64,000 nt of DNA from Ricordea florida (lineage: Eukaryota; Cnidaria; Anthozoa; Corallimorpharia; Ricordeidae): assembly GCA_949710005.1 (NCBI GenBank), contig OX453276.1:8000877-8064876 (forward strand). The letters are read 5' to 3'. Positions within the stretch are counted from its first letter, which is position 1. Each line of letters opens with the position of its first letter. Positions 1 through 64,000 of the stretch are shown one piece after another. Both the position numbers and the translations under genes were made by a program. The notes beneath the pieces are model-generated. The model was not told the DNA's origin, did not search any database, and saw nothing but the letters and a program-made list of their open reading frames with translations.

Positions 1-122
1 TATAAGGTTTCTATCCTATCCTTTTCAGTCCAAAGAGGACTGGTCTGAAAATTGCGAACTGCCCTTGGTTACGCAATTGTAGTATACTTTATTTTTGCGC
101 CTTGTTTTTCTGTGACCTTCAG

Positions 123-260
123 TCCAGACCGGTAGAGCCGACGAGTGAAGTTGCTGAAGATGACAGCATGTTTTTCTCTGGAGATAACGTTATAGTGAAT
201 TTACCACCCGATGTAGTGAAGGAAATGACAGGCGAAAACTGGGTAGACGAAATGAAAGAT
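123..260 (+). CDS. MIB-like E3 ligase, exon A (copy 1)
   Basis: This 138-bp exon (46 codons, phase 0) is bounded by a TTCAG acceptor and a GTAAGA donor. It encodes the first half of a MIB/HERC2-type repeat, including the stretch GDNVIVNLPPDVVKEM followed by GENWVDEMKD. Mind-bomb proteins are RING E3 ubiquitin ligases acting in Notch ligand endocytosis; the MIB repeats bind the ligand tail. The second half of the same repeat is on exon B at 1378. A 138-bp near-identical exon lies at 18893. Assignment to MIB1 or MIB2 is not possible here, and cnidarian MIB-like families can be large, so the function is a family-level inference. Confidence 0.7.
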
Positions 261-320
261 GTAAGATATTGTTATGGAAATGATTGTTACTCATCGTGGT
301 AACTTCATTGATAATGTAAA

Positions 321-492
321 TTAGTTCCATGGTCTCACGACGGAGTTACTTGCGCCAATCACAGCAGACCAACGTGATATATAACGCTACACCGGGACCA
401 GTCGAGCCCATCACCTGAAGAAGACTAGCAGTAAGCAGTCGAAACATCGCGATCACCACCCAAGTGACTCCGTCGCGCGACCATAGAAATAA
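321..492. mobile_element. Foldback MITE in MIB intron (copy 1)
   Basis: The ends are inverted repeats of about 29 bp: TTAGTTCCATGGTCTC at the left, its near complement at the right, and GACGGAGT near each inner end. A second copy occupies the same intron position at 19091-19262 with better-preserved arms, so it was present before the host segment duplicated. Confidence 0.7.
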
Positions 493-1377
493 TATATATC
501 ATCATGTAAGATATAATTTATGCGTTTCTTAACTACATTAGGCGAGATCCAGGAATGTGATTGAGCCAATTGAAGGGAATCTGTAGACATTCACTCGCAT
601 ACACTCTTTTGTCGCTCACTGCATCGCACAATGATCAACACACACAATAATTATAGATAGTGGTATAAGGATCGTCTGCAGTCCAATTCGGTCTGTGATC
701 ATACGGGATTTATAAAATCGGACGACCGCGGAGTTGGGGATCGATTTTTTAATCACGAGTATAGTTACAGACTGAATTAGACTTCACTCAGTCCTGTTAC
801 CAATTGATCATAACCATTACAGTTTCCAAGAGATTCATATATATTTACTCGGTGAGGAGCTTTTGATATCAGAAAATCCCCAGTTTTGCTGAGTAAGTGG
901 TTGTTGCTATGGCTACTTTGATCAATTCTGTGAGTGGTCGATTTAGCCGAGTCCATGCAGGTACAGCTGTAATATGATTGGCTTATATGACTATCCATTA
1001 CAAGTGCGTGAGTACAACCAAGTATCCGGTTACAACTCTCCGGAATACTTAGTGAAAAAAAAAATCAGTTAATACACCAATCATATTTGAGGAAATAATA
1101 ATGGTTATGATTGAATCCAGGATAATTTTTCTTTCAAAAATGCTCGGAGTCATTCCTTCATTTAACGTTGCAAAATCCGATGTTCGCTCTGCAGTGGGTG
1201 CATTTCCATGATTCTTAAGTCAAGAAGAAAACTCGATCCCTTGTTCTGTTAACCTTGTCTCTATTATTCAGGAATTGAAGCTCCCACATTCTCTGCATGA
1301 CAAATCAATCTGAACCCACATCGTTTTGTATTAAATTTTCACGATTGAACATGGGCGTTTGGGTTTTTTATTCTCAG
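493..1377. other. Intron between MIB exons A and B, copy 1
   Basis: No coding feature is supported. About 580 bases (703-1287) have no counterpart in copy 2, and I could not find clear terminal repeats there, so this is either an insertion in copy 1 or a deletion in copy 2. Confidence 0.5.
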
Positions 1378-1482
1378 TATGTGGGAAGAGTCGGAGTTGC
1401 AAAGGAATGTTCTGCAAGAGATATTACCATCTCTTTTGCCGACGGTGAAGCATGGAGTTTTCCAAGAGACGTGGTGTCAAAG
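1378..1482 (+). CDS. MIB-like E3 ligase, exon B (copy 1)
   Basis: The 105-bp exon (35 codons, phase 0) runs from a TTCTCAG acceptor to the donor AAG|GTATCAG. It encodes YVGRVGVAKECSARDITISF and ends in DVVSKV, the second half of a MIB repeat (glycine-rich turn, then a GEAWSFP strand that corresponds to the W-F-N-P motif of the family). Polinton E1 starts only 7 bases after the exon. The donor dinucleotide remains intact, but the intron is now enlarged by 16.9 kb. Confidence 0.7.
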
Positions 1483-1489
1483 GTATCAG

Positions 1490-1732
1490 ACTACTATGTT
1501 ACCGGAAAAATGAGTGGGTTTTCTTAAATTTTTTCAAATTTTTTTTGATTTTTTTTCTTAAAATTTCCGGTGAGTTTCTAACCCAATTTTACCAGAATTT
1601 TATGTATGGTTTGCAAAAACTTATCAGAGATTTTGTCAGAAAATTAAACAGGAGTTTATAAAGTGTGAAAAAAATATTTGAATTTATGATTTAAAGTTTT
1701 GAAATAAATTATTAAAAAATGGAGCAACTAAA
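1490..1732 (+). repeat. E1 left terminal inverted repeat (243 bp)
   Basis: Matches the reverse complement of 18123-18365. It includes a start-proximal early-type promoter motif at 1680-1694 and runs through the ATG and next codons (MEQL) of the polymerase gene, so both terminal genes of E1 start from the same duplicated sequence. Confidence 0.9.
1680..1694 (+). promoter_or_regulatory. Early-class promoter motif before E1 polB
   Basis: Contains GAATTTATGATTTAAA, 25-40 nt before the start codon. The core ATGATTTAAA recurs upstream of all non-structural genes except the integrase in both elements (see 17210, 17668, 18160, 45832, 59947, 60428). Confidence 0.6.
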
Positions 1733-4700
1733 GGGGTTAACAATGAAACAATTGAGACCACTAGGTAAATGGTATAATATTGAAAAATGGTATAACATAA
1801 ATAAAGATAAACTTATTAAGGAATTGTGGAATATTACTGAAGTAAAGGATAATATTACAGAAATAATAAATAATATTCAAGAAATTGTTCAATCTTTAAT
1901 TAATACACCAGTGCGTCCAGAAAACCAACCAAATACACCACTTCCAATTCCTAGAAATAATGTACAAAATAATACACTAGAACGAGAAGATGAAGAATAT
2001 GAAAAAATTAAGAATAATGCAAAATCTCGTAAGAGGCAAAAAAAGTATCATCGTGAAAAAAGTCAAGAAAGAAATATTAAACAACCAAAACTTGAAACTG
2101 AACTTCCAGTCCGAAGAAAAAATACTACAAAAAGAAAACTCGCACCTACTTTTATAAAACCTAAAAAATCATCAAACAAAACTTTTAATTGGAAAAATTA
2201 TTCATTTAGGGTGATGGATAAAGAAGAGTTTTCCAAAAAGCTTGAAGAATTAACTAATGAAAATATCATAAAACTTACTAATAACAAACAAATTAAAATA
2301 AGAAGAAAGGTAAATATATCTGATAGTGTGAGAGATGAATTGAAAAATAAAAACAAAAAAAGAAAAAGAAAAAGAACAACAACCCTTAGAATATTTCCAA
2401 TAAGGACTCCTGAAAATGGAGAAATCCTTCAAAATATCACAGAAAGAAATGAAATTATTTTTCAAATTAGGAGAGATCTAGATAATGATTTATCAGAAAT
2501 TATTTATAATGAATTGGAACCGCAAATAGAAATGCGTTCAAGCATTGTTATCAGTTTTAGAGCTTTGATTAATAAAGGGAATGGGGAAATAATTGATTAC
2601 GCCCACACATTTAGGGGTGAGGGGTCTTTTACAATGCTTTCAGAAATAAAAGATTATATTGAGAGATGTGAGGGGCAAAGATTGAGTTTGGAAGGTGTTG
2701 CTTGGACTAGAGCATACTTGCCGCCGTTTAAAAAAATTGATAAGAAAGGTGTTCATGAGGGGAGTGTTGTTTTTACAGAGGTAAAAGTAAAAGTTATTCA
2801 CAGTAACGAACCTCTAATTGGGTGTGGAAAATTACCAGACCATCTTCGTAATAAAAAATGTCTTTACGCTGTAGATAATAAGGATGATAATATGTGTTTT
2901 TGGAGGTGCCTGGCTATTCTATATAACATTGATGATGGTAAAGAAACACCTGAGAAAGACATAGAAAAACGATCTCTGAATTTAGCCAGAAAATTTTATA
3001 AGAACCAAGAATTAAAAACCTCAGAAGTTAGTCCGACAAAACTTGTTGATTTTGAAAAAATATCAAAAGATTTTCTTATTAACATTAGAGTTTACGAACA
3101 AAAAGAAAAAGGAAACAATGAAATTTGGAAACTAATTTTTGGTAAAGGCCAGTTCAAAGATAAATTACCCAGTTTAGTTATTGGAATTTATGAGGGACAT
3201 TGTTTTTTCATAAAGAATTTAGAGATGTTAACTAAAAAATGGGAATGCTCAGGATGCAAACAAATATTTAACCGGCATGACTATCTTCGAGACCATGTAA
3301 AAAATAACAGTTGTAAAGGAGGAAAAACACAAGTAATATGCACTGGTAAAAAGATAAAACACATCCCCAATAGCTCTGAAAAAGTTTTTTATGGTGGTAA
3401 TACCCAATATAGTTATTTAGGTTGTATATGGATTGAACTACAGTCATGTAAAATAGGTAAACACATTCACCATGCTCTATGTGGCCATGGTGGTGAAAGG
3501 TGTGTTAAGGATATAAATGGGAAGGAGCTTTTTTTGGTGGATGGATACGAACCTGAGACAAATACTGTTTTTGAGTTCCATGGTTGTAAATGGCACGGTT
3601 GTTCATGTTCAGGTGGTGATGAAATTAAATATAATACAACTATCGAAAGAGAAAAAATTATGAAAGATTTAGGGTATAATATTGTATCGGTTTGGGGATG
3701 CGATTATTTATTACGAGGACTACAATATAATATATATTCCCAATCTATGTATGAGGCATTAGAAAAGAAATTTATTCCTTACCCAGATTTTATTTGTTAT
3801 GATTTTGAGGCAATATTACAAAAAGATTTTAAACAAATTACTGATGATTTATCTTTTAATCAAACACATATACCGGTTAGTGTTGCAATAATTGATACTT
3901 GTGAAAAAGAACCCACATTTATTATAAATTCAAATCCTGATGATCTTGTAAAAGAATTTGTTGAAAATTTAGAAAAGAGAAGAAAAAAGATTGTTGAAAA
4001 GGTTAAAAAAGAATATCCATTACCCGACCAAGATTCTATCCCAAAGTCAGTTTTAGAAGAGTATGAAAGATGGTGTAACCAAGTTCCTGTTTTGGGGTTC
4101 AATAGTGGAAAATATGATATTAATATGATTAAAATACATTTTGTAAAAATCATGACTGATAAAACTAAGGAGATTTTTGTTGCAAGAAATGCAAATAAAT
4201 ATATGTTTTTGACAACCCCCCATTTTAAATTATTGGATGTAATGTCTTACCTTGCACCTGGGCTTTCTTTTGATAAGTGGTGTAAAGCAAACAAATGTGA
4301 AGCCAAAAAACTTGTATTTCCATATGAATGGTTGGATAGTTATGATAAACTTTCTCACGTTGGGACAGTAAAACATGAAGACTTTTACTCGAGTTTGAAA
4401 AAAGAAAATATTACCGTAGAAGAATATGAAGATTTTAAGTGTGAATTTGAAAAGAGGGGGTGTGTTACAATGATGGATTGGTTGAGAGAGTATAACCTAC
4501 ACGACGTTATACCCTTTAGAGAAGCTTTAGAAAAAACAAGGGCAATGTATTATTCAGACAAAATAGATATATTAAAAGACGCGGTTTCTATCCCTGGAGT
4601 CTCAATGATTTACGTTCTAAATAAATATCAAAAAAGCAAAAAGAAAGGTGATCCTGAATTATACGCTCCTGGCAAATATTGTATTCATAAATGTAGTGAA

Positions 4701-6314
4701 TTTTGTAATAAAGAGTTTTGCGAAAAATGCTACAAGATAATGAAAGATTGTAAAACATGCGACAAAAACAAGATTTATAATTTATTGAAAACAGGTATGG
4801 TTGGGGGCCCAAGTATAATATTTATGAGATATGCAGAGTGTGGAAAAACAAAGATTCGTTCTCATAAATATAAATTTACAAAAAATTGTGTACGAGTTGT
4901 TGGTTATGATGCAAACGCGTTATATCTTTTCGCTGCAGGACAAAAAATGCCATGTGGAAAAGAAAAATGTATTGAGGTTGAAAACCCAACAGATCCCGAA
5001 TTTATTAAGAAGACTTGTAAAGATATTCTTGATGGTAAACTTTTTGGATATTGCCAAGTTGATATAAATGTACCAGAAAACCTAAAAGAAAAGTTTGAAG
5101 AGTTCTCACCGCTATTTATTGTAGATAATGTTCCTGAAGATTTGGTGCCCGAACACATGAAAGAATACCAAAAAGCTACAGGAAGAAAACACCTAAAAGA
5201 TAATAAAAAATTACTAGGGGTTACAAAGACAAAAAAGATACTTTTATATACAGTAGTAATTGAATGGTGTCTTAATCACGGGCTTAAGATTACAGCTATT
5301 CACAATATTTTAAAGTATAAACCAGGAACACCATTTGAATTTTTCCCCGAAGAAGTAGCCAACGCTAGAAGAAATGGGGATATTGAGGTTTTGCTAGAAA
5401 AGGTAAGTAAAGCTTTTGATGAAAACAAAATAGATGATGTTGTAAAAATTACTAATGAATTAAATCAATTTCCTGATATATTTAAAATTATTGAAGAAAA
5501 TAAAGACATAAAAGTATGGATTGAAAAACTAAAACCAAAGTATAAAGGCTGTAAAGAACTGGGGGATACTAACAAACTAAAAGGAAATTCATTCTACGGG
5601 AAAATGATAGAAGATAAAGAAAAACATATGAACATAAGGTATACTCAGGATGAAAATGAGGTTGAAAAGGTATTAAGATCCCCATTCTTTGAAGATCTTA
5701 CAGAAATAAATGAAACATATGAAATAATAAAACGAAAACGTCAAATAATAATAGACCGACCCTATCAATGCGGTATCGCGGTATATCAGTTAGCAAAACT
5801 TAGAATGTTGGAATTTTATTACGATCTTCTTGATAAATATGTAGATAGAAAAGATTTTGAGTTGATACAAATGGATACAGATTCCATGTACATGGCAATT
5901 TCGGCTGAAAAATTGGATGATATTATAAAACCAGAAATGCAAAAAGAATACTTTAATGGGGGAAAAGAAAAATTTCTTTCAACATCGAAATATCACGACA
6001 AGACCCCCGGACTGTTCAAGCTGGAGTTTGATGGTATTAGAATGATTGCTCTTTCATCAAAATGTTATTATGCAGAGGATGAGAATGGAAAGGCAAAGTA
6101 TAGTACTAAAGGAGAAATTCATGGACAAAACGAAATAAACTGGGATAGGTACATGTCAGCTTTGAACGGTTCAATTGATATGGCGAAAAATACAGGATTT
6201 AGAGTCAATGAAAACCAAATTGTGACATATACACAAATTAAAAAGGGATTGAACGCATATTATGATAAAAGAATAGTTGATGAGGATGGGATTCACACAA
6301 AACCTTTGTATTAG
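1719..6314 (+). CDS. polB: Protein-primed family B DNA polymerase (E1 type, VSR-like nuclease insertion)
   Basis: A 1,531-aa polymerase that would copy the element. The N-terminus (about 1-40) is SAP-like and basic. A shared motif VNISDSVRDEL (about 198) also occurs in the E2 polymerase. Further on are an OTU-like block DNKDDNMCFWRCLAI (about 385-400), a C2H2 finger (508-533) and a VSR/restriction-like nuclease block, DGYEPETNTVFEFHGC with E611/E619, then WHGC. Exonuclease residues: DFE at 695-697, NSGKYD to D800, YNLHD at D929. Polymerase motifs: DANALY at 1064 (A), GNSFYG at N1290 (B), DTDS at 1386 (C). All catalytic residues are present, so it looks functional. It ends with a DEDGIHTKPL tail 7 bp before the convergent integrase gene. 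The E2 polymerase is of a different type. Confidence 0.95.
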   Translation: MEQLKGLTMKQLRPLGKWYNIEKWYNINKDKLIKELWNITEVKDNITEIINNIQEIVQSLINTPVRPENQPNTPLPIPRNNVQNNTLEREDEEYEKIKNNAKSRKRQKKYHREKSQERNIKQPKLETELPVRRKNTTKRKLAPTFIKPKKSSNKTFNWKNYSFRVMDKEEFSKKLEELTNENIIKLTNNKQIKIRRKVNISDSVRDELKNKNKKRKRKRTTTLRIFPIRTPENGEILQNITERNEIIFQIRRDLDNDLSEIIYNELEPQIEMRSSIVISFRALINKGNGEIIDYAHTFRGEGSFTMLSEIKDYIERCEGQRLSLEGVAWTRAYLPPFKKIDKKGVHEGSVVFTEVKVKVIHSNEPLIGCGKLPDHLRNKKCLYAVDNKDDNMCFWRCLAILYNIDDGKETPEKDIEKRSLNLARKFYKNQELKTSEVSPTKLVDFEKISKDFLINIRVYEQKEKGNNEIWKLIFGKGQFKDKLPSLVIGIYEGHCFFIKNLEMLTKKWECSGCKQIFNRHDYLRDHVKNNSCKGGKTQVICTGKKIKHIPNSSEKVFYGGNTQYSYLGCIWIELQSCKIGKHIHHALCGHGGERCVKDINGKELFLVDGYEPETNTVFEFHGCKWHGCSCSGGDEIKYNTTIEREKIMKDLGYNIVSVWGCDYLLRGLQYNIYSQSMYEALEKKFIPYPDFICYDFEAILQKDFKQITDDLSFNQTHIPVSVAIIDTCEKEPTFIINSNPDDLVKEFVENLEKRRKKIVEKVKKEYPLPDQDSIPKSVLEEYERWCNQVPVLGFNSGKYDINMIKIHFVKIMTDKTKEIFVARNANKYMFLTTPHFKLLDVMSYLAPGLSFDKWCKANKCEAKKLVFPYEWLDSYDKLSHVGTVKHEDFYSSLKKENITVEEYEDFKCEFEKRGCVTMMDWLREYNLHDVIPFREALEKTRAMYYSDKIDILKDAVSIPGVSMIYVLNKYQKSKKKGDPELYAPGKYCIHKCSEFCNKEFCEKCYKIMKDCKTCDKNKIYNLLKTGMVGGPSIIFMRYAECGKTKIRSHKYKFTKNCVRVVGYDANALYLFAAGQKMPCGKEKCIEVENPTDPEFIKKTCKDILDGKLFGYCQVDINVPENLKEKFEEFSPLFIVDNVPEDLVPEHMKEYQKATGRKHLKDNKKLLGVTKTKKILLYTVVIEWCLNHGLKITAIHNILKYKPGTPFEFFPEEVANARRNGDIEVLLEKVSKAFDENKIDDVVKITNELNQFPDIFKIIEENKDIKVWIEKLKPKYKGCKELGDTNKLKGNSFYGKMIEDKEKHMNIRYTQDENEVEKVLRSPFFEDLTEINETYEIIKRKRQIIIDRPYQCGIAVYQLAKLRMLEFYYDLLDKYVDRKDFELIQMDTDSMYMAISAEKLDDIIKPEMQKEYFNGGKEKFLSTSKYHDKTPGLFKLEFDGIRMIALSSKCYYAEDENGKAKYSTKGEIHGQNEINWDRYMSALNGSIDMAKNTGFRVNENQIVTYTQIKKGLNAYYDKRIVDEDGIHTKPLY

Positions 6315-6321
6315 AAGGAAA

Positions 6322-7332
6322 TCATTTCAAAACAGAATTAGGAGGTAACTCAGTATCATAAGGAATAACCTGCAATTCTTCCCTTACAAACCCCCGTCTT
6401 GGGCCATCTTGTAAATAATATAAAACTGGCTGGTTTGCTGAAACGATGCTACTAGAAATATAATAAATCTTAATACTCCAAATAGGGTCTGTAGCCCTTC
6501 TTCTTTCACCACCCTCTAGTTCACCAGGAAAAAGTAAATATCTAACCCTAACCTCAATTGGTAGTCTAACCTCATCAAGACCAACAACCCTCTTATATTT
6601 TTTAGGCTCAATATCAACCTCTTTCTGTTTTATAGATTTAAAAGGTTCTTTACCAGTTATTCTCGTTGGTGTATTATTCAAAGTTTTTAGAATATCTGGT
6701 AATCGCTTCACCCATATTCTAGACCTTTCATCACTAATCATTTCTTGTGCATATTGATGACTAAATAATCTTTCACCTAATATTCTGTTTGCGTTTTCTA
6801 CAAATGCCTGTGCTCTATGATTTCCAGCTTCACTTCTTTGAATGATTACATTATGATAATTCATAAGTTTAGTAACATCACCCATAAATTCTCTTCCAGG
6901 ATCAAACATTAATGTTTTGGGGTATTTTAACTTTCTAGAATATATTTTTTCAAAAGCTTTAGATATCTCATGACTTTCTTTTGATGTTAATGGTTCAGCA
7001 TCTTTATATCTTGAAGCAACATCAACCACAACTAATGCATATTTATATGTTTTTCTTCCAACTCTATCATGAGGTAAAAATAATAAATCTGCTTGGTGAA
7101 TCTGATTAGGTTTATCCACAGTCCAATGTGGTCTAGGTATATATTTTGGAGCTGGAAGATATATTTGCCATATTGCTTGTTTTTGTAACCATTGTTTTGC
7201 TACATCTTCACTTACTTTTACCTTTTCAGTTAATTTATTAATCGCAGAATATCCTTTCCAATAACCCTCAGTTGAATAATATATCCTACTGAAATTTTTT
7301 GATAAACTTTGGGATATATTTTCGTTACTCAT
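6322..7332 (-). CDS. int: Polinton integrase (retroviral-type DDE, rve)
   Basis: A 336-aa protein that would insert the element into chromosomes. The N-terminal helix-turn-helix-like region (18-60, IYYSTEGYWKGYSAI... KQWLQKQ) matches Polinton integrases. The rve core has QAD at D82, FDPGREF at D144 and AFVEN at E179, about 34 residues apart. The C-terminal part (about 255-330), ending GPRRGFVREELQVIP, is probably a small beta-barrel/chromo-like DNA-binding domain. It is divergent from the capsid gene, with only 33 bp between the two starts, and convergent with polB. About 85% identical by eye to the E2 integrase, which has two N-terminal insertions. Confidence 0.93.
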   Translation of the reverse strand: MSNENISQSLSKNFSRIYYSTEGYWKGYSAINKLTEKVKVSEDVAKQWLQKQAIWQIYLPAPKYIPRPHWTVDKPNQIHQADLLFLPHDRVGRKTYKYALVVVDVASRYKDAEPLTSKESHEISKAFEKIYSRKLKYPKTLMFDPGREFMGDVTKLMNYHNVIIQRSEAGNHRAQAFVENANRILGERLFSHQYAQEMISDERSRIWVKRLPDILKTLNNTPTRITGKEPFKSIKQKEVDIEPKKYKRVVGLDEVRLPIEVRVRYLLFPGELEGGERRRATDPIWSIKIYYISSSIVSANQPVLYYLQDGPRRGFVREELQVIPYDTELPPNSVLK

Positions 7333-7365
7333 TTAAAGATTAACCAAAGTATCTTATAAATAAAT
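7333..7365. promoter_or_regulatory. Bidirectional promoter, integrase/capsid (E1)
   Basis: The 33-bp gap between divergent genes holds ATTTAAAGATTAACCAAAG then TCTTATAAATA. It is conserved almost base for base in E2 (51142-51174), the only spacer so well conserved, so both transcripts probably start here. Confidence 0.6.
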
Positions 7366-8625
7366 ATGACAACCGTATCTGAAAAAATTAACCCAAACAG
7401 GATTCCAAGAGATCCACTAGGTTTGAAAGCAGAATCAACATTGAATAGAATTACACTAAATCCTTCATCGGCTAATCCTGGAGAAACTCTATATATAAAT
7501 ATTCCTAAACTTTCTGAAAATTTGGTGATTGTACCCGGAAGTGTATATCTAGTATTTAACTTAGATGTTGATGGACATGAAGATAACACACTCGTGAATA
7601 ATGTAGGAAGTAATCTTGTATCAAGACTCAGGGTTCTTTTTGGTGGTGAAACACTACAGGATACTCAAAGATACGATCTATTTCAAACATACCATGATTT
7701 ATTTTTAACAGATGAAGAACGAGAGGATAGATTAAGGCAAGGTATTTCCTCTGAAAACATGAGGAAGCTACGTTCAAATGCAGGTGATAAGGTAGACACA
7801 GATGCTAAGGAAGTAGCTCTTGCAGAAGTACACAATAACAAGTATCATATCCTACTAAACCATCCTATTCTCAAAGATCATGGAGTTTTCTACCCAAAGG
7901 CGTTAGCTCATCAACTAATCTTTGAGATTACACTGGCCCCAGTTGACGATATTGTTGTTTATTCTGACGATACCAAAGCCCCAACTTATAAAATAACAAA
8001 CCTTGAGTTGGAATATTCTTGTATATCAAGTGAAGGCTTAGCTAGTGAGGTCCAGGCAGCTTATCAGGTTGGTAAAGGATTCTATTATGAAAATGTCACC
8101 CTACACAAAACTTTCACCATATTAAGAAATGTAGACAGTGTTATAAACCAGCATATTAATCTACCTAGAAGATCAATTACAGGGATATTATGTTTATTCA
8201 CATTACCATATGGAAAAGGAGCAAGAGATTCTGAGAATTTTTTCAATCCAGGTATCACCTCAATTAATATCGATGTTAATGGTGTGCCAAATCGTTTCTA
8301 CTCTAAGGGGATGGTACCTTCAGACCTATGGGAGTCAGTAAAGAAACGTTTCATTGGTTCTTCCCTCTGGTCAGGTTCCTCCCGCTGGTCGGTAAAAGAA
8401 AAGGATTTTTATAGTAAAAAGTTTGCTCTGTGGATAGATTTTAGAACTCACCCAGATAATGATATTCATGGAGGAGGACTAGCCTTAACCAATGCACAAG
8501 ATGGTATAAAAATAGAAATGAAACGAAAACTTAGTGGTTCTGGTATGATGACCTGTTACATGTTTGTGGTAGCTGATGCATTAATGGAGGTTATGAAATC
8601 AAACTTAAGATCAATAATGTATTAG
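7366..8625 (+). CDS. Putative double jelly-roll major capsid protein
   Basis: A 419-aa protein placed where Polintons carry the capsid gene, directly before the packaging ATPase. It is predicted beta-rich, without signal peptide or membrane segments, and has family-like blocks: PGETLYINIPKLSENLVIVP, then GSNLVSRLRVLFGGETLQ, a YHDLFLT loop, and NQHINLPRRSITGILCLF in the second half. It is shorter than many Polinton capsid proteins (about 600 aa), so the double jelly-roll fold should be confirmed by structure prediction. About 88% identical by eye to the E2 copy (51175-52440); the main difference is a variable patch near residue 330, where E2 carries a double hairpin. Confidence 0.75.
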   Translation: MTTVSEKINPNRIPRDPLGLKAESTLNRITLNPSSANPGETLYINIPKLSENLVIVPGSVYLVFNLDVDGHEDNTLVNNVGSNLVSRLRVLFGGETLQDTQRYDLFQTYHDLFLTDEEREDRLRQGISSENMRKLRSNAGDKVDTDAKEVALAEVHNNKYHILLNHPILKDHGVFYPKALAHQLIFEITLAPVDDIVVYSDDTKAPTYKITNLELEYSCISSEGLASEVQAAYQVGKGFYYENVTLHKTFTILRNVDSVINQHINLPRRSITGILCLFTLPYGKGARDSENFFNPGITSINIDVNGVPNRFYSKGMVPSDLWESVKKRFIGSSLWSGSSRWSVKEKDFYSKKFALWIDFRTHPDNDIHGGGLALTNAQDGIKIEMKRKLSGSGMMTCYMFVVADALMEVMKSNLRSIMY

Positions 8626-8637
8626 TTAAAAGAAAAT

Positions 8638-9261
8638 ATGGAAGAATTAAGAGATAAAATTCCTTTTCATTGTATTATAACTGGTCCAACAAATTGTGGA
8701 AAAACAAAGTACATAATTGATCAACTAAGAGGCCCATTTCGAAAATTGTTTGAATTCATTGTTCTAATATGCCCAACTTATTCTAAAAATAAAACATATC
8801 ATAATTTTGCCGTAGGAGATAAACGTTTCTTTGTATTATCACCGGATGCTAGTAACATTGATGAGATTAATGAGTTATTAACTTACTGTAAAACGTTATT
8901 TTCAGGAACAAATACACTAATAATTTTAGACGATTGCGCTGTATCCAATGATCTGAAGAAACGATCAAACAAGTTTATTGATTTAGCATTCTCTGGAAGG
9001 CATCATGGATTATCAATGTGGGTTCTCACTCAGCAATTAACATCGATAGCAAAACCATTCCGTGAAAATGTAGCTTGTGTTGTTACTTTCCACAATCCAT
9101 CACAAAAAGGTATGAAGATGTTTTTCGAAGATTATGGAGGTGATTTAGACCCTGAAACTAGTAAAAAATTTGTAGAACTACTAAAAAAAGAAAAATATTC
9201 TAGATTATGTTTATCTTTACGACACCCATTTAATTGCTATTTGGAGATCCCTTCGGGGTAG
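8638..9261 (+). CDS. A32-like (FtsK/HerA) DNA-packaging ATPase
   Basis: A 207-aa NTPase that would pump the genome into capsids. Walker A is GPTNCGKT at residues 16-23 and Walker B is LIILDDC at 94-100. The AFSGRHHGLSMWVLTQQ block fits the sensor region (Q) of A32-type ATPases. The stop lies in a 21-25 bp GC-rich hairpin insert (9249-9269) that changed the C-terminus: without it the frame would end like E2, in EIPEVI. It follows the capsid gene by 12 bp, so the two are probably co-transcribed. Confidence 0.92.
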   Translation: MEELRDKIPFHCIITGPTNCGKTKYIIDQLRGPFRKLFEFIVLICPTYSKNKTYHNFAVGDKRFFVLSPDASNIDEINELLTYCKTLFSGTNTLIILDDCAVSNDLKKRSNKFIDLAFSGRHHGLSMWVLTQQLTSIAKPFRENVACVVTFHNPSQKGMKMFFEDYGGDLDPETSKKFVELLKKEKYSRLCLSLRHPFNCYLEIPSG

Positions 9262-9269
9262 GCTCCGCC
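9249..9269. repeat. Double-hairpin insert in ATPase 3' end (E1)
   Basis: CCCTTCGGGG (stem CCC/GGG, TTCG loop) followed by GGCTCCGCC (stem GGC/GCC, TCC loop). The site is empty in E2, where GAGATACCTGAAG is continuous (about 53056-53068). The insert introduces the ATPase stop codon. Confidence 0.75.
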
Positions 9270-9316
9270 GTATTTCCTGAAACGATTTAAAAATAATCCA
9301 TGTATTATCACAAAAG

Positions 9317-9871
9317 ATGACAAGCGTAGAAGATTATATTGAAGAAGAAAAGAAAGATGTAAAAGATAATTATAATACCGAACGAAGAGAGGAACATGAA
9401 CTTGAGATAAAACAAGAATCACTAGCTATTCTCGCAGTTCTTGGAACCACAAAGGAATATTTGGGTGTCGATATGAGTCTTGGTGATATAAAAAAATTAT
9501 CGGTAAAAGACATTGAAAAATATTTTAATAGATATAAGGCAGTATTGGGTAAGAAAATTAATGGAGGGTTGTTAGATTCATCTCTACAATTAATTTCTAA
9601 AGTTATTTCTTACATTGTTCCTGTGGATGATATAGAATCTCTTTGTGTTGATTTGAAGAAAGATGATTTGGTTAATCGCGAACTGACAAACATTTTAGGG
9701 CTCTTAGCATTGAAAGCAGGAAGATTGGCAGCACTTGCTAGTGGGTTATTTCAGGTTGTTAAACATGTAAAATTCAACAAAATTCAACAAGTTACAAGTA
9801 CAACTGAGGATAAAATACAAGAGGTTTCAAGAACAAATACAGATAATGATAACACAACTGAATCGATTTAA
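9317..9871 (+). CDS. Conserved Polinton protein, unknown function (184 aa)
   Basis: I do not recognise a catalytic fold. After an acidic N-terminus (to about 35) it is helical, with LSVKDIEKYFNRYKAVLGKK, a hydrophobic segment around LISKVISYIVPVDD, and the conserved ELTNILGLLALKAGRLAALA near residues 120-145, which may form a membrane or core helix. The E2 copy (53083-53625) is about 75% identical. The C-terminus is variable. Position between the ATPase and small membrane proteins suggests a virion or assembly role (inference). Confidence 0.7.
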   Translation: MTSVEDYIEEEKKDVKDNYNTERREEHELEIKQESLAILAVLGTTKEYLGVDMSLGDIKKLSVKDIEKYFNRYKAVLGKKINGGLLDSSLQLISKVISYIVPVDDIESLCVDLKKDDLVNRELTNILGLLALKAGRLAALASGLFQVVKHVKFNKIQQVTSTTEDKIQEVSRTNTDNDNTTESI

Positions 9872-9896
9872 AGATTTCTTAATGATATGTAAAATT
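9865..9896 (+). promoter_or_regulatory. Late-class promoter motif
   Basis: GATTTAAAGATTTCTTAATG, then GATATGTAAAATT immediately before the ATG at 9897. The same layout recurs before at least five other structural genes, and supports 9897 rather than the upstream in-frame ATG at 9846. Confidence 0.55.
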
Positions 9897-10358
9897 ATGT
9901 CTGACCGAACTGAACAAAGTGAAGGAGGAACAGAAGTTGTTGAGCAAATTACAGCGGATCCGGTTGTTAAAGATAAAGAACCTAAAAAGAGAGAAAAAGA
10001 CCCTAAAAAGGTTGCAGCTGGTAAGAAATTAGCTGAATATAATAAAAAAGCAAAAGAAGCTTTAGCCAGGGAGAACCTACGGGCCGCGGAGCAGATGAAA
10101 CGTGAAAAGGAACAAGAGGATATTAAAAATGAAGAGAGTGAAGAAAAAGAAAATGGGAAAGCATGGCTTCCAGAACTATCTTTTACTACTGTTTTGTCTA
10201 TCGTTGGAATAGGGTTTACAGCATTTGATATTTTTATGAGATATCGGGGTGAATATAAAAATAGGATAGCAGATTTATCACAAGTACCAACACAACCCTT
10301 TGAAGCCCCTCCCATAAAGATTCATAATCCTCAACCACCAAAAATTAGAATGATATGA
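9897..10358 (+). CDS. Lys/Glu-rich single-pass membrane protein
   Basis: A 153-aa protein when started at 9897, which aligns with the E2 start (53663) and follows the late promoter motif. The highly charged N-terminal half includes KKVAAGKKLAEYNKKAKEAL, a basic helix that could bind DNA or the capsid. A transmembrane segment follows at about 95-115 (FTTVLSIVGIGFTAFDIFM), and then a proline-rich tail. It has a 21-bp in-frame insert (NLRAAEQ) that is absent in E2. Function unknown; a small virion membrane or core protein is plausible. Confidence 0.75.
   Translation: MSDRTEQSEGGTEVVEQITADPVVKDKEPKKREKDPKKVAAGKKLAEYNKKAKEALARENLRAAEQMKREKEQEDIKNEESEEKENGKAWLPELSFTTVLSIVGIGFTAFDIFMRYRGEYKNRIADLSQVPTQPFEAPPIKIHNPQPPKIRMI
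10074..10094. repeat. GC-rich hairpin-family insert in frame (E1)
   Basis: Twenty-one extra bases relative to E2 (53817-53823 is continuous) add NLRAAEQ. They contain CCTACGGGCCGCGGAGCA, an exact 18-nt match to 58254-58271 in E2, which lies in a different gene. An identical sequence at non-homologous sites implies movement or copying. Confidence 0.8.
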
Positions 10359-10390
10359 TTTAAAGGTTTCTTACTGATACAGTAAAAATT
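10357..10390 (+). promoter_or_regulatory. Late-class promoter motif
   Basis: GATTTAAAGGTTTCTTACTG followed by ATACAGTAAAAATT and the ATG at 10391. Conserved in E2 at 54121-54154. Confidence 0.55.
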
Positions 10391-10609
10391 ATGTCAACCG
10401 AAAACAAACTTGTGAAAACTGTTACTGATTCTGCAGTACTTATTGGGTTAGCAGCTGGAGTTGGATATGTAGCTAAAAAAGCAATGAGAGAATCATTTAT
10501 GAACGACCCATCCTCAAGTATTACAAATTATGCAAAATGGGTAGCTGTATTATCAGGTAGTATGTATCTAAAAACATATTTAGAGGATCAAAATATTTTA
10601 CCAAAATAA
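10391..10609 (+). CDS. Small two-pass membrane protein (72 aa)
   Basis: Two hydrophobic segments (about 13-29, SAVLIGLAAGVGYVAKK, and 46-60, AKWVAVLSGSMYLK) flank a conserved FMNDPSSSITNYAK loop. Near-identical in E2 (54155-54373), with 5-6 changes. No known fold. Its stop is followed after 2 bp by the next start, so the two are almost certainly on one transcript. Likely a virion membrane component (inference). Confidence 0.75.
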   Translation: MSTENKLVKTVTDSAVLIGLAAGVGYVAKKAMRESFMNDPSSSITNYAKWVAVLSGSMYLKTYLEDQNILPK

Positions 10610-10611
10610 TT

Positions 10612-11004
10612 ATGGCAACAATAGCAATGATGTTAGGGGGGGCTGTATTAAATGCAACTGCCTTTGTTGGTGGATCATATCTTGCAAAATATCTATCTGG
10701 AAATAAAACAGATACAGAAAAAATACGACACGATAAAGCATTAGAAAAATATCAAAAAGATTACGCTGAATATCAAGAAAATAGACAGAAACTAATTGAT
10801 TGGAAAATGAAACAAAAAGATGAAAAATATCAAGCATCAAAAAATCTTTCAAAAACTGATGAATCATTAGAATTGTATAGTCAAATACACGAACCAAAAT
10901 TTAGTGATTATTATAGACCTAGTAACAATCAAAAGATGGGTGAAATGGCATATGTTGGTGGAGGAATGTTGGCATTGGGGTATACAGCTAGTAAATTCTT
11001 TTAA
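10612..11004 (+). CDS. Small membrane protein with central coiled coil (130 aa)
   Basis: An N-terminal hydrophobic segment (3-28, glycine-rich) and a C-terminal one (114-128, AYVGGGMLALGYTASKF) are joined by a highly charged helix with TEKIRHDKALEKYQKDYAEY. About 85% identical to E2 54376-54768. Function unknown; conserved neighbour of the 72-aa protein. Confidence 0.75.
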   Translation: MATIAMMLGGAVLNATAFVGGSYLAKYLSGNKTDTEKIRHDKALEKYQKDYAEYQENRQKLIDWKMKQKDEKYQASKNLSKTDESLELYSQIHEPKFSDYYRPSNNQKMGEMAYVGGGMLALGYTASKFF

Positions 11005-11016
11005 AAAATTATTTTT

Positions 11017-11050
11017 GTTATGTAACCAGTAATTAGGTTATATAACATAA
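11017..11050. terminator. Bidirectional terminator-like hairpin
   Basis: GTTATGTAACC, a short loop, then GGTTATATAACATAA; an imperfect stem between the ends of convergent genes. The same sequence occurs at 16519-16552 and, with a perfect 11-bp stem, in E2 at 59217-59246, always between convergent genes. Confidence 0.6.
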
Positions 11051-11071
11051 TATTATTTCTTATTTAAGTTT

Positions 11072-11893
11072 TTACATAAGGCTTCCAGTATCTGAATCTT
11101 CGTCATTTTCCATAAAATTAGCAGCTGATTCGCTGTTAGAAATAATTACTTCTGTTTTACATTTACTTGGAATTAATCTTTTCATTTCAATTTTTGGTTC
11201 TACATTCGCTTCATAAAGTTTTACCTGAAGTGAAATACAAGAACCAATAAATATTGATTCAACTTTTATTACACATTCTGCGTGACATCCTTTATTCATT
11301 AAATCTAAAGGTTGTATTTCTTTATCATCCTTCATATTAAAAAATTTAGTGAGAAATTTATCTTTATAACAAATTAATTTTGCATATAGCGTTGGTCCTC
11401 GGTCAGGAACTCTACGCATAGACCTTTTACCATTTTCATCTGTTACTTTTTCCATTTTCCAATATAAAGGATTTAAACCACCCCTGGTTTTAGTAAGATC
11501 TTTTCTTTCCAAGTCAAATCTGTCAATTTTTTCTCTATTATCTACCAAATGATCAATACAACAATCTACTATTTCGTTAAAAGTATCAATCCATTTTTTC
11601 TCTTCGGGTGTGGGTTTATCTCCACTCCATAAACATAAAGGAAAGGTATGTCCTGTAATTTTTTTTGTTTCTTGGCTTAGATTTTCAGAAACTCCAAATG
11701 AATACAAACGTCCAGTTGGAATAACAAGTTCTCCTTCAGTTCCGTCTTTGTTTTTTGTAAAAATTTTAATTCTTTTAAATTCAATCTTTGGTTTGCTATT
11801 AGGGATTTGCCCTGAAATTGGTTTAGAAAAGATCATACGTTCTTTAGGAATATAATTGTTAATATTTATTAATTGTGTGTTTTCATTAGTCAT
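11072..11893 (-). CDS. Possible single-stranded-DNA-binding protein (E1 only)
   Basis: A 273-aa protein absent from E2. Not firmly recognised, but GRLYSFGVSENLSQETKKI, then PLCLWSGDKPTPEEK (about 62-100), recalls uncharacterised proteins of large DNA viruses that have been linked to T7-type single-strand-DNA-binding proteins. The acidic tail NFMENDEDSDTGSLM is typical of such SSBs (known for the family; its meaning here is inference). The gene is on the opposite strand, convergent with the 130-aa gene, and would serve replication alongside the E1-type polymerase. An alternative is an unrelated acquired host or viral gene. Confidence 0.6.
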   Translation of the reverse strand: MTNENTQLININNYIPKERMIFSKPISGQIPNSKPKIEFKRIKIFTKNKDGTEGELVIPTGRLYSFGVSENLSQETKKITGHTFPLCLWSGDKPTPEEKKWIDTFNEIVDCCIDHLVDNREKIDRFDLERKDLTKTRGGLNPLYWKMEKVTDENGKRSMRRVPDRGPTLYAKLICYKDKFLTKFFNMKDDKEIQPLDLMNKGCHAECVIKVESIFIGSCISLQVKLYEANVEPKIEMKRLIPSKCKTEVIISNSESAANFMENDEDSDTGSLM

Positions 11894-11905
11894 TTTATTT
11901 TTATT

Positions 11906-11930
11906 TGTTTTTTTTTTTTTTTTTTTTTTA
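11906..11930. repeat. Homopolymeric T tract
   Basis: A run of about 22 T separates the divergent 273-aa and coiled-coil genes; length is prone to assembly error. It makes the in-frame ATG at 11905 an implausible start. Confidence 0.8.
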
Positions 11931-11968
11931 TTTTTTAAATCAATTTTATATTTTCAAAATAACTTTAG

Positions 11969-12000
11969 GTCTAAAGATTTTCTTACTGATGAGTAAAATC
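11969..12000 (+). promoter_or_regulatory. Late-class promoter motif
   Basis: TCTAAAGATTTTCTTACTGA followed by TGAGTAAAATC and the ATG at 12001. E2 has the same motif (54789-54823) with TAAG in place of TGAG, so the ATG inside this motif at 11989 is unlikely to be the start. Confidence 0.55.
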
Positions 12001-13308
12001 ATGGAAGAATCAGAAAAAACTCCACTATTGAGTAGAGATGATAATGAGGATGATGAGGATGATGTAGAAGAGGTTGAAATGGGCCCAATATCATCAACAA
12101 CTAGGGTAATTAACCCTGATGATGATGGTGAAATGGAAAGTCCTCCTCCAGGAACCCCACCTGACCGTCGTCGAAATCCTCCTCCTGGCACCCCACCCAG
12201 AACCCGTATAGAAGAAACATCGTTTGGCGGTAGGGATTATGAGAGTGAGGGGGGAAGACCTAAATCACAAAAAACTATTGTTAGTGAACGTTTAAAAAAT
12301 AAAGATGAATCTGGAGATTATATTAAATCATTATTTCTTTATGCAGACACATCGCAGTTTTTTCATTGGTATGATGAGTATGGAGACTTAAAAGTAAAAT
12401 TGAAAAGGGGAAACGCAAAAACTTACTCATTATTTAAAGGAGATAAATTGAATAATGAACTTCCTGATACATTAAAAAAAGCTCTAGGTGTTGATTATGA
12501 AACCATTCTTAAAGAAAGAAATAATCTTTTATCACAAAAGGAGGAAGATAATAAAAAAATTACAGAAAGAGACAATGTAATAGCTGAGTTAAAACTCGAT
12601 TTAGAAACATTTGAAAAGGAATTGAGGGGATATTTTTCAAGTGAAACAAATGATAAAGAGAAGATTAGAATCATAGAACAACAACAAACAAAAATTGCGA
12701 AACTTGAAAGCTATTTAGACGCGTCTGATAAACATAAGATGTTAGCTAAATCACAGATTGATGAACTTAGAAGTAAATTAAATAAATACAAAGATGAACT
12801 TGAAAAAAATAAGAAGGGTCAGTCAAATTTAACAATGTTAGAACGCAGTAATGAAAGATTAAAAGCTGAGATTGATAAATTTAGAGAACTATCAAGAAAG
12901 AGTATTATTTACAACCAAGAACAAATAGCTGAGATTGAGAGCCAAAATGAAGAAATACTTAAAAATCTACCATTACGAGAAAGGATAAAGTATATATTCA
13001 AAAAGTATGGTTTTACAGTATTTGCAGTTGTGAGTGCTGTTGGTGTTGTTATTGGTGTTATAGTTTCTAATCTTTCTAGAGGCTTATCCACATTAGGAAA
13101 AGGTGTTGGAAATGGATTAAAAGCTCTTGGGAAGAAACTAGGTGAAATATTACCAGGGATGGTTGGTGCTATTGTAAGCTTTTTATTCAAAACCGCGGGT
13201 GAGGTTATTAGCTTTTTAGGTAAGAATGCTTGGTTGCTAATAATGGCTGTGGTTTTATATTTTGTGGACCGACTAAAAGGAGGAACAAGTGTAAAAAAGA
13301 GAAATTAA
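12001..13308 (+). CDS. Coiled-coil protein with C-terminal membrane segments
   Basis: A 435-aa protein from the ATG at 12001. N-terminus acidic, with a proline-rich direct repeat (PPPGTPPDRRRNPPPGTPP, about 42-60) missing in E2. There follows EETSFGGRDYE, conserved in E2, a long coiled coil (about 155-330), then two hydrophobic segments (YGFTVFAVVSAVGVVIGVIV and NAWLLIMAVVLYFV) separated by a glycine-rich amphipathic stretch, LGKGVGNGLKALGKKLGEIL, and a helix around GAIVSFLFKTAGEV. The C-terminal third is the most conserved part (about 85%). The architecture would suit a virion membrane or penetration factor (inference); no named family was recognised. Confidence 0.75.
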   Translation: MEESEKTPLLSRDDNEDDEDDVEEVEMGPISSTTRVINPDDDGEMESPPPGTPPDRRRNPPPGTPPRTRIEETSFGGRDYESEGGRPKSQKTIVSERLKNKDESGDYIKSLFLYADTSQFFHWYDEYGDLKVKLKRGNAKTYSLFKGDKLNNELPDTLKKALGVDYETILKERNNLLSQKEEDNKKITERDNVIAELKLDLETFEKELRGYFSSETNDKEKIRIIEQQQTKIAKLESYLDASDKHKMLAKSQIDELRSKLNKYKDELEKNKKGQSNLTMLERSNERLKAEIDKFRELSRKSIIYNQEQIAEIESQNEEILKNLPLRERIKYIFKKYGFTVFAVVSAVGVVIGVIVSNLSRGLSTLGKGVGNGLKALGKKLGEILPGMVGAIVSFLFKTAGEVISFLGKNAWLLIMAVVLYFVDRLKGGTSVKKRN

Positions 13309-13310
13309 CA

Positions 13311-13346
13311 AATTTAAAGATATCATGTTGATCAGTAAAATACAAT
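13311..13346 (+). promoter_or_regulatory. Late-class promoter motif
   Basis: AATTTAAAGATATCATGTTG followed by ATCAGTAAAATACAAT and the ATG at 13347; repeated in E2 at 56061-56096. Confidence 0.55.
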
Positions 13347-13943
13347 ATGGATGACTACAAGGGAATTTATCCGCAATTACCTATTGATGGTGATCCAAAT
13401 AATTTCAGACTACAAAAGTCCTGTGAAGTACTAAATAATCTTCAAAAGGAAATTAAACATTACGAGGATGTTAGGAAAAAGTATAATCGAGCTAGAGGAA
13501 TATTTACAAAAATAAGTGTTTGTAGTGGTATATTTTCAGTTATTCTATCTGCAAGTGGTCTCGGAACATCTCTTTCTGGTTTTGGCGCTGTTGTTGGTAT
13601 ACCATTAGGTGTTGTTGGTGGATTTTGTGGGGCGATATCGGTTGGATTCGGTTCTGCTTCTAAACGACTTTCCCATAAAGTTAGTAAACATGAACAGACA
13701 GTTTCTATCGCAAAAGCAAAAGTAAACACTATTAACGACTTGGTTTCAAAGGCATTGCAAGATAACACCATATCAGACCAAGAATTTTCTCTAATTTTAT
13801 CAGAGGTGGATAAGTTTGAAAAACTAAAAATGGAAATCCGCCAAAAAACCAGGAAAGATACAGAAAAAAACTTAAATATGAATCAGATAAGAACAGAGGT
13901 TCGAGAGGAAATATTAAAGGAATTGGTAAGTCGAGATCACTGA
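13347..13943 (+). CDS. Membrane protein with glycine-rich hairpin (198 aa)
   Basis: A conserved N-terminus (YPQLP then FRLQKSCEVL), a short coiled coil, two adjacent hydrophobic segments (about 51-75 and 78-98, GFGAVVGIPLGVVGGFCGAI), and a charged helical C-terminal half including SDQEFSLILSEVDKFEKL. About 88% identical to E2 (56097-56711); the last residues differ. No enzymatic motif is seen. The double glycine-rich membrane hairpin could be a pore or fusion-like element, but that is inference. Confidence 0.7.
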   Translation: MDDYKGIYPQLPIDGDPNNFRLQKSCEVLNNLQKEIKHYEDVRKKYNRARGIFTKISVCSGIFSVILSASGLGTSLSGFGAVVGIPLGVVGGFCGAISVGFGSASKRLSHKVSKHEQTVSIAKAKVNTINDLVSKALQDNTISDQEFSLILSEVDKFEKLKMEIRQKTRKDTEKNLNMNQIRTEVREEILKELVSRDH

Positions 13944-14010
13944 AAATTTCATATGAGAGAACTGATGTAGGATTTAATTGTTTTGCCGGTGTTAGGAAAG
14001 AGTTTATTTA

Positions 14011-14033
14011 AGCGTAGCTGGCCGGCGAAGCCG
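14011..14033. repeat. Double hairpin upstream of 520-aa gene (E1)
   Basis: AGCGTAGCT (stem AGC/GCT) then CGGCGAAGCCG (stem CGGC/GCCG, GAA loop). E2 has a double hairpin at the same position (56797-56824) but with different stem bases and TTC loops. Confidence 0.65.
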
Positions 14034-14062
14034 ATTTAAAAGCAACATGTTATGAACAAAAA

Positions 14063-15625
14063 ATGTCATTATTCAATGATTTCAAAAATAGGTACCCAAG
14101 TGCTAATCTTGATAAATTTACATTTGTGCCTGATTCGTATGGAGGATATATTAAGTGGAAATATAATGGTTTAACTGTAATGACAAATGATGATCCTACT
14201 GGAAAAACATGGACTGATGGCATATCACCTAATATGAAAAGACTTTTATGGAAAGATTTGGGGCTAAATGGCGAAGAATTTAGTTCATCCCTTCGGGGGC
14301 GCTCCGCGTCTTTTCCTGAAAGTTTAACATTAACAAATAGATCTTATCCAATACCAGCTGTTAATTTTGATGATTTTACAAGCGATATAACAAAAATGCT
14401 AACCGATCTAGATATATACGTTTCAAATACGAAGAAATTCACAGCAAAAATGCGTAATGTTTTTACCAATCAAGTAGTTACTTTCAAATTTGGAAAGCAG
14501 AGTAGAAAATGGTTGAATGCTCCTGATATGAATTATTGGCCTCAACAACTTAACTTTGCAGTTTGGTGTGCAACATCTGGTTGTGGGATAAGTCCTTTTG
14601 AAAGTCTAAATTATCCTAAAGTAGTAAATAGCTTTATTAAGTTTCATATATATTTCACAATAAGGAGAATATTATATGAATTGAAACTGCCTTTACCTGA
14701 TGAGCAACCTTTTATGATAAATAATAATCCTTTTAGTAGAGTTGCATATCAAAGATTGTGCGCTGAATTTGGGATTAGTAATAATTCCGATTTTAGATGG
14801 AAAGGAGGAAGAAATTGGGGATTGGGTGATATATTCCTTGATTATGGTTCAGGATATCATGGAAAAGGTGGTGGATATCAAAATGTACATATTGTAAGAA
14901 ATTATGATGTTGAAGCAGACCAATGGCCTGGTGAAGGAAATAAATTCGCTGATGAAGGTGGAAAGAAAGAAAAGGGTAATCTAATTTCATTTATACGTAA
15001 TGATGACTTTGCCGATTTCAAATATGCTTGGTTTATCCCTACAAGTGGACATGGGCTCACTAAAGCTGGACTTGGTAGATTAAATCGATCTGCTGAAGCT
15101 TTTGTATATTGTATATTAGGAGCACAAGTTAACACTAGAAACTCGATTTATGGTAATGGTGGTGGCGCAATAGAAACACAACAAGAATTCTTGGCTTTAT
15201 TTGAAAGTAGTGTGATTGAGAATGACATTTCTAGTTCTATCCAAAGGTATCAATTAGCTGTGGAAGAAGCGAAATTACGGCTTGATGTCGCTATTGCTCC
15301 TGGTGTGTGGTTGATGCCGAGTAATATGATAATCAATACTGAAAGCGTGACAGGTTTTAACAACAAACTTATGAAAGCGAGTAATGATATGAATTTTGGT
15401 GTGAATAATTCCCTAAACACTGAAACAAAAAAAGTTGGAATAAGTCATAACTTAGGATATTCAAAGGTAAAGTTACCTCATATTCTCCTGAAAGGTGGAA
15501 ATGAAACGAATAAAACCCCGCAGGAACTAAAACCCTCAATGAAACAGGACTCAACTCAACATGAAAATAATATATTAGCATTTATAATTCTAGCGGGTGG
15601 ATTAGCGTGGTATCTATTTCGGTAG
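14063..15625 (+). CDS. Conserved Polinton protein with C-terminal membrane anchor (520 aa)
   Basis: Unrecognised fold. A conserved N-terminus (DKFTFVPDSYGGYIKWK), a block QQLNFAVWCATSGCGISPFE (about 155-175) that seems to be a family signature, then IHIYFTIRRILYELKLPLP, FRWKGGRN and a long conserved stretch with HGLTKAGLGRLNRSAEAFVY. The C-terminus ends in a transmembrane helix (about 500-518) with only a few residues after it, so it is tail-anchored. A hairpin insert at 14286-14310 adds residues absent in E2. The size, invariance and anchor suggest a virion surface or internal-membrane protein (inference). Confidence 0.75.
   Translation: MSLFNDFKNRYPSANLDKFTFVPDSYGGYIKWKYNGLTVMTNDDPTGKTWTDGISPNMKRLLWKDLGLNGEEFSSSLRGRSASFPESLTLTNRSYPIPAVNFDDFTSDITKMLTDLDIYVSNTKKFTAKMRNVFTNQVVTFKFGKQSRKWLNAPDMNYWPQQLNFAVWCATSGCGISPFESLNYPKVVNSFIKFHIYFTIRRILYELKLPLPDEQPFMINNNPFSRVAYQRLCAEFGISNNSDFRWKGGRNWGLGDIFLDYGSGYHGKGGGYQNVHIVRNYDVEADQWPGEGNKFADEGGKKEKGNLISFIRNDDFADFKYAWFIPTSGHGLTKAGLGRLNRSAEAFVYCILGAQVNTRNSIYGNGGGAIETQQEFLALFESSVIENDISSSIQRYQLAVEEAKLRLDVAIAPGVWLMPSNMIINTESVTGFNNKLMKASNDMNFGVNNSLNTETKKVGISHNLGYSKVKLPHILLKGGNETNKTPQELKPSMKQDSTQHENNILAFIILAGGLAWYLFR
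14286..14310. repeat. Double-hairpin insert inside 520-aa gene (E1)
   Basis: CCCTTCGGGG (TTCG loop) then GGCGCTCCGCGTC (5-bp stem with one G-T pair, TCC loop). It encodes part of SSSLRGRSA, which E2 does not have at 57057-57080. Confidence 0.75.
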
Positions 15626-15868
15626 TTCATGAGTATTTCACGTGATTATGATTGTTTACAAATTAGTGTTCACGTGTAGAACAATAGATTGCATACTTTT
15701 GCGACATAGCAACAAGCAAAACGTAAAGTGGTTTTGAAATTGAAAAGTAGATTTTATGTTTACTTTTAAAAGGCTCGTTTCTAACGTCGCGCAGGAATGT
15801 GATTACGTCAATGCAAATTACAGCGCAGCTGGTTTAAAGATGAATATAAAGTAACCAAACAAAAAAAA
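15626..15868. other. E1 intergenic spacer before penton gene
   Basis: No ORF. Two TTCACGTG copies (about 15637 and 15669) and a TTTAAAGATGAATATAAAG block just before the next start; the E2 spacer is only 96 bp but keeps AAAGATGAATAT. Probably promoter. Confidence 0.5.
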
Positions 15869-16504
15869 ATGTTTAGCATTACCATGTATGAGCCTGAAAC
15901 AAGGATTTATTTAGAACCTCCTCTTAAAAATATTAGTGAGATGCAACTACTAGATTGTAATATTAAAACTAAAAGATTTATTAATTTCAAGGATCGGCAG
16001 ATAATAGAAAATGATAATAAGATTGGCTTCATAATAATTGAACCGGGTACATATTCTCTTCGTAATATTAATTCGATCTTTTTTAATGATCCGACTAGGG
16101 AAAAGATAACAATAATTGAGACTGATACTGTTGACTATCTATATTCAAATAAGAACTTTAACGTTAAACTTCCTAGAGCTTTGTCTATTGGTTTAGGTGT
16201 GCCTGAAATTATAAATCCTGGTAGATTATACCCTATAAATATACAAATTAAGGGGCCATTTAGGCTTATGTGTAGTATAGTTGATAATAAGTCTTCATAT
16301 ATGAATAAAACAAAATATGGAGAACCTGTGAAACTCTCACCATCAACACTACTTGCAAACATACCCTCAAAAGATTATCCAACAATTCCACTTCGAACAT
16401 ATGAGAGCGTAATAAACCACTTTGATTTAACCATATTAGACAATGAATGGGAAAAACTTGATCTAAAGGGTTCTCCTATAACTTTTAGTTTAAGATTTAG
16501 ATAA
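15869..16504 (+). CDS. Penton / minor capsid protein candidate (211 aa)
   Basis: A beta-rich protein of the size of Polinton penton (single jelly-roll) proteins. Matching features are an EPGTYSLRNINSIF segment (about 62-75) resembling the EPG-Y-DI motif of the family, an LGVPEIINPGRLYPINI block, and the ending KGSPITFSLRFR. It is the last rightward gene, as is common for this protein. About 72% identical to E2 (58550-59185), less than the major capsid protein, as expected for an exposed vertex protein. The assignment is by remembered family motifs and not a search. Confidence 0.6.
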   Translation: MFSITMYEPETRIYLEPPLKNISEMQLLDCNIKTKRFINFKDRQIIENDNKIGFIIIEPGTYSLRNINSIFFNDPTREKITIIETDTVDYLYSNKNFNVKLPRALSIGLGVPEIINPGRLYPINIQIKGPFRLMCSIVDNKSSYMNKTKYGEPVKLSPSTLLANIPSKDYPTIPLRTYESVINHFDLTILDNEWEKLDLKGSPITFSLRFR

Positions 16505-16518
16505 ATTTAGCGTATTTT

Positions 16519-16552
16519 GTTATGTAACCATTATTTAGGTTATATAACATAA
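16519..16552. terminator. Bidirectional terminator-like hairpin
   Basis: Same sequence as 11017-11050 (GTTATGTAACC ... GGTTATATAACATAA), located between the convergent penton and 169-aa genes. Confidence 0.6.
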
Positions 16553-16566
16553 TTATATAAGATTAT

Positions 16567-17186
16567 TTACTTTTTTGACCATCTTTCTTCCAAATCTCTT
16601 AATTCTTGAAAATCTAAATATCTACTTGGCTGCCATATTGCAGCAACTATTTCATCATGTAATTTTTTGTAGAATTTCTTTTTATGTTCTAACTTATAAA
16701 TATCTATTTTTATTTTAACCTTTAATGACCCAACAATAAAATTTTTATCAAACTTATTAATATTACATTCCTTATCATAATAACCAAAAATTTCATCATA
16801 ACCATCCCCAAGAATATATTCCTTATTTTCATAATAATACTCAAGTCCAACATATTCTTCTAAAATTTCTTTAAACTTTTTATTAGCATAATTTAATAAA
16901 TTTTTTACAAACTTATAAACAAATATACCATTCACACCAAAATTTATATCCTCGTAATAATTAAAAGAGCATCCATTATCATATTCATCATCATCTTTAT
17001 TATAATAAATAATTTCAAAAATATATCCATTTTTTTTATCAATAAAAACACGATTTTTTGATATCTTTTTTAACAAATTTTTTTTATTGACTTTATAAAA
17101 TCACAAATTTTAAGTTTTTTTATATTATAATATTTTAAAATAATAAATATTTTTCCAGTATTTACATTCTTTACTAGTCTTTCCAT
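16567..17186 (-). pseudogene. Frameshifted homologue of E2 218-aa protein
   Basis: The long reading frame begins near 17076 without ATG. Upstream, an ATG at 17186 preceded by the early promoter motif opens a second frame whose product (MERLVKN... KYYNIKKLKICDFIKS) aligns with the N-terminus of the E2 218-aa protein. The two frames meet at an A8 tract (17078-17085), so one base appears lost, either truly or as a sequencing error. The C-terminus has the shared motif IWQPSRYLDF, corresponding to WHPSRYLDWC in E2, which resembles small proteins of giant viruses and Polintons. Function unknown. Confidence 0.7.
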
Positions 17187-17209
17187 ATTTAATACTTTTA
17201 TTTTATATA

Positions 17210-17224
17210 TTTAAATCATAATTC
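17210..17224 (-). promoter_or_regulatory. Early-class promoter motif (minus strand)
   Basis: Reads GAATTATGATTTAAA on the minus strand, 23-38 nt before the ATG at 17186. Confidence 0.55.
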
Positions 17225-17273
17225 ATTTTTTTATGTATCACTTTATTATGTTATACAAAATAATTAGACCCTA

Positions 17274-17645
17274 TTAATCTTTACCCCATAACTTTTTCAA
17301 ATCTTTTAAACTACCGAAAAACAATACTTTTTTATTTGTTATTTTTTCCAGCATTTCTATCGTTTCTAGAGATTCAATATACTTTTTTAATTTTTCTTTA
17401 AATTCTTCTCTTGATAAAAATTCCTCTGTTTCTGTATATTGAAATTTCATTTCTGTTGCTCCATCTTTCATTCCTAAATGGTTCAAAAATGTATCGTTAT
17501 TGATTAAACTAGAAATAAGATCTTTTTTTCTCAAAGAAGAATTTTCAATGTTGTATGCTTTTGTATAACGCACTAAATCTTCGATTTTTGTAGACCATAA
17601 ATTATTTATTATCCCCTCCATATTTATTTTTATTATTTTGTCCAT
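17274..17645 (-). CDS. Small protein with SAP-like N-terminus (E1 only)
   Basis: A 123-aa protein with no counterpart in E2. The N-terminal KIEDLVRYTKAYNIENSSLR then KKDLISSLI is a helix-extended-helix pattern like SAP DNA-binding domains, also seen in the neighbour at 17690 and the polymerase N-terminus. The rest is charged and helical. Preceded by the early promoter motif at 17668-17683. Function unknown. Confidence 0.6.
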   Translation of the reverse strand: MDKIIKINMEGIINNLWSTKIEDLVRYTKAYNIENSSLRKKDLISSLINNDTFLNHLGMKDGATEMKFQYTETEEFLSREEFKEKLKKYIESLETIEMLEKITNKKVLFFGSLKDLKKLWGKD

Positions 17646-17667
17646 ATTTACTTTTTTTATTTTTATA

Positions 17668-17683
17668 TTTAAATCATAAATTC
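17668..17683 (-). promoter_or_regulatory. Early-class promoter motif (minus strand)
   Basis: Minus-strand GAATTTATGATTTAAA, about 23-38 nt before the ATG of the 123-aa gene. Confidence 0.55.
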
Positions 17684-17689
17684 AATTTT

Positions 17690-18136
17690 TTATTTTTTTT
17701 TTTTTTTACATTCCTTACAAGAAGCTTTTTGCTTACCATGTTCACATATTTGAGATCCCCCACATTCTTTACATTGTTGTTTTTGTTTATTATGTTTGCA
17801 TATTTGAGATCCTCCGCACTCTTTACATCTATACTTACTTTTATTATGTTCACATATTTGAGATCCTCCACACTCTTTACAACAATATTTAATTCTATCA
17901 TGCTCGCATATTTGTGATCCACCACATTCTTTACAAAAATATTTAAGTTTTCCATGAACACAAATATAAATGCTATTAGTAGTAACTTTTTCAATTAAAT
18001 TATTAATTTCCTCCTCTGAAAATTTTTTAATCTCATTAATAAGATCTTTTCTATCCATTTTTGATCTCCCTTTAATTTTTAACTCACTCGCAATTTTTTT
18101 TATTTTATAAAGATATAAATTATTTAGTTGCTCCAT
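17690..18136 (-). CDS. Cys/His-repeat (zinc-binding) protein with SAP-like domain
   Basis: 148 aa. Residues 1-45 are SAP-like (LYLYKIKKIASELKIKGRSK, KDLINEIKKF). Then come five repeats of about 19 residues built on CKECGGSQICEH, i.e. C-x2-C-GGSQ-x-C-x2-H spacing, surely metal-binding. Such CGGS-IC-H arrays occur in giant-virus and algal proteins of unknown role. The start lies in the right inverted repeat and shares MEQL and its promoter with the polymerase. A DNA-binding regulator made early in the cycle is plausible (inference). Confidence 0.75.
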   Translation of the reverse strand: MEQLNNLYLYKIKKIASELKIKGRSKMDRKDLINEIKKFSEEEINNLIEKVTTNSIYICVHGKLKYFCKECGGSQICEHDRIKYCCKECGGSQICEHNKSKYRCKECGGSQICKHNKQKQQCKECGGSQICEHGKQKASCKECKKKKK

Positions 18137-18365
18137 TTTTTAATAATTTATTTCAAAACTTTAAATCATAAATTCAAATATTTTTTTCACACTTTATAAA
18201 CTCCTGTTTAATTTTCTGACAAAATCTCTGATAAGTTTTTGCAAACCATACATAAAATTCTGGTAAAATTGGGTTAGAAACTCACCGGAAATTTTAAGAA
18301 AAAAAATCAAAAAAAATTTGAAAAAATTTAAGAAAACCCACTCATTTTTCCGGTAACATAGTAGT
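18123..18365 (-). repeat. E1 right terminal inverted repeat (243 bp)
   Basis: Reverse complement of 1490-1732. Contains the promoter and first codons of the Cys/His-repeat gene, with the early motif at 18160-18174. Confidence 0.9.
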
Positions 18366-18770
18366 ATCAGTGTCGCATCCCATACATTGATAAGTGTCCC
18401 TAGTTAATCGCTTCGCTCGTTTGACAGCCATATCAAAACTTTTTTTGGAACTGTGTAGTTTGGTCTTGCTCCACAGTTGTTTTCTATGCATGGGATGCAT
18501 CTTGAAAAGAGGTCATATTTCATTATTATGTTTCACCAGAAACCCATGAGGCTTGAAACATGTGACGAGCGTTCATAGCTCATCCAGATTCAGTATTTCC
18601 CAAGAACAACATTTGGAAACTGCTAGCCCCAGTCCAGATATCTAACTATCACAATTTGGCTTGATTCCATGGTTAATCACGATTAATACCAGCGTTAGTA
18701 GGAAAATAAAAAAAATGCTTGAAAGTTGGGTCGATTCTTTATTGATTGAATAGTGATTTAGATCTATTGC
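18366..18770. other. Host intron after E1
   Basis: Begins with the target-site copy ATCAG. No ORF or repeat was recognised; it joins copy 1 of the duplication to copy 2. Confidence 0.5.
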
Positions 18771-18892
18771 TATAAGGTTTCTATCCCATCATTTTCAGTC
18801 CACAGAGGACTGGTCTGAAAATTTCAAAATGCCCTTGGTTACGCAATTGTAGTATACTTTATTTTTGCGCCTTGTTTTTCTGTGACCTTCAG

Positions 18893-19030
18893 TCCAGACC
18901 GGAAGAGCCGACGAGTGAAGTTGCTGAAGATGACAGCATGTTTTTCTCTGGAGATAACGTTATAGTGAATTTACCACCCGATGTAGTGAAGGAAATGACA
19001 GGCGAAAACTGGGTAGACGAAATGAAAGAT
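18893..19030 (+). CDS. MIB-like E3 ligase, exon A (copy 2)
   Basis: 138 bp with the same acceptor and donor (GTAAGA) as copy 1. The protein differs at one residue within the exon (EEPTS for VEPTS). Both copies keep open, in-frame MIB half-repeats, so both could be used in one transcript. Confidence 0.7.
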
Positions 19031-19090
19031 GTAAGATATTGTTATGGAAATGATTGTTTTTCATCGTGGTAACTTCAGTGATAATATAAA

Positions 19091-19262
19091 TTAGTTCTAT
19101 GGTCTCACGACGGAGTCACTTGCGCATATCACAGCAGACCAACGTGATATATAACGCTACACCGGGAACAGTCGACCCCATCGCCTGAAGAAAACTCGCA
19201 GTAAGCAGTCGAAACATCGCGATCACCACCCAGGTGACTCCGTCGCGAGACCATAGAACTAA
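19091..19262. mobile_element. Foldback MITE in MIB intron (copy 2)
   Basis: TTAGTTCTATGGTCTC at the left and its complement at the right, giving arms of about 29 bp with one mismatch, around a core of about 115 bp. Confidence 0.75.
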
Positions 19263-19439
19263 TTTATATTATCATGTAAGATATTGTTTATCCGTTTCTT
19301 AGCTACATTGGGTGGATCCAGGAATGTGATTGAGCCAATTAAAGGGAACATGTAGACATTCACTTGCATACACTCTTTTGTCGCTTACTCCATCGCACAA
19401 TGATCAGCATACACATAAATTATAGATCGGGGTATAAGA

Positions 19440-20354
19440 CATTGCCAGAAATTTGGGTCAAGATGGCAGACGGGCATGCGCATTTCATCCTTAAAGGCGC
19501 CGAAATCCTTAGAGAAAATGTATGGGAATTCTGAAATTTTCCAAAATACAAGACAAACGAGTTGGAATATTCCTTAGCTCCGACTCGATGTTTATTCAGC
19601 AGTGATTAAGCTATCCTTCTAAAACAAAAACAAATTAAAGGCCATAGGTCTACTTACTTCCCGCGAGGCTTCCATTTCAACCCACGTTTTAGGTTCCTGC
19701 AGCCATACATTTCTTTGAAATATCACTAAATCCGTCCCTAATACTTGTCAATTTGAGGAATAACCCTTGATGTGGTCAACTAGCTCCGACTCGCTTTAAG
19801 TTGTGGAAAGTTTGCAGCATCCAAAGAGTCCAAAAAAAGAGTAATTTCTTGTCGATAAGATACTTCCAAAGCTATTGAATGTCCCCAGTTTTACGGTACG
19901 TGAAAAGCTGGTAGTGCGCCATCTTTATGAATGCACAGAAAGATAAAACCTTGGGAATCTTTACACTGCTCGATACTGCGGCCATATTTAATTTATTCAG
20001 GGTTGTAAACTAGTTTCCAGTCTTCTAGGTCATTAAAGGGCCTTGTAAATAATATTTTTGGCGACAAAACCGAACTGCTAGTGTCTACAACTGAAATGCA
20101 GACATTATCAAGGGAAAAGGTCTTTGACCAAAAGACTTATCAAAACTAAAAAAGAAGCAACTTATTGAATTTATTGAAGCAAATTCACTTCAGTAACAAT
20201 AGGTCCAAGCTGCTTAGATTACGAAGCATTTTATATTGAACTCGCTCCTTTCTTGAAAGTCGAGCCACCATTGTTTTTATTAGATTCATACAGGAACTTG
20301 ACTCTCCGCTGACCAATTAACGCGGGAGCGAAATGTCCCTGATTTCTGGCAATG
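19440..20354. mobile_element. Non-coding 915-bp DNA element (MITE-like)
   Basis: Perfect 13-bp inverted ends, CATTGCCAGAAAT and ATTTCTGGCAATG. It interrupts the copy-2 intron where copy 1 reads GGTATAAGGATCG continuously. No transposase ORF; probably a non-autonomous element. No clear target duplication is visible. Confidence 0.75.
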
Positions 20355-20508
20355 ATCGAGTGCAGTCCAATTCGGTCTGTGATTATTTAGCTTTTATTAA
20401 CCGAGCTGTATTTCATACTTTCTCTGCATGAAAAATCAATCTGAACTCATATCGTTTTGTATCAAATTTTCACGATTGATCATGGGCGTTTGGGTTTTTT
20501 ATTCTCAG

Positions 20509-20613
20509 TATGTTGGCAGAGTCGGAGTTGCAATGAAATGTTCTGCAAGAGACATTACCATTACTTTTGCCGACGGTGAGGCGTGGTGTTTTCCAAGAAG
20601 TGTGGTGTCAAAG
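20509..20613 (+). CDS. MIB-like E3 ligase, exon B (copy 2)
   Basis: 105 bp, acceptor ATTCTCAG, donor AAG|GTATCAC. Differs from copy 1 at a few residues (MKC for KEC, CFPRS for SFPRD). Confidence 0.7.
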
Positions 20614-21110
20614 GTATCACTGTCACCTTTCGTACAGTGTTAGAACTTCCTTGTCTTTTCAGTTAAAGAGGCACCTCATTTAAGCCCAGTCTTACATTTT
20701 GCGGGTTGCTTCGTATTTTCATACCTCTTCTCGATGTCTAAAATAAGAGTCTGTTTAGTCCTTTATCTAAACTCGAAGAAAAACTTCATGTATCTGTTGA
20801 AACTTGATACCTCTGTTGACCAGGAGTTTTACCATGTACAGATGACCGTTGATAACTCGAGCCCTCGCTAACTACAAACTCGAGCTAACCCAAAGCAATT
20901 TTCGTTTTCCTTAATGTTATTTTCGCAATAATTTTACCCTCGATAACTCAAGCCTCTTTCAATTTCCTCCTAACATTCTAGTTATCGGTAATCAAGTGCA
21001 TATCTTCATACTTCGTAAATGGTGCAAAAGAGGTGACATTCATTAAATGCGTTTTCAGTAATTTGAAGTCCTCCCCTATCCTCTTTCTTGTTACTTCGTA
21101 TCTTTTGCAG

Positions 21111-21278
21111 GCTCGGCCAGATCAGGAATCAAGGGATGACAAAAAAGTTCGTCTTAGCTCAAAATCCAGAAACTCCCAGTTCAAGCGTGGCGATGTGGTA
21201 GGAGTTCTGGAAAATGGTGACTTCTTAAAACAAATTCTCGGGAGCGACAGTAGTAGTAACAGATTTTCCACAGTCGAG
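21111..21278 (+). CDS. MIB-like E3 ligase, exon C
   Basis: 168 bp (56 codons, phase 0), acceptor TTTTGCAG, donor GAG|GTACCA. Encodes a linker and the start of the next MIB repeat, SQFKRGDVVGVLENGD. Phase agrees with exons B and D. Confidence 0.65.
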
Positions 21279-21383
21279 GTACCAGTCTTTTAAACTCTTT
21301 AGTCAGTATGGGTCATGAATTTAGTCATGATCTAACAACAACAACAATTTTTTTGTTAATTTATATATATATATATATATATA

Positions 21384-22175
21384 AAAAGTTATGATGCTTC
21401 GAGCCAACAGGGATGCCACACGCCAGAAGGATCCAAAAGGATTCGTAGTCCAAACCTCGAGTAATGAAATTTGTAGGCAATTGTGGAACACGAGGACGGA
21501 CAACTTCGAGCGAAAAAAAAAAAAATATATATATATATATACAGTAAAAAATCTAAAAAAAGTTTAAAAATTTAATAAAAATAGACGTTTCGGTCAATGA
21601 CCTTTTTTTTTTTTTTTAAAATTCAAACTAAAACCAGCCGGGATAACATTGTTATCCAAGCAGTTCGTAAGAAAAGTACAATGGTGTTGGTATCTGGACA
21701 GTTTGTCCCAGACACGTGCTGCTTGTGCTACCGTGGAATTAAGTAATGGCATCTCTGGATCAACTTGGGCAGATGATTCACAGGCGGACGAAAGCTGGAT
21801 ACAAGGTATTAATAAAAAGTTATGATGCTTCGAGCCAACAGGGATGCCACACGCCAGAAGGATCCAAAAGGATTCGTAGTCCAAACCTCGAGTAATGAAA
21901 TTTGTAGGCAATTGTGGAACACGAGGACGGACAACTTCGAGCGAAAAAAAAAAAATATATATATATATACAGTAAAAAATCTAAAAAAAGTTTAAAAATT
22001 TAATAAAAATAGACGTTTCGGTCAATGACCTAGGGCACTGCAACTGATGAAGGTCATTGACCGAAACGTCTATTTTTATTAAATTTTTAAACTTTTTTTA
22101 GATTTTTTACTGTATATATATATATTTTTTTTTTTTTTTTCGCTCGAAGTTGTCCGTCCTCGTGTTCCACAATTG

Positions 22176-22225
<50 letters not shown>

Positions 22226-22440
22226 TAAGATGCTTCGAGCCAACAGGGATGCCACGCGCCAGAAGGATCCAAAAGGATTCGTAGTCCAAACCTCGAGTAA
22301 TGAAATTTGTAGGCAATTGTGGAAAACGAGGACGGACAACTTCGAGCGAAAAAAATATATACAGTAAAAAATCTAAAAAAAGTTTAAAAATTTAATAATA
22401 ATAGACGTTTCGGTCAAAGACCTTCAGTTGCAGTGCAATT
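21384..22440. repeat. Array of a host repeat with AT microsatellites
   Basis: A module of about 215 bp (from ATGCTTCGAGCCAACAGGGA to ACGTTTCGGTCAATGACC) occurs at 21391-21602, 21823-22031 and 22228-22423, with part inverted at 22040-22178. (TA)n tracts are within and between the copies. A nested or tandem transposon fragment inside the MIB intron; assembly there may be unsure. Confidence 0.7.
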
Positions 22441-22558
22441 GCCTATATATATATATATATATTTTTTTTTTCTTATCTTTTTTTGGGCTAACTGGACCTT
22501 GCCGTAGATACATGCTGTCATGGACTGCATGCTTAGTTTCGTTTATTGTTGTTCTTAG

Positions 22559-22700
22559 CAGGGCATGGTTGGACAAGTGCTGAATGTACTGGATGACAGT
22601 CAGGTAGAGGTTCTTATAGAAGGAAGAACGAGCACGTCGCTTTTCAACCCGTCTGACTTGTGCCTGCAAGAACAGGACGATCCCATCCCCGGAATCAATG
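22559..22700 (+). CDS. MIB-like E3 ligase, exon D
   Basis: 142 bp, acceptor GTTCTTAG, donor AATG|GTACCG. Encodes QGMVGQVLNVLDDSQVEVLI then TSLFNPSDLCLQEQD, the second half of the last MIB repeat, with the family F-N-P motif. Ends in phase 1. Confidence 0.75.
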
Positions 22701-22719
22701 GTACCGAATAATCATTTAT

Positions 22720-23160
22720 TTATTTTATTTAGTTTTGTTTCGTTCTGTTGTTGTTGTATTGTTTTTTGTTTTGTTTGTTTTGGGTATGTTTGTTTTGTTT
22801 TTGTTTTGTTTTTTGCCTAGTTCTGTTCTGTTTTGCTTTATTTTTTCTTTTTGTTTAGTTCTGTTTGTTTTGTTTTGTTGTATTGTTTTTTTGTTTGTTA
22901 TGTTTTGTTTGGTTATGTTTGTTTAGTTTTTGTTTTTTTTTCCTAGTTCTGCTCTGTTGTGCTTTATTTTTTTTCGTTTTGTTTAGTTGTGTTTGTTTTG
23001 TTTTGTTTGTTTTGCTTGTTTACTTTGTTTTATTCTGCTTTGTTTTGCTGTGTTCTTTTTTGTCGTTTTGTTTGGTTGTGTTGTTTTGGTTTGTTTTTCG
23101 TTCTTTCTTTTTGTGTTTGTGTGTTTGTATTTTTTCTGTTTCTTTTTTTTCTTTTATCTC
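22720..23160. repeat. T/G-rich low-complexity tract
   Basis: About 440 bases of TTTTGTTTTG-type sequence. Apparent ORFs of F, V, C and L here are artefacts. Confidence 0.85.
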
Positions 23161-23703
23161 CAGAAAAGAAACGTATGTATTTTGGCTCCAGAGCTGAGCT
23201 ACTTGCCGAGCAATTTTAGTGTCCACTGAAGTGGAATTATCACTTAATTGTCTGTTTCAGGTCCAAACTGTCCGATTTGGCCTGTCCGATTACAAACATT
23301 TGTAATCGGACAAGGTTTAGAATTTCCTATATAAACTGACCACATGCACATAAAGGACCAACTTGGATTACTATCTTGTTTAATAAACCATTTCTTGTGA
23401 GTTTCAATTTCCCATCGATCCGACACCAGTTTGTAAAGGTAATAGGATTGAGTGGAGTACAATTCAGGGAGTAATTGGGCGAGGGATTTCAAATACGCGC
23501 GAGGCTGATTCGAAATTACCATCACAGTTATCCCTGAGAGGTGCGACACGAAGTCCGATTACCAATTGTGTCAATTACAAAATGCAAGAAACTCAGGAAT
23601 TAGTAATGGTGTCAAAATCTAATAAAAACGTATAACTGAAAACTCAAAACTCATATATTCTTGTTTTGACAACCAAAAACTTTGCATGGTTCATTCCAAA
23701 AAG

Positions 23704-23831
23704 ACGCCGAATTGCTACCGAAGCACGCTGGACAGTACGATGTGGGCCAAGCTAAGAGAATGACTGTAACGTGTGCTGCACAAGGCCGTATAGAAGAGTT
23801 AGGAGCTCTCCTGGACATGTTCCCAAACCTG
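23704..23831 (+). CDS. MIB-like E3 ligase, exon E
   Basis: 128 bp; with exon D it totals 270 bp, keeping frame. Weak acceptor (CCAAAAAG), donor CTG|GTAAAA. Encodes DAELLPKHAGQYDVGQAKRM and then an ankyrin-type start, AAQGRIEELGALLDMFPNL, as in Mind-bomb proteins, where the ankyrin region follows the MIB domains. Confidence 0.65.
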
Positions 23832-23864
23832 GTAAAAAGACTGTCTATTATGCTGTTGCAATTT

Positions 23865-24660
23865 AACTGTTATATAGAGGATATTACACGGTGGAGACTC
23901 AGAAGATATGAATTTTATGTTCGAGTGGCAAGAAATATATCTCTTTATTATATAGACACGAGTGTTTTACTGGAAAATATACCACTCGTAAAATTCATAA
24001 AAACTACATCTGGGACCCGAGTGGTTTATTTTCCATAATCTCACACGTGAGTTTATCGATGACGTATTGGTTAATAATTTCTTTTTGTCTATATAATAAA
24101 AAGAACATTACACGGCGGCTTGAAGATATGAATTTTATTTTCTCGTGGCAAAAACAATATTTTACTCACTCGCTGCGCTCGTTCGTAAAATATTGTCTTG
24201 CCACTCGAAAATAAAATTCATATCTTCGCGTCACCGTGTAATATCCTCTATATATATTTTTCTTGCCACGAGAAAATAAAACTAATATCTTCGAATTAGC
24301 GTATAATTTTCTTTTTTATTATATAGAGAAAAAACACATTACGACGTTTGTTTGGCAGCTTTGTACACAACCTGAGTCGTGCAAGTCGGGAAATGACGTA
24401 ATCGATATACTCACTAGTGAGGATATGAAAAATACGCTTCCACGGTCCCGGATGTAGTTTCGTATGAATTTTACGAGTGGTGTATTTTCCAGTAAAATAC
24501 TCACGTCCATATAGTGAAATAGAGGATATTACATGGCCATTTGGAGATACGAAATTTCTCTTCTCGTGGCAAGAACAATATCTCACTCGTTCGCTTCGCT
24601 CACTCATGAGATATTGTTCTTGCCACTCGAACATAAAATGACCGTAACGCTAATTTGAAC
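23865..24660. mobile_element. Cluster of foldback elements
   Basis: Three or more related units have TAGAGGATATTACA-type ends and arms reading GATATGAATTTTATTTTC and TCGTGGCAAGAACAATAT around CTCGCTGCGCTCG centres. The clearest copies are about 24108-24250 and 24526-24650. Confidence 0.65.
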
Positions 24661-25389
24661 TTTTTAGAATGATGTCTAGTTCTTAAAACTACACCCAGTG
24701 TGAGTTGTCAACTGTGAAATTTACGTATCCATATCACTCACCTCAGCGAGTTACCATCATGATCACCCTAGACTTTCTCCCGTGCGGCCTTGTAGCTTAG
24801 TCGAGAAGGTCTTTTCTTTGTGTTTCTTCTTATTTCCACGACTAAAGCTTACATACAATAGGAATTTTAGGGTAGATCTGTCTCGGGAGATCGTGGATTC
24901 GATTCCCAACATGGTCAAGGGAGGCAGACGTTTCGACAAAAAAGCCAGAAATATCGGTTTGGAAGTCAGATTGAGGCGTCCATTTTTGTTCGGTTGGACT
25001 GGAATATTTGGGACCACCTGTGAAGATGGTCCCGAATAAGAGGTCGTTCTTGCTCGACCGCATTGCAATTGGTCATTTCTGTTTTGTGTTGAATTTCTCT
25101 TTGTTTGAAGATAGGGCAGAAGGTATGGGAACGCGCGGAAACCACGAGCGGCTGTGTTCATCTCAAATTACCGTTCCATTTGACAAGCAAAATTTTAAAA
25201 TCTAAAACCAGAATTTTTTTTTTTGAATGATAAGCGCCCAAGAAATTAACCTGTTTGTTCTTTGTTTTTTTTTTTCGTTGCATCATATGGTTCTTCTTAT
25301 TTTAAGTACTACACCAAACAATCCTTGGTGCTGGCACTGTGTTGTTTCCTCAGACAAGAAACTTTACTCCACACTGTCTCTCTCCACCC

Positions 25390-25560
25390 AGGTGTATAAA
25401 TGGGTACCCGCGATACAATGCTGGGCGTGACCCTGCGATGGACTAGCATCCCATCCAGGGGGGGGGGGGGGGTAATTATACTCCCAGGTGCTTCATACTA
25501 CTAAAACCGGGATATGCTCCGCCCGTGTGAGCCTCTCGTGGCTCGTGTGCGCCTTTACCT
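25390..25560. repeat. Dispersed host repeat (SINE-like) with G run
   Basis: GTGTATAAATGGGTACC to ACTAGCATCCCATCCAG, then a G16 run. The same family lies at 36540-36665. Confidence 0.5.
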
Positions 25561-25644
25561 TACAGCAAACAATCTGTGGGAATTTGGGTAGTGATTGTTC
25601 GCACTTTAATTTACTGTCAGATTTGCGTTCTTTTATCATTGCAG

Positions 25645-25752
25645 GTGAGCTGCAAATGCGAAGGACACACAGGGCTTCACCAAGCATGTGTTCACGGTCA
25701 TACAGATGTAGTTGCTCTACTGTTAAATAGGGGAGCAAGCCTGGTTGAACGA
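25645..25752 (+). CDS. MIB-like E3 ligase, exon F (ankyrin repeat)
   Basis: 108 bp, acceptor CATTGCAG, donor CGA|GTAAGT. Encodes EGHTGLHQACVHGHTDVVAL and LLNRGASLVER, one ankyrin repeat with the G-T-LH-A-GH-VV-LLL pattern. Phase 0 to phase 0 follows from exon E. Confidence 0.75.
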
Positions 25753-25858
25753 GTAAGTGCATCTTACCTGTTGTTACACAGTAGAGACACTAAATAATGC
25801 AAAACTGATTATGATGTTACTAAGGATAATGACGATGATGATGGTGGTGACGATGACG

Positions 25859-25860
<2 letters not shown>

Positions 25861-25902
<42 letters not shown>
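25861..25902. repeat. (AAT)n microsatellite
   Basis: Fourteen trinucleotide units in intron. Confidence 0.9.
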
Positions 25903-25904
<2 letters not shown>

Positions 25905-26118
25905 CCTTTATATGAGTGTCAACTGTATCTAGCACTCACCTACCGATTGGGAACACTGTAAAGCACAAATGAAAAAAAAAATCAAATCATATCAAATTAA
26001 ATCAATCAAATCCAATCAACTCAAATCAAATCAAATGTTGGATTTTGTGAAGAGGAGAAAACCGGAGTACCAAGAGAAAAACCTCTCGGAGCAGAGTAGA
26101 GAACCAACAAACTCAGCC

Positions 26119-26195
26119 CACATATGACGCAGGGGTCGGGAATCGAACCCGGGCCACACTGGTGGAAGGCGAGCGCTCTCACCACTGTGTCAACC
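26119..26195 (-). repeat. tRNA-derived sequence (SINE head), minus strand
   Basis: On the minus strand GGGTTCGATTCCC is a perfect B box and TGGTGAGAGCGC an A-box-like motif at the right spacing. No full tRNA fold was found, so it is a SINE head or pseudo-tRNA. Confidence 0.55.
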
Positions 26196-26473
26196 CTAAT
26201 AAAATAAAAAAATAAATAAAAGTCATTGGACCAGTTAATTTCGTCCAGTTTGTTTTCAATTTTCACCTGTCAACCTACTCACTTAAAAAATTTTTCCTTG
26301 ATTTTGATTGGCTAGGATAATGAGTAGTTAAAATTAATTGGCTTACGGCATGAAGTGCTTAATTCTTATTGGCTGCTTAACTGTCCGATTTGGCCTGTCC
26401 GATTGCATATGTTTGTTAATGGACAGGTCCAATCGGACAATTTAGACCTGAAACAACCAATTAAGCGATAAAC

Positions 26474-26731
26474 TAGAAGGGCACTCGGTAGAGCGCATAC
26501 CTCCGCCCCGCCACATATGTACACCTGATATTACACTCATCTGGATCTGAGATCCGGAGTTTAATCCTGGTAAATCCCAAATTTTAATCGTTTGATCCTG
26601 GGTATATTTGCGACTTTTCCACCAAATTTGGTGCAAATCCGTTCATTACTTTTTGCGTAACAAGATTAACAGACAGACAAACAAACAAACCGGCGTGAAA
26701 ACATAACCTCCGTGGCGGAGGTAATAAGGCT
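26474..26731. repeat. Dispersed element with CCTCCGCC/GGCGGAGG ends
   Basis: ACTCGGTAGAGCGCATACCT near the left, CCTCCGTGGCGGAGGTAATA at the right; repeat-like, non-coding. Confidence 0.45.
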
Positions 26732-26802
26732 GTTAATAACCAATCATATTCGAGCATTTTGTTATTGAAACAATTGATATAAAAACCAACTCCTTTATAA
26801 AC

Positions 26803-27052
26803 AACGACAATGGTAATGGTAATGTTGTTGATAAGGGTAATTATAATGATGATGATGATTATGATGATGATAACGACAATTATAATGACAATGGTATTGA
26901 TAGTTGTAATAATAATATTGATTATGGGTAGTGGTAGTGATAATGGTAATGGTAATGATAATGGTAATAATAATGATGTTGCTAATTGTAGTGATAGTGA
27001 AAATGGTAATTGTAATGATAACGATAATGATGATGATGATAATGGTGTTGGG
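26803..27052. repeat. ATGATGATA/GGTAATGATAAT low-complexity tract
   Basis: Degenerate ATG/AAT-rich repeat; the 84-aa ORF over it is an artefact. Confidence 0.85.
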
Positions 27053-27439
27053 TTTGAAACGTGACGTCCTTTAACTACGCTTAGTTGTTATCAGTATTTA
27101 GTTATAAAGAAACCATTCGGTTAAAGTTTTCTCACCAGGTGACAGGCATCGGCATTGCCACGTCCTACGCCGTCGTTTCCTCTAGCAAATGTATTGTAGG
27201 CGCTAAATTAAGTAATCACGTACTCAAGGCTACAAAAGCAAGTTTTCTTCTTAGTAAGTGCAGTTCTTGCGTAGACGGTGCCGTGTTAGCACCTGCTCGG
27301 CAAAGTTAGGCCATTCTTCTATCTACGCTCGTTCTCACCGCCGACCGATTTTTCAAGTTCAGTCAAGTTGGTGTGTGTGCTTACCAAAGTGAGTACAACC
27401 TATTTCTTTGCTTTAGATTGTTCTATTACCGTTTTAGAA

Positions 27440-27633
27440 AACAGTCCCAAGAAAGTACGCGCGCTGATTGGTTAGAAATCCTGTTTCTATAACTCGATAG
27501 AAACACAGAACTAGCACGAGCTGTTGACGTAATGATGACGCGAGCAAAGAGAATTTACATTTTGATATTCAAAGTTAACAAGTTGTTTTTCTTTTTTTCG
27601 TCGCGGTGTTTTCTAAAAGAAATAGAAAACATG

Positions 27634-27672
<39 letters not shown>

Positions 27673-27730
27673 AGTTTGGGAGAACTCGAAAAAGCTGTGG
27701 AAACACGGTACATGTTTTCTATTTCTTAAT
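27440..27730. mobile_element. Foldback element
   Basis: GTTTCTATAACTCGATAGAAAC near 27483 and GTTTCTATCGAGTTATAGAAAC near 27640 form complementary arms, with GTTTTAGAAAACA-type outer parts. Confidence 0.5.
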
Positions 27731-28768
27731 TAATAAGCTAGAAGCGCTACCGAGTCAACTTGTATGCTTGGAGCACTATGTACACCGTTCTAGATTTCAG
27801 TCAAATATAATTGTTTTGTTACAGCAGGTCTATGTGGCTATTATAAGCCTATGAAGTGATTTATACCTTTATAGAGATTTAGTGTATATTGTCGCTATAC
27901 TCGTTATTTAGAACACTATGTGTCGCTATTACTTAAGTTGCTTTCAGAATCGGCTTGGGTGCTAGAGCGGTTTTCACTGTAGGGTTTTGTTTTTGTTTTG
28001 TATGATACAGATTTATTTATTTATTCTCCCATCAACCACATTACAGTTTTTCGTAAAGATATGTTTAAAAAAGAGATATGTAAGGAAATGTAAATAATTA
28101 CGACACAAAGCCATTAATAAAATAAGATAATAATAATTAATGTAGATGTCTTTGCGGTTATGACAAGGATGCCTAGTGGCGCATGAACAAATGCGTCCTT
28201 AGGTAGTACTGGATACAGTATAGTATTCTAGATACTTATATCTTAATATGTTATTTGTTATTTATTATAAAAGAAACATAGGAGAAGAACAAGCAAAAGA
28301 AAAGAAACAGTTATGAATAACTATGCAACTCCATTAAGAGATCATGTGATTAAGTAAGAAGGAATCTTTCGAGTCTTAAAACAAACCAACATTTCCGCAG
28401 ATATGGTTTGTTTAAATATGCTTCCACTAACTTAACAAATCTTATAATATAGCTACGTTCTTACGCGCGCTCTGATTGGTCAAAATCTATGTTTTATCAG
28501 AGTATAAAACATAGAAAAAGCGTGTTTTATTGTTTTTCGCCACATTACCTCCACTCGACAATTCTCTAAGAGATGGCGACACACATTTTTTTTTAAGAAA
28601 TTCATGATGGAATTCTCTGCGAAGCAGCAGAAAGTTTTGAAGCTGAGAATAATAAAACAAATAAAGAAGAAGAAGCGAAAAAACTCGAGAATTCGGTATT
28701 AAATGGCGTCGGTTTGTCGATCTGTGTGCTTTGTTGTTTCTACTCGCGGCATGCTATATCATAAAGCG

Positions 28769-28944
28769 AATAAAGAAGCCTAAGCCGTGTATTACACTGT
28801 GATTAAAACACTCCAGGGATTTGAGAACACTCGAGAAATGTAGAAAACACTGGCCTGCGGGTCGTGTTTTCTACATTTCAGTCGTGTTCTCAAATGCCCG
28901 TCGTGTTTTATCACAGTGTAATACACGGCTTAGGCTTCTTTATT
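28769..28944. mobile_element. Long-arm foldback MITE
   Basis: AATAAAGAAGCCTAAGCCGT at the left is repeated in complement at the right. Arms of about 80 bp with few mismatches surround a 13-bp centre (about 28852-28864). An unusually intact inverted repeat. Confidence 0.8.
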
Positions 28945-29180
28945 TGTTAAATGAATAAACCTAAATCAGTCGTGACTGACTCGCACGTGAATTTCCGACT
29001 TTTGTTTGCTTTGTATTAATTGGTTCATAGGTATGTAAGCATCTGCCTTGTTTTGCCAGAGAAGTTAGTTTGCTTTTTTGACAGTCAATAGATAGTCGCT
29101 TTATTATAAGTCGGGTGAAAGTCGACTCCAGGTTTACCTTTGCATTTCCTGTCAAGTATCTGTCACGTGCAATGGGGTTC

Positions 29181-29310
29181 TGTCCTCGTATACCGGTACA
29201 CGAGGGAATAACCATTGTATTCTCTTTGTTTAGGAGACATTCGTTAGCTGTAATGTATTGTTTGGTCTATTGTATCAGTTCTTGTGTACCGGTACACGAG
29301 GACAGAACCT
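29181..29310. repeat. Pair of ACCGGT palindromes
   Basis: GTATACCGGTACACGAG near 29187 and GTGTACCGGTACACGAG near 29283 are two copies of a 20-bp palindrome; two more lie near 37037 and 39117. The sequence between GAGGGAATAACCATTG and GTTTAGGAG recurs inverted at 39080-39117, so this is the end of a repeat family. Confidence 0.55.
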
Positions 29311-29388
29311 GCAATGGGCAATGCTGCAGGCATATAATGAAGGCTCGAGATTTGCCTATGTTTAACTCCAATGTTCCTGCTCCTTTAG

Positions 29389-29429
29389 GATTTCCAGGGT
29401 TACACGCCTCTCCATCATGCTGTTTATGG
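29389..29429 (+). CDS. MIB-like E3 ligase, exon G (ankyrin part)
   Basis: 41 bp, acceptor TCCTTTAG, donor GG|GTAAGT. Encodes DFQGYTPLHHAVYG, the first helix of an ankyrin repeat. The phase continues exactly into exon H. Confidence 0.7.
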
Positions 29430-30284
29430 GTAAGTCTGCATCTCTCATGTGAGTGACAATAGCGGTAATTGTTATTCACAACTGACTGACTCCTCGTTTT
29501 GTCGTAAGATGAACTTGATGCACACTTTGGCTAGATCAGTGTTTTCTAAGCTTTCGTCTATCTATGTTTTAGCCTTCTCAAAGTGATAATAGTAACAAGA
29601 GGTTCTACGTAGCCTATACTCATGCGCAGGTTATAAGTTGAACAAAATAAGTACGCAATGCGTGTGTATCTTGGTCTATTACGAAATTGAACGGTAGTTG
29701 ACATATATAACATAGTTAAAGTTTGTGCTGGAGCTGTCCTTTCTCAGATGTTTTAGAGAAAATCTGAATTAGTTCTTTATTGAGAAATTTATGGGGGGTT
29801 GACGGTTTTTTGAGTTGCTGTTTGGTTCAATTTACTGGATGTCCAAGGTATCATTATTCATAAGATGGAAGTTAGAATAGATCGTAAGATACCGTGGTTG
29901 CTATGTTGGGTGGTTTCCTTCATCCCTGCTGTAATTTATCATGATTGAAGTCGAAATAGTATTAAGACGTGTGGACAAAATAAAGGAAAGTAATTAAAAG
30001 AGCAGGCAGCCAAAGCTGGGTGTTAGTTTGTGGATTCAATTGTTTGTACTATTAACAATAGTGATTTGCATAGAGTATGGGATAAATAATGCTTTCAAGA
30101 TTGTTATATTTCTATTTTTCTGAAGAGTAATTTATCCCATAGTCCATACAAATCATTATTGCAAAACCTTAGAAGCAATTCAATCGTTAAACTCAACTTG
30201 GGCTGCCTATGTTAAATCAAAACTGTGTTTTTGTATTATGTAACAATTTCTCTGCCAGCTGTACCTTAACTGTGAAATAATTCA

Positions 30285-30815
30285 GTTTATATGAACTGAA
30301 GAATAACAGTAAGATGGAAATGACTACCCGTACTTCAACAATTGTTCATCAAGAGCCACTTTTCATATTACTCTATATGAACAGAAAAACAAAAACAAGA
30401 AAAGTACTTGTCCAACCATTGGTCATCATAAACTGACATTGCAATTTAAGTCTATATTTTATATAAATAGAGAAACATCAACAGTAAGATGGAAATAACT
30501 AGTCCAACAACTATTTACATGAGCCATCTTCAATGTTACTGTATATCAATAGAGGAACAACAACGAAAAGATGAAAAGTACTTGGTTATTCATTGTAAAA
30601 CATCAATTTAACTTAATAGTTTATATAAAATGGAGTAACAGGAACGGTAAGATGGAAATGAGTATTCGGACGATTGTTCATCTTGAGCCACCTTCAATGT
30701 TATTGTACATTAAAAGAACAACAACGGCAAAATGGAACTAGTACAACAACAGTTCATCACCAGCTGTTTTCATTGTTACTATACATCAATGGAGGAACGA
30801 CAATGGTAAGATATT
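30285..30815. repeat. Degenerate tandem repeat (about 80-bp period)
   Basis: About six units with GTTTATATRAA, then AACAGTAAGATGGAAATGA and GTTCATCAAGAGCCAC; intron DNA, no coding sense. Confidence 0.6.
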
Positions 30816-30820
30816 ATTGT

Positions 30821-31436
30821 TCACAAAGTGATAGAGGCGACTTTGTTAGTATTTGTGCAGGTGATTGTTATGTTGTCAAGAAAGAGCAGTTTTTCCACAA
30901 CATCATTTGAGTCAACTTCATCTGCACTGTAAGGGCCGAGCAATTGCTGAAGTACATCATTACGCATTGTCAAGTGTAGTTTCTTATCTTCTTGGTTAAC
31001 AACAAATGAGACACTGAGCTTTGTCAGACAGGTTGTGGCACGCATTTTATGATGGCAATGATCACAATTCACAATTTTCCGCATCAGCTGGATGATGCGT
31101 TTAGAGCAATGACGACAAACCTTGAATTTTTCAACTGACTCAACGCTGTCAATGTTTGGCACTGTCAAAGCGTTGTGTTGCTGAGGGTGAACACTGTCTC
31201 GTAGTTTTACATTCTCTAATCCTGGATATGGTGTTTGGAAAATCACAGTGTTTGTTGTGGTGGTCAGTTTTCTTATTCCATTCCAGAATTGCACACTCAG
31301 GTGAGTGAATGTGTAGTCCTTTTCTTCAAGCTGTGGAATGAGGTGACTCCAAACGTCTAAAACAACTTGACCTGTGACATCAGCAATAGTAGCATTGAGG
31401 ACATGGTACTTGGCTTGGCCTACAACTTTTGTTTCA
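30821..31436 (-). pseudogene. OB-fold (RPA-like) gene fragment, 3' part
   Basis: The minus-strand reading starts about KYHVLNATIADVTGQVVLDV, an OB-fold-like pattern, then IRKLTTTTNTVIFQTPYPGL and a possible zinc ribbon, CRHCSKRI then CDHCHHK. It resembles RPA-like proteins common in transposon-associated host genes. A second piece lies at 33534-34037, and piggyBac sequence separates the two. No start or full gene is seen. Confidence 0.5.
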
Positions 31437-31653
31437 CCAAGGTTAACTCATTTCTGTCACGCAAGTAAAATTTGGGTACATATATACCCAAGGAAGAAAA
31501 AAATTCGCAAAAAATTGCGTTACATCCGATTCCCTCCATATTTGGAGAACAGGGAGGTTATAGACTTAGCCAATCACCGAGCGATTTTGGGCTAAAACAC
31601 TTAAATGTGCCATACACGACGAATTTTTCATTTTTCACTTTCCGACCGTGAGT

Positions 31654-31808
31654 ATGGCGTCCGTGTCGAAGAGAGCGCGAGTCGAGTATGTCGATCCAAA
31701 TGACGTTCTAGAGATGATTTTGGATGGCGATGAAGATCCTGGTGGTATGTCTAGTGGCGAGGAAAGCGATTTAGATCGCCAGCTCGAAAATCAGAGCGAA
31801 GAATCAAG
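31654..31808 (+). pseudogene. piggyBac transposase N-terminal fragment
   Basis: ATG-initiated 155 bp, MASVSKRARVEYVDPNDVLE then acidic GEESDLDRQLENQSEE, ending in a GTAAGC donor. This acidic leader is typical of piggyBac transposases. The catalytic middle (DDD core) is absent downstream. Confidence 0.55.
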
Positions 31809-32184
31809 GTAAGCGATCAATAAACTTTCGAACACGAGGCTTCCCCAAAGTGACGCAGTTGCCCAGAGGTTTTTGAAATGCGAGGATATGCTCTTTAGCA
31901 TGCCTTTTTTGCGTCTGAATTCTTGCCTATGTCATAAAAGATATCTATGAATTCATATACGGGAGTACACAGCTCAATAATTTTGGAGGAAAGCTTCTTT
32001 TTGAGCGATATTTTGGTCTAACAAAAGGGGACGCGAAATACGAGCCGACGCTAAAGTGATGTTGTGTTTCCATGGAGAGATGCGATCGGGTCGTGTTGCT
32101 TGATTTTGTTGTGTACGCGTTTGTGAATTGGCATTTGTTTTCTTATTTTTTGTGTGATTAAATTTTAAATAAAGCTAAGTAAAG

Positions 32185-32960
32185 TAGGGGTCCCTGCCAC
32201 AGGTACCATCATGGAGACCAGAAGAGATTTTCCTCCTATTCTGAAGAATGGCAAGGCATGGGCCAAGAAAGAAAAAAGGGGAAGTATGCGTTGGCATAGG
32301 GATCCCCCCTGTTTAGCATTGCAGTGGGTGGATAATAAAGTCGTTTCAATGTTAACAACCATAGATAATGCTAATGATCAGGTGCAGGTGTCCCGTAAAT
32401 CTAAGACTGCTGGTGTGTGGAGCACTAAAGTGGTACCACAGCCCAAAACTATTAGTAATTATAATAAATATATGAATGCAGTCGACAGATCTGATCAGAT
32501 TTTAGCTACCAATAATGTCTTACGTAAGTGTATGAGGTGGTGGAAAACTTTGTTTTTCCACCTCATTGATATAGCTGTAGTTAACAGTTTTATTCTTTTC
32601 AAAGAGCACCAGGCTAAGTTTCCTGACAATGAAGCCCTTCGTAGGTCACCTGATTATTCACTGGCTCAATTCAGGGAAGAGCTTGTAAGACAATTGTGTG
32701 ATTTCCCTGAATATGATGTACCACCTGTACATGGCACAGCGAAACCAGCTCCTCCTCCTCCGGGGGAGTTCGAAACTGTGCATATTCCAGTTTTCTCCAA
32801 GGAGAAGAAACGCTGTGTCGTGTGCTACAAGAAAACCAAGGCTGACAATAGGGTGTATTCTTTTTGCAGAGCACCACAATGCAACAAGAGCTACATGCAT
32901 GTGACGGGGGATAAGAACTGCTTTGCGGAGTTTCACACCAGGGAGTATCACAACACTTAA
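32185..32960 (+). pseudogene. piggyBac (PGBD-like) transposase C-terminal part
   Basis: About 255 codons match the end of piggyBac transposases: PATGTIMETRRDFPPILKNG, then CLALQWVDNKVVSMLTTI, NKYMNAVDRSDQIL with the last catalytic D, WWKTLFFHLIDIAVVNSFIL, and a C-terminal Cys-rich finger (CVVCYKKT, then CNKSYM). Intact here, but the first two catalytic aspartates and the middle are missing between 31808 and about 32180, so it cannot be active. Confidence 0.85.
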
Positions 32961-33533
32961 ATTCATAGTTTATTATCTCTATTATGCATTGTTCTTGATA
33001 TATAAAAATAATTAATAAAAAAATAATAAAATAAAGAAATACCAAAAAAAATACTGTAGTTTATATGACTTAGGTTAGTACCAAATTAACGTTATTGTGA
33101 GTTAGGTGCAGCATTAGCAGTGGGGCCTGCCAATGATTGGCAGGGGTGGAGGAGGGTCCCTCGGGGGGAGGGGGGGCCCTTTTTCCTTTTTCAATGCTTT
33201 CAGACCCAGCCCTAAACAGATACACCTGCAAACAACATTTTCCAAAAAAAAAAAATTTTTGCCGATTTTCATGTACTAACATGGTTGTATATAAAAAATC
33301 ATATCTAATTCTAGATTTTATCTTTTTCAGCCAGATTTTCAGGACACTCTCCTGATATGATGAGGAACATTTTTCTTTTTAACAGTTCTGTACAATAACC
33401 TATCATTCTGGAAAAATTTCATTTTTTCCACAAATCTCATGAATAATTATGCAAATTTATGCTAATTAGGATTTTTTTACTGAAATATTATTGGATGTCA
33501 TGATGAGATTCTTTTTTTTATAAGAAGCCCATT

Positions 33534-34037
33534 TTATCCCCTTTCAATTGAGATATAGTAGTCCACATTGCTGTAAATACCTGTTGAGATATTAAATAAA
33601 ATGTCCATTGTGGTCAATTTTGTGCTTTTTGTGCCTGACAAAAATGAGTTAAGAACTTTACATACCACCGTTATGTTATCTTCTGGCCCTTCGTGGAGCT
33701 TATCTAAAGTTGTTAGTTTCTGCTGGCTGAGTTCTTGTGAGAACTGAAATGGGTACTTGATGTTGTTTGGAAGTGTGATTTGTGTTATGTCGTTTACCGC
33801 TAGTTTAGTTTGATCAGCAGTGTTAGTGTAGCGAGTGATCTTGTCTGGTATTCTAGAAGCTTCTTTCTCAGCCAAAATGGCACGTTTTGATGTGGAATAA
33901 CATAAAGCTTCTTGCATCAATTCGTCTCCCAGCTGTAACTTAATTGTGGAATAATCCATTGTGTACATATCCAATAAGGCTTTTAGAATTGTTGCTATTG
34001 TTACCAGTGCTACTGGGAGTAGCAGGAAAAAAAACAC
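33534..34037 (-). pseudogene. OB-fold (RPA-like) gene fragment, 5' part
   Basis: The minus-strand product has QKLTTLDKLHEGPEDNITVV then CKVLNSFLSGTKS, the start of an OB fold whose continuation is at 31436. An alternative frame at 33940-34146 gives a Ser/Thr-rich leader. Probably one gene split by the piggyBac insertion. Confidence 0.5.
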
Positions 34038-34559
34038 TTGCAGAAGATTTAGTCACCGGACTACTGGGAACAGAACCAATTGTGGAAGGGGTACTACTCG
34101 GACTGGTACAAAGAAAATCACTTGAAGACGTTTTGGTCAGAGACATGATAGTACTCGGCCTGCAAAAAGTGGAAAAAATATGTTAATTATAAAAGAGAAA
34201 TATTTTTTAAATAAGCACAATTCAAGATTAAATTGAGTAGATTAATTCTATGTCTGATTTGGCCCTAGTGAAATGTAAGAATGGGAAATGGGTTTCACTG
34301 TATATCAGCAAGAGAAAAACAGAAAGCATCGCACAGTTGCAACAGCACCAATGACAAAAACTCACCTCTTAAGCAGCATGGAGGTTACACAAAGTCTGCA
34401 TGACCCAATGATCACAAAGGCTTAACCCTTAGGGTTAAGGGAGTTTCAATTACAAATGACCTTTTACATCCCGCATAAAATATCACAATATGGTTAAATG
34501 AAAGTACAGTGTTTTAGGTGTGCATGAAATAGACTGCTCAAAAAACAATATAACAAGTT

Positions 34560-35054
34560 TTAAAGTTTTACAGTCAAACCAGGAAAACTGTGAATAGTAA
34601 AAACATTTTTTGTATGATAGTTAATGTCACCGAATTTAATCCTAACTGGCAAATCTGTCAACAACAGAAGCCCCTGTTTGCATGATTGTGACAAAGCTGA
34701 ATACATATTATTCCCAATGTTCATAATTTGAACCAAGTCAGCTGAGGAGGTTATTGGATTTCTGAAACTATAAACAAGTGCTGACAGAGACATTGCGACA
34801 CACTGCGCGCCTGCATTTGTCGCACCAAATATTTCAATATTACCTTGACTGTATGGTGCGGCAATAGTTTTCAATGGATCAACAATTCCTGGACCTGGGT
34901 TTGTCTCTACGTCATTTGCGAGTCGAATTAACTCGGGAATATAAAAGCGGTACAAATAAATCTGTGTAAGCCACAGGCGATTCATTTGCGACATTTCATA
35001 AATGTGAACCAAACTTTTTAATATTGGTAAATATATGGTCTCTAAGTAAAACAA
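34560..35054 (-). CDS. ORF with 2A-type motif and cysteine-protease-like stretch
   Basis: 164 aa. Residues near 50-58 read DVETNPGPG, a full match to the 2A ribosome-skipping motif D-x-E-x-NPGP. The downstream TIAAPYSQGNIEIFGATNAG then AQCVAMSLSALVY looks like the Cys region of an OTU/papain-like domain in transposon- or helicase-linked proteins of invertebrates. The ORF ends early and no partner domain is found on this strand, so it is probably a fragment. Confidence 0.5.
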   Translation of the reverse strand: MFYLETIYLPILKSLVHIYEMSQMNRLWLTQIYLYRFYIPELIRLANDVETNPGPGIVDPLKTIAAPYSQGNIEIFGATNAGAQCVAMSLSALVYSFRNPITSSADLVQIMNIGNNMYSALSQSCKQGLLLLTDLPVRIKFGDINYHTKNVFTIHSFPGLTVKL

Positions 35055-36077
35055 AAGTACGGCAGAACACCAGAATTTCCCCTTGAAGCATCTTCAAAAT
35101 TCCTTTGTCACCAAATACACAGAATGCATGCCAACGATGCTAACGACCAGCCTGTATTGTTGTAAACTATTCCCCATTCTCACTTCATGCACGCCTTTAT
35201 ACTGATAATAAAAGTAGTTATAACACTCAACAGCTCAGTTTGCAAAAATTCAGTTCAGTTTTTCTCAGGTATTCTCAATTTCGCTCAAGGTAATTCTCAA
35301 AGTTGCTCCAAGGTTCTCAAAGATCACTAGGAGACGACGGGCTTGTCGATTGAGATCAGTTTGCCTGATCGACCTTCGTGTCAATCCCCGCTCTCACACA
35401 AAGTGTTTGTTTGTAAAACAAATGACGAAAAGTCACACTGTCAAAAACAGCGTAGGGTCGCCGCACAACCACAAGTATTTTAATGTGTACAACTTACCTC
35501 TGGCTCCACAAGCGTTTGTATTTAAATCCAACGATTACGAGTCCAACAGCATAAAGCCAACAAACAGCAATAAAGTTGGATCGACACGTCCAGTCAGATG
35601 ATTCGGGGAAGACCATACAAAGCTTAAGGGCTTGAAACATGGGACGGATGGCTGATTTCTTCAAACAAGCACTGTTTTTCTTTCACGCAATATAAACTGA
35701 TATTCCATGTATATATACATTTTAAGACTCTAAAACTTCTTTTCAAGTCCCTCCATGAGTTTTTTTTTTACACAAAAATCATTTTTCTGCAGCTCTAAGA
35801 CTTTTAAAATAATCCCCAACCCCTCACCCCACGTAATGTAACAATCTTGTAAATAAGTGTATGCAAGCATAAATTTGCATGCACAAATGTGACACCATGA
35901 GTAATAATAATAATAGTACTGATGTATTTAGCATTGCTGTACTACTTGGACGCTCTGTAAGTAGAGAACAAGCATTGCAAATAGAACATAAACTTCGGTA
36001 AGAACTCCGGTTGGCGGGAAGCGGCTTTACAAGCATGGTCGAGGATTTGAAACTGGGCTTGACTGTGTGACAAATCC

Positions 36078-36150
36078 ACCGTGATCGGGGCGGGAGTTCG
36101 GGAACGATCAGAGATCGTGTCCGGTGCCCTAACCACTCGGTCACGCTGCT
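36078..36150 (-). repeat. tRNA-derived (Leu/Ser-like) SINE head, minus strand
   Basis: The minus strand reads GTGACCGAGTGGTTAGGGCA, an A-box region, with a degraded B box GTTCCCGAACTCCC. Not a functional tRNA. Confidence 0.5.
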
Positions 36151-36196
36151 TCCAAAAAGCGTAGTTGCTAAAACAACATTGGATGTACATTTTCAG

Positions 36197-36368
36197 GAAT
36201 GATTACAGTGGACTCACGGCAGAGTTATTATTGTCCTACGGAGGAGGAGAATATATCGACGATGATGGAAATGAGCAAGAAGATACCCCCCTCGAGCTCG
36301 CTGTACAGAAGAGGAACATAGCTGCTGTCAGAGTTCTCATTGCCGCAGGATGCAATGTCAATAAGCAG
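36197..36368 (+). CDS. MIB-like E3 ligase, exon H (ankyrin repeats)
   Basis: 172 bp; with exon G 213 bp, frame kept. Acceptor ATTTTCAG, donor CAG|GTATGT. Encodes NDYSGLTAELLLSYGGGEYI, an acidic loop (DDDGNEQEDTPLE), and LAVQKRNIAAVRVLIAAGCN, the next ankyrin repeat. Confidence 0.75.
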
Positions 36369-36539
36369 GTATGTCATGTTCTTTGGTGACGTTCAGTTGT
36401 CCTTAATTAGCGGGAACATGGCCCTTGCATTTCAAGAAAGTATGCATTTTCTGCTGCCTTATGTTGTGCAATGTGTGGAGACACGATGATGTTGTGGTTA
36501 GCGTGTCGGACTTCCAATTAGGAGGTCCAGAGCTCGTGG

Positions 36540-36665
36540 CTTGATGGTGGCACTCTGTTGTTTCCTTAGACAAGAAACTTAGTTCCGCACTTTCTCTCTC
36601 CACCCGGGTGTATAAATGGATACCAGCTACTTAATGCTGGGAGAAACGCTGCGTTGGACTAGCAT
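36540..36665. repeat. Dispersed SINE-like repeat, second copy
   Basis: Shares GACAAGAAACTT and CCACCCGGGTGTATAAATGG with 25350-25460. Confidence 0.5.
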
Positions 36666-36875
36666 AAAAATGGGTAATGTGATCCATTCAGAAGCAGCAT
36701 GGTAAAGGACTGTATGCTGCCTCCAGTTTGTTGTTGCTCTAGGAAGGCGAAAATTATTGTTTCGTCTGGTGTCATAGTTACGTACATCACTATTTCTTGA
36801 GAAAATATTAAAGTCGAAATTTACATGATTATGTACAATTTTGTACATATGAATGAGGCGATGCTTTTTCATCAT
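36627..36875 (-). pseudogene. LINE ORF2 C-terminal fragment
   Basis: 82 codons: RLIHMYKIVHNHVNFDFNIF, NYDTRRNNNFRLPRA then SEWITLP, the usual end of CR1/RTE-like non-LTR proteins. The adjacent sequence 36878-36979 recurs at 38978-39077, showing two partial copies. Confidence 0.6.
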
Positions 36876-37533
36876 TAAAAGTTTATTCCAGAGTGTGACA
36901 GCAGAGTCTATATTTGTTTCATTTTATACGATACTCCAGTCCACTTTGAACAATTTGTGCCTTGTCATAACTTTTTGAATGGTCGATATTCAATAGTTTT
37001 CGGCGGTGATCGTTTAACTATGCCCTGTTCTGTCCTCGTGTACCGGTACACAAGATGCTTTTTCCTGCGAACAGCTAGGGTCTCAACTTCTAAAAGCTGC
37101 AATGCTTCGCTTGTAGGACTATACCTATGTGTACCCAAAATTGTGTTTGCTGCACGATTCTACAGGATCTGAAGTTGTTTCATAATAGTTTCATTGCTCT
37201 TGTCACCACAAATGACATCCGCATAGCCCACTTTCATAATTGGCGGCCAATTTATTATTCTTTTGTTTTTATGGTAATGTTACTGGCCTCGCTAGGATGT
37301 GCAAAATTCAATGGAATTTTTGTTTCAAAATGAGGTTAGTGGGTCTAATTAACATACATACAAAAGAATAATAAATCGGCCGCCATTTATGAAAGTGGTC
37401 TATAGTCAAATAGAGGAACAACTAAACTATTGTATAAAGTCATTCTTGCGCTCATCGGTAATGAATTCTTGACACGGCGTGTAACACCTAGTCCCTGATT
37501 TATTTTCTTAGATAAATTATCTATAGAGCGTTT

Positions 37534-38948
37534 TCACGTTACGTCACAACAGCCATATTGGTGTTCCAAAACAATGAAACGGCGGCCATGTTGGTGTTCC
37601 AAATTAATCCTCTGGGAGTTGAACTCTTTTCTTATGTAAAAACTTTCGTTTGTTCCAAAAAATTTGCATGGCTGCTGGCCACGTGAGTGAAAACGCTCTA
37701 TATGCTCCGACCAAGACATGCTTTGATGGATTATAATTCCTAAGTACTTATATAACTCAACACGTTCTAATTTATCGGCTCCTATCACTATAGATAAGTC
37801 TTGAACGTTCCTATATTTTGGCGAGCGATTGCTCCCAAACAACACAAACTTGGAGTTTGTAGCATTCAAAGTCAAAAGACTTGATTTTAACCAATAAGAG
37901 AGTTCTTGCAGATCCGAGTTAAGAGCTTAAGATATCTCTTCAGCCGAAGAACCACTGTAATAGATAACAGTGACGTCAGCGTAAATGGCAGCATCACAGT
38001 GCTTCAAACGTGTAGGTGGACTTTTGACGTATGTGATTAAGAGGAGGGGCCCTAGAATACTCCCCTGAGGCACTCCAACTGGTATATGACGTAAGGCGGA
38101 GAGAGTGCGACTGACAGAAGTTGACATTTGACGGCTCGTAAGATACGACTTGAACCGTAAGAGAGCTTGGGTGTTCATACTGAGACTGATACCAAGAGAT
38201 CTCAACTTTCCCAGCAATAGTGAGAGATCCACCGTATCGAAAGCCTTAGATAAGTCTAAGAATGCAGCGCCCGTCATCTTCCCCGTATCCAGGTTTTGCA
38301 GAATAGAATCCGAGAAGTGTGCAAGTGTAGTCACGGTAGAGAGACTCGATCTAAATCCAAACTGCTTGCTTGTCAGGATATTGTGCTCCTCTAAGTATCC
38401 ACAAGCTTGCTGGTGGATAGTTGCTCTAGTATTTTACTGAGAGTAGGCAAAATAGTAATCGGGCGATAGTTGTTATGAGCCACTCTGTCCCCAGATTTGT
38501 AGGGAGCTGTGACTTTTCCATGTTTCCATAGCGACGGGAACATCTCAGATGTAAGTGATCGATTAAAAATGGAAGTCAAACTTGAACTAATGCAGACTGA
38601 TAAACGAGCATTAATACGTTCAAGTCCGATAGCTTTATTCGATTTCAGCTTTTTTAGCTCGTTCAAAGCAAACGCTTCAGAAATTGGCGAGAGGGGAAAT
38701 CTCCCAATGGGATTTTGGTGTGAATCCAAAGAAACGCGTGATTGCACGTGTGAACGGAGTTTTGCTGCCAGCGACACACCAGTGGACACAAAATAGTCAT
38801 TATTAGATGTAGCTATAGACTTGTCATCCGATAGAACAACCCCATCACTTTCAATACAAGAGCTTGAACCGCTCATTGAACGTTTTCCACAGAGCGCTGT
38901 GATTACGTTTGTTTTCATTAATAAGTAGAGAATAATCTGCATTTTCAA
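37534..38948 (-). pseudogene. LINE reverse transcriptase, broken
   Basis: Three minus-strand frames joined by shifts: 38948-38391 (KSNKAIGLERINARLSVCIS, HGKVTAPYKSGD, NNYRPITILPTLSKILE), 38334-37927 (FLDLSKAFDTVD, VGVPQGSILGPLL, then YADV where YADD is expected), and 37875-37534 (YKYLGIIIHQSMSWSEHI). The second catalytic aspartate is lost, as is the reading frame, so the enzyme is dead. A cnidarian jockey/CR1-like non-LTR retrotransposon. Confidence 0.8.
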
Positions 38949-39144
38949 ACTTCAGCGTTCAAACTGTAGCCAAGAAAAGTTTATTCCAGAGTGTGACAGC
39001 AGAGTCTATATTTGTTTCATTTTATACGATACTCCAGTCCACTTTGAATAAATTGTGCCTTGTCATAACTTTTTGACCAATGACTCCTAAACAAAGAGAA
39101 TACAATGGTTATTCCCTCGTGTACCGGTCTACGAGGACAGAAAA

Positions 39145-39990
39145 ACAACGTCAAAAATGTAGTAAGGGTAAGTTGAAGCCACACATATGCACACTAAGGC
39201 GACAGTGGTAGAAGGGGTAAAACCCTGTTGCTACCAAAAAAAAAGATGAAAAAATTGAGATCAAAAGCCAGCAGCCATGGACAGCTGTTTCGGCCTTGTT
39301 AGGCCTCATCAGCATGGCGCAGCTAGCAGATGAGTTCTAGGTTCCCACGTTATGAATGTCAAGGTGATGAAAAATGGTAGGATTGTGGGATGTGGCTTGA
39401 AATGACAACGTCAAAATGTAATAAGGGTAAGTTGAAGCCACACATATTCGCACTGAGGCGACAGTGGTAGATGGGATTAAACCCTGCTGCAACCAAAAAA
39501 ATATGAAAAAATTGAGCTCAAAAGCCAGCAGCCATGGACAGCTGTTTCGGCCTTGTTAGGCCTCATCAGCATGGCGCAGCAAGCAGATGAGTTCTAGATT
39601 CCCACGTTATGAATGTCAAGGTGATGAAAAATGGTAGGATTGTGAGATGTGGCTTGAAATGACAACGTCAAAATGTAATAAGGGTAAGTTGAAGCCACAC
39701 ATATGCGCACTGAGGCGACAGTGGTAGATGGGATTAAACCCTGCTGCAACCAAAAAAATATGATAAAATTGAGCTCAAAAGCCAGCAGCCATGGACAGCT
39801 GTTTCGGCCTTGTTAGGCCTCATCAGCATGGCGCAGCTAGCAGATGAGTTCTAGATTCCCACGTTATGAATGTCAAGGTGATGAAAAATGGTAGGATTGT
39901 GGGATGTGGCTTGAAATGACAACGTCAAAATGTAATAAGGGTAAGTTGAAGCCACACATATGCGCACTGAGGCGACAGTGGTAGAAGGGG
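39145..39990. repeat. 257-bp tandem array within the LINE
   Basis: Unit starts (ACAACGTCAAAATGTA) at about 39145, 39405, 39662 and 39919; three complete units and a partial fourth, more than 95% identical. Each contains the inverted repeat GGCCTTGTTAGGCC. It separates LINE endonuclease from RT. Confidence 0.8.
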
Positions 39991-40222
39991 TAAAACAAGG
40001 ACAGAACCCTATGCGCGCTTTAAAGACACAAAAGATCATAAAATGATCGCTCAATCCCAAATGAATTACTCCACTGTCCACTATTCGGTGTTGTGAATTC
40101 GTAAAGATCATACCAATAAGAGTTGCGATTGACTTGGTGACTCTGGTGGGATCATCAATAAGTTGTTCGAGGCTGTGACTATGCCAGGCTAGATAATTTA
40201 CGTTTTTCAGATCTTTCGGCAT
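39851..40222 (-). pseudogene. LINE endonuclease fragment
   Basis: Minus-strand SLEQLIDDPTRVTKSIATLI followed by HLGLSDHFMIFCVF matches the end of an apurinic-type endonuclease domain (the SDH motif is present). The part after this runs into the tandem array. Confidence 0.65.
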
Positions 40223-40891
40223 TTATTTTAGGATTCCACTTGATGTTGTAATCACCGAGTAAAATTAATTGAGCGTTACCTTCCAATTTCAGCAGAGAAT
40301 TATTCAAATCATCAACAAAAAGCGTAGACAGGGCGTAGAGTCACCAAGTTGCGTTTCGAGCGTAAGCCCTTCGTCAGAGCAAAAAAAGAAAAATGGAACA
40401 TTCGCTCTCACGAAGGGCTAACGCTCGAAACATCAGCACCCTTTTTTTTACCTTACGGTGGTATAACTTACTCTGATGCAAATGAATAGATGAAAATATA
40501 TATTTGAACTGCGGAGTAATACGTAATGACATTAATTGATCATCGCAGTATATGTACTCAACATAAGCAGCTGTGAAATTAAAGCCTGAAAAAAAACTCG
40601 GGCCTGAACGGGAGTTCGAACCCATGACCTTTTTTTTCTTCAGGCTTTCATTTCACAATGACGAATCTTTGTCCAGAGTGGATCTATCGGCTACTTTGAT
40701 GCTTCATGATCACAAATTCATATCCAGATCATACCAAAGGAAAGCACCCACCCTGTCCCCCTTGTTTCTTTCTTTTTTTTTTTTTACCTTGCGTTGGTAT
40801 AAGGTTTTGATTATCCCAATTTCATACAATTCTCGTCGATATTTGAGTAACGCTAACACCCTATATATGCTACTTTTTTTCTATTCTACAG

Positions 40892-41046
40892 GACGTGATT
40901 GGAAAAACTCCGCTTCATTCAGCTATTATGTTGGATGACATAGACATGGTTAATGAACTCCTCAAGGCGCCCTCCATTGATCTCAGAACCACAGATGTTC
41001 AAAAAATGAACCCCTTTCTATTAGCGGTCAACAGGAAATTTGAACG
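40892..41046 (+). CDS. MIB-like E3 ligase, exon I (ankyrin repeat)
   Basis: 155 bp, acceptor TTCTACAG, donor CG|GTAATT. Encodes DVIGKTPLHSAIMLDDIDMV, then a second repeat start, MNPFLLAVNRKFER. Last host exon recognised; the rest of the gene (further ankyrins, RING fingers) was not found before 64000. Confidence 0.75.
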
Positions 41047-41540
41047 GTAATTATATGTTAATCAGAATTGTTAAAAATCATGCCATCGATTGTGGTAATA
41101 CCACTAAAGCCTGGTTCACATATTGTCGATTGCGAAACCTTGCAAGCGAGTGTTACGATATGTTTTAATTCTCACTATAATCCTTGTTAGTCTCCCTTTC
41201 ATTTTGTAATTTAATTTGTATTTACTTCTGGTTGCTATGGTTACTCCCGCCGAGGTCAGCGGCTCGGGGGCGCTAAGACGCGGAACGGGAGCAACGAACT
41301 AAAGAGTCATCAGTGTGCATTAGACATTGTAAGAGAGTGTCATGTTTGAATTTACGGGTTTGTAAGTCGAAAGATGGTATCAGGAGTGGCTGGCTCCTTT
41401 AGCTGAATGCGCGTGGATCAAGGCTGGATCGCAACACGAACGCTAAAGGGAGAATTGTTGGCCGATTGAAACCGGTCGCCATCTTGGATTTAAACATGGG
41501 CCACGTATCAGATCCCAAATTGAACGTTCACACGTAACCG

Positions 41541-41615
41541 CCGACTGGTTAGCTCAGTTGGTAGAGCTCCGAACTAGCGTTCGGGAGGTCGTAGGTTCGA
41601 ACCTCAGCCGGACCA
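41541..41615 (+). repeat. tRNA-like sequence (pseudo-tRNA/SINE)
   Basis: TTAGCTCAGTTGGTAGAGC (D arm, A box), a CCGAA/TTCGG anticodon stem with a 6-nt loop, GGTTCGAACCT (T arm, B box) and CCGACTG/CAGCCGG acceptor with one mismatch, ending GACCA. The short anticodon loop and mismatch argue against a working tRNA. Confidence 0.6.
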
Positions 41616-42167
41616 TCACTCAGGGTCTATTAATAACTGACGAGGAAGTGCTGCCTTTGTAATGACATCTGTAGATGATTAGGCTTCCTAGTCTTCTCAG
41701 ATAACTCTTGTTCGTATAACTTTGTGGTACATTAAACAAGAAGTTCCGGTATAAAAGGCCTGGCTCCTCCTCCCGATTCCGCTTCGAAAATTCAAATATT
41801 AGAAACAAAATGGCGGACAAAGCTGAAGTGAACATTTCCCTAGTGCAAACCCCTTCTAGCTAAAAATTAAAATAAAATATTCACTTAATACCATTTTGCT
41901 ATCAATGAAAAAACCTTGACTGAGCGTTTTTCCATGGTCGACTCCAGCCAGAAAGCCGAATGTGATAGAGAAGTACGTTCCCTTTTTGAATTTGGCGCCA
42001 TGTTGGAAGCGAGACTGTCCACTTGGCCCGTTCTTCCCGCAGATTTCCCTGTTTTTCGAATCTGCACTCACACGAAAAGCAGTAGTTGTGTATTCTATAT
42101 GCGTAAGCGACTTACCGAGTCTTTTCCGATCTATTTCCGTGGGTAGTTCGAATACTTTCGGTGCTTT

Positions 42168-44340
42168 ATGTACGTACAGGCAGAATCAAGGAATATTGCC
42201 GAACAATTCAAGAAACCCAGGCGCGAGGGGAGCCGATTTTCGCTTCAGTTCGAAGTTCCTCTCGAAGAATCAAACCGACTAGCAGCTTTAAAGGAACGAT
42301 ACTTTGCTTGGAAGTCCAAGTTACAAGTGGAAAGGAATGTAGAGTGGCTGGAGAAGGTTTTAGATCTAGTAGAGATGGCGCGTCCCGTCTGTACTTCTTC
42401 ATTCAGTTCCTCTTCTCCTACGTCAACCTCTTTTTAGTCTTTGCCAGTACCTCTTACTCCACCACAACCACAACGTTTGTCCCTAAGTGTATCCCCTGTC
42501 CAGCTACTCAACCCTTCGTTCTACGGAAATGAAAAGATATGGCCACGTTGGACGACTTTCGGTTACATGTGAGGAAGACCACGAGTTAGTTTGGTTTAGC
42601 TCGCCGATCACGAACTCCAAGTATATCGTAAACGTGAGGTGAGTTTGTTTTACCCATTACTATTGCCATAGTTTATTGTGGGTTGAAGTTTTTTCGTTGT
42701 TGTTGTGGGCAGGTGGGGTAAATCAATAACAATTTCCACAATATTTTGCTTGTCTGATTATTTTTTATGTTTCAGGATGGTGCCTGCTTTCATCAGTTCT
42801 GGTCTCACAGAGACTCAGTACCGAAATTTCATGGAAGCAGCAAATCTTGGTTTTTTAGAACAGATGTGTCTCGACACAGGTTAGCAAATTTATCATTTTT
42901 TCAACGTTTGACAGGAAAAAATGTTATTGTCAGAAATGTGAAAGGAAGTAAGATTGTTATTGCAAGCTTCCCCATATGTCATGTTTCGAACTACATCAAC
43001 TTGTGTAACAATATGTATTCCATTTCAGTCATGAACACGCTGGGTTATGCAGCCTCAGTGCCAAAAATCTTTGAGGACTCCCTAGCTAGTGTAAGGTGTG
43101 AGGCCCAAACCTCTGCTGAGTACATTGCTCAAAATGGAGATGTAAGGAAGTTTTTATAAGGTCAGTAGGGAAGCATTACTTGTTTCATCAGTGCCAGAGT
43201 GAGTAAGTACACGTTTAACATCCACCACTTGGGTATAGCAGATATGCCAGCTATTTGTACACATTCCACTCTGTTATAAGAATTGTTCCAAAAATGTTTT
43301 TTTTTTTTTTCATGCTTGTCTTTTCACTGCCAGTGATGTGTGAAATTGACTCACATGTACAAGTGTCTCCATCAATCATTATTCTTATCAACTAAGCTGT
43401 CAATTTCAGCTTGGGTAATTGTTGCAGCATTCTTATTGTATGAACTTCACAGTTTCCATGAAACATATTTTGTGTTTACTTCTTTTTTTTCATTTGTTTA
43501 CATAGGACATAAGATAGTGGAGGTAGCACACGACACTGTCCCTGCAATAAGGACTTGGCTCATGGTAAGGTTTGATTTCATGGCATACTTGCAAACTCAT
43601 ATATGAAATACTTCTCAATATCTATTTCTTGACATTGCCCAATAAATTAAACCACAGTGTTGCAAGCAGCTGCAGTGATTTTTCCATTGTTGCTTAATTT
43701 GTAGCATTTATTAATTTTAGGTGGGAAATCTGTGAAAAAAGCCATTCAAAAGGTAGCTGCAGGACTGTGAAGAGAGGAAAACAAAACATCTTTTTCGGAA
43801 TTATCAAATAAAGGTATGAAAATTGGAAAATAGGCATTGCTGTTTAGCCTACAGCAATACTCCACCATTCTCAGGACATTGAATTTGTGCATATTTTGCA
43901 GTTAAGGTGACAAAGAGTCACTTCCACTATACCATATGTAATTATGATGGTACTGAGGAAGGCTTCCTGAAATACCCACTGAATATCATGGCTCACTACC
44001 AGGTATTTAACAGTGCTCTCATGACTGCACTCTTCCTGCTTCCAAGAGTAAACCTATAAATAACATTGTAAGACCTGTGGTTCATTTGGTGGGTTGTATA
44101 AGGTAACATTAGGTGAATTATTAATTTATGTCTTTTAAACGGGTCCCATGTTTTTGACTTGGAGTGCATATTTTATTTGGTCAGTTTTTTTTTCTTTTTT
44201 TTTTTGATGCAGATTAACCATAGACATTGTTCAAGTGACAGTGGGTGCCACATGCCTGATTACATCTGCTCAAAGAAACCTCTTCAGAGCCCGGAAGCAA
44301 TAACTGCTTTCTGAAAGGCACTGATGAGCACTGTAGTTTA
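42168..44340 (+). pseudogene. Unidentified gene-like region with exon remnants
   Basis: Several spliced-looking pieces: 42179-42436 (RFSLQFEVPLEESNRLAALK), about 42776-42880 (MVPAFISSGLTETQYRNFME then AANLGFLEQMCLDTG, donor GTTAGC), about 43031-43150 (TLGYAASVPKIFEDSLASVR), and 43505-43565 (GHKIVEVAHDTVPAIRTWL). The SSGLTE-Y-F-ANLG block resembles a transposase-like gene family frequent in corals. A stop soon after 43700 and missing continuations suggest decay. Confidence 0.4.
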
Positions 44341-45090
44341 CCAGAAGCCTCAAGACTTTATGACTATATCACTGCACAAGGAGTGCAAGCAATATTGGCA
44401 GCTTGCTATGGATTCCTGTGCTGCCTGAGTGTATTCCTTATTGGAGTCTGGCTCTAGTGCTGTTGATGGAGTTGACTCCTTCCTGAACAGTGAAACTGGT
44501 GCTCCTGGATTCCTCTCCTTTTCTATTTCTTCAGGGCTAGACATCTGAAACCTCCTTTTGTGAACTATTTTAGGGAACAAATTAGGGTAAACCTGTATAA
44601 ATAACTAGTAAGATGGCCAAGTGAAATGTAATAATATGAAAGTTATGTCTGATCCCCAAAGCCCAACACAAGTGATCTTGTTATTTTATTTACCCCTTCT
44701 TATACAATCAAAACAACAACAGACACTATGCAGGAGCGGCTCAGTTTGTTCCAAAAAATATATGCAAGTCGTAAATATGATGGAGAGGTCGCGTTACATA
44801 ATAAAGTCACTAGCAACCTGGTTGATGTGTCGAGGAAGGCCTGTTCGGTAGCTAAGGGGAAAATGTAAATGGAGTGTCAGGAAGAAAGATATACTGAATG
44901 AAATATTTATAGTCATTTATAAAACACAACTTTCGTTCAGTTTACTGGTAACGTATTTTTCATCGAAGTAGCGTTTTTGTAACTTGAACGATGAAACAAA
45001 TTTCGCAACGCATAAAGCAGCGATCAATCAGTAAAAGTAAGAGTTCAACTGATGGCGATGTCTCACCTTTTATTTTCTTTAGAGACCTTA

Positions 45091-45165
45091 TTACAGCGTA
45101 GGGCAGCTGTTCAATAAAAGATTAGCAAAATGTTCTTCTTGCTCTTCATCCAATTCCACGGTTAC
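45091..45165 (-). CDS. Possible second exon of a small host gene
   Basis: Minus strand: acceptor TTTTTAG, then VTVELDEEQEEHFANLLLNS, CPTL and a stop. An in-frame first exon, MTSKIR with donor GTAAGT, lies at 61106-61089 beyond E2. If real, E2 sits in a short (about 120 bp) intron of a 30-aa reading frame. Weak: only splice signals and open frames support it. Confidence 0.3.
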   Translation of the reverse strand, partial: VTVELDEEQEEHFANLLLNSCPTL

Positions 45166-45239
45166 CTAAAAATTATAATTTCGTAAATATTCGAAGTTGC
45201 CGTGGCGCGCAATTTGAAAAACCGTTAAAAAACGGGGGT

Positions 45240-45851
45240 AGTAGTTATAAATCGCCGGTTCTGGCCCAAAATAAAAAATGTAAAAAATAATAAAAAATCG
45301 TCGGTTCTGGCCCAAAATAAAAAATGTAAAAAATAATAAAAAATCGTCGGTTCTGGCCCAAAATAAAAATGTAAAAAATAATAAAAAATCAATTTTATTT
45401 TATTCAAGATTTCAGAGATCTCATCAAAGATTAACAAAAGTACATGTCGTTTGCTGGGGTGGGCGGGTGGGTATCTCCCTGTGAAATTGTTGAGTTTCTG
45501 ATGGGATCAGTAAAGTATTCAAGATTTCAGAGATCTAATCAAAGATTAAAAAAAGTACATGTCGTTTGCTGGGGTGGGTGGGTGGGTATCTCTGTGAAAA
45601 TCCATAAAATCTGATGAAGGGATCTGTCCACCAAGCCGATACCAAGCCTATGTGAAATTTGATGGGTTTTGGCACATTTTCATTAAGATCTCATCAAAGA
45701 TTAACAAAAGTACATGTCGTTTGCTGGGGTGGGCGGGTGGGTATCTCCCTGTGAAATTGTTGAGTTTCTGATAATTAATAATAAGTGTAGGTAGATTGAT
45801 TGATTTTATTCAAGATTTCAGAAAAAATAAAATTAATTATGATTTAAAGAA
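45240..45851 (+). repeat. E2 left terminal inverted repeat (612 bp)
   Basis: Complement of 60425-61036. Internally repetitive: three units of about 48 bp (GGTTCTGGCCCAAAATAAAA, 45250-45390) and three of a longer unit with ACATGTCGTTTGCTGGGGTG (about 45444, 45560, 45713). Ends with the early promoter motif. Confidence 0.9.
45832..45848 (+). promoter_or_regulatory. Early-class promoter motif before E2 polB
   Basis: ATTAATTATGATTTAAA, 26-42 nt before the ATG at 45875; inside the inverted repeat. Confidence 0.6.
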
Positions 45852-45874
45852 TTGTGCCAGAATTAATAGTTAAT

Positions 45875-48800
45875 ATGGGAGAACAACAAAAGAGTAAAAA
45901 TCTTTCAGAACTTATAGAAAAAGCCATAAAAGAAAATGGTAAAAGTTTAGAAAGATTAATAGAGGAACAACTAAAAAAAATTATGCAAGAAAAAGGTAAA
46001 AAATTACCAAAAAATGTAATTATCAAAGAGTTGCGCAAAATTCCAGAAATTGCTGAAGCTTTTGATAATATCACAAAAAGACCAAAAAGAATAATTACGG
46101 GTGAGCTAATACCAGGACTTAATATTCCAGAAATTGCTGAGGCCCCCACTAATGCCGCAAACAAACCACAAGGAATAATTATGGATGGGCCAATACCTGA
46201 AATTAATATTCCCATTCTAAAACCTTCTAAACCTATATCCCAACCAGTAAGAAAAGTTTACAAACCGATAAATAAAGAGATTAACAAGTTTGCTGATTGG
46301 ATACTATCTTATATCCCAGAACCTATCAAAAAGACTGTAAATAAAAGAGTTGATGATTTGAAGAAAAAGGTTGACCGCCTATTCAAGATAAAGAATGAGG
46401 AATCAACTACAGATCTAATCAATAAAAACATCTCCGAACTTACTAATAACAAACCGACAAAACCTAAAAAACAGGTAAATATGTCTGAGAGTGTGAGAGA
46501 TGAATTGAATGAAAGGGGTAACCAATTAACACCAAAACAAAATCAAACAGCATTGAGGGGATATCTGAAAACATATAGGATAGATGGGCAAAAAGGGTAT
46601 GGTCCAAAGATATTTATTAATAAAATAAAACAAAAAGTTTTAGATCTTATTAATAAGCAAAAGAAGCCTATCAAAATCAAGTTCATTTTTACCTGTAGAT
46701 TCAAAAAAAGTAATCCTGATAATGATTTGATTGATGAAAAATCAGGATACTTTCATTCAAAAAATATGGAAATAATAACAGAAGCAACTGATTTTTCTGA
46801 ATTATACGATACAATGACAAATCACTTACTTGAATTGGTTGAAGATTTTCAAAATCAAGGTTCTGGATGGCAATTTGACCGAGTGGAATACTTTGATATC
46901 TACATCGATCCTTATGAACCTATTTCTGGAAGTTCCTATATTCCATTACCATTAATATTGGAATTAAAGAAAGCAATTATAAACGTTAAAAATGAGAATG
47001 ATCATGAATGTTTCAAGTGGGCAATAACTTCCGCCGCGTTTCCAAAACAGAAAAATCCACAAAGACTAGATAAACAAATGAGAGAGAACTCTGAGAATTT
47101 TAACTGGAAAGGAATAGAGTTCCCCGTTAAATTGAAAGATATTGCAAAGTTTGAAAAACAAAATCCCTATTATACAATTAATGTGCATGGATTTAATAAA
47201 GATAAACAAGAAGTATATCCTCTAAGAATAAGCAAGAAACAAAGCGGTTATTTGATTGAATTACTTCTAATAAAGAATGAAGAAGGAAATAATCACTACT
47301 GTTGGATAAAGAATTTTAGCAGACTTGTTTCTTCGCAAATAAATAATAATCAACACAAACGTGAATTTTGTCGAAGATGCTACAATCCATTTCCAACAGG
47401 AAAATCATTGGAAAAACATCTTGAATATTGCTCCAAAAATGAAGAAGTTAAGATTAATATGCCAAAAGATGAAGATGGCAATCCCATGTTTATTAAATTC
47501 AATAATTATAATCGAAAAATGCGGGTACCATTTGTTTTTTATGTAGATTTTGAGAGCTTTACAGAGAAAATACATACCTGCTCACCAAATGAAAGTGAGA
47601 GTTTTACTAATCAATACCAGAAACATAAACCATCAGGATTTAGCTATATCATAAAGTCTTTTGATGATGAACTATTTCCGCCTGAGCTTGTTAAATATAC
47701 AGCTGAATCCGAAGATGATGATATTCCACAAATATTTGTAGATAATTTAGAGCAGGATATTAAGAAAATTTATAATAATACAAAATACCACAAAAAAGCG
47801 GAGGCTATGTCTGAAATGGATAAAAAAGAATATGAAAATGCTACTCACTGTCATATATGTGAAGAAAAATTAGGAGAAGATAAGGTATTAGATCACTGCC
47901 ACCTTACAGGAAAGTATAGAGGGGCGGCCCATAATGAATGCAACTTAAATTACAAGATTCCAAAGTTCTTTCCAGTAATATTTCACAACCTATCTGGATA
48001 TGATGCCCATCTTTTTATCAAGAATCTCGGCGTAACAGAAGGTAAAATAAACTGCATACCTAATAATGAGGAAAAGTATATCTCTTTCACAAAGCAGATT
48101 GTGGTTGATGAATTTACAAATAAAGAAGGTAAGCAAATTGAGGTGAAGAGGGATATTAGATTTATAGATTCATTTAAATTTATGCAAACAAGTCTTAGTA
48201 GTTTAGTTGATAATCTTACAAAATGTGGAAACTGTGAGGCCTGTAAACCATGGGATTGTATGAAAAGATACATAGAAGATAAAAAGATTGTTCAGTATAA
48301 AGGTATTGGTAATTGTGAAAAATGTAAGAATTGTTTATTAGCAAAAAGTAAGTGTCTTTCTCCAAAAGATGAGAAATTAACTGAAACGAAAAAGAAATTT
48401 GGAGAAATGATGTATTTAATGTTGAGAAAGGGCGTATTTCCATATGATTATTTTGATGCATTAGATAAACTCAACGCAACCCAACTTCCACCAAAGGATG
48501 CATTCTATTCAAAACTAAACGATGAAAATATTTCAGATGATGATTATAAACACGCACAAAAGATATGGGAAACCTTCAATATGAAAACAATGCGGGAATA
48601 TCATGATTTATATCTTAATTCAGATGTACTACTTTTAGCGGATGTATTTGAGAACTTTAGAGATGTTTGCCAAATACATTATGGATTAGATCCCGCACAC
48701 TATTATACAGCACCCGGACTAGCTTGGGATGCAGCATTAAAGTATACAAAAGTGAATTTGGAGTTGCTAACTGACATCGATATGCTGCTTATGATTGAGA

Positions 48801-50122
48801 AAGGTATTCGGGGCGGTATATCTATGATTTCTACTAGATATGGAAAAGCAAACAATCCATACATGAAAAACTTTGATATTAACAAAATAATAAGTTATAT
48901 TATATATCTCGATGCAAATAATTTATATGGAGGGGCAATGAGCAGGCCACTACCTACTCACGGTTTTAAATGGATGAAAGAAAAAGATCATGCATACTGG
49001 AAAAATATGCCATGCATACTAGAGGTTAATTTAGAATACCCAACTAAACTTCATGATTTACATAATGATTACCCGCTTGCTCCAGAGAGGCTTTTAGTTA
49101 ATAAGGTGGAGAAATTAATCCCAAACCTAAACAATAAGGTAAAGTATGTTGTTCATCATGAAACACTAAAACTTTATGAAAGTTTGGGATTAAAAATAAC
49201 AAAGATTCATAGAGGTATTACATTCAAAGAGTCTGCTTGGTTAGAACCATATATTGCCTTGAATACTGATCTAAGATCAAAAGCGAAGAATGATTTTGAA
49301 AAAGATTTCTTCAAGTTAATGAATAATTCTGTGTTTGGTAAAACAATGGAAAACATTAGAAATAGGGTTGATATTAGATTAGTTACAAATCAAAAAGACG
49401 CAAAAAAATTAATATCAAAACCTAATTATAATCACCGAACTATCTTTTCTGAAAATCTTGTGGCCATTCACATGAAGAAAACAAAGTTAGTATTCAATAA
49501 ACCCGTTTATTTAGGTATGTCCATTCTAGATATAAGTAAAACAATAATGTACGATTTTCATTATAATTATATAAAACCAAAATATGGTGAAAAAGCAAAA
49601 TTGTTGTTTACAGATACAGACAGTCTTGCCTATGATATAGAAACGGAAGATTTTTATAAGGATATTACCCCAGATGTGGAGGAAAGGTTTGACACTTCTA
49701 ATTTTCCTGATAAACACAAATCAGGTATTAAGACTGATAAAAACAAAAAAGTCATCAATATGTTCAAAGATGAGGCGGGAGGAAAACAAATATCGGAATT
49801 TGTTGGTCTAAGAGCTAAGCTTTACTCATACAGGATGGATGAAGGTGAAGAAGAAAAGAAATGTAAGGGAATGAAGAAAGTAGTTGTAAAAAATAACATA
49901 AGCTTTAATGATTACAAGGATTGCCTTTTCAATAAAGAACCGCAGATGAGACAGATGCAAGTAATAAGAAGTAAATTACATGATGTTTATACCGAAACTG
50001 TTAATAAAGTTGCACTTTCTGGTGATGATGATAAGAGAATAATTTGTGAAGATGGAATAAATACTTTTGCCTACGGTCATTATCTTACTAAAACAGAATC
50101 AGGTGGAAGTTCTGTATCATAA
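45875..50122 (+). CDS. polB: Protein-primed family B DNA polymerase (E2 type, HNH-like insertion)
   Basis: 1,415 aa from the ATG at 45875 (the frame could also open at GTG 45854). The N-terminal region has two IPEIAEA repeats and KPINKEINKFADWILSYIPE; VNMSESVRDEL (about 201) matches E1. There follow SGSSYIPLPL, NDHECFKWAI and a C-x2-C finger, CRRCYNPFPTGKSLEKH. Exonuclease: DFES at 558, HNLSGYD at 710, SDVLLLAD at 917. An HNH/endonuclease-VII-like insertion lies between, CHICEEKLGEDKVLDHCHL at about 655-673. Polymerase: DANNLY 1013, NNSVFGK 1151, DTDS 1247. All catalytic residues present. Its last 43 bp overlap the integrase gene tail to tail. Except for the N-terminal motif and universal motifs it does not align with the E1 polymerase. 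Confidence 0.95.
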   Translation: MGEQQKSKNLSELIEKAIKENGKSLERLIEEQLKKIMQEKGKKLPKNVIIKELRKIPEIAEAFDNITKRPKRIITGELIPGLNIPEIAEAPTNAANKPQGIIMDGPIPEINIPILKPSKPISQPVRKVYKPINKEINKFADWILSYIPEPIKKTVNKRVDDLKKKVDRLFKIKNEESTTDLINKNISELTNNKPTKPKKQVNMSESVRDELNERGNQLTPKQNQTALRGYLKTYRIDGQKGYGPKIFINKIKQKVLDLINKQKKPIKIKFIFTCRFKKSNPDNDLIDEKSGYFHSKNMEIITEATDFSELYDTMTNHLLELVEDFQNQGSGWQFDRVEYFDIYIDPYEPISGSSYIPLPLILELKKAIINVKNENDHECFKWAITSAAFPKQKNPQRLDKQMRENSENFNWKGIEFPVKLKDIAKFEKQNPYYTINVHGFNKDKQEVYPLRISKKQSGYLIELLLIKNEEGNNHYCWIKNFSRLVSSQINNNQHKREFCRRCYNPFPTGKSLEKHLEYCSKNEEVKINMPKDEDGNPMFIKFNNYNRKMRVPFVFYVDFESFTEKIHTCSPNESESFTNQYQKHKPSGFSYIIKSFDDELFPPELVKYTAESEDDDIPQIFVDNLEQDIKKIYNNTKYHKKAEAMSEMDKKEYENATHCHICEEKLGEDKVLDHCHLTGKYRGAAHNECNLNYKIPKFFPVIFHNLSGYDAHLFIKNLGVTEGKINCIPNNEEKYISFTKQIVVDEFTNKEGKQIEVKRDIRFIDSFKFMQTSLSSLVDNLTKCGNCEACKPWDCMKRYIEDKKIVQYKGIGNCEKCKNCLLAKSKCLSPKDEKLTETKKKFGEMMYLMLRKGVFPYDYFDALDKLNATQLPPKDAFYSKLNDENISDDDYKHAQKIWETFNMKTMREYHDLYLNSDVLLLADVFENFRDVCQIHYGLDPAHYYTAPGLAWDAALKYTKVNLELLTDIDMLLMIEKGIRGGISMISTRYGKANNPYMKNFDINKIISYIIYLDANNLYGGAMSRPLPTHGFKWMKEKDHAYWKNMPCILEVNLEYPTKLHDLHNDYPLAPERLLVNKVEKLIPNLNNKVKYVVHHETLKLYESLGLKITKIHRGITFKESAWLEPYIALNTDLRSKAKNDFEKDFFKLMNNSVFGKTMENIRNRVDIRLVTNQKDAKKLISKPNYNHRTIFSENLVAIHMKKTKLVFNKPVYLGMSILDISKTIMYDFHYNYIKPKYGEKAKLLFTDTDSLAYDIETEDFYKDITPDVEERFDTSNFPDKHKSGIKTDKNKKVINMFKDEAGGKQISEFVGLRAKLYSYRMDEGEEEKKCKGMKKVVVKNNISFNDYKDCLFNKEPQMRQMQVIRSKLHDVYTETVNKVALSGDDDKRIICEDGINTFAYGHYLTKTESGGSSVS

Positions 50123-51141
50123 GGTATAACTTGAAGTTCTTCCCTTACAAAACCGCGTCTTGGCCCATCCAATAAATAATATAAAACAGGTTGATTAGGT
50201 GAAACGACGCTACGCGTAATATCATAAACTTTTATACTCCAAATAGGATCAGTAGCCCGTCTTTTTTCACCACCCTCAAGTTCGCCAGGAGATAATAAAT
50301 ATCTAACTTTTACACCTGGAGGCAATCTAATCTCATCAAGTCCCACCTCGCGTTGGTAATTTTTAGTTTCAATATTAACCTCTTTCATTTTTATAGCCTC
50401 ATCAGGCTCTTTACCGGTTATTCTAGTTTTTGTATTATTCAAAGTTTTTAGAATAGCTGGTAATCTTTTAACCCACACCCTTGACCGCTCATCACTAATC
50501 ATTTCCTGCGCATATTGATGACTAAATAATCTTTCACCTAATATTCTGTTTGCTCTTTCAACAAATGCTTGAGCTCTATGGTTTCCAGCTTCACTTCTCT
50601 GAATTTTCACATTATGATAATTCATAAGTTTTGTAACCGCACCCATAAATTCTTTTCCTGGATCAACCATTAATGTTTTTGGATATTTCAATCTTCTAGA
50701 ATATATTTTTGTAAAAGCTTCTGATATCTCTCGACTTTCTTTTGAAGTTAATGGTTCCGAATCTTTATATCTCGAGGCGATATCAACCACAACTAACGCA
50801 TATTTATATGTTTTTCTTCCAACTCTATCATGCGGTAAAAATAATAAATCAGCTTGATGAATCTGATTAGGTTTGTCAACAGTCCAGTGTGGTCTAGGTA
50901 TATATTTGGGGGCTGGTAGATATATTTGCCATATTGCTTGTTTCTCTAACCATTGTTTAGCCACATTTTCACTTACTTTCACTTCGTGGGGTCGTTTTGC
51001 CTGATTTGCTTTTTCAGCTAATTTAGGAATTGCAGAATATCCTTTCCAATATCCCCCGGTTGAATAATATATCCGCTCGAAGAGCGGGCCCGGCTCGGGC
51101 TTCGCCCGATTTGCTGATTTTTTAGATAAGTATGAACTCAT
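50080..51141 (-). CDS. int: Polinton integrase (rve, DDE)
   Basis: 353 aa, the E2 homologue of 6322-7332. QAD, VDPGKEF and AFVERANRIL carry the catalytic triad. Two N-terminal differences: residues around 9-22 (KSANRAKPEPGPLFERI) are encoded by a GC-rich double hairpin (51074-51108), and ANQAKRPHE is an extra 27 bp. Tail-to-tail overlap with polB suggests the borders of the polymerase swap are tight. Confidence 0.93.
   Translation of the reverse strand: MSSYLSKKSANRAKPEPGPLFERIYYSTGGYWKGYSAIPKLAEKANQAKRPHEVKVSENVAKQWLEKQAIWQIYLPAPKYIPRPHWTVDKPNQIHQADLLFLPHDRVGRKTYKYALVVVDIASRYKDSEPLTSKESREISEAFTKIYSRRLKYPKTLMVDPGKEFMGAVTKLMNYHNVKIQRSEAGNHRAQAFVERANRILGERLFSHQYAQEMISDERSRVWVKRLPAILKTLNNTKTRITGKEPDEAIKMKEVNIETKNYQREVGLDEIRLPPGVKVRYLLSPGELEGGEKRRATDPIWSIKVYDITRSVVSPNQPVLYYLLDGPRRGFVREELQVIPYDTELPPDSVLVR
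51074..51108. repeat. Double-hairpin insert in integrase N-terminus (E2)
   Basis: CGCTCGAAGAGCG (5-bp stem, GAA loop), a 9-bp spacer, then CGGGCTTCGCCCG (5-bp stem, TTC loop). Both stems perfect. E1 has no such sequence (about 7275-7290). Confidence 0.85.
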
Positions 51142-51174
51142 TTAAAGATTAACCAAAGTATCTTATAAATCAAT
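51142..51174. promoter_or_regulatory. Bidirectional promoter, integrase/capsid (E2)
   Basis: 33 bp, one base different from E1 7333-7365. Confidence 0.6.
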
Positions 51175-52440
51175 ATGACGTCTGAAAAAATTAACCCAAA
51201 CAGGATTCCGAGAGTACCATTAGGTTTGAAAGCGGAATCAACATTGAATAGAATTACACTTAACCCATCATCAGCCAATCCTGGAGAAACTCTATACATA
51301 AATATTCCTAAACTTTCTGAAAATTTAGTGATTGTGCCGGGAAGCGTATATCTAGTATTTAACTTGACTGTTGATGGGCATGAAGATAACACCCTAGTGA
51401 ATAATGTAGGTAGTAACCTTGTATCCAGACTCAGGGTTCTTTTTGGAGGTGAAACACTACAGGATACTCAAAGATACAATCTATTTCAAACATACCACGA
51501 CTTATTCTTAACAGATGAAGAAAGAGAGGATGGATTAAGACAGGGTATTTCTTCCGAAAACATGAGGAAACTCAGGACAAATGCGGGCGATAAGGTAGAC
51601 ACAGATGCAAAAGAAGTAGCTCTTGCGGTAGTACACAACACTAAGTACCATATACCACTAAAACATCCTATTCTCAACGATCATGGAGTTTTCTACCCAA
51701 AGGCATTAGATCATCAACTAATCTTTGAGATTACACTAGCTCCAGTTAACGATATTGTTGTTTATTCTGACAATACCAAGACTCCAAATTACAAAATCAC
51801 AAACCTTGAGTTGGAATATTCTTGTATAACAAGTGAATACTTAGCTCGTGAGGCACAGGCAGTTTATCAGGTTGGTAAAGGATTCTTTTATGAGAATGTC
51901 ACTCTACACAAAACTTTCACCATATCCAGACCTACAGACAGCGTTATAAACCAGCATATTAATCTACCGAGAAGGTCAATTACAGGAATATTATGTTTGT
52001 TTATATTACCACACGTTGGAGGATCACGAGATTCTGAGAATTTTTTCAATCCGGGTATAACCTCAATCAATATCGATGTTAATGGTGTTCCAAATCGTTT
52101 CTACTCTAAGGGAATGGTACCTTCAGACCTATGGGAGTCGGTAAAGAAACGTTTCAGTGGTTCCTACCAATCCAGCTTCGCTGGGGAGAGCTTCGCTCGA
52201 TGGTCGGTAAAAGAAAAGGATTTTTATAGTAATAAGTTTGCCTTGTGGTTAGATTTGAGAACGCATCCAGATAATAGCATTCATGGAGGGGGCCTAGCCT
52301 TAAACAACGCACAAGATGGTATAAAAATAGAAATGAAAAGAAAAGTTGGAGGAACTGGTATTATGACATGTTACATGTTTGTTGTAGCTGATGCGTTGAT
52401 GGAGGTTATGAATTCAAACTTAAGATCAATCATGTACTAA
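51175..52440 (+). CDS. Putative double jelly-roll major capsid protein
   Basis: 421 aa, the homologue of 7366-8625, with the same PGETLYINIPKLSENLVIVP and RRSITGILCLF blocks. Near residue 330 it has YQSSFAGESFA, encoded by the double hairpin at 52172-52198; E1 has SLWSGSS there. Because the insert keeps the frame in a surface-loop-like variable patch, it is probably tolerated. Confidence 0.75.
   Translation: MTSEKINPNRIPRVPLGLKAESTLNRITLNPSSANPGETLYINIPKLSENLVIVPGSVYLVFNLTVDGHEDNTLVNNVGSNLVSRLRVLFGGETLQDTQRYNLFQTYHDLFLTDEEREDGLRQGISSENMRKLRTNAGDKVDTDAKEVALAVVHNTKYHIPLKHPILNDHGVFYPKALDHQLIFEITLAPVNDIVVYSDNTKTPNYKITNLELEYSCITSEYLAREAQAVYQVGKGFFYENVTLHKTFTISRPTDSVINQHINLPRRSITGILCLFILPHVGGSRDSENFFNPGITSINIDVNGVPNRFYSKGMVPSDLWESVKKRFSGSYQSSFAGESFARWSVKEKDFYSNKFALWLDLRTHPDNSIHGGGLALNNAQDGIKIEMKRKVGGTGIMTCYMFVVADALMEVMNSNLRSIMY
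52172..52198. repeat. Double-hairpin insert in capsid gene (E2)
   Basis: CCAGCTTCGCTGG (5-bp stem), spacer GGA, GAGCTTCGCTC (4-bp stem), both TTC loops. Nearly the same 27-bp design is at 58329-58355. Confidence 0.85.
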
Positions 52441-52450
52441 ATAAAAAATC

Positions 52451-53026
52451 ATGGAAGAATTACGAGATAAAATTCCTTTTCATTGCATTATAACAGGTCC
52501 AACAAATTGTGGAAAAACAAAGTATATAATAGATAAACTCCGAGGGTCTTACCGAAAATTGTTTGAATTCATTGTTTTAATATGTCCAACCTATTCCAAA
52601 AATAAAACATATCATAATTTTGCCCTAGGGGATAAACATTTCTATAAATTGTCACCTGATGCAAGTAACATTGATGAGATTAATGAGTTATTAACTGATT
52701 GTCAAACTTTATTCTCTGGAACAAATACATTAATAATTTTAGATGATTGCGCTGTTTCTAATGATTTGAAGAAGCGATCAAACAAGTTTATAGATTTGGC
52801 ATTCTCCGGAAGACATCATGGATTATCAGTTTGGGTTCTCACCCAGCAATTAACATCCATAGCAAAACCATTTCGTGAAAATGTAGCTTGTGTTATTACT
52901 TTTCATAATCCATCGCAGAAAGGTATGAAAATGTTTTTTGAAGATTATGGCGGTGATTTGGATTATGAATTAGGTAAAAAGTTTGTTCAACTCCTGAAAA
53001 CTGAAAAATATTCTAGGTTATGTTGA
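52451..53026 (+). CDS. A32-like packaging ATPase, C-terminus truncated by stop
   Basis: 191 aa; Walker A GPTNCGKT (16-23) and Walker B LIILDDC intact. A TGA at 53024 follows KYSRLC, where E1 has TTA (Leu). In-frame codons continue as SLRHPFNCYLEIPEVI to a stop at about 53078, so a single substitution shortens the protein by about 17 residues. All known catalytic motifs precede the stop, so the effect is uncertain. Confidence 0.85.
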   Translation: MEELRDKIPFHCIITGPTNCGKTKYIIDKLRGSYRKLFEFIVLICPTYSKNKTYHNFALGDKHFYKLSPDASNIDEINELLTDCQTLFSGTNTLIILDDCAVSNDLKKRSNKFIDLAFSGRHHGLSVWVLTQQLTSIAKPFRENVACVITFHNPSQKGMKMFFEDYGGDLDYELGKKFVQLLKTEKYSRLC

Positions 53027-53082
53027 TCTTTACGCCATCCATTTAATTGCTATTTAGAGATACCTGAAGTGATTTAACAAAT

Positions 53083-53625
53083 ATGACAAACGTTGAAGAT
53101 TATATTGAAGAAAAAACTGAAGTAAAGACCGAGGTAAATGATAATGATGAACTTGAAATAAAACAAGAATCTCTCGCAATTCTTGCAGCGCTCGGAACAA
53201 CAAAGGAATATTTAGGGGTTGAAATGAGCTTGGGCGACATAAAAAAATTATCGGAACGCGATGTAGAAAAATATTTTAATCGATACCAAGCGGTAATGGG
53301 TAAGAAAATTAACGGTGGATTGGTAGATTCATCCATTCAATTAGTTTCCAAACTTATTTCATATTTAGTTCCTGTGGATGATATAGAAGCACTATGTGTT
53401 GATTTGAAGAATGATGATTTGGTTAATCGCGAACTAACAAACATTGTAGGTCTCTTAGCATTGAAAGCAGGAAGGTTGGCAGCACTTGCTAGCGGTCTAT
53501 TCCAGATTGTTAAGCACGTTAAATTCAACAAAAATCAACAATTTTCAAGAGAAGAAACAGTAAATTCTAACAAAACTGATCAGGAAACTAAGCAATCTAC
53601 TGAAGGTATTGATACAGTATATTAA
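53083..53625 (+). CDS. Conserved Polinton protein, unknown function (180 aa)
   Basis: Homologue of 9317-9871, with a shorter N-terminus and a different C-terminal tail after VKHVKFNKNQQ. The conserved core is LSERDVEKYFNRYQAVMGKK and LLALKAGRLAALASGLFQ. No fold recognised. Confidence 0.7.
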   Translation: MTNVEDYIEEKTEVKTEVNDNDELEIKQESLAILAALGTTKEYLGVEMSLGDIKKLSERDVEKYFNRYQAVMGKKINGGLVDSSIQLVSKLISYLVPVDDIEALCVDLKNDDLVNRELTNIVGLLALKAGRLAALASGLFQIVKHVKFNKNQQFSREETVNSNKTDQETKQSTEGIDTVY

Positions 53626-53662
53626 ACAGATCTAAAAACTTATTTGCAGCATCTAAATAACA

Positions 53663-54109
53663 ATGACTGAACAATCTGAAGTAGAAGTTGAACAAATTAC
53701 GGCGGATCCCGCACCTGAAAATAAAGATACTAAAAAGAGGGAGAAAGATCCAAAAAAGGTTGCGGCTGGAAAGAAATTAGCAGAATATAATAAAAAAGCA
53801 AAAGAAGCATTAGCTAGGGAGATGAAACGTGAAAGGGAACAAGCGGTGCAAAATGAAAATACAGAAAGAGAGTATAATCAAGAAAAGTCAAACAATGAAG
53901 CGAAATCATGGCTTCCAGAGTTATCTTTTACTACTGTTTTATCCGTTATTGGATTAGGGTTTACAGCATTTGATCTTTTTATGAGATATAAGGAAAAAGC
54001 TGGGGTTGAATATTCTAATAGGATAGCTGATTTATCACAAGTTCCACAATTACCACAACCCCCTAAAATTCCATTACATTTAACTCCAAAATCTTTAGGA
54101 ATGGAATAA
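53663..54109 (+). CDS. Lys/Glu-rich single-pass membrane protein
   Basis: 148 aa. KKREKDPKKVAAGKKLAEYN matches E1 exactly over most of its length, then the chain runs straight from LARE to MKRE, showing the empty site of the E1 hairpin insert. A transmembrane segment follows at about 93-113 (TTVLSVIGLGFTAFDLFM). Confidence 0.75.
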   Translation: MTEQSEVEVEQITADPAPENKDTKKREKDPKKVAAGKKLAEYNKKAKEALAREMKREREQAVQNENTEREYNQEKSNNEAKSWLPELSFTTVLSVIGLGFTAFDLFMRYKEKAGVEYSNRIADLSQVPQLPQPPKIPLHLTPKSLGME

Positions 54110-54120
54110 TCTCAAAAGTC

Positions 54121-54154
54121 ATCTAAAGATTTCTTAATGATACAGTAAAAAATT
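54121..54154 (+). promoter_or_regulatory. Late-class promoter motif
   Basis: ATCTAAAGATTTCTTAATGA followed by TACAGTAAAAAATT and the ATG at 54155. Confidence 0.55.
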
Positions 54155-54373
54155 ATGTCAACTGAAAACAAACTTGTGAAAACTGTTACTGATTCAGCTG
54201 TCCTTATTGGATTGGCAGCTGCTGTTGGTTATATATCTAAAAAGGTTATGAGAGAATCATTTATGAACGACCCATCCTCAAGTATTACAAATTATGCTAA
54301 ATGGGTGGCTGTATTGTCTGGTAGTATGTACCTAAAAACATATTTAGAGGATCAAAAGATTTTACCAAAATAA
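54155..54373 (+). CDS. Small two-pass membrane protein (72 aa)
   Basis: E2 counterpart of 10391-10609; FMNDPSSSITNYAKWVAVLS is identical between the two. The strongest conservation of the small proteins. Ends 2 bp before the next start. Confidence 0.75.
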   Translation: MSTENKLVKTVTDSAVLIGLAAAVGYISKKVMRESFMNDPSSSITNYAKWVAVLSGSMYLKTYLEDQKILPK

Positions 54374-54375
54374 TT

Positions 54376-54768
54376 ATGGCAACAATAGCAATGATGTTGG
54401 GAGGAGCTGTATTAAATGCAACCGCCTTTGTTGGTGGATCATATCTTGCAAAATATCTCTCAGGAGATAAAACGGATACAGAGAAAATAAGACACGATAA
54501 GGCATTAGAAAAATATCAAAAAGATTATGCAGAATATCAGGAAAATAGGCAAAAAGTAATTGATTGGGAAATGAAGAAAAAAGATGAAAATTATCAAGCA
54601 ACAAAAAATCTTTCAAAAACAGATGAAGCTTTAGAATTGTATGCTCAAATGCACGAACCAAAATTTGCAGATTATTATAGACCAAGCAAAAACCAAAAGA
54701 TGGGTGAAATGGTATATGTAGGCGGCGGTATGATGGCATTGGGGTATGCAGCTAGTAAATTTTTATAA
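54376..54768 (+). CDS. Small membrane protein with central coiled coil (130 aa)
   Basis: Homologue of 10612-11004. N-terminal hydrophobic segment, charged helix (TEKIRHDKALEKYQKDYAEY identical to E1), C-terminal hydrophobic segment. In E2 it is directly followed by the coiled-coil gene, without the E1 cassette. Confidence 0.75.
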   Translation: MATIAMMLGGAVLNATAFVGGSYLAKYLSGDKTDTEKIRHDKALEKYQKDYAEYQENRQKVIDWEMKKKDENYQATKNLSKTDEALELYAQMHEPKFADYYRPSKNQKMGEMVYVGGGMMALGYAASKFL

Positions 54769-54788
54769 TTTACAAACATAACTTTTTT

Positions 54789-54823
54789 GGTCTAAAAAGA
54801 TTTCTTACTGATAAGTAAAAATT
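54789..54823 (+). promoter_or_regulatory. Late-class promoter motif
   Basis: GTCTAAAAAGATTTCTTACT followed by GATAAGTAAAAATT and the ATG at 54824. Confidence 0.55.
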
Positions 54824-56038
54824 ATGGCAGAAGGAGGAGATATGTTTAAAGAAATACCAAACTTTGAACCAACTGATCTAGGCGATGATGATGGTGAAAA
54901 TATGGAAATGGATCCAATATCATTAACCACCCGTCTAATTAACCCTGATGATGATGAGGAAGAAGAAACTTCATTTGGCGGTAGGAATTACGAGAAGGAG
55001 GGTGCAAGACCTAAATTACCTAGTGATAAATATGATAATAGGATGGAATCTTTGCAATACATAAAAAGGTTATTTCCGGATTTCAACCCTTTGGATTCAC
55101 CATTTACAGCAGAATGGGATAAGGAGGGTAATTTGTTTGTTAAATTGAGTAATCAGATAAATGCTACAGAACATATATTGATTGATAAAGATGGAGTAAT
55201 AAAACTTGATAAGGTTGGTAAAACAATCATAAAAGCTCTAGGTGCTGATTATGAATCCATGCTTACAAAAAATAATAATCTTTTATCACAATTGAATGAA
55301 GCTAATGAACAAAATATGGAATTACTTAATGTAGTACAAGGATTGGAAGCAACCACAAAAGTATATCCTATGGAGATTAGTCGATATGAAGAAAAAGAAA
55401 AAGAACTACGGAAATTCGCTGAGAAACAACAAGTGGAAAAAACGGAAATTAAAAGTCTTTTTGATGCAACTGTTAAACAAAATATAGAATTAAAAATACA
55501 GAAAGAGAAACTTTTGAATGAAGTAAAATTATACAAAGATGAAATAGATAAGTATAAGAAGAAGCAGTCAAATTTAACAATGTTAGAACGCGGTAAAGAA
55601 AGATTACAAGCCGAAGTTGATAAATTTAAAGAACTAGCAAGAAAGAGTATTATTTTAAACCAAGAACAAATAGCTGATCTGGAGGGTAAAAATGAAGAAA
55701 TACTTAAAAATCTGCCATTACGGGAACGTGTGAAGAATATCTTCAAAAAATATGGTTTTACAGTATTCGCAGTTGTGATTGCTGTTGCTGCAGTAATTGG
55801 TGTAATAATTTCTAATCTTTCTAAAGGGTTAACCAGATTAGGTAAAGGTGTTGGTAATGGGTTTAAAGCTATTGGTAAAAAACTCGGTGAAATATTACCA
55901 GGGATGGTTGGAGCGATTGTAAGCTTTTTATTCAAAACAGCTGGTCAAGTTATTGGATTTTTAGGTGAGAATGCATGGTTGTTGATAATGGCGGTGGTTC
56001 TATATTTTGTGGAAAGTATAAAAAAGAAGAGAAAGTAG
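54824..56038 (+). CDS. Coiled-coil protein with C-terminal membrane segments
   Basis: 404 aa, the E2 homologue of 12001-13308. It lacks the PPPGTPP repeat. Coiled coil at about 135-300 is much diverged (about 45% by eye), while the membrane-associated C-terminus (FTVFAVVIAVAAVIGVII, KKLGEILPGMVGAIVSFLFK, WLLIMAVVLYFV) is highly conserved, so selection acts mainly on that part. Confidence 0.75.
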   Translation: MAEGGDMFKEIPNFEPTDLGDDDGENMEMDPISLTTRLINPDDDEEEETSFGGRNYEKEGARPKLPSDKYDNRMESLQYIKRLFPDFNPLDSPFTAEWDKEGNLFVKLSNQINATEHILIDKDGVIKLDKVGKTIIKALGADYESMLTKNNNLLSQLNEANEQNMELLNVVQGLEATTKVYPMEISRYEEKEKELRKFAEKQQVEKTEIKSLFDATVKQNIELKIQKEKLLNEVKLYKDEIDKYKKKQSNLTMLERGKERLQAEVDKFKELARKSIILNQEQIADLEGKNEEILKNLPLRERVKNIFKKYGFTVFAVVIAVAAVIGVIISNLSKGLTRLGKGVGNGFKAIGKKLGEILPGMVGAIVSFLFKTAGQVIGFLGENAWLLIMAVVLYFVESIKKKRK

Positions 56039-56040
56039 AT

Positions 56041-56051
56041 CTGCTTCGCGG
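56041..56051. repeat. Single GC-rich hairpin between genes (E2)
   Basis: CTGCTTCGCGG, 4-bp stem with one G-T pair and TTC loop, in a 14-20 bp segment absent in E1 (13309-13315). Confidence 0.55.
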
Positions 56052-56060
56052 CCTCAAACA

Positions 56061-56096
56061 GGTCTAAAGATATCACGGTGATCAGTAAAATACAAT
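56061..56096 (+). promoter_or_regulatory. Late-class promoter motif
   Basis: GGTCTAAAGATATCACGGTG followed by ATCAGTAAAATACAAT and the ATG at 56097. Confidence 0.55.
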
Positions 56097-56711
56097 ATGG
56101 ATGACTACAATAAAATTTATCCTCAACTACCTAATAATTCTGATCCAGTCAATTTCAGACTACAAAAGTCATGCGAAGTACTACAAAATCTTGAGAAGGA
56201 AATTAAACATTATGAGGAAGTTAGGAAAAAATACAATAGAGTAAGGGGAATTTTTACAAAAATCAGTGTTTGTAGTGGTGTGCTTTCAGTTATTCTATCT
56301 GCAAGTGGACTTGGAACTTCCCTTACTGGATTTGGTGCTGTTGTTGGTATTCCATTAGGAGCAGTGGGAGGTATTTGTGGTGGAATATCGGTTGGATTCG
56401 GTTCAGCTTCTAAACGACTTTCCAATAAAGTTAGTAAACATGAACAGACAGTTTCTCTAGCAAAAGCAAAAGTAAACACCATTCACGACTTGATTTCAAA
56501 GGCTCTAAAAGATAACGCAATCTCTGACCAAGAATTTTCTCTAATTTTATCAGAGGTGGATAAGTTTGAAAAACTAAAACTAGAAATCCGCCAAAAAACT
56601 CGAAAAGATACAGAAAAAAACTTAAATATGAATCAGATAAGAACAGAGGTTCGAGCGGAAATATTAAAGGAACTGACCGAAGGGATGGGAAGAGCAGCTC
56701 CCATACATTAA
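56097..56711 (+). CDS. Membrane protein with glycine-rich hairpin (204 aa)
   Basis: Homologue of 13347-13943, with FTKISVCSGVLSVILSASGL and GFGAVVGIPLGAVGGICGGI segments and the conserved SDQEFSLILSEVDKFEKL. The C-terminus differs (TEGMGRAAPIH), encoded by a GC-richer stretch that may be a hairpin relic. Confidence 0.7.
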   Translation: MDDYNKIYPQLPNNSDPVNFRLQKSCEVLQNLEKEIKHYEEVRKKYNRVRGIFTKISVCSGVLSVILSASGLGTSLTGFGAVVGIPLGAVGGICGGISVGFGSASKRLSNKVSKHEQTVSLAKAKVNTIHDLISKALKDNAISDQEFSLILSEVDKFEKLKLEIRQKTRKDTEKNLNMNQIRTEVRAEILKELTEGMGRAAPIH

Positions 56712-56796
56712 AAATTTCATATGAGAGAACTGATGTTGGTTGTAATTGTTTTGTGGGAATTAGAAGAGAGGTTAATTAACATTTTATTCTAGATCT

Positions 56797-56824
56797 TCCG
56801 CTTCGCGGAGGCCAGCTTCGCTGG
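56797..56824. repeat. Double hairpin upstream of 530-aa gene (E2)
   Basis: TCCGCTTCGCGGA (5-bp stem) then CCAGCTTCGCTGG (5-bp stem), TTC loops. The second hairpin is identical to the first one of 52172-52198. Confidence 0.8.
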
Positions 56825-56860
56825 TTTAAAGACCAGATTATCTGAAACACAAAGAATAAA

Positions 56861-58453
56861 ATGTTGTTAGACGATTTCAAAACCCGATATCCAAACGCCA
56901 ACCTTGATAAATTTACATTTGTGAATGATTCATATGGTGGATATATTAAATGGAAAGTTAATGGAACAACAGTTATGTCAAATGATGATCCTACTGGAAA
57001 AACATGGGTTGATGATCTTTCCACTAATTTGAAAACATTATTATGGGGAGATTTCGGCTTAGAAAAGAAACCTAAAGTTGGCTCGTTTCCAAATAGTTTA
57101 TCAATTACAAATCAATCCTATCCAATACCCGCTATTGAATTCAACGACTTTACAACTGATGTAACAAAAACGTTAACACTTCTAGATATATATGTTACAG
57201 ATAAAAAGAAATTCGTTGCTCCTATGAGAAACATATTTAAATCACAGGTTGTAACATTTAATTCCGCAAAGGAGTGCAAAAAATGGTTGAATAAACCAGA
57301 TTTTAATCATTGGCCACAACAACTTAACTTTGCGGTTTGGTGCGCAACATCTGGTTGTGGTATAAGTCTTTTTGAAAGTCTAAATTATCCCAAAGTAATT
57401 AGCAGTTTTATAAAGTTTCATATATATTTCACAATAAGGCGAATATTGTATGAATTAAAACTTCCCTTACCAGATGAAAAACCTTTTTCGATAAAAAATA
57501 ATCCATATAATAAAGTTGTATATAATAAATTGTGTGAAGAGTTTGGGATTAGTAATAATTCTGACTTTAGGTGGAAAGGTGGAAGAAATCATGGTTTGGG
57601 GGATCAATTTATTTATTACAGCTCAGGAGGAAATGAAAATTTATATATTGTAAGAAATTATGATCATGATGCAAATACTTGGCCTGGACAAAATAAATTT
57701 TCTGATGAGGGTTATAAGGATGGAGATGGAAATAAAATCTCGTTTATTAGAAATGATCTATTTAGTGATTTCAAATATGCTTGGTTTATCCCTATGGAAG
57801 GACATGGGCTCACCAAAGCGGGGCTTGGAAGATTAAATCGATCCGCTGAGGCTTTTGTTTACTGCATATTGGGAGCACAAGTTAATACAAGAAACCCAAT
57901 TTATGGTAACGGTGGTGGAGCAATAGAAACACAACAAGAATTCAAAGCCTTATTTGAGAGTAGTGTAATAGAAAATGATATTTCTAAATCTATTCAAAAT
58001 TACCAAAAATCTGTGCAGGAAACTAAATTACGGCTTGATTTGGCTGTTGCTCCGGGTGTTTGGTTAATGCCAAGTAATATGATCATAAACACGGAGAGCG
58101 TGGTTGGGTATAATAACAAACTCATGAAAGCCACTGAAGATATGAATTTTGGAGTAAATAATGCATTAAATGTTGAAACAAAAACAGTTGGAATAAGTCA
58201 CAGTTTAGGATCTTCAAAGTTAAAGTTACCTCATAGAACTGAAACGAAGAGACCCTACGGGCCGCGGAGCAAAAACCCGAAGGAACCAAAACCAGACTCG
58301 ATGAAACAGGAAATCCGCGGTACCAACTCCAGCTCCGCTGGGGAGGACTTCGTCCGATCCACCAAAAATAATATTGACTCAACGCAGCATGAAAAGAATA
58401 TATTAGCATTGACAGTTGTTGTGGGTGGATTAGCGTGGTTTCTATTTCGGTAG
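56861..58453 (+). CDS. Conserved Polinton protein with C-terminal membrane anchor (530 aa)
   Basis: Homologue of 14063-15625. Signature QQLNFAVWCATSGCGISLFE is conserved, as are FRWKGGRN and GHGLTKAGLGRLNRSAEAFV; the terminal membrane helix is near 512-528. It contains two hairpin-family inserts near the C-terminus (58253-58271 and 58329-58355) that lengthen a variable linker between the last conserved block and the membrane anchor. Function unknown. Confidence 0.75.
   Translation: MLLDDFKTRYPNANLDKFTFVNDSYGGYIKWKVNGTTVMSNDDPTGKTWVDDLSTNLKTLLWGDFGLEKKPKVGSFPNSLSITNQSYPIPAIEFNDFTTDVTKTLTLLDIYVTDKKKFVAPMRNIFKSQVVTFNSAKECKKWLNKPDFNHWPQQLNFAVWCATSGCGISLFESLNYPKVISSFIKFHIYFTIRRILYELKLPLPDEKPFSIKNNPYNKVVYNKLCEEFGISNNSDFRWKGGRNHGLGDQFIYYSSGGNENLYIVRNYDHDANTWPGQNKFSDEGYKDGDGNKISFIRNDLFSDFKYAWFIPMEGHGLTKAGLGRLNRSAEAFVYCILGAQVNTRNPIYGNGGGAIETQQEFKALFESSVIENDISKSIQNYQKSVQETKLRLDLAVAPGVWLMPSNMIINTESVVGYNNKLMKATEDMNFGVNNALNVETKTVGISHSLGSSKLKLPHRTETKRPYGPRSKNPKEPKPDSMKQEIRGTNSSSAGEDFVRSTKNNIDSTQHEKNILALTVVVGGLAWFLFR
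58253..58271. repeat. GC-rich hairpin-family insert (E2)
   Basis: CCCTACGGG (3-bp stem) followed by CCGCGG. Shares the 18-nt CCTACGGGCCGCGGAGCA with 10076-10093 in E1, in another gene. Confidence 0.8.
58329..58355. repeat. Double-hairpin insert (E2)
   Basis: CCAGCTCCGCTGG, spacer GGA, GGACTTCGTCC. Stem changes relative to 52172-52198 are compensated on both sides. It lies in a segment of about 63 bp that E1 lacks (near 15550). Confidence 0.85.
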
Positions 58454-58549
58454 ATGACTGGATTTTTCAGCTTACGCGTAAGTAGTTTTTTTATCACAGA
58501 TGGTGATTATATAAAATTTAAAAAGATGAATATGGAATAATCAGACAAA

Positions 58550-59185
58550 ATGTTAAGCATAACAATGTATGATTCTGAAACTAGGATTTATTTAGATCCC
58601 CCACTGAAAAATGTTAGTGAGATACAACTTCTAGATTGTAATATAAAAACCAAAAGATTGATTAATTTTAAAGACGAACAGAGAATAACTGATGAAAGGG
58701 ATCGTCCGCTCGTAATAATACGGCCTGGAACATATTCACTTCTCGATATTCAATCAATAATTACTAATAGTGAAAAGGGATCAAATATAACAATAATAGG
58801 GGGTGATACTATTGACTATCTATTTTCTAATAAGGTATTTAACATTAAACTTACGAGAGGGTTGGCAATTGGTTTAGGTATACCTGAAGTTATAAATTCT
58901 GGTAAATTATACCCAATAAAAATAAATATTAAGGTGCCATTGAGACTTATGTGCAATATAGTGGATAATAGGATGTCATATATGAATAAAAATAAAAATG
59001 GAGAACTTGTAAAACTATCCCCATCACACTTACTAGCAAACATACCCTCAAAAGATTATCCAACAATCCCAGTTAGAAAATATGATACCTTAATAAACCA
59101 CTTTGATTTAAGCATCTTAGACGTTGAATGGAAAAAACTTGATCTGAAGGGTTCTCCCATAACTATAAGTTTAAGATTTAGATAA
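58550..59185 (+). CDS. Penton / minor capsid protein candidate (211 aa)
   Basis: Homologue of 15869-16504. RPGTYSLLDIQSII, the LGIPEVINSGKLYPIKI block and the terminal KGSPITISLRFR match. Same length despite about 28% divergence, consistent with a compact beta-barrel. Confidence 0.6.
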   Translation: MLSITMYDSETRIYLDPPLKNVSEIQLLDCNIKTKRLINFKDEQRITDERDRPLVIIRPGTYSLLDIQSIITNSEKGSNITIIGGDTIDYLFSNKVFNIKLTRGLAIGLGIPEVINSGKLYPIKINIKVPLRLMCNIVDNRMSYMNKNKNGELVKLSPSHLLANIPSKDYPTIPVRKYDTLINHFDLSILDVEWKKLDLKGSPITISLRFR

Positions 59186-59216
59186 ATTTCAGCGTATCTG
59201 ACCCTTCAGGTATTTT

Positions 59217-59246
59217 GTTATGTAACTATTATTTTAGTTACATAAC
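59217..59246. terminator. Bidirectional terminator-like hairpin (perfect)
   Basis: GTTATGTAACT, 8-nt loop, AGTTACATAAC: a perfect 11-bp stem between the convergent penton and 218-aa genes. Confidence 0.7.
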
Positions 59247-59261
59247 ATAATTATTTTTTAA

Positions 59262-59918
59262 CTAATCTTCCTTAAATACTTCTTCTTTCAAAAACTTTAA
59301 CTCCTCAACATCAATACACCAATCTAAATATCTAGATGGATGCCATGCTATGGGTATTAGTTCATCACACAAACTTTTGTAGAATTTTTTTTTATGTTTG
59401 ATAACATAACGATCTATTCTTATATCAAATTCTAATAACCTAATTAAATAATTCTCATCAAAATTTTTAATACTAATCTTTTTATCCCTATAGCCGCAAA
59501 CGGTATCTGAAAAATAAAACTCTTCATCATCCTCACAAAAAGGAAAAATAAAATTATCACAAATTTTTTTCATTCGTATTTTATGAATATATGTGTAATT
59601 CATGTATTGTAAAATATCTTTCACAAATTTATTAGTGTTTTTTATTTCATCAAAGGTATAATTATTACTTGATTCAATAACATTATTAATTCCCCTTTTC
59701 ATATAATTAACTCTAACAGTACAACGTATAGCCTCCTTTTCAAAACTATACCGATTTTTTGCTATAGTTTTTTCTAAATCATCTTTAATTGCTTCCATAA
59801 AATCTTTTATTCTTAGTTTTTCTGTATTATAATAAATAAGATTAAAAGAATCGATTTCATCTCCCTGAAATTCATAATGTTCATAATAAGAGTTTTTATC
59901 ATAAAATTTATTTTCCAT
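59262..59918 (-). CDS. Conserved Polinton protein with WHPSRYLDWC motif (218 aa)
   Basis: Intact counterpart of the E1 pseudogene 16567-17186. The N-terminal two thirds are charged and Tyr/Asn-rich; the C-terminus has KHKKKFYKSLCDELIPIAWH and SRYLDWCIDVEE. Similar WHP-R-DWC-D motifs are known in small proteins of giant viruses, function unknown. Preceded by the early promoter motif at 59947. Confidence 0.65.
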   Translation of the reverse strand: MENKFYDKNSYYEHYEFQGDEIDSFNLIYYNTEKLRIKDFMEAIKDDLEKTIAKNRYSFEKEAIRCTVRVNYMKRGINNVIESSNNYTFDEIKNTNKFVKDILQYMNYTYIHKIRMKKICDNFIFPFCEDDEEFYFSDTVCGYRDKKISIKNFDENYLIRLLEFDIRIDRYVIKHKKKFYKSLCDELIPIAWHPSRYLDWCIDVEELKFLKEEVFKED

Positions 59919-59921
59919 TTT

Positions 59922-60398
59922 TTATTTATTAATTCTGACACAATTCTTTAAATCATAATTAATTTTATTTTTTCGACATTCCTTACAAGAAGATTTTTGT
60001 TTACCATGTTCACATATTTGTGATCCGCCGCATTCCTTACAAGAAGATTTTTGTTTATTGTGTACACATATTTGTGATCCACCGCATTCTTTACACTGAT
60101 ACTTATATTTAGTGTGTATGCATATTTGCGATCCACCGCATTCTTTACACTGATGCTTATTTTTATTGTGTATACATATTTGCGACCCTCTACATTCCTT
60201 ACAAAAATATCTGCAAATTCCATGAATACAAACATAATTATTATTAATGTTAACTTTTTGTTTTATCTCATCATCCGCAAATTTTCCTATCTCTTCAATC
60301 AATTCCTGTTTATTCATTCCATATAATCTTTTAATTTTAAATTCTGCAGCAATTTTTTTCAGTTGCGGTAAATATAATTTTTGTAGTTTTTGTTCCAT
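59922..60398 (-). CDS. Cys/His-repeat (zinc-binding) protein with SAP-like domain
   Basis: 158 aa, homologue of 17690-18136. SAP-like start (LYLPQLKKIAAEFKIKRLYG, KQELIEEIGKF) and five CKECGGSQIC-x-H repeats at about 58-145, the first with RGSQ. The extra tail overlaps the promoter region of the 218-aa gene. Orientation toward the element interior from the right terminus mirrors polB. Confidence 0.75.
   Translation of the reverse strand: MEQKLQKLYLPQLKKIAAEFKIKRLYGMNKQELIEEIGKFADDEIKQKVNINNNYVCIHGICRYFCKECRGSQICIHNKNKHQCKECGGSQICIHTKYKYQCKECGGSQICVHNKQKSSCKECGGSQICEHGKQKSSCKECRKNKINYDLKNCVRINK
59947..59963 (-). promoter_or_regulatory. Early-class promoter motif (minus strand)
   Basis: Minus strand ATTAATTATGATTTAAAG plus AATTGTG, almost identical to the left promoter of polB (45832-45858). 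Confidence 0.55.
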
Positions 60399-60424
60399 AA
60401 TTAATTTAATGGGGTGCGCTCCAT

Positions 60425-61036
60425 TTCTTTAAATCATAATTAATTTTATTTTTTCTGAAATCTTGAATAAAATCAATCAATCTACCTACACTTATTATTA
60501 ATTATCAGAAACTCAACAATTTCACAGGGAGATACCCACCCGCCCACCCCAGCAAACGACATGTACTTTTGTTAATCTTTGATGAGATCTTAATGAAAAT
60601 GTGCCAAAACCCATCAAATTTCACATAGGCTTGGTATCGGCTTGGTGGACAGATCCCTTCATCAGATTTTATGGATTTTCACAGAGATACCCACCCACCC
60701 ACCCCAGCAAACGACATGTACTTTTTTTAATCTTTGATTAGATCTCTGAAATCTTGAATACTTTACTGATCCCATCAGAAACTCAACAATTTCACAGGGA
60801 GATACCCACCCGCCCACCCCAGCAAACGACATGTACTTTTGTTAATCTTTGATGAGATCTCTGAAATCTTGAATAAAATAAAATTGATTTTTTATTATTT
60901 TTTACATTTTTATTTTGGGCCAGAACCGACGATTTTTTATTATTTTTTACATTTTTTATTTTGGGCCAGAACCGACGATTTTTTATTATTTTTTACATTT
61001 TTTATTTTGGGCCAGAACCGGCGATTTATAACTACT
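60425..61036 (-). repeat. E2 right terminal inverted repeat (612 bp)
   Basis: Complement of 45240-45851, with the early promoter motif at 60428-60443 for the Cys/His-repeat gene. The near-perfect match shows recent replication or gene conversion of the ends. Confidence 0.9.
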
Positions 61037-61088
61037 GGGGTTCGCAGAACGAAAATTCAAACCAAAAGCACTTTATGGTAATACTTAC

Positions 61089-61106
61089 TCGGATTTTTGA
61101 AGTCAT
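61089..61106 (-). CDS. Possible first exon of a small host gene
   Basis: Minus strand ATG with MTSKIR, then donor GTAAGT. See 45091-45165. Weakly supported. Confidence 0.25.
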
Positions 61107-61362
61107 GGCAAACTTGGAATTAATTTTCCCTGATCCTTCCAAAGGAGAAGTCTTTGCGTGAATATATTACTCAGCTTTCCATTCGAAAACCTAGGAGCGT
61201 GACTACTCAGATTACGGAGGAGCTCTGTTCTATAGCGAGGTTGAATGACAACTGAGGCTGTCACTGGCCAGGCCACACTCCTTTTATACCGGAACTTCTT
61301 GTTTAAAGAACCCACACATTGTTCGCAAATAGTAGTCTAATCTATCTAATCTATCTAATCTA

Positions 61363-61397
<35 letters not shown>

Positions 61398-64000
61398 CTA
61401 AACACAATTAATTAATTTCTTTTTTCTTTATTTTCAAATGCTGCCTAGTACTTAAATTGCCCGTGGGGGGGAAATCTCTATTCCTCATAAGCTCTGCTTC
61501 TCGGAGATTTCTCCGCCACAGTCACTCTTTTAAAGTTCTAGGCTTATTTTAAATTTAACAGTAATTACTCGGGCTACTACCACAGGTAGCCCGAGTCTAG
61601 GTTTACCTTTTCGGTCTATCAGTCCATCGACAACGTCGCAAATCGGACTACCCGCAGAGGCCTTTGGGTATTGCTATTATGAAAACGAGGCTGCGCACGG
61701 GGTCATCAAGTTATTGCACCATTGATGTTGGATGGGAAAGATGTGTACTCTGTTTATGTTCGGGTTTCTCCTAGGAATACTCACATCGCTTATAGGCGCA
61801 CACGCCATTCCCGATAGACCTACCCAAAACTACAACAGTGAACACTTTTCGGCCACGTCGTTCCGCGAACTCAGAGAACTCATTGAAATCCATGAAAGCA
61901 AAGTATGAAGCTGTGACAAACTCTGAACTATCTTTGAAAGCCAATGTTATGCACATGAATACTACTAACTCCTGTATCGTCAGCTACTGTTACAGCGTCA
62001 AGACGGACAAGTCGTTGGATGCCTCGAGGCAACAATTTGTTCAAGACAACATTACGCGAATAAAGGAGGTTATAAGGGGTTTTTTCATCTAATTTAAATT
62101 TTGGTAGCATTTTTGGATGAAGTTTTCTCAATTACGGTCTGTCTCATGCGTGGTCGCGTGGAAAGTAGTTGCAAGACAAAGACTTGACAACAAAAGCGTG
62201 ATAACGCTCAAAGTTTGATTACGCTTGCAGGTCAAACGGTTGACGTTACAAAGGCTTGCTAGACATAGTGATATTTAAGACTGTTTCTACAATCTATTTG
62301 TTGTTTGTTTATAATAAAGTTCTTGGTTATTATGACCGCAAAACGGCTAACAAAGCTAGACTATGTTTGTCAGCCCGAATTTCAAAACCATGTCTCGATT
62401 CTTTTCTTATTCAAACTCAAGTTTTTTTCCTGCGTGGTCGCATGAAAGACATTAGCGGGAAAAGGGCCAAAAAGGCTAAATCGGAAGAACAGTATATCCG
62501 ATTGAGGAGTAATATTGTTGTTTTTCCCACATATCGCTTCTTCACCTTCGATAACTTGAAATCACGATGAATGGCATCAGGTTTCACGATTGTTTTTCTA
62601 CCGTGGGAACCAAGAAAGCTGATTGCTCAACATCAATCGGATTAGTAAACAAACACAATTATCACTGTTCTGTAAAACCTTAGACATCTTTGCGATAAAA
62701 TCGCTCAGGTTAAACACGACGCCGACAAGAATTGCGGTGCGATATGCAGTCTGGTAGGTTATTTGCGATCGTGGAACCAGCCATATAGTATACAACATAT
62801 ACAAACCTTAGGCGTAAACTGACATTCACGTTTGTTCGAAGCCGTATTATAAAGTGTAGCCCGAGTGAACGCTCCCGAAAGCGTCTAGTTATCTCATTTC
62901 TTATCTTTTTCTGTTCTACTTGTAATTTATTCTGTGTGGCGAAATAATGATAAATAAATAAATAAATGACGTTTACCCGTAGGTCCCGTCTCACAACCCT
63001 TGATTGTAAAGAGTAGGGGACGTAGTTCTCGGTGTTGCGGTCTGGCCTTTGGGTTGGCGCTTCACATAGGGATAACCTATGGAAAAAAAAAGTAGGAAGT
63101 AGGAAAAAAAGTACGAAAAAAAGTAAAAAAGTAGGAAATTAATAAAGTATTATGATAGAGTTTGTACAGCTCCTAGACGTTACATGTATTAATAAAGTAT
63201 TGATTGATTGATTGATTGATCGATACACTTTCCGATCTCATGATCGCAGAACTCTGTTCACATATAACCGAACTCTCTCGCAGCCCATTTAAACTAATCA
63301 AATGTTAAGTTGCCATGTTTTTTTCTGTCACTCCTGCTTAAGTCGCCTTAAATCGCCTGTAAACGTCTTCTTAAGTCGCCTTAATTAACAGTTAATGAAT
63401 GGAGATCGAGGAGGGTGTTATTATTCATTCAAAATAATTCCTTGTTTAAAAACATAGCTAAAACATGCTTACCTCCATCGGTCCATCGATGTTCAGTTCA
63501 TCTTCGATAGTGTACATCTAGGTTTGTCCAGCTCCACAAGTAAATAGCAGATGTCGCCCTTCGAGTTGTCTTCTTGCTGTTCTTGCCATGTTTTTAGCTA
63601 TGTTTTCGCATAGTTTTACTCTTGAAACGAGTGAAATGTCCGCCATTTTTTCAAGTTCACAACCAAAACAACTCAACCTCGTCCCTAGGTCTTCTCGGTT
63701 AACGGTTCCTTAACCTGCGAAAACGCTGCACTTTTGACGTCATTTCCTCGTTTAAGTCAAAATTCTTCCAAATTTGGTCATCAGTAACTGGTTATGGTGA
63801 ATGAAACGTGTGCTTTTAGCCAATCAGAATCGGGGAAATATTTTGAATGAATAATAAATTATCTTAAGCGGCCCAAAGTTAGGGCGAATTAAGGTCCCAG
63901 AGTAGACCTCACATTGTTATTTTTCAGCGATCGCCTCCAATCGCGATCACAAACGATTGCAAAGCTTTTCACTTATAGTCCCACTCAATCGCCATTAAGC
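61107..64000. other. Host DNA after E2, no gene recognised
   Basis: Contains a (CTAT)n/(AT)n microsatellite (61338-61382), a segment GGAACTTCTTGTTTAA (about 61288-61304) that is the complement of 41735-41752, short tandem GATT (63198-63220) and A-rich tracts (63085-63130). ORFs at 61838-62092 and 62256-62570 have no recognised homology or clear splice context. Confidence 0.5.

Follow-up and report, generated by a model that had tools for sequence, protein, structure and literature searches.

The locus analysed here raises the question of whether the short GC-rich hairpins scattered over two neighbouring virus-like elements are a mobile family in their own right. The window, that is, the whole stretch of 64,000 nucleotides from Ricordea florida (contig C5), holds the Polintons E1 (1490..18365; terminal inverted repeats of 243 bp, 100% complementary, at 1490-1732 and 18123-18365) and E2 (45240..61036; terminal inverted repeats of 615 bp at 45240-45854 and 60422-61036). 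Both of these virus-like DNA elements match the integrase (rve) and the A32-like ATPase (Pox_A32), with a weak Capsid_N match in each, and the capsid gene of the window is present in at least 99 copies in the 538-Mb source genome. The host stretch beside them carries transposase (PF13843) and reverse-transcriptase (RVT_1) genes. The hairpins are very likely non-autonomous mobile DNA of about 18–50 nt that spreads within Polintons, each unit comprising a single GC-rich mini-hairpin or, in many cases, a pair of them.

All ten hairpin sites named in an earlier note on this DNA are present, and two were added, at 15821-15831 (CAGC-GCA-GCTG, E1) and 50980-50988 (CAC-TTC-GTG, E2). In E1, a 26-nt double hairpin at the 3' end of the ATPase gene (9248..9273, plus strand; CCC-TTC-GGG and GGC-TCC-GCC) provides the stop codon of this gene (9259-9261), and is missing in E2 and in L065 (27/30 flank letters; shuffle P 0.00005). 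Gene g6 (9846-10358) bears a 21-nt in-frame insert (10072..10092, plus strand; CC-TAC-GG and GC-GGA-GC), and the minor capsid protein a 24-nt in-frame insert near its N-terminus (14287..14310, plus strand; CCC-TTC-GGG and CGC-TCC-GCG), which is messy in the E1/E2 alignment and cleanly absent, over 24 nt, from the own-genome copy L074 (30/30 flank letters). A single hairpin upstream of g11 (15820..15832, minus strand; CCAGC-TGC-GCTG(t)) is missing in E2. Between g9 and the minor capsid gene, the same homologous place is filled by differing sequences, AGC-GTA-GCT with CGGC-GAA-GCCG in E1 (14011..14033, plus strand) and TCCGC-TTC-GCGGA GG CCAGC-TTC-GCTGG in E2 (56795..56825, plus strand).

The E2 integrase gene holds two units. 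One is a 27-nt in-frame insert (50978..51004, minus strand), missing in E1 and L017, where one hairpin remains (coding strand CAC-GAA-GTG) and the other has decayed; L032 has CGGGC-GAA-GCCC TCC CAC-GAA-GTG there. The other, CCGCTC-GAA-GAGCGG with TCGGGC-TTC-GCCCGA (51073..51109), lies in the N-terminal part, within a 48-nt difference from L030, and relatives carry variants of it. The hypervariable stretch of the major capsid protein contains, in frame, CCAGC-TTC-GCTGG GGA GAGC-TTC-GCTC (52170..52200, plus strand), a 30-nt difference from L030 (27/30 flank letters) in a loop compared in 64 rows. A single hairpin GC-TTC-GC (56039..56056, plus strand) directly follows the g8 stop codon. Lastly, the C-terminal tail of the minor capsid protein bears two in-frame units on the plus strand, CCC-TAC-GGG with GC-GGA-GC (58250..58271), found also in L048, where it falls within a stretch of 36 nt that differs from L051, and CCAGC-TCC-GCTGG GGA GGAC-TTC-GTCC (58326..58358). 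The idea that most sites are clean and empty in the sister element held at 9248 (26 nt), 10072 (21), 50978 (27), 51075 (37), 56037 (20) and 58249 (21), and failed in the hypervariable capsid loop at 52172 and at 14011 and 56797, both occupied; the unit at 58329 falls within a larger, 66-nt gap of E1.

These hairpins far exceed chance. Triloop hairpins with GNA or TNC loops closed by C-G number 6 in E1 (0.1 expected) and 10 in E2 (0.2 expected), and 1 in the 27-kb host stretch of the window (0.8 expected). Random sequence does not account for the double stems either, a possibility raised by the earlier note, since letter-shuffling of nine inserts (20,000 shuffles) gave two equal-stem GNA/TNC hairpins in only 0 to 0.065%, and, when the triloop was left free, two hairpins in 0 to 13%. 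The 18-mer CCTACGGGCCGCGGAGCA, described before as shared by non-homologous sites, is indeed exact at 10076 (E1) and 58254 (E2), with 0.01 matches expected even at up to 3 mismatches. The CCAGC plan, first seen in two E2 copies, extends to four window places (0.41 expected): 52172, 56812 and 58329, together with 15820-15832 on the minus strand, which has 2 mismatches and the loop TGC.

In 29 own-genome capsid loci (123 kb), picked blind to hairpin content, 75 GNA/TNC hairpins were found against 1.9 expected. For stems of at least 4, GNA loops numbered 54 (1.0 expected), ANA loops 37 (2.5) and other loops 7 (7.4); for stems of 3, loops other than GNA/TNC likewise exceeded chance (68 versus 18.3). 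The triloops are nearly all GNA (or ANA) and closed by C-G, and the rule is C-GNA-G, with ANA as its likely CpG-decay form; the loops originally listed as TTCG are more aptly described as TTC within a closing C-G pair. Folding energies are strong for the long units, and for several short ones no better than for shuffles; they are powerless to test the loop rule, because both parameter sets give GNA and TNC loops the median loop energy, without bonus. C-GNA-G loops are extra stable, and what the loop rule suggests is that selection acts on single-stranded DNA in its folded form. Extraordinarily stable mini-hairpins are described in general terms in PMC10527192.

The loop rule also bears on the best-surviving alternative, movement through an RNA intermediate and reverse transcription, which is in part suspected for GC42 of yeast mitochondria according to the account in PMC4478555. 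The RVT_1 gene in the host stretch would suit such a route. However, no link between the units and a reverse-transcriptase element was seen, and the loops, by what is generally known of them, suggest DNA, so that this route appears improbable.

Considerably less probable is that the hairpins serve the Polintons as RNA signals, such as transcript ends or processing sites, selectively kept where useful. Four intergenic units (14011, 15821, 56041 and 56797) do lie between a stop codon and a TTTAAAG-like motif ahead of the next gene, the gap between g9 and the minor capsid gene is filled in both Polintons, and giant viruses are said to transcribe with hairpins (Byrne 2009, as cited in PMC5799277). 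However, 7 of the 12 window sites fall within coding frames, many sites are empty in close copies, and both loop orientations occur, 15 of the 21 window hairpins reading TNC on the plus strand and 6 GNA; the window units do not keep to gene 3' ends in one orientation, as viral transcript-end hairpins do.

Copies across the source genome argue for a family spreading among Polintons, as had been proposed. The 17-mer of the 58326..58358 unit (Y at one position) is found at 176 places and that of the 10072..10092 unit at 182, both with reversed controls of 0. Within or beside Polinton genes lie 48 of the 50 places inspected, namely 28 of the first 30 of the 176 matches listed for the former, and all 20 places hand-picked among 100 matches listed of 182 for the latter. 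Their flanks map to at least six gene regions and in both orientations, bearing out the suggested insertion in both directions. The first 17-mer occurs at the capsid gene 3' end, the g8 end (both orientations), the minor capsid tail, the gap between g9 and the minor capsid gene, g6 and the integrase N-terminus (one Polinton place is unmapped), and in the window also in the capsid loop; the second occurs at several g6 positions and the g8 end, and in the window also in the minor capsid tail. The same short sequences stand at differing places of several Polinton genes, at many of which close copies lack them; inside the window's genes, capsid and integrase included, they leave the frame intact. 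Occupation of one homologous site across most relatives, the sign of an ancient conserved sequence, applies to units inherited by many copies (capsid loop, capsid gene 3' end, g8 end, g6 and integrase N-terminus) and not where one unit stands at non-homologous places; because of this inheritance, copy number does not equal event number. In L091, the 30-nt capsid-loop unit lies inverted near the capsid gene end, and the capsid loop of L091 itself lacks it.

The two inspected places outside Polintons (L062 and L071) sit in another repeat, so that the supposed confinement to Polintons is nearly, not wholly, correct. Together with CCAGCNNNGCTGG, found at 789 places against 38 in the control, with contexts read for a minority, they would fit a repeat of the host genome that inserts indiscriminately, Polintons being just one of its targets; yet the 48 Polinton places and the chance level of hairpins in the host stretch of the window leave this reading little probability.

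Among 144 units sought, filled and empty sites could be paired in 59 site-insert combinations, with 75 unpairable units left out, and insert length was divisible by 3 in 44 of these 59. Insertions between copies, chosen blind to hairpins, contained a GNA hairpin in 31 of 73 cases (0.86 expected in shuffles); the remaining 42 comprised 22 free of hairpins and 20 whose C-N3-G hairpin has a different loop, almost always ANA/TNT. Junction overlap averaged 1.69 nt (range 0–8; 49 site keys, partly non-independent) against a null of 0.78, with 0 of 2000 draws as high, and could represent a short target-site duplication instead of microhomology. No fixed direct repeat of the AG or ACT type of yeast was found at unit ends across the 49 site keys; ATC...GAT ends occurred at 11 (1.3 in shuffles), a weak MITE likeness only. 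Units are nested within units in L018 and L029, and the capsid loop holds an extra hairpin in L084 and L085. The raised junction overlap, and the stem-loop synthesis reportedly published for Pol theta (PMC11292364), would also suit palindromes created de novo wherever they stand, through polymerase snap-back or end joining of the Pol theta type, but identical 17-mers at several non-homologous places and GC-rich stems in AT-rich flanks already contradict such an origin without a family, which is very improbable, even if new founders could still arise so.

Judged from these sequences, the units almost certainly form a mobile family in Polintons. Their mobility is well supported, and they probably spread by copy-and-paste; a step joining a single-stranded hairpin and microhomology is proposed tentatively. 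Copying would take place during Polinton DNA replication, when the strand displaced by the protein-primed polymerase could fold into C-GNA-G mini-hairpins that block or redirect the polymerase, or persist as nuclease-resistant ends. The unit-bearing strand might then use microhomology of a few nucleotides to pair elsewhere and be copied in. Selection would purge copies that break frames or folded protein parts, so that survivors would be found in tails, variable stretches and intergenic gaps. The units look like a parasite that exploits another parasite; this type is already familiar from organelle genomes. More speculatively, they may be third-level parasites, gene-less replicators of less than 50 nt set by a single-strand fold (C-GNA-G) and not by sequence, multiplying by template switching in protein-primed replication, whose in-frame inserts would keep rebuilding the capsid loops and protein tails of the carrier.

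By analogy, the units are best read as akin to mitochondrial GC clusters, since they are short GC-rich units of one or two hairpins, optional at many homologous sites, and show merger or nesting. Knowledge of organellar mobile hairpin clusters goes back to 1976, according to a citation in PMC4478555. The yeast clusters (GC42, GC18 and relatives), as described in PMC4478555, are likewise palindromic, optional and merging, 18–42 nt long and GC-rich in an AT-rich genome, and 403 of their sequences start with ACTCCTTCGGGGT, again with TTC between C and G; that source calls for more evidence on how they multiply. However, they are mitochondrial and mostly intergenic, whereas the Polinton units are nuclear, lie in virus-like elements and often inside genes; the short direct repeats at unit ends, otherwise a likeness, are fixed there, whereas junction overlap varies here; and their loops are more variable than their stems, whereas the loops here are mostly GNA/ANA and the stems vary in matched pairs. 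The potentially mobile double-hairpin elements of Allomyces and Schizosaccharomyces mitochondria also have two adjacent GC-rich hairpins, a likeness by description, but are organellar, those of fission yeast lying between genes or in rRNA genes (PMC10085805). The repetitive hairpin-forming elements of sponge mitochondria share single and double hairpins, recurrent invasions and a sometimes genic position, but are organellar, structurally diverse and mostly between genes (PMC2800124). Unlike all these organellar elements, the units here are nuclear, the window being part of a contig of the 538-Mb genome and carrying transposase and reverse-transcriptase genes. Rickettsia palindromic elements are likewise selfish palindromes in frame within protein genes, but are bacterial and about 100–150 bp long. 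MITEs are bounded by terminal inverted repeats, create a fixed target duplication and rely on a transposase partner; none of these was seen for the units, whose junction overlap is not fixed. Some of them, such as Submariner in Pandoravirus, likewise ride as small non-autonomous elements in a DNA virus (PMC5799277; PMC4495683).

Searches among open-licence PMC papers turned up no report of mobile hairpin clusters in nuclear DNA, in Polintons or in any other virus, and no Rfam covariance model reached its gathering score anywhere in the window. No relative was detected in viral contigs scanned with the capsid protein and with capsid, integrase and minor capsid alignments, nor in genome contigs scanned with the capsid alignment; the integrase alignment retrieved from genome contigs one distant Polinton fragment (L009, GC 0.49), with no hairpin excess (2 GNA and 4 other hairpins). 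The long unit pattern had 0 matches in viral contigs; CCAGCTYCGCTGGGGAG had 8 and the other 17-mer 1 (in a contig of 70% GC), all taken as chance. The system is young and nuclear, and its many copies of the capsid gene, identical units by the hundred and numerous filled/empty pairs make the question directly testable: sequence can yield junction chemistry, donor, target and age.

The in-frame units in the capsid loop, the integrase N-terminus and the minor capsid tail illustrate how viral proteins gain segments. The predicted capsid structure is poor (mean pLDDT 53.5, pTM 0.40), with the insert in a low-confidence stretch, 306-354; the model has no strand or helix at residues 328-346, which is compatible with a loop and proves nothing. 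Applied to inserts of relatives, at sites picked after inspection, the pairing rule gave x-F-y in 4/7 (p 0.0006), x-E-y in 6/24 (p 0.003) and x-S-y in 5/43 (p 0.27), and peptide tests on relatives were mixed overall. Back-translation of insert peptides was a test of little power. Insert 6-mer peptides had 9 matches in relatives (0.2 in shuffles), 6 at the homologous site and 2 (P0191 and P0297) in alignable stretches; the lone match at a non-homologous insert was SSSAGE in P0245.

The two Polintons of the window, E1 (1490-18365) and E2 (45240-61036), carry terminal inverted repeats of 243 bp and 615 bp, respectively, and both hold rve integrase and A32-like ATPase domains together with weak capsid matches. 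They can be aligned over stretches of 4.7 kb at 87% and 5.1 kb at 82% identity (gaps excluded), and the DNA separating them contains a DDE_Tnp_1_7 transposase gene, of the piggyBac type, and a reverse-transcriptase gene. Both elements bear units, that is, short GC-rich inserts of one or two mini-hairpins, mostly with a GNA triloop closed by C-G (TNC on the complement). All ten sites named in the earlier note are present in the sequence, and further ones lie at 15821 and 50978. Counting stems ≥2, 12 window sites hold 21 hairpins with 15 different stems, and their loops read TNC in 15 cases and GNA in six on the + strand. The claim that the corresponding sites of the sister element are cleanly empty proved true for some sites only, the others not being clean.

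These hairpin units are genuine: they occur far more often than chance predicts, are spread across the genome, and are recent. Two such hairpins almost never arise in letter-shuffled inserts. A scan of the window (C-G closing pair, GNA/TNC triloop, stem ≥3 with ≥3 G/C), set against a second-order Markov model with 100 draws, gave six hairpins versus 0.11 expected in E1 and ten versus 0.20 in E2; outside the Polintons, it gave one versus 0.81 in the host stretch and none versus 0.14 in the right flank. For other C-N3-G loops, the counts were 0 versus 1.7 in E1, 2 versus 2.35 in E2, 18 versus 8.2 in the host stretch, and 4 versus 1.2 in the right flank. One of the ten E2 hairpins, located at 50207 in the integrase gene and outside any insert, may be due to chance. 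The polymerase genes (1719-6314 in E1 and 45854-50122 in E2), each comprising more than a quarter of its element, hold no GNA hairpin.

The excess is also found in 29 capsid loci from the same genome (L016-L044, 123 kb), picked by capsid similarity with hairpins disregarded, which contain 75 GNA/TNC hairpins versus 1.9 expected, and 68 hairpins with other loops versus 18.3, a count that includes ANA loops and places common to many copies. When stems are restricted to ≥4, GNA/TNC loops (54 versus 1.0) and ANA/TNT loops (37 versus 2.5) are in excess and other loops are at chance (7 versus 7.4), and the loop rule is therefore R-N-A. We infer that the ANA loop is a GNA loop decayed at the CpG that the loop G forms with the closing C. 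Insertions of 15-90 nt with good flanks between these loci (73 different sequences, 94 cases) hold a GNA hairpin in 31 of the 73, compared to 0.86 in shuffles (maximum 4). Among the remaining 42, 20 contain a C-N3-G hairpin of another loop, which, read by eye, is ANA/TNT in all but one (CTC), and 22 are devoid of any C-N3-G hairpin.

The Polinton family that hosts the units is very young and intact. With the E2 capsid protein as query, at least 99 major capsid copies were scored in the genome of the host, probably an animal (538 Mb assembly, 48 contigs), at 90-100% identity, 97 of the 99 without internal stop, a lower bound because the best candidates alone are scored; with the minor capsid protein as query, at least 81 copies were scored at 82-100% identity, 78 of them without stop. 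The first 17-mer, CCAGCTYCGCTGGGGAG, occurs at 88+88 places and the second, CCTACGGGCCGCGGAGC, at 94+88, with 0+0 for the reversed control in both cases, while CCAGCNNNGCTGG occurs at 789 places (control 38). Loops counted by eye at 50 listed places of the latter were GNA/TNC in 21, ANA/TNT in 16 (AGA/TCT 10, AAA/TTT 6), and others in 13, including five TTA/TAA.

Most of the inspected copies sit in Polintons: 28 of the first 30 listed matches of the first 17-mer lie in or adjoining Polinton genes, and all 20 places of the second picked from 100 listed are in Polintons. At the other two first-17-mer places, L062 and L071, this CCAGC 17-mer lies in a non-Polinton repeat whose common flank reads GTCTTGTCCGAT...ATAGGTGAGGCCCTATAGATTGT; L062 has no ORF of ≥80 aa. 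Left and right flanks were mapped separately onto E1 and E2. The commonest place of the first 17-mer is the capsid gene 3' end (~E1 8604-8612, minus strand); its other places are the g8 end (~E1 13295-13327, plus strand; inverted at 13305 in L047), the minor capsid tail, the integrase N-terminus, the gap between g9 and the minor capsid gene (minus), and g6 (L055, minus); L056 was not placeable, and the capsid loop is a further place, occupied in the window at 52172. The second 17-mer is found in g6 near E1 9940-9977, 10069-10100, 10084-10115, and 10097-10140, the number of positions being uncertain in this indel-rich gene, as well as at the g8 end and, through the window copy, in the minor capsid tail.

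At several places, the unit is common to many copies by descent. Filled and empty sites with 30/30 matching flank letters are found between copies of 0.99-1.00 identity (L034/L040, L023/L035, L029/L023, and L026/L042), and unit gain or loss was therefore ongoing until recently. The units are almost certainly mobile.

Pairing of filled and empty sites (144 units sought, 69 paired) yielded 59 different site-insert combinations, with inserts of 18-56 nt, mostly 24-33, and a length divisible by 3 in 44 of them. Two common plans are recognized by eye: stem-TNC-stem, GGA, stem-TNC-stem, GAT, with both loops alike, and ATC, stem-GNA-stem, GGCC, stem-TNC-stem, GAT, with opposed loops. ATC and GAT ends occur jointly in 11 of 49 site keys (shuffles 1.3, maximum 5) and could form an extra short outer stem. 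Immediately before the CCTACGGG unit stands agac at 20/20 places (gagac at 18/20), and A comes after it at 20/20 (AA at 18/20). Unit stems vary in matched pairs. The GGGGAGAG unit, present in the capsid loop in 29 of 64 rows, has by eye a perfect 5-bp first stem in 24, a G-T intermediate in two, and a broken stem in three; the perfect stems are CCGGC/GCCGG in 19 rows and CCAGC/GCTGG in five, where L015 and E2 are one place. An additional CCGACC-GAA-GGTCGG is found in the capsid loop of L085. Hairpins of another type, for example GGTC-TTTA-GACC or GTC-TAAA-GAC, are additionally present in some inserts (L022, L031, L032, L040, and L079).

Inserts overlap their flanks by a mean of 1.69 nt at 49 site keys, without fixed length (0-8), compared to 0.78 after swapping inserts between sites (0/2000 draws as high); the true number of events is below 49, because some keys are near-duplicates. 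In L018 and L029, a unit is nested in an older hairpin, CGGC-TCC-GCCG, within 2 nt of the loop edge. L091 holds the capsid-loop unit (TTT second loop) inverted near the capsid gene end. The run that comes next, TGGTCAGTA, is native both to this site (as in L022) and, in some copies, to the capsid gene (as in L044); the capsid loop of L091 itself lacks the unit. This arrangement is consistent with a unit copied out of another element by a template switch at microhomology. Polinton replication, which relies on a protein-primed, strand-displacing polymerase, exposes single strands, and in single-stranded DNA, triloops of the C-GNA-G type have exceptional stability. Extraordinarily stable mini-hairpins are, in general, heat-stable and nuclease-resistant, according to PMC10527192. 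Strands of Polinton DNA exposed during replication might fold into stable C-GNA-G mini-hairpins, and a unit would be copied from another element as the template switched at microhomology, a single-strand route that is proposed tentatively and is somewhat less likely than not.

The closest known counterparts are the GC clusters of yeast mitochondria and the double-hairpin elements, which resemble these units in size, in having GC-rich hairpins, in occupying sites optionally, and in merging. According to PMC4478555, the yeast 13-mer ACTCCTTCGGGGT likewise carries a C-TTC-G loop. However, those elements reside in organelles, whereas the units are in nuclear Polintons; the yeast ends described in that paper are AG/ACT repeats, in contrast to the variable overlap observed here; and yeast loops are reported there as more variable than stems, whereas in these units the loops are mostly conserved and the stems covary. 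Given these likenesses and the differences in place, ends, and constraint, we regard the units as working like GC clusters and double-hairpin elements rather than as members of them. Searches of open-licence PMC papers turned up no description of comparable hairpin inserts in Polintons.

Like peptides are present in proteins of other public assemblies. The integrase P0245 has SSSAGEGPAR at its C-terminus, for which the E2 minor capsid tail offers SSSAGEDFVR and the E2 capsid loop SSFAGESFAR as counterparts; RPEGGSGFAD is a like peptide in P0247; and NRAKPSHEV is common to P0241, P0242, and P0247. At the matching place, L032 DNA encodes NRAKPSHEV by the double hairpin CGGGC-GAA-GCCC TCC CAC-GAA-GTG. 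A Polinton fragment, L009, lies inside a record titled Oligoflexia MAG and is probably eukaryotic contamination.

Within the window, the E2 terminal repeats (45240-45854 and 60422-61036) contain internal sub-repeats, in which several arm pairs, 62-117 nt long, overlap one another. TTTAAAG or TCTAAAG lies directly upstream of several E1 and E2 genes (7332, 13313, 15833, 51141, 56063, and 56825), resembling a promoter motif common to both. The E2 polymerase protein (45854-50119) has a weak match, slightly below cutoff, to Endonuclease VII, a nuclease acting on branched DNA. In the host segment, an ORF at 34563-35093 (minus strand) contains DVETNPGP, which we take to be a 2A-like motif, and a weak Herpes_teg_N match under cutoff.
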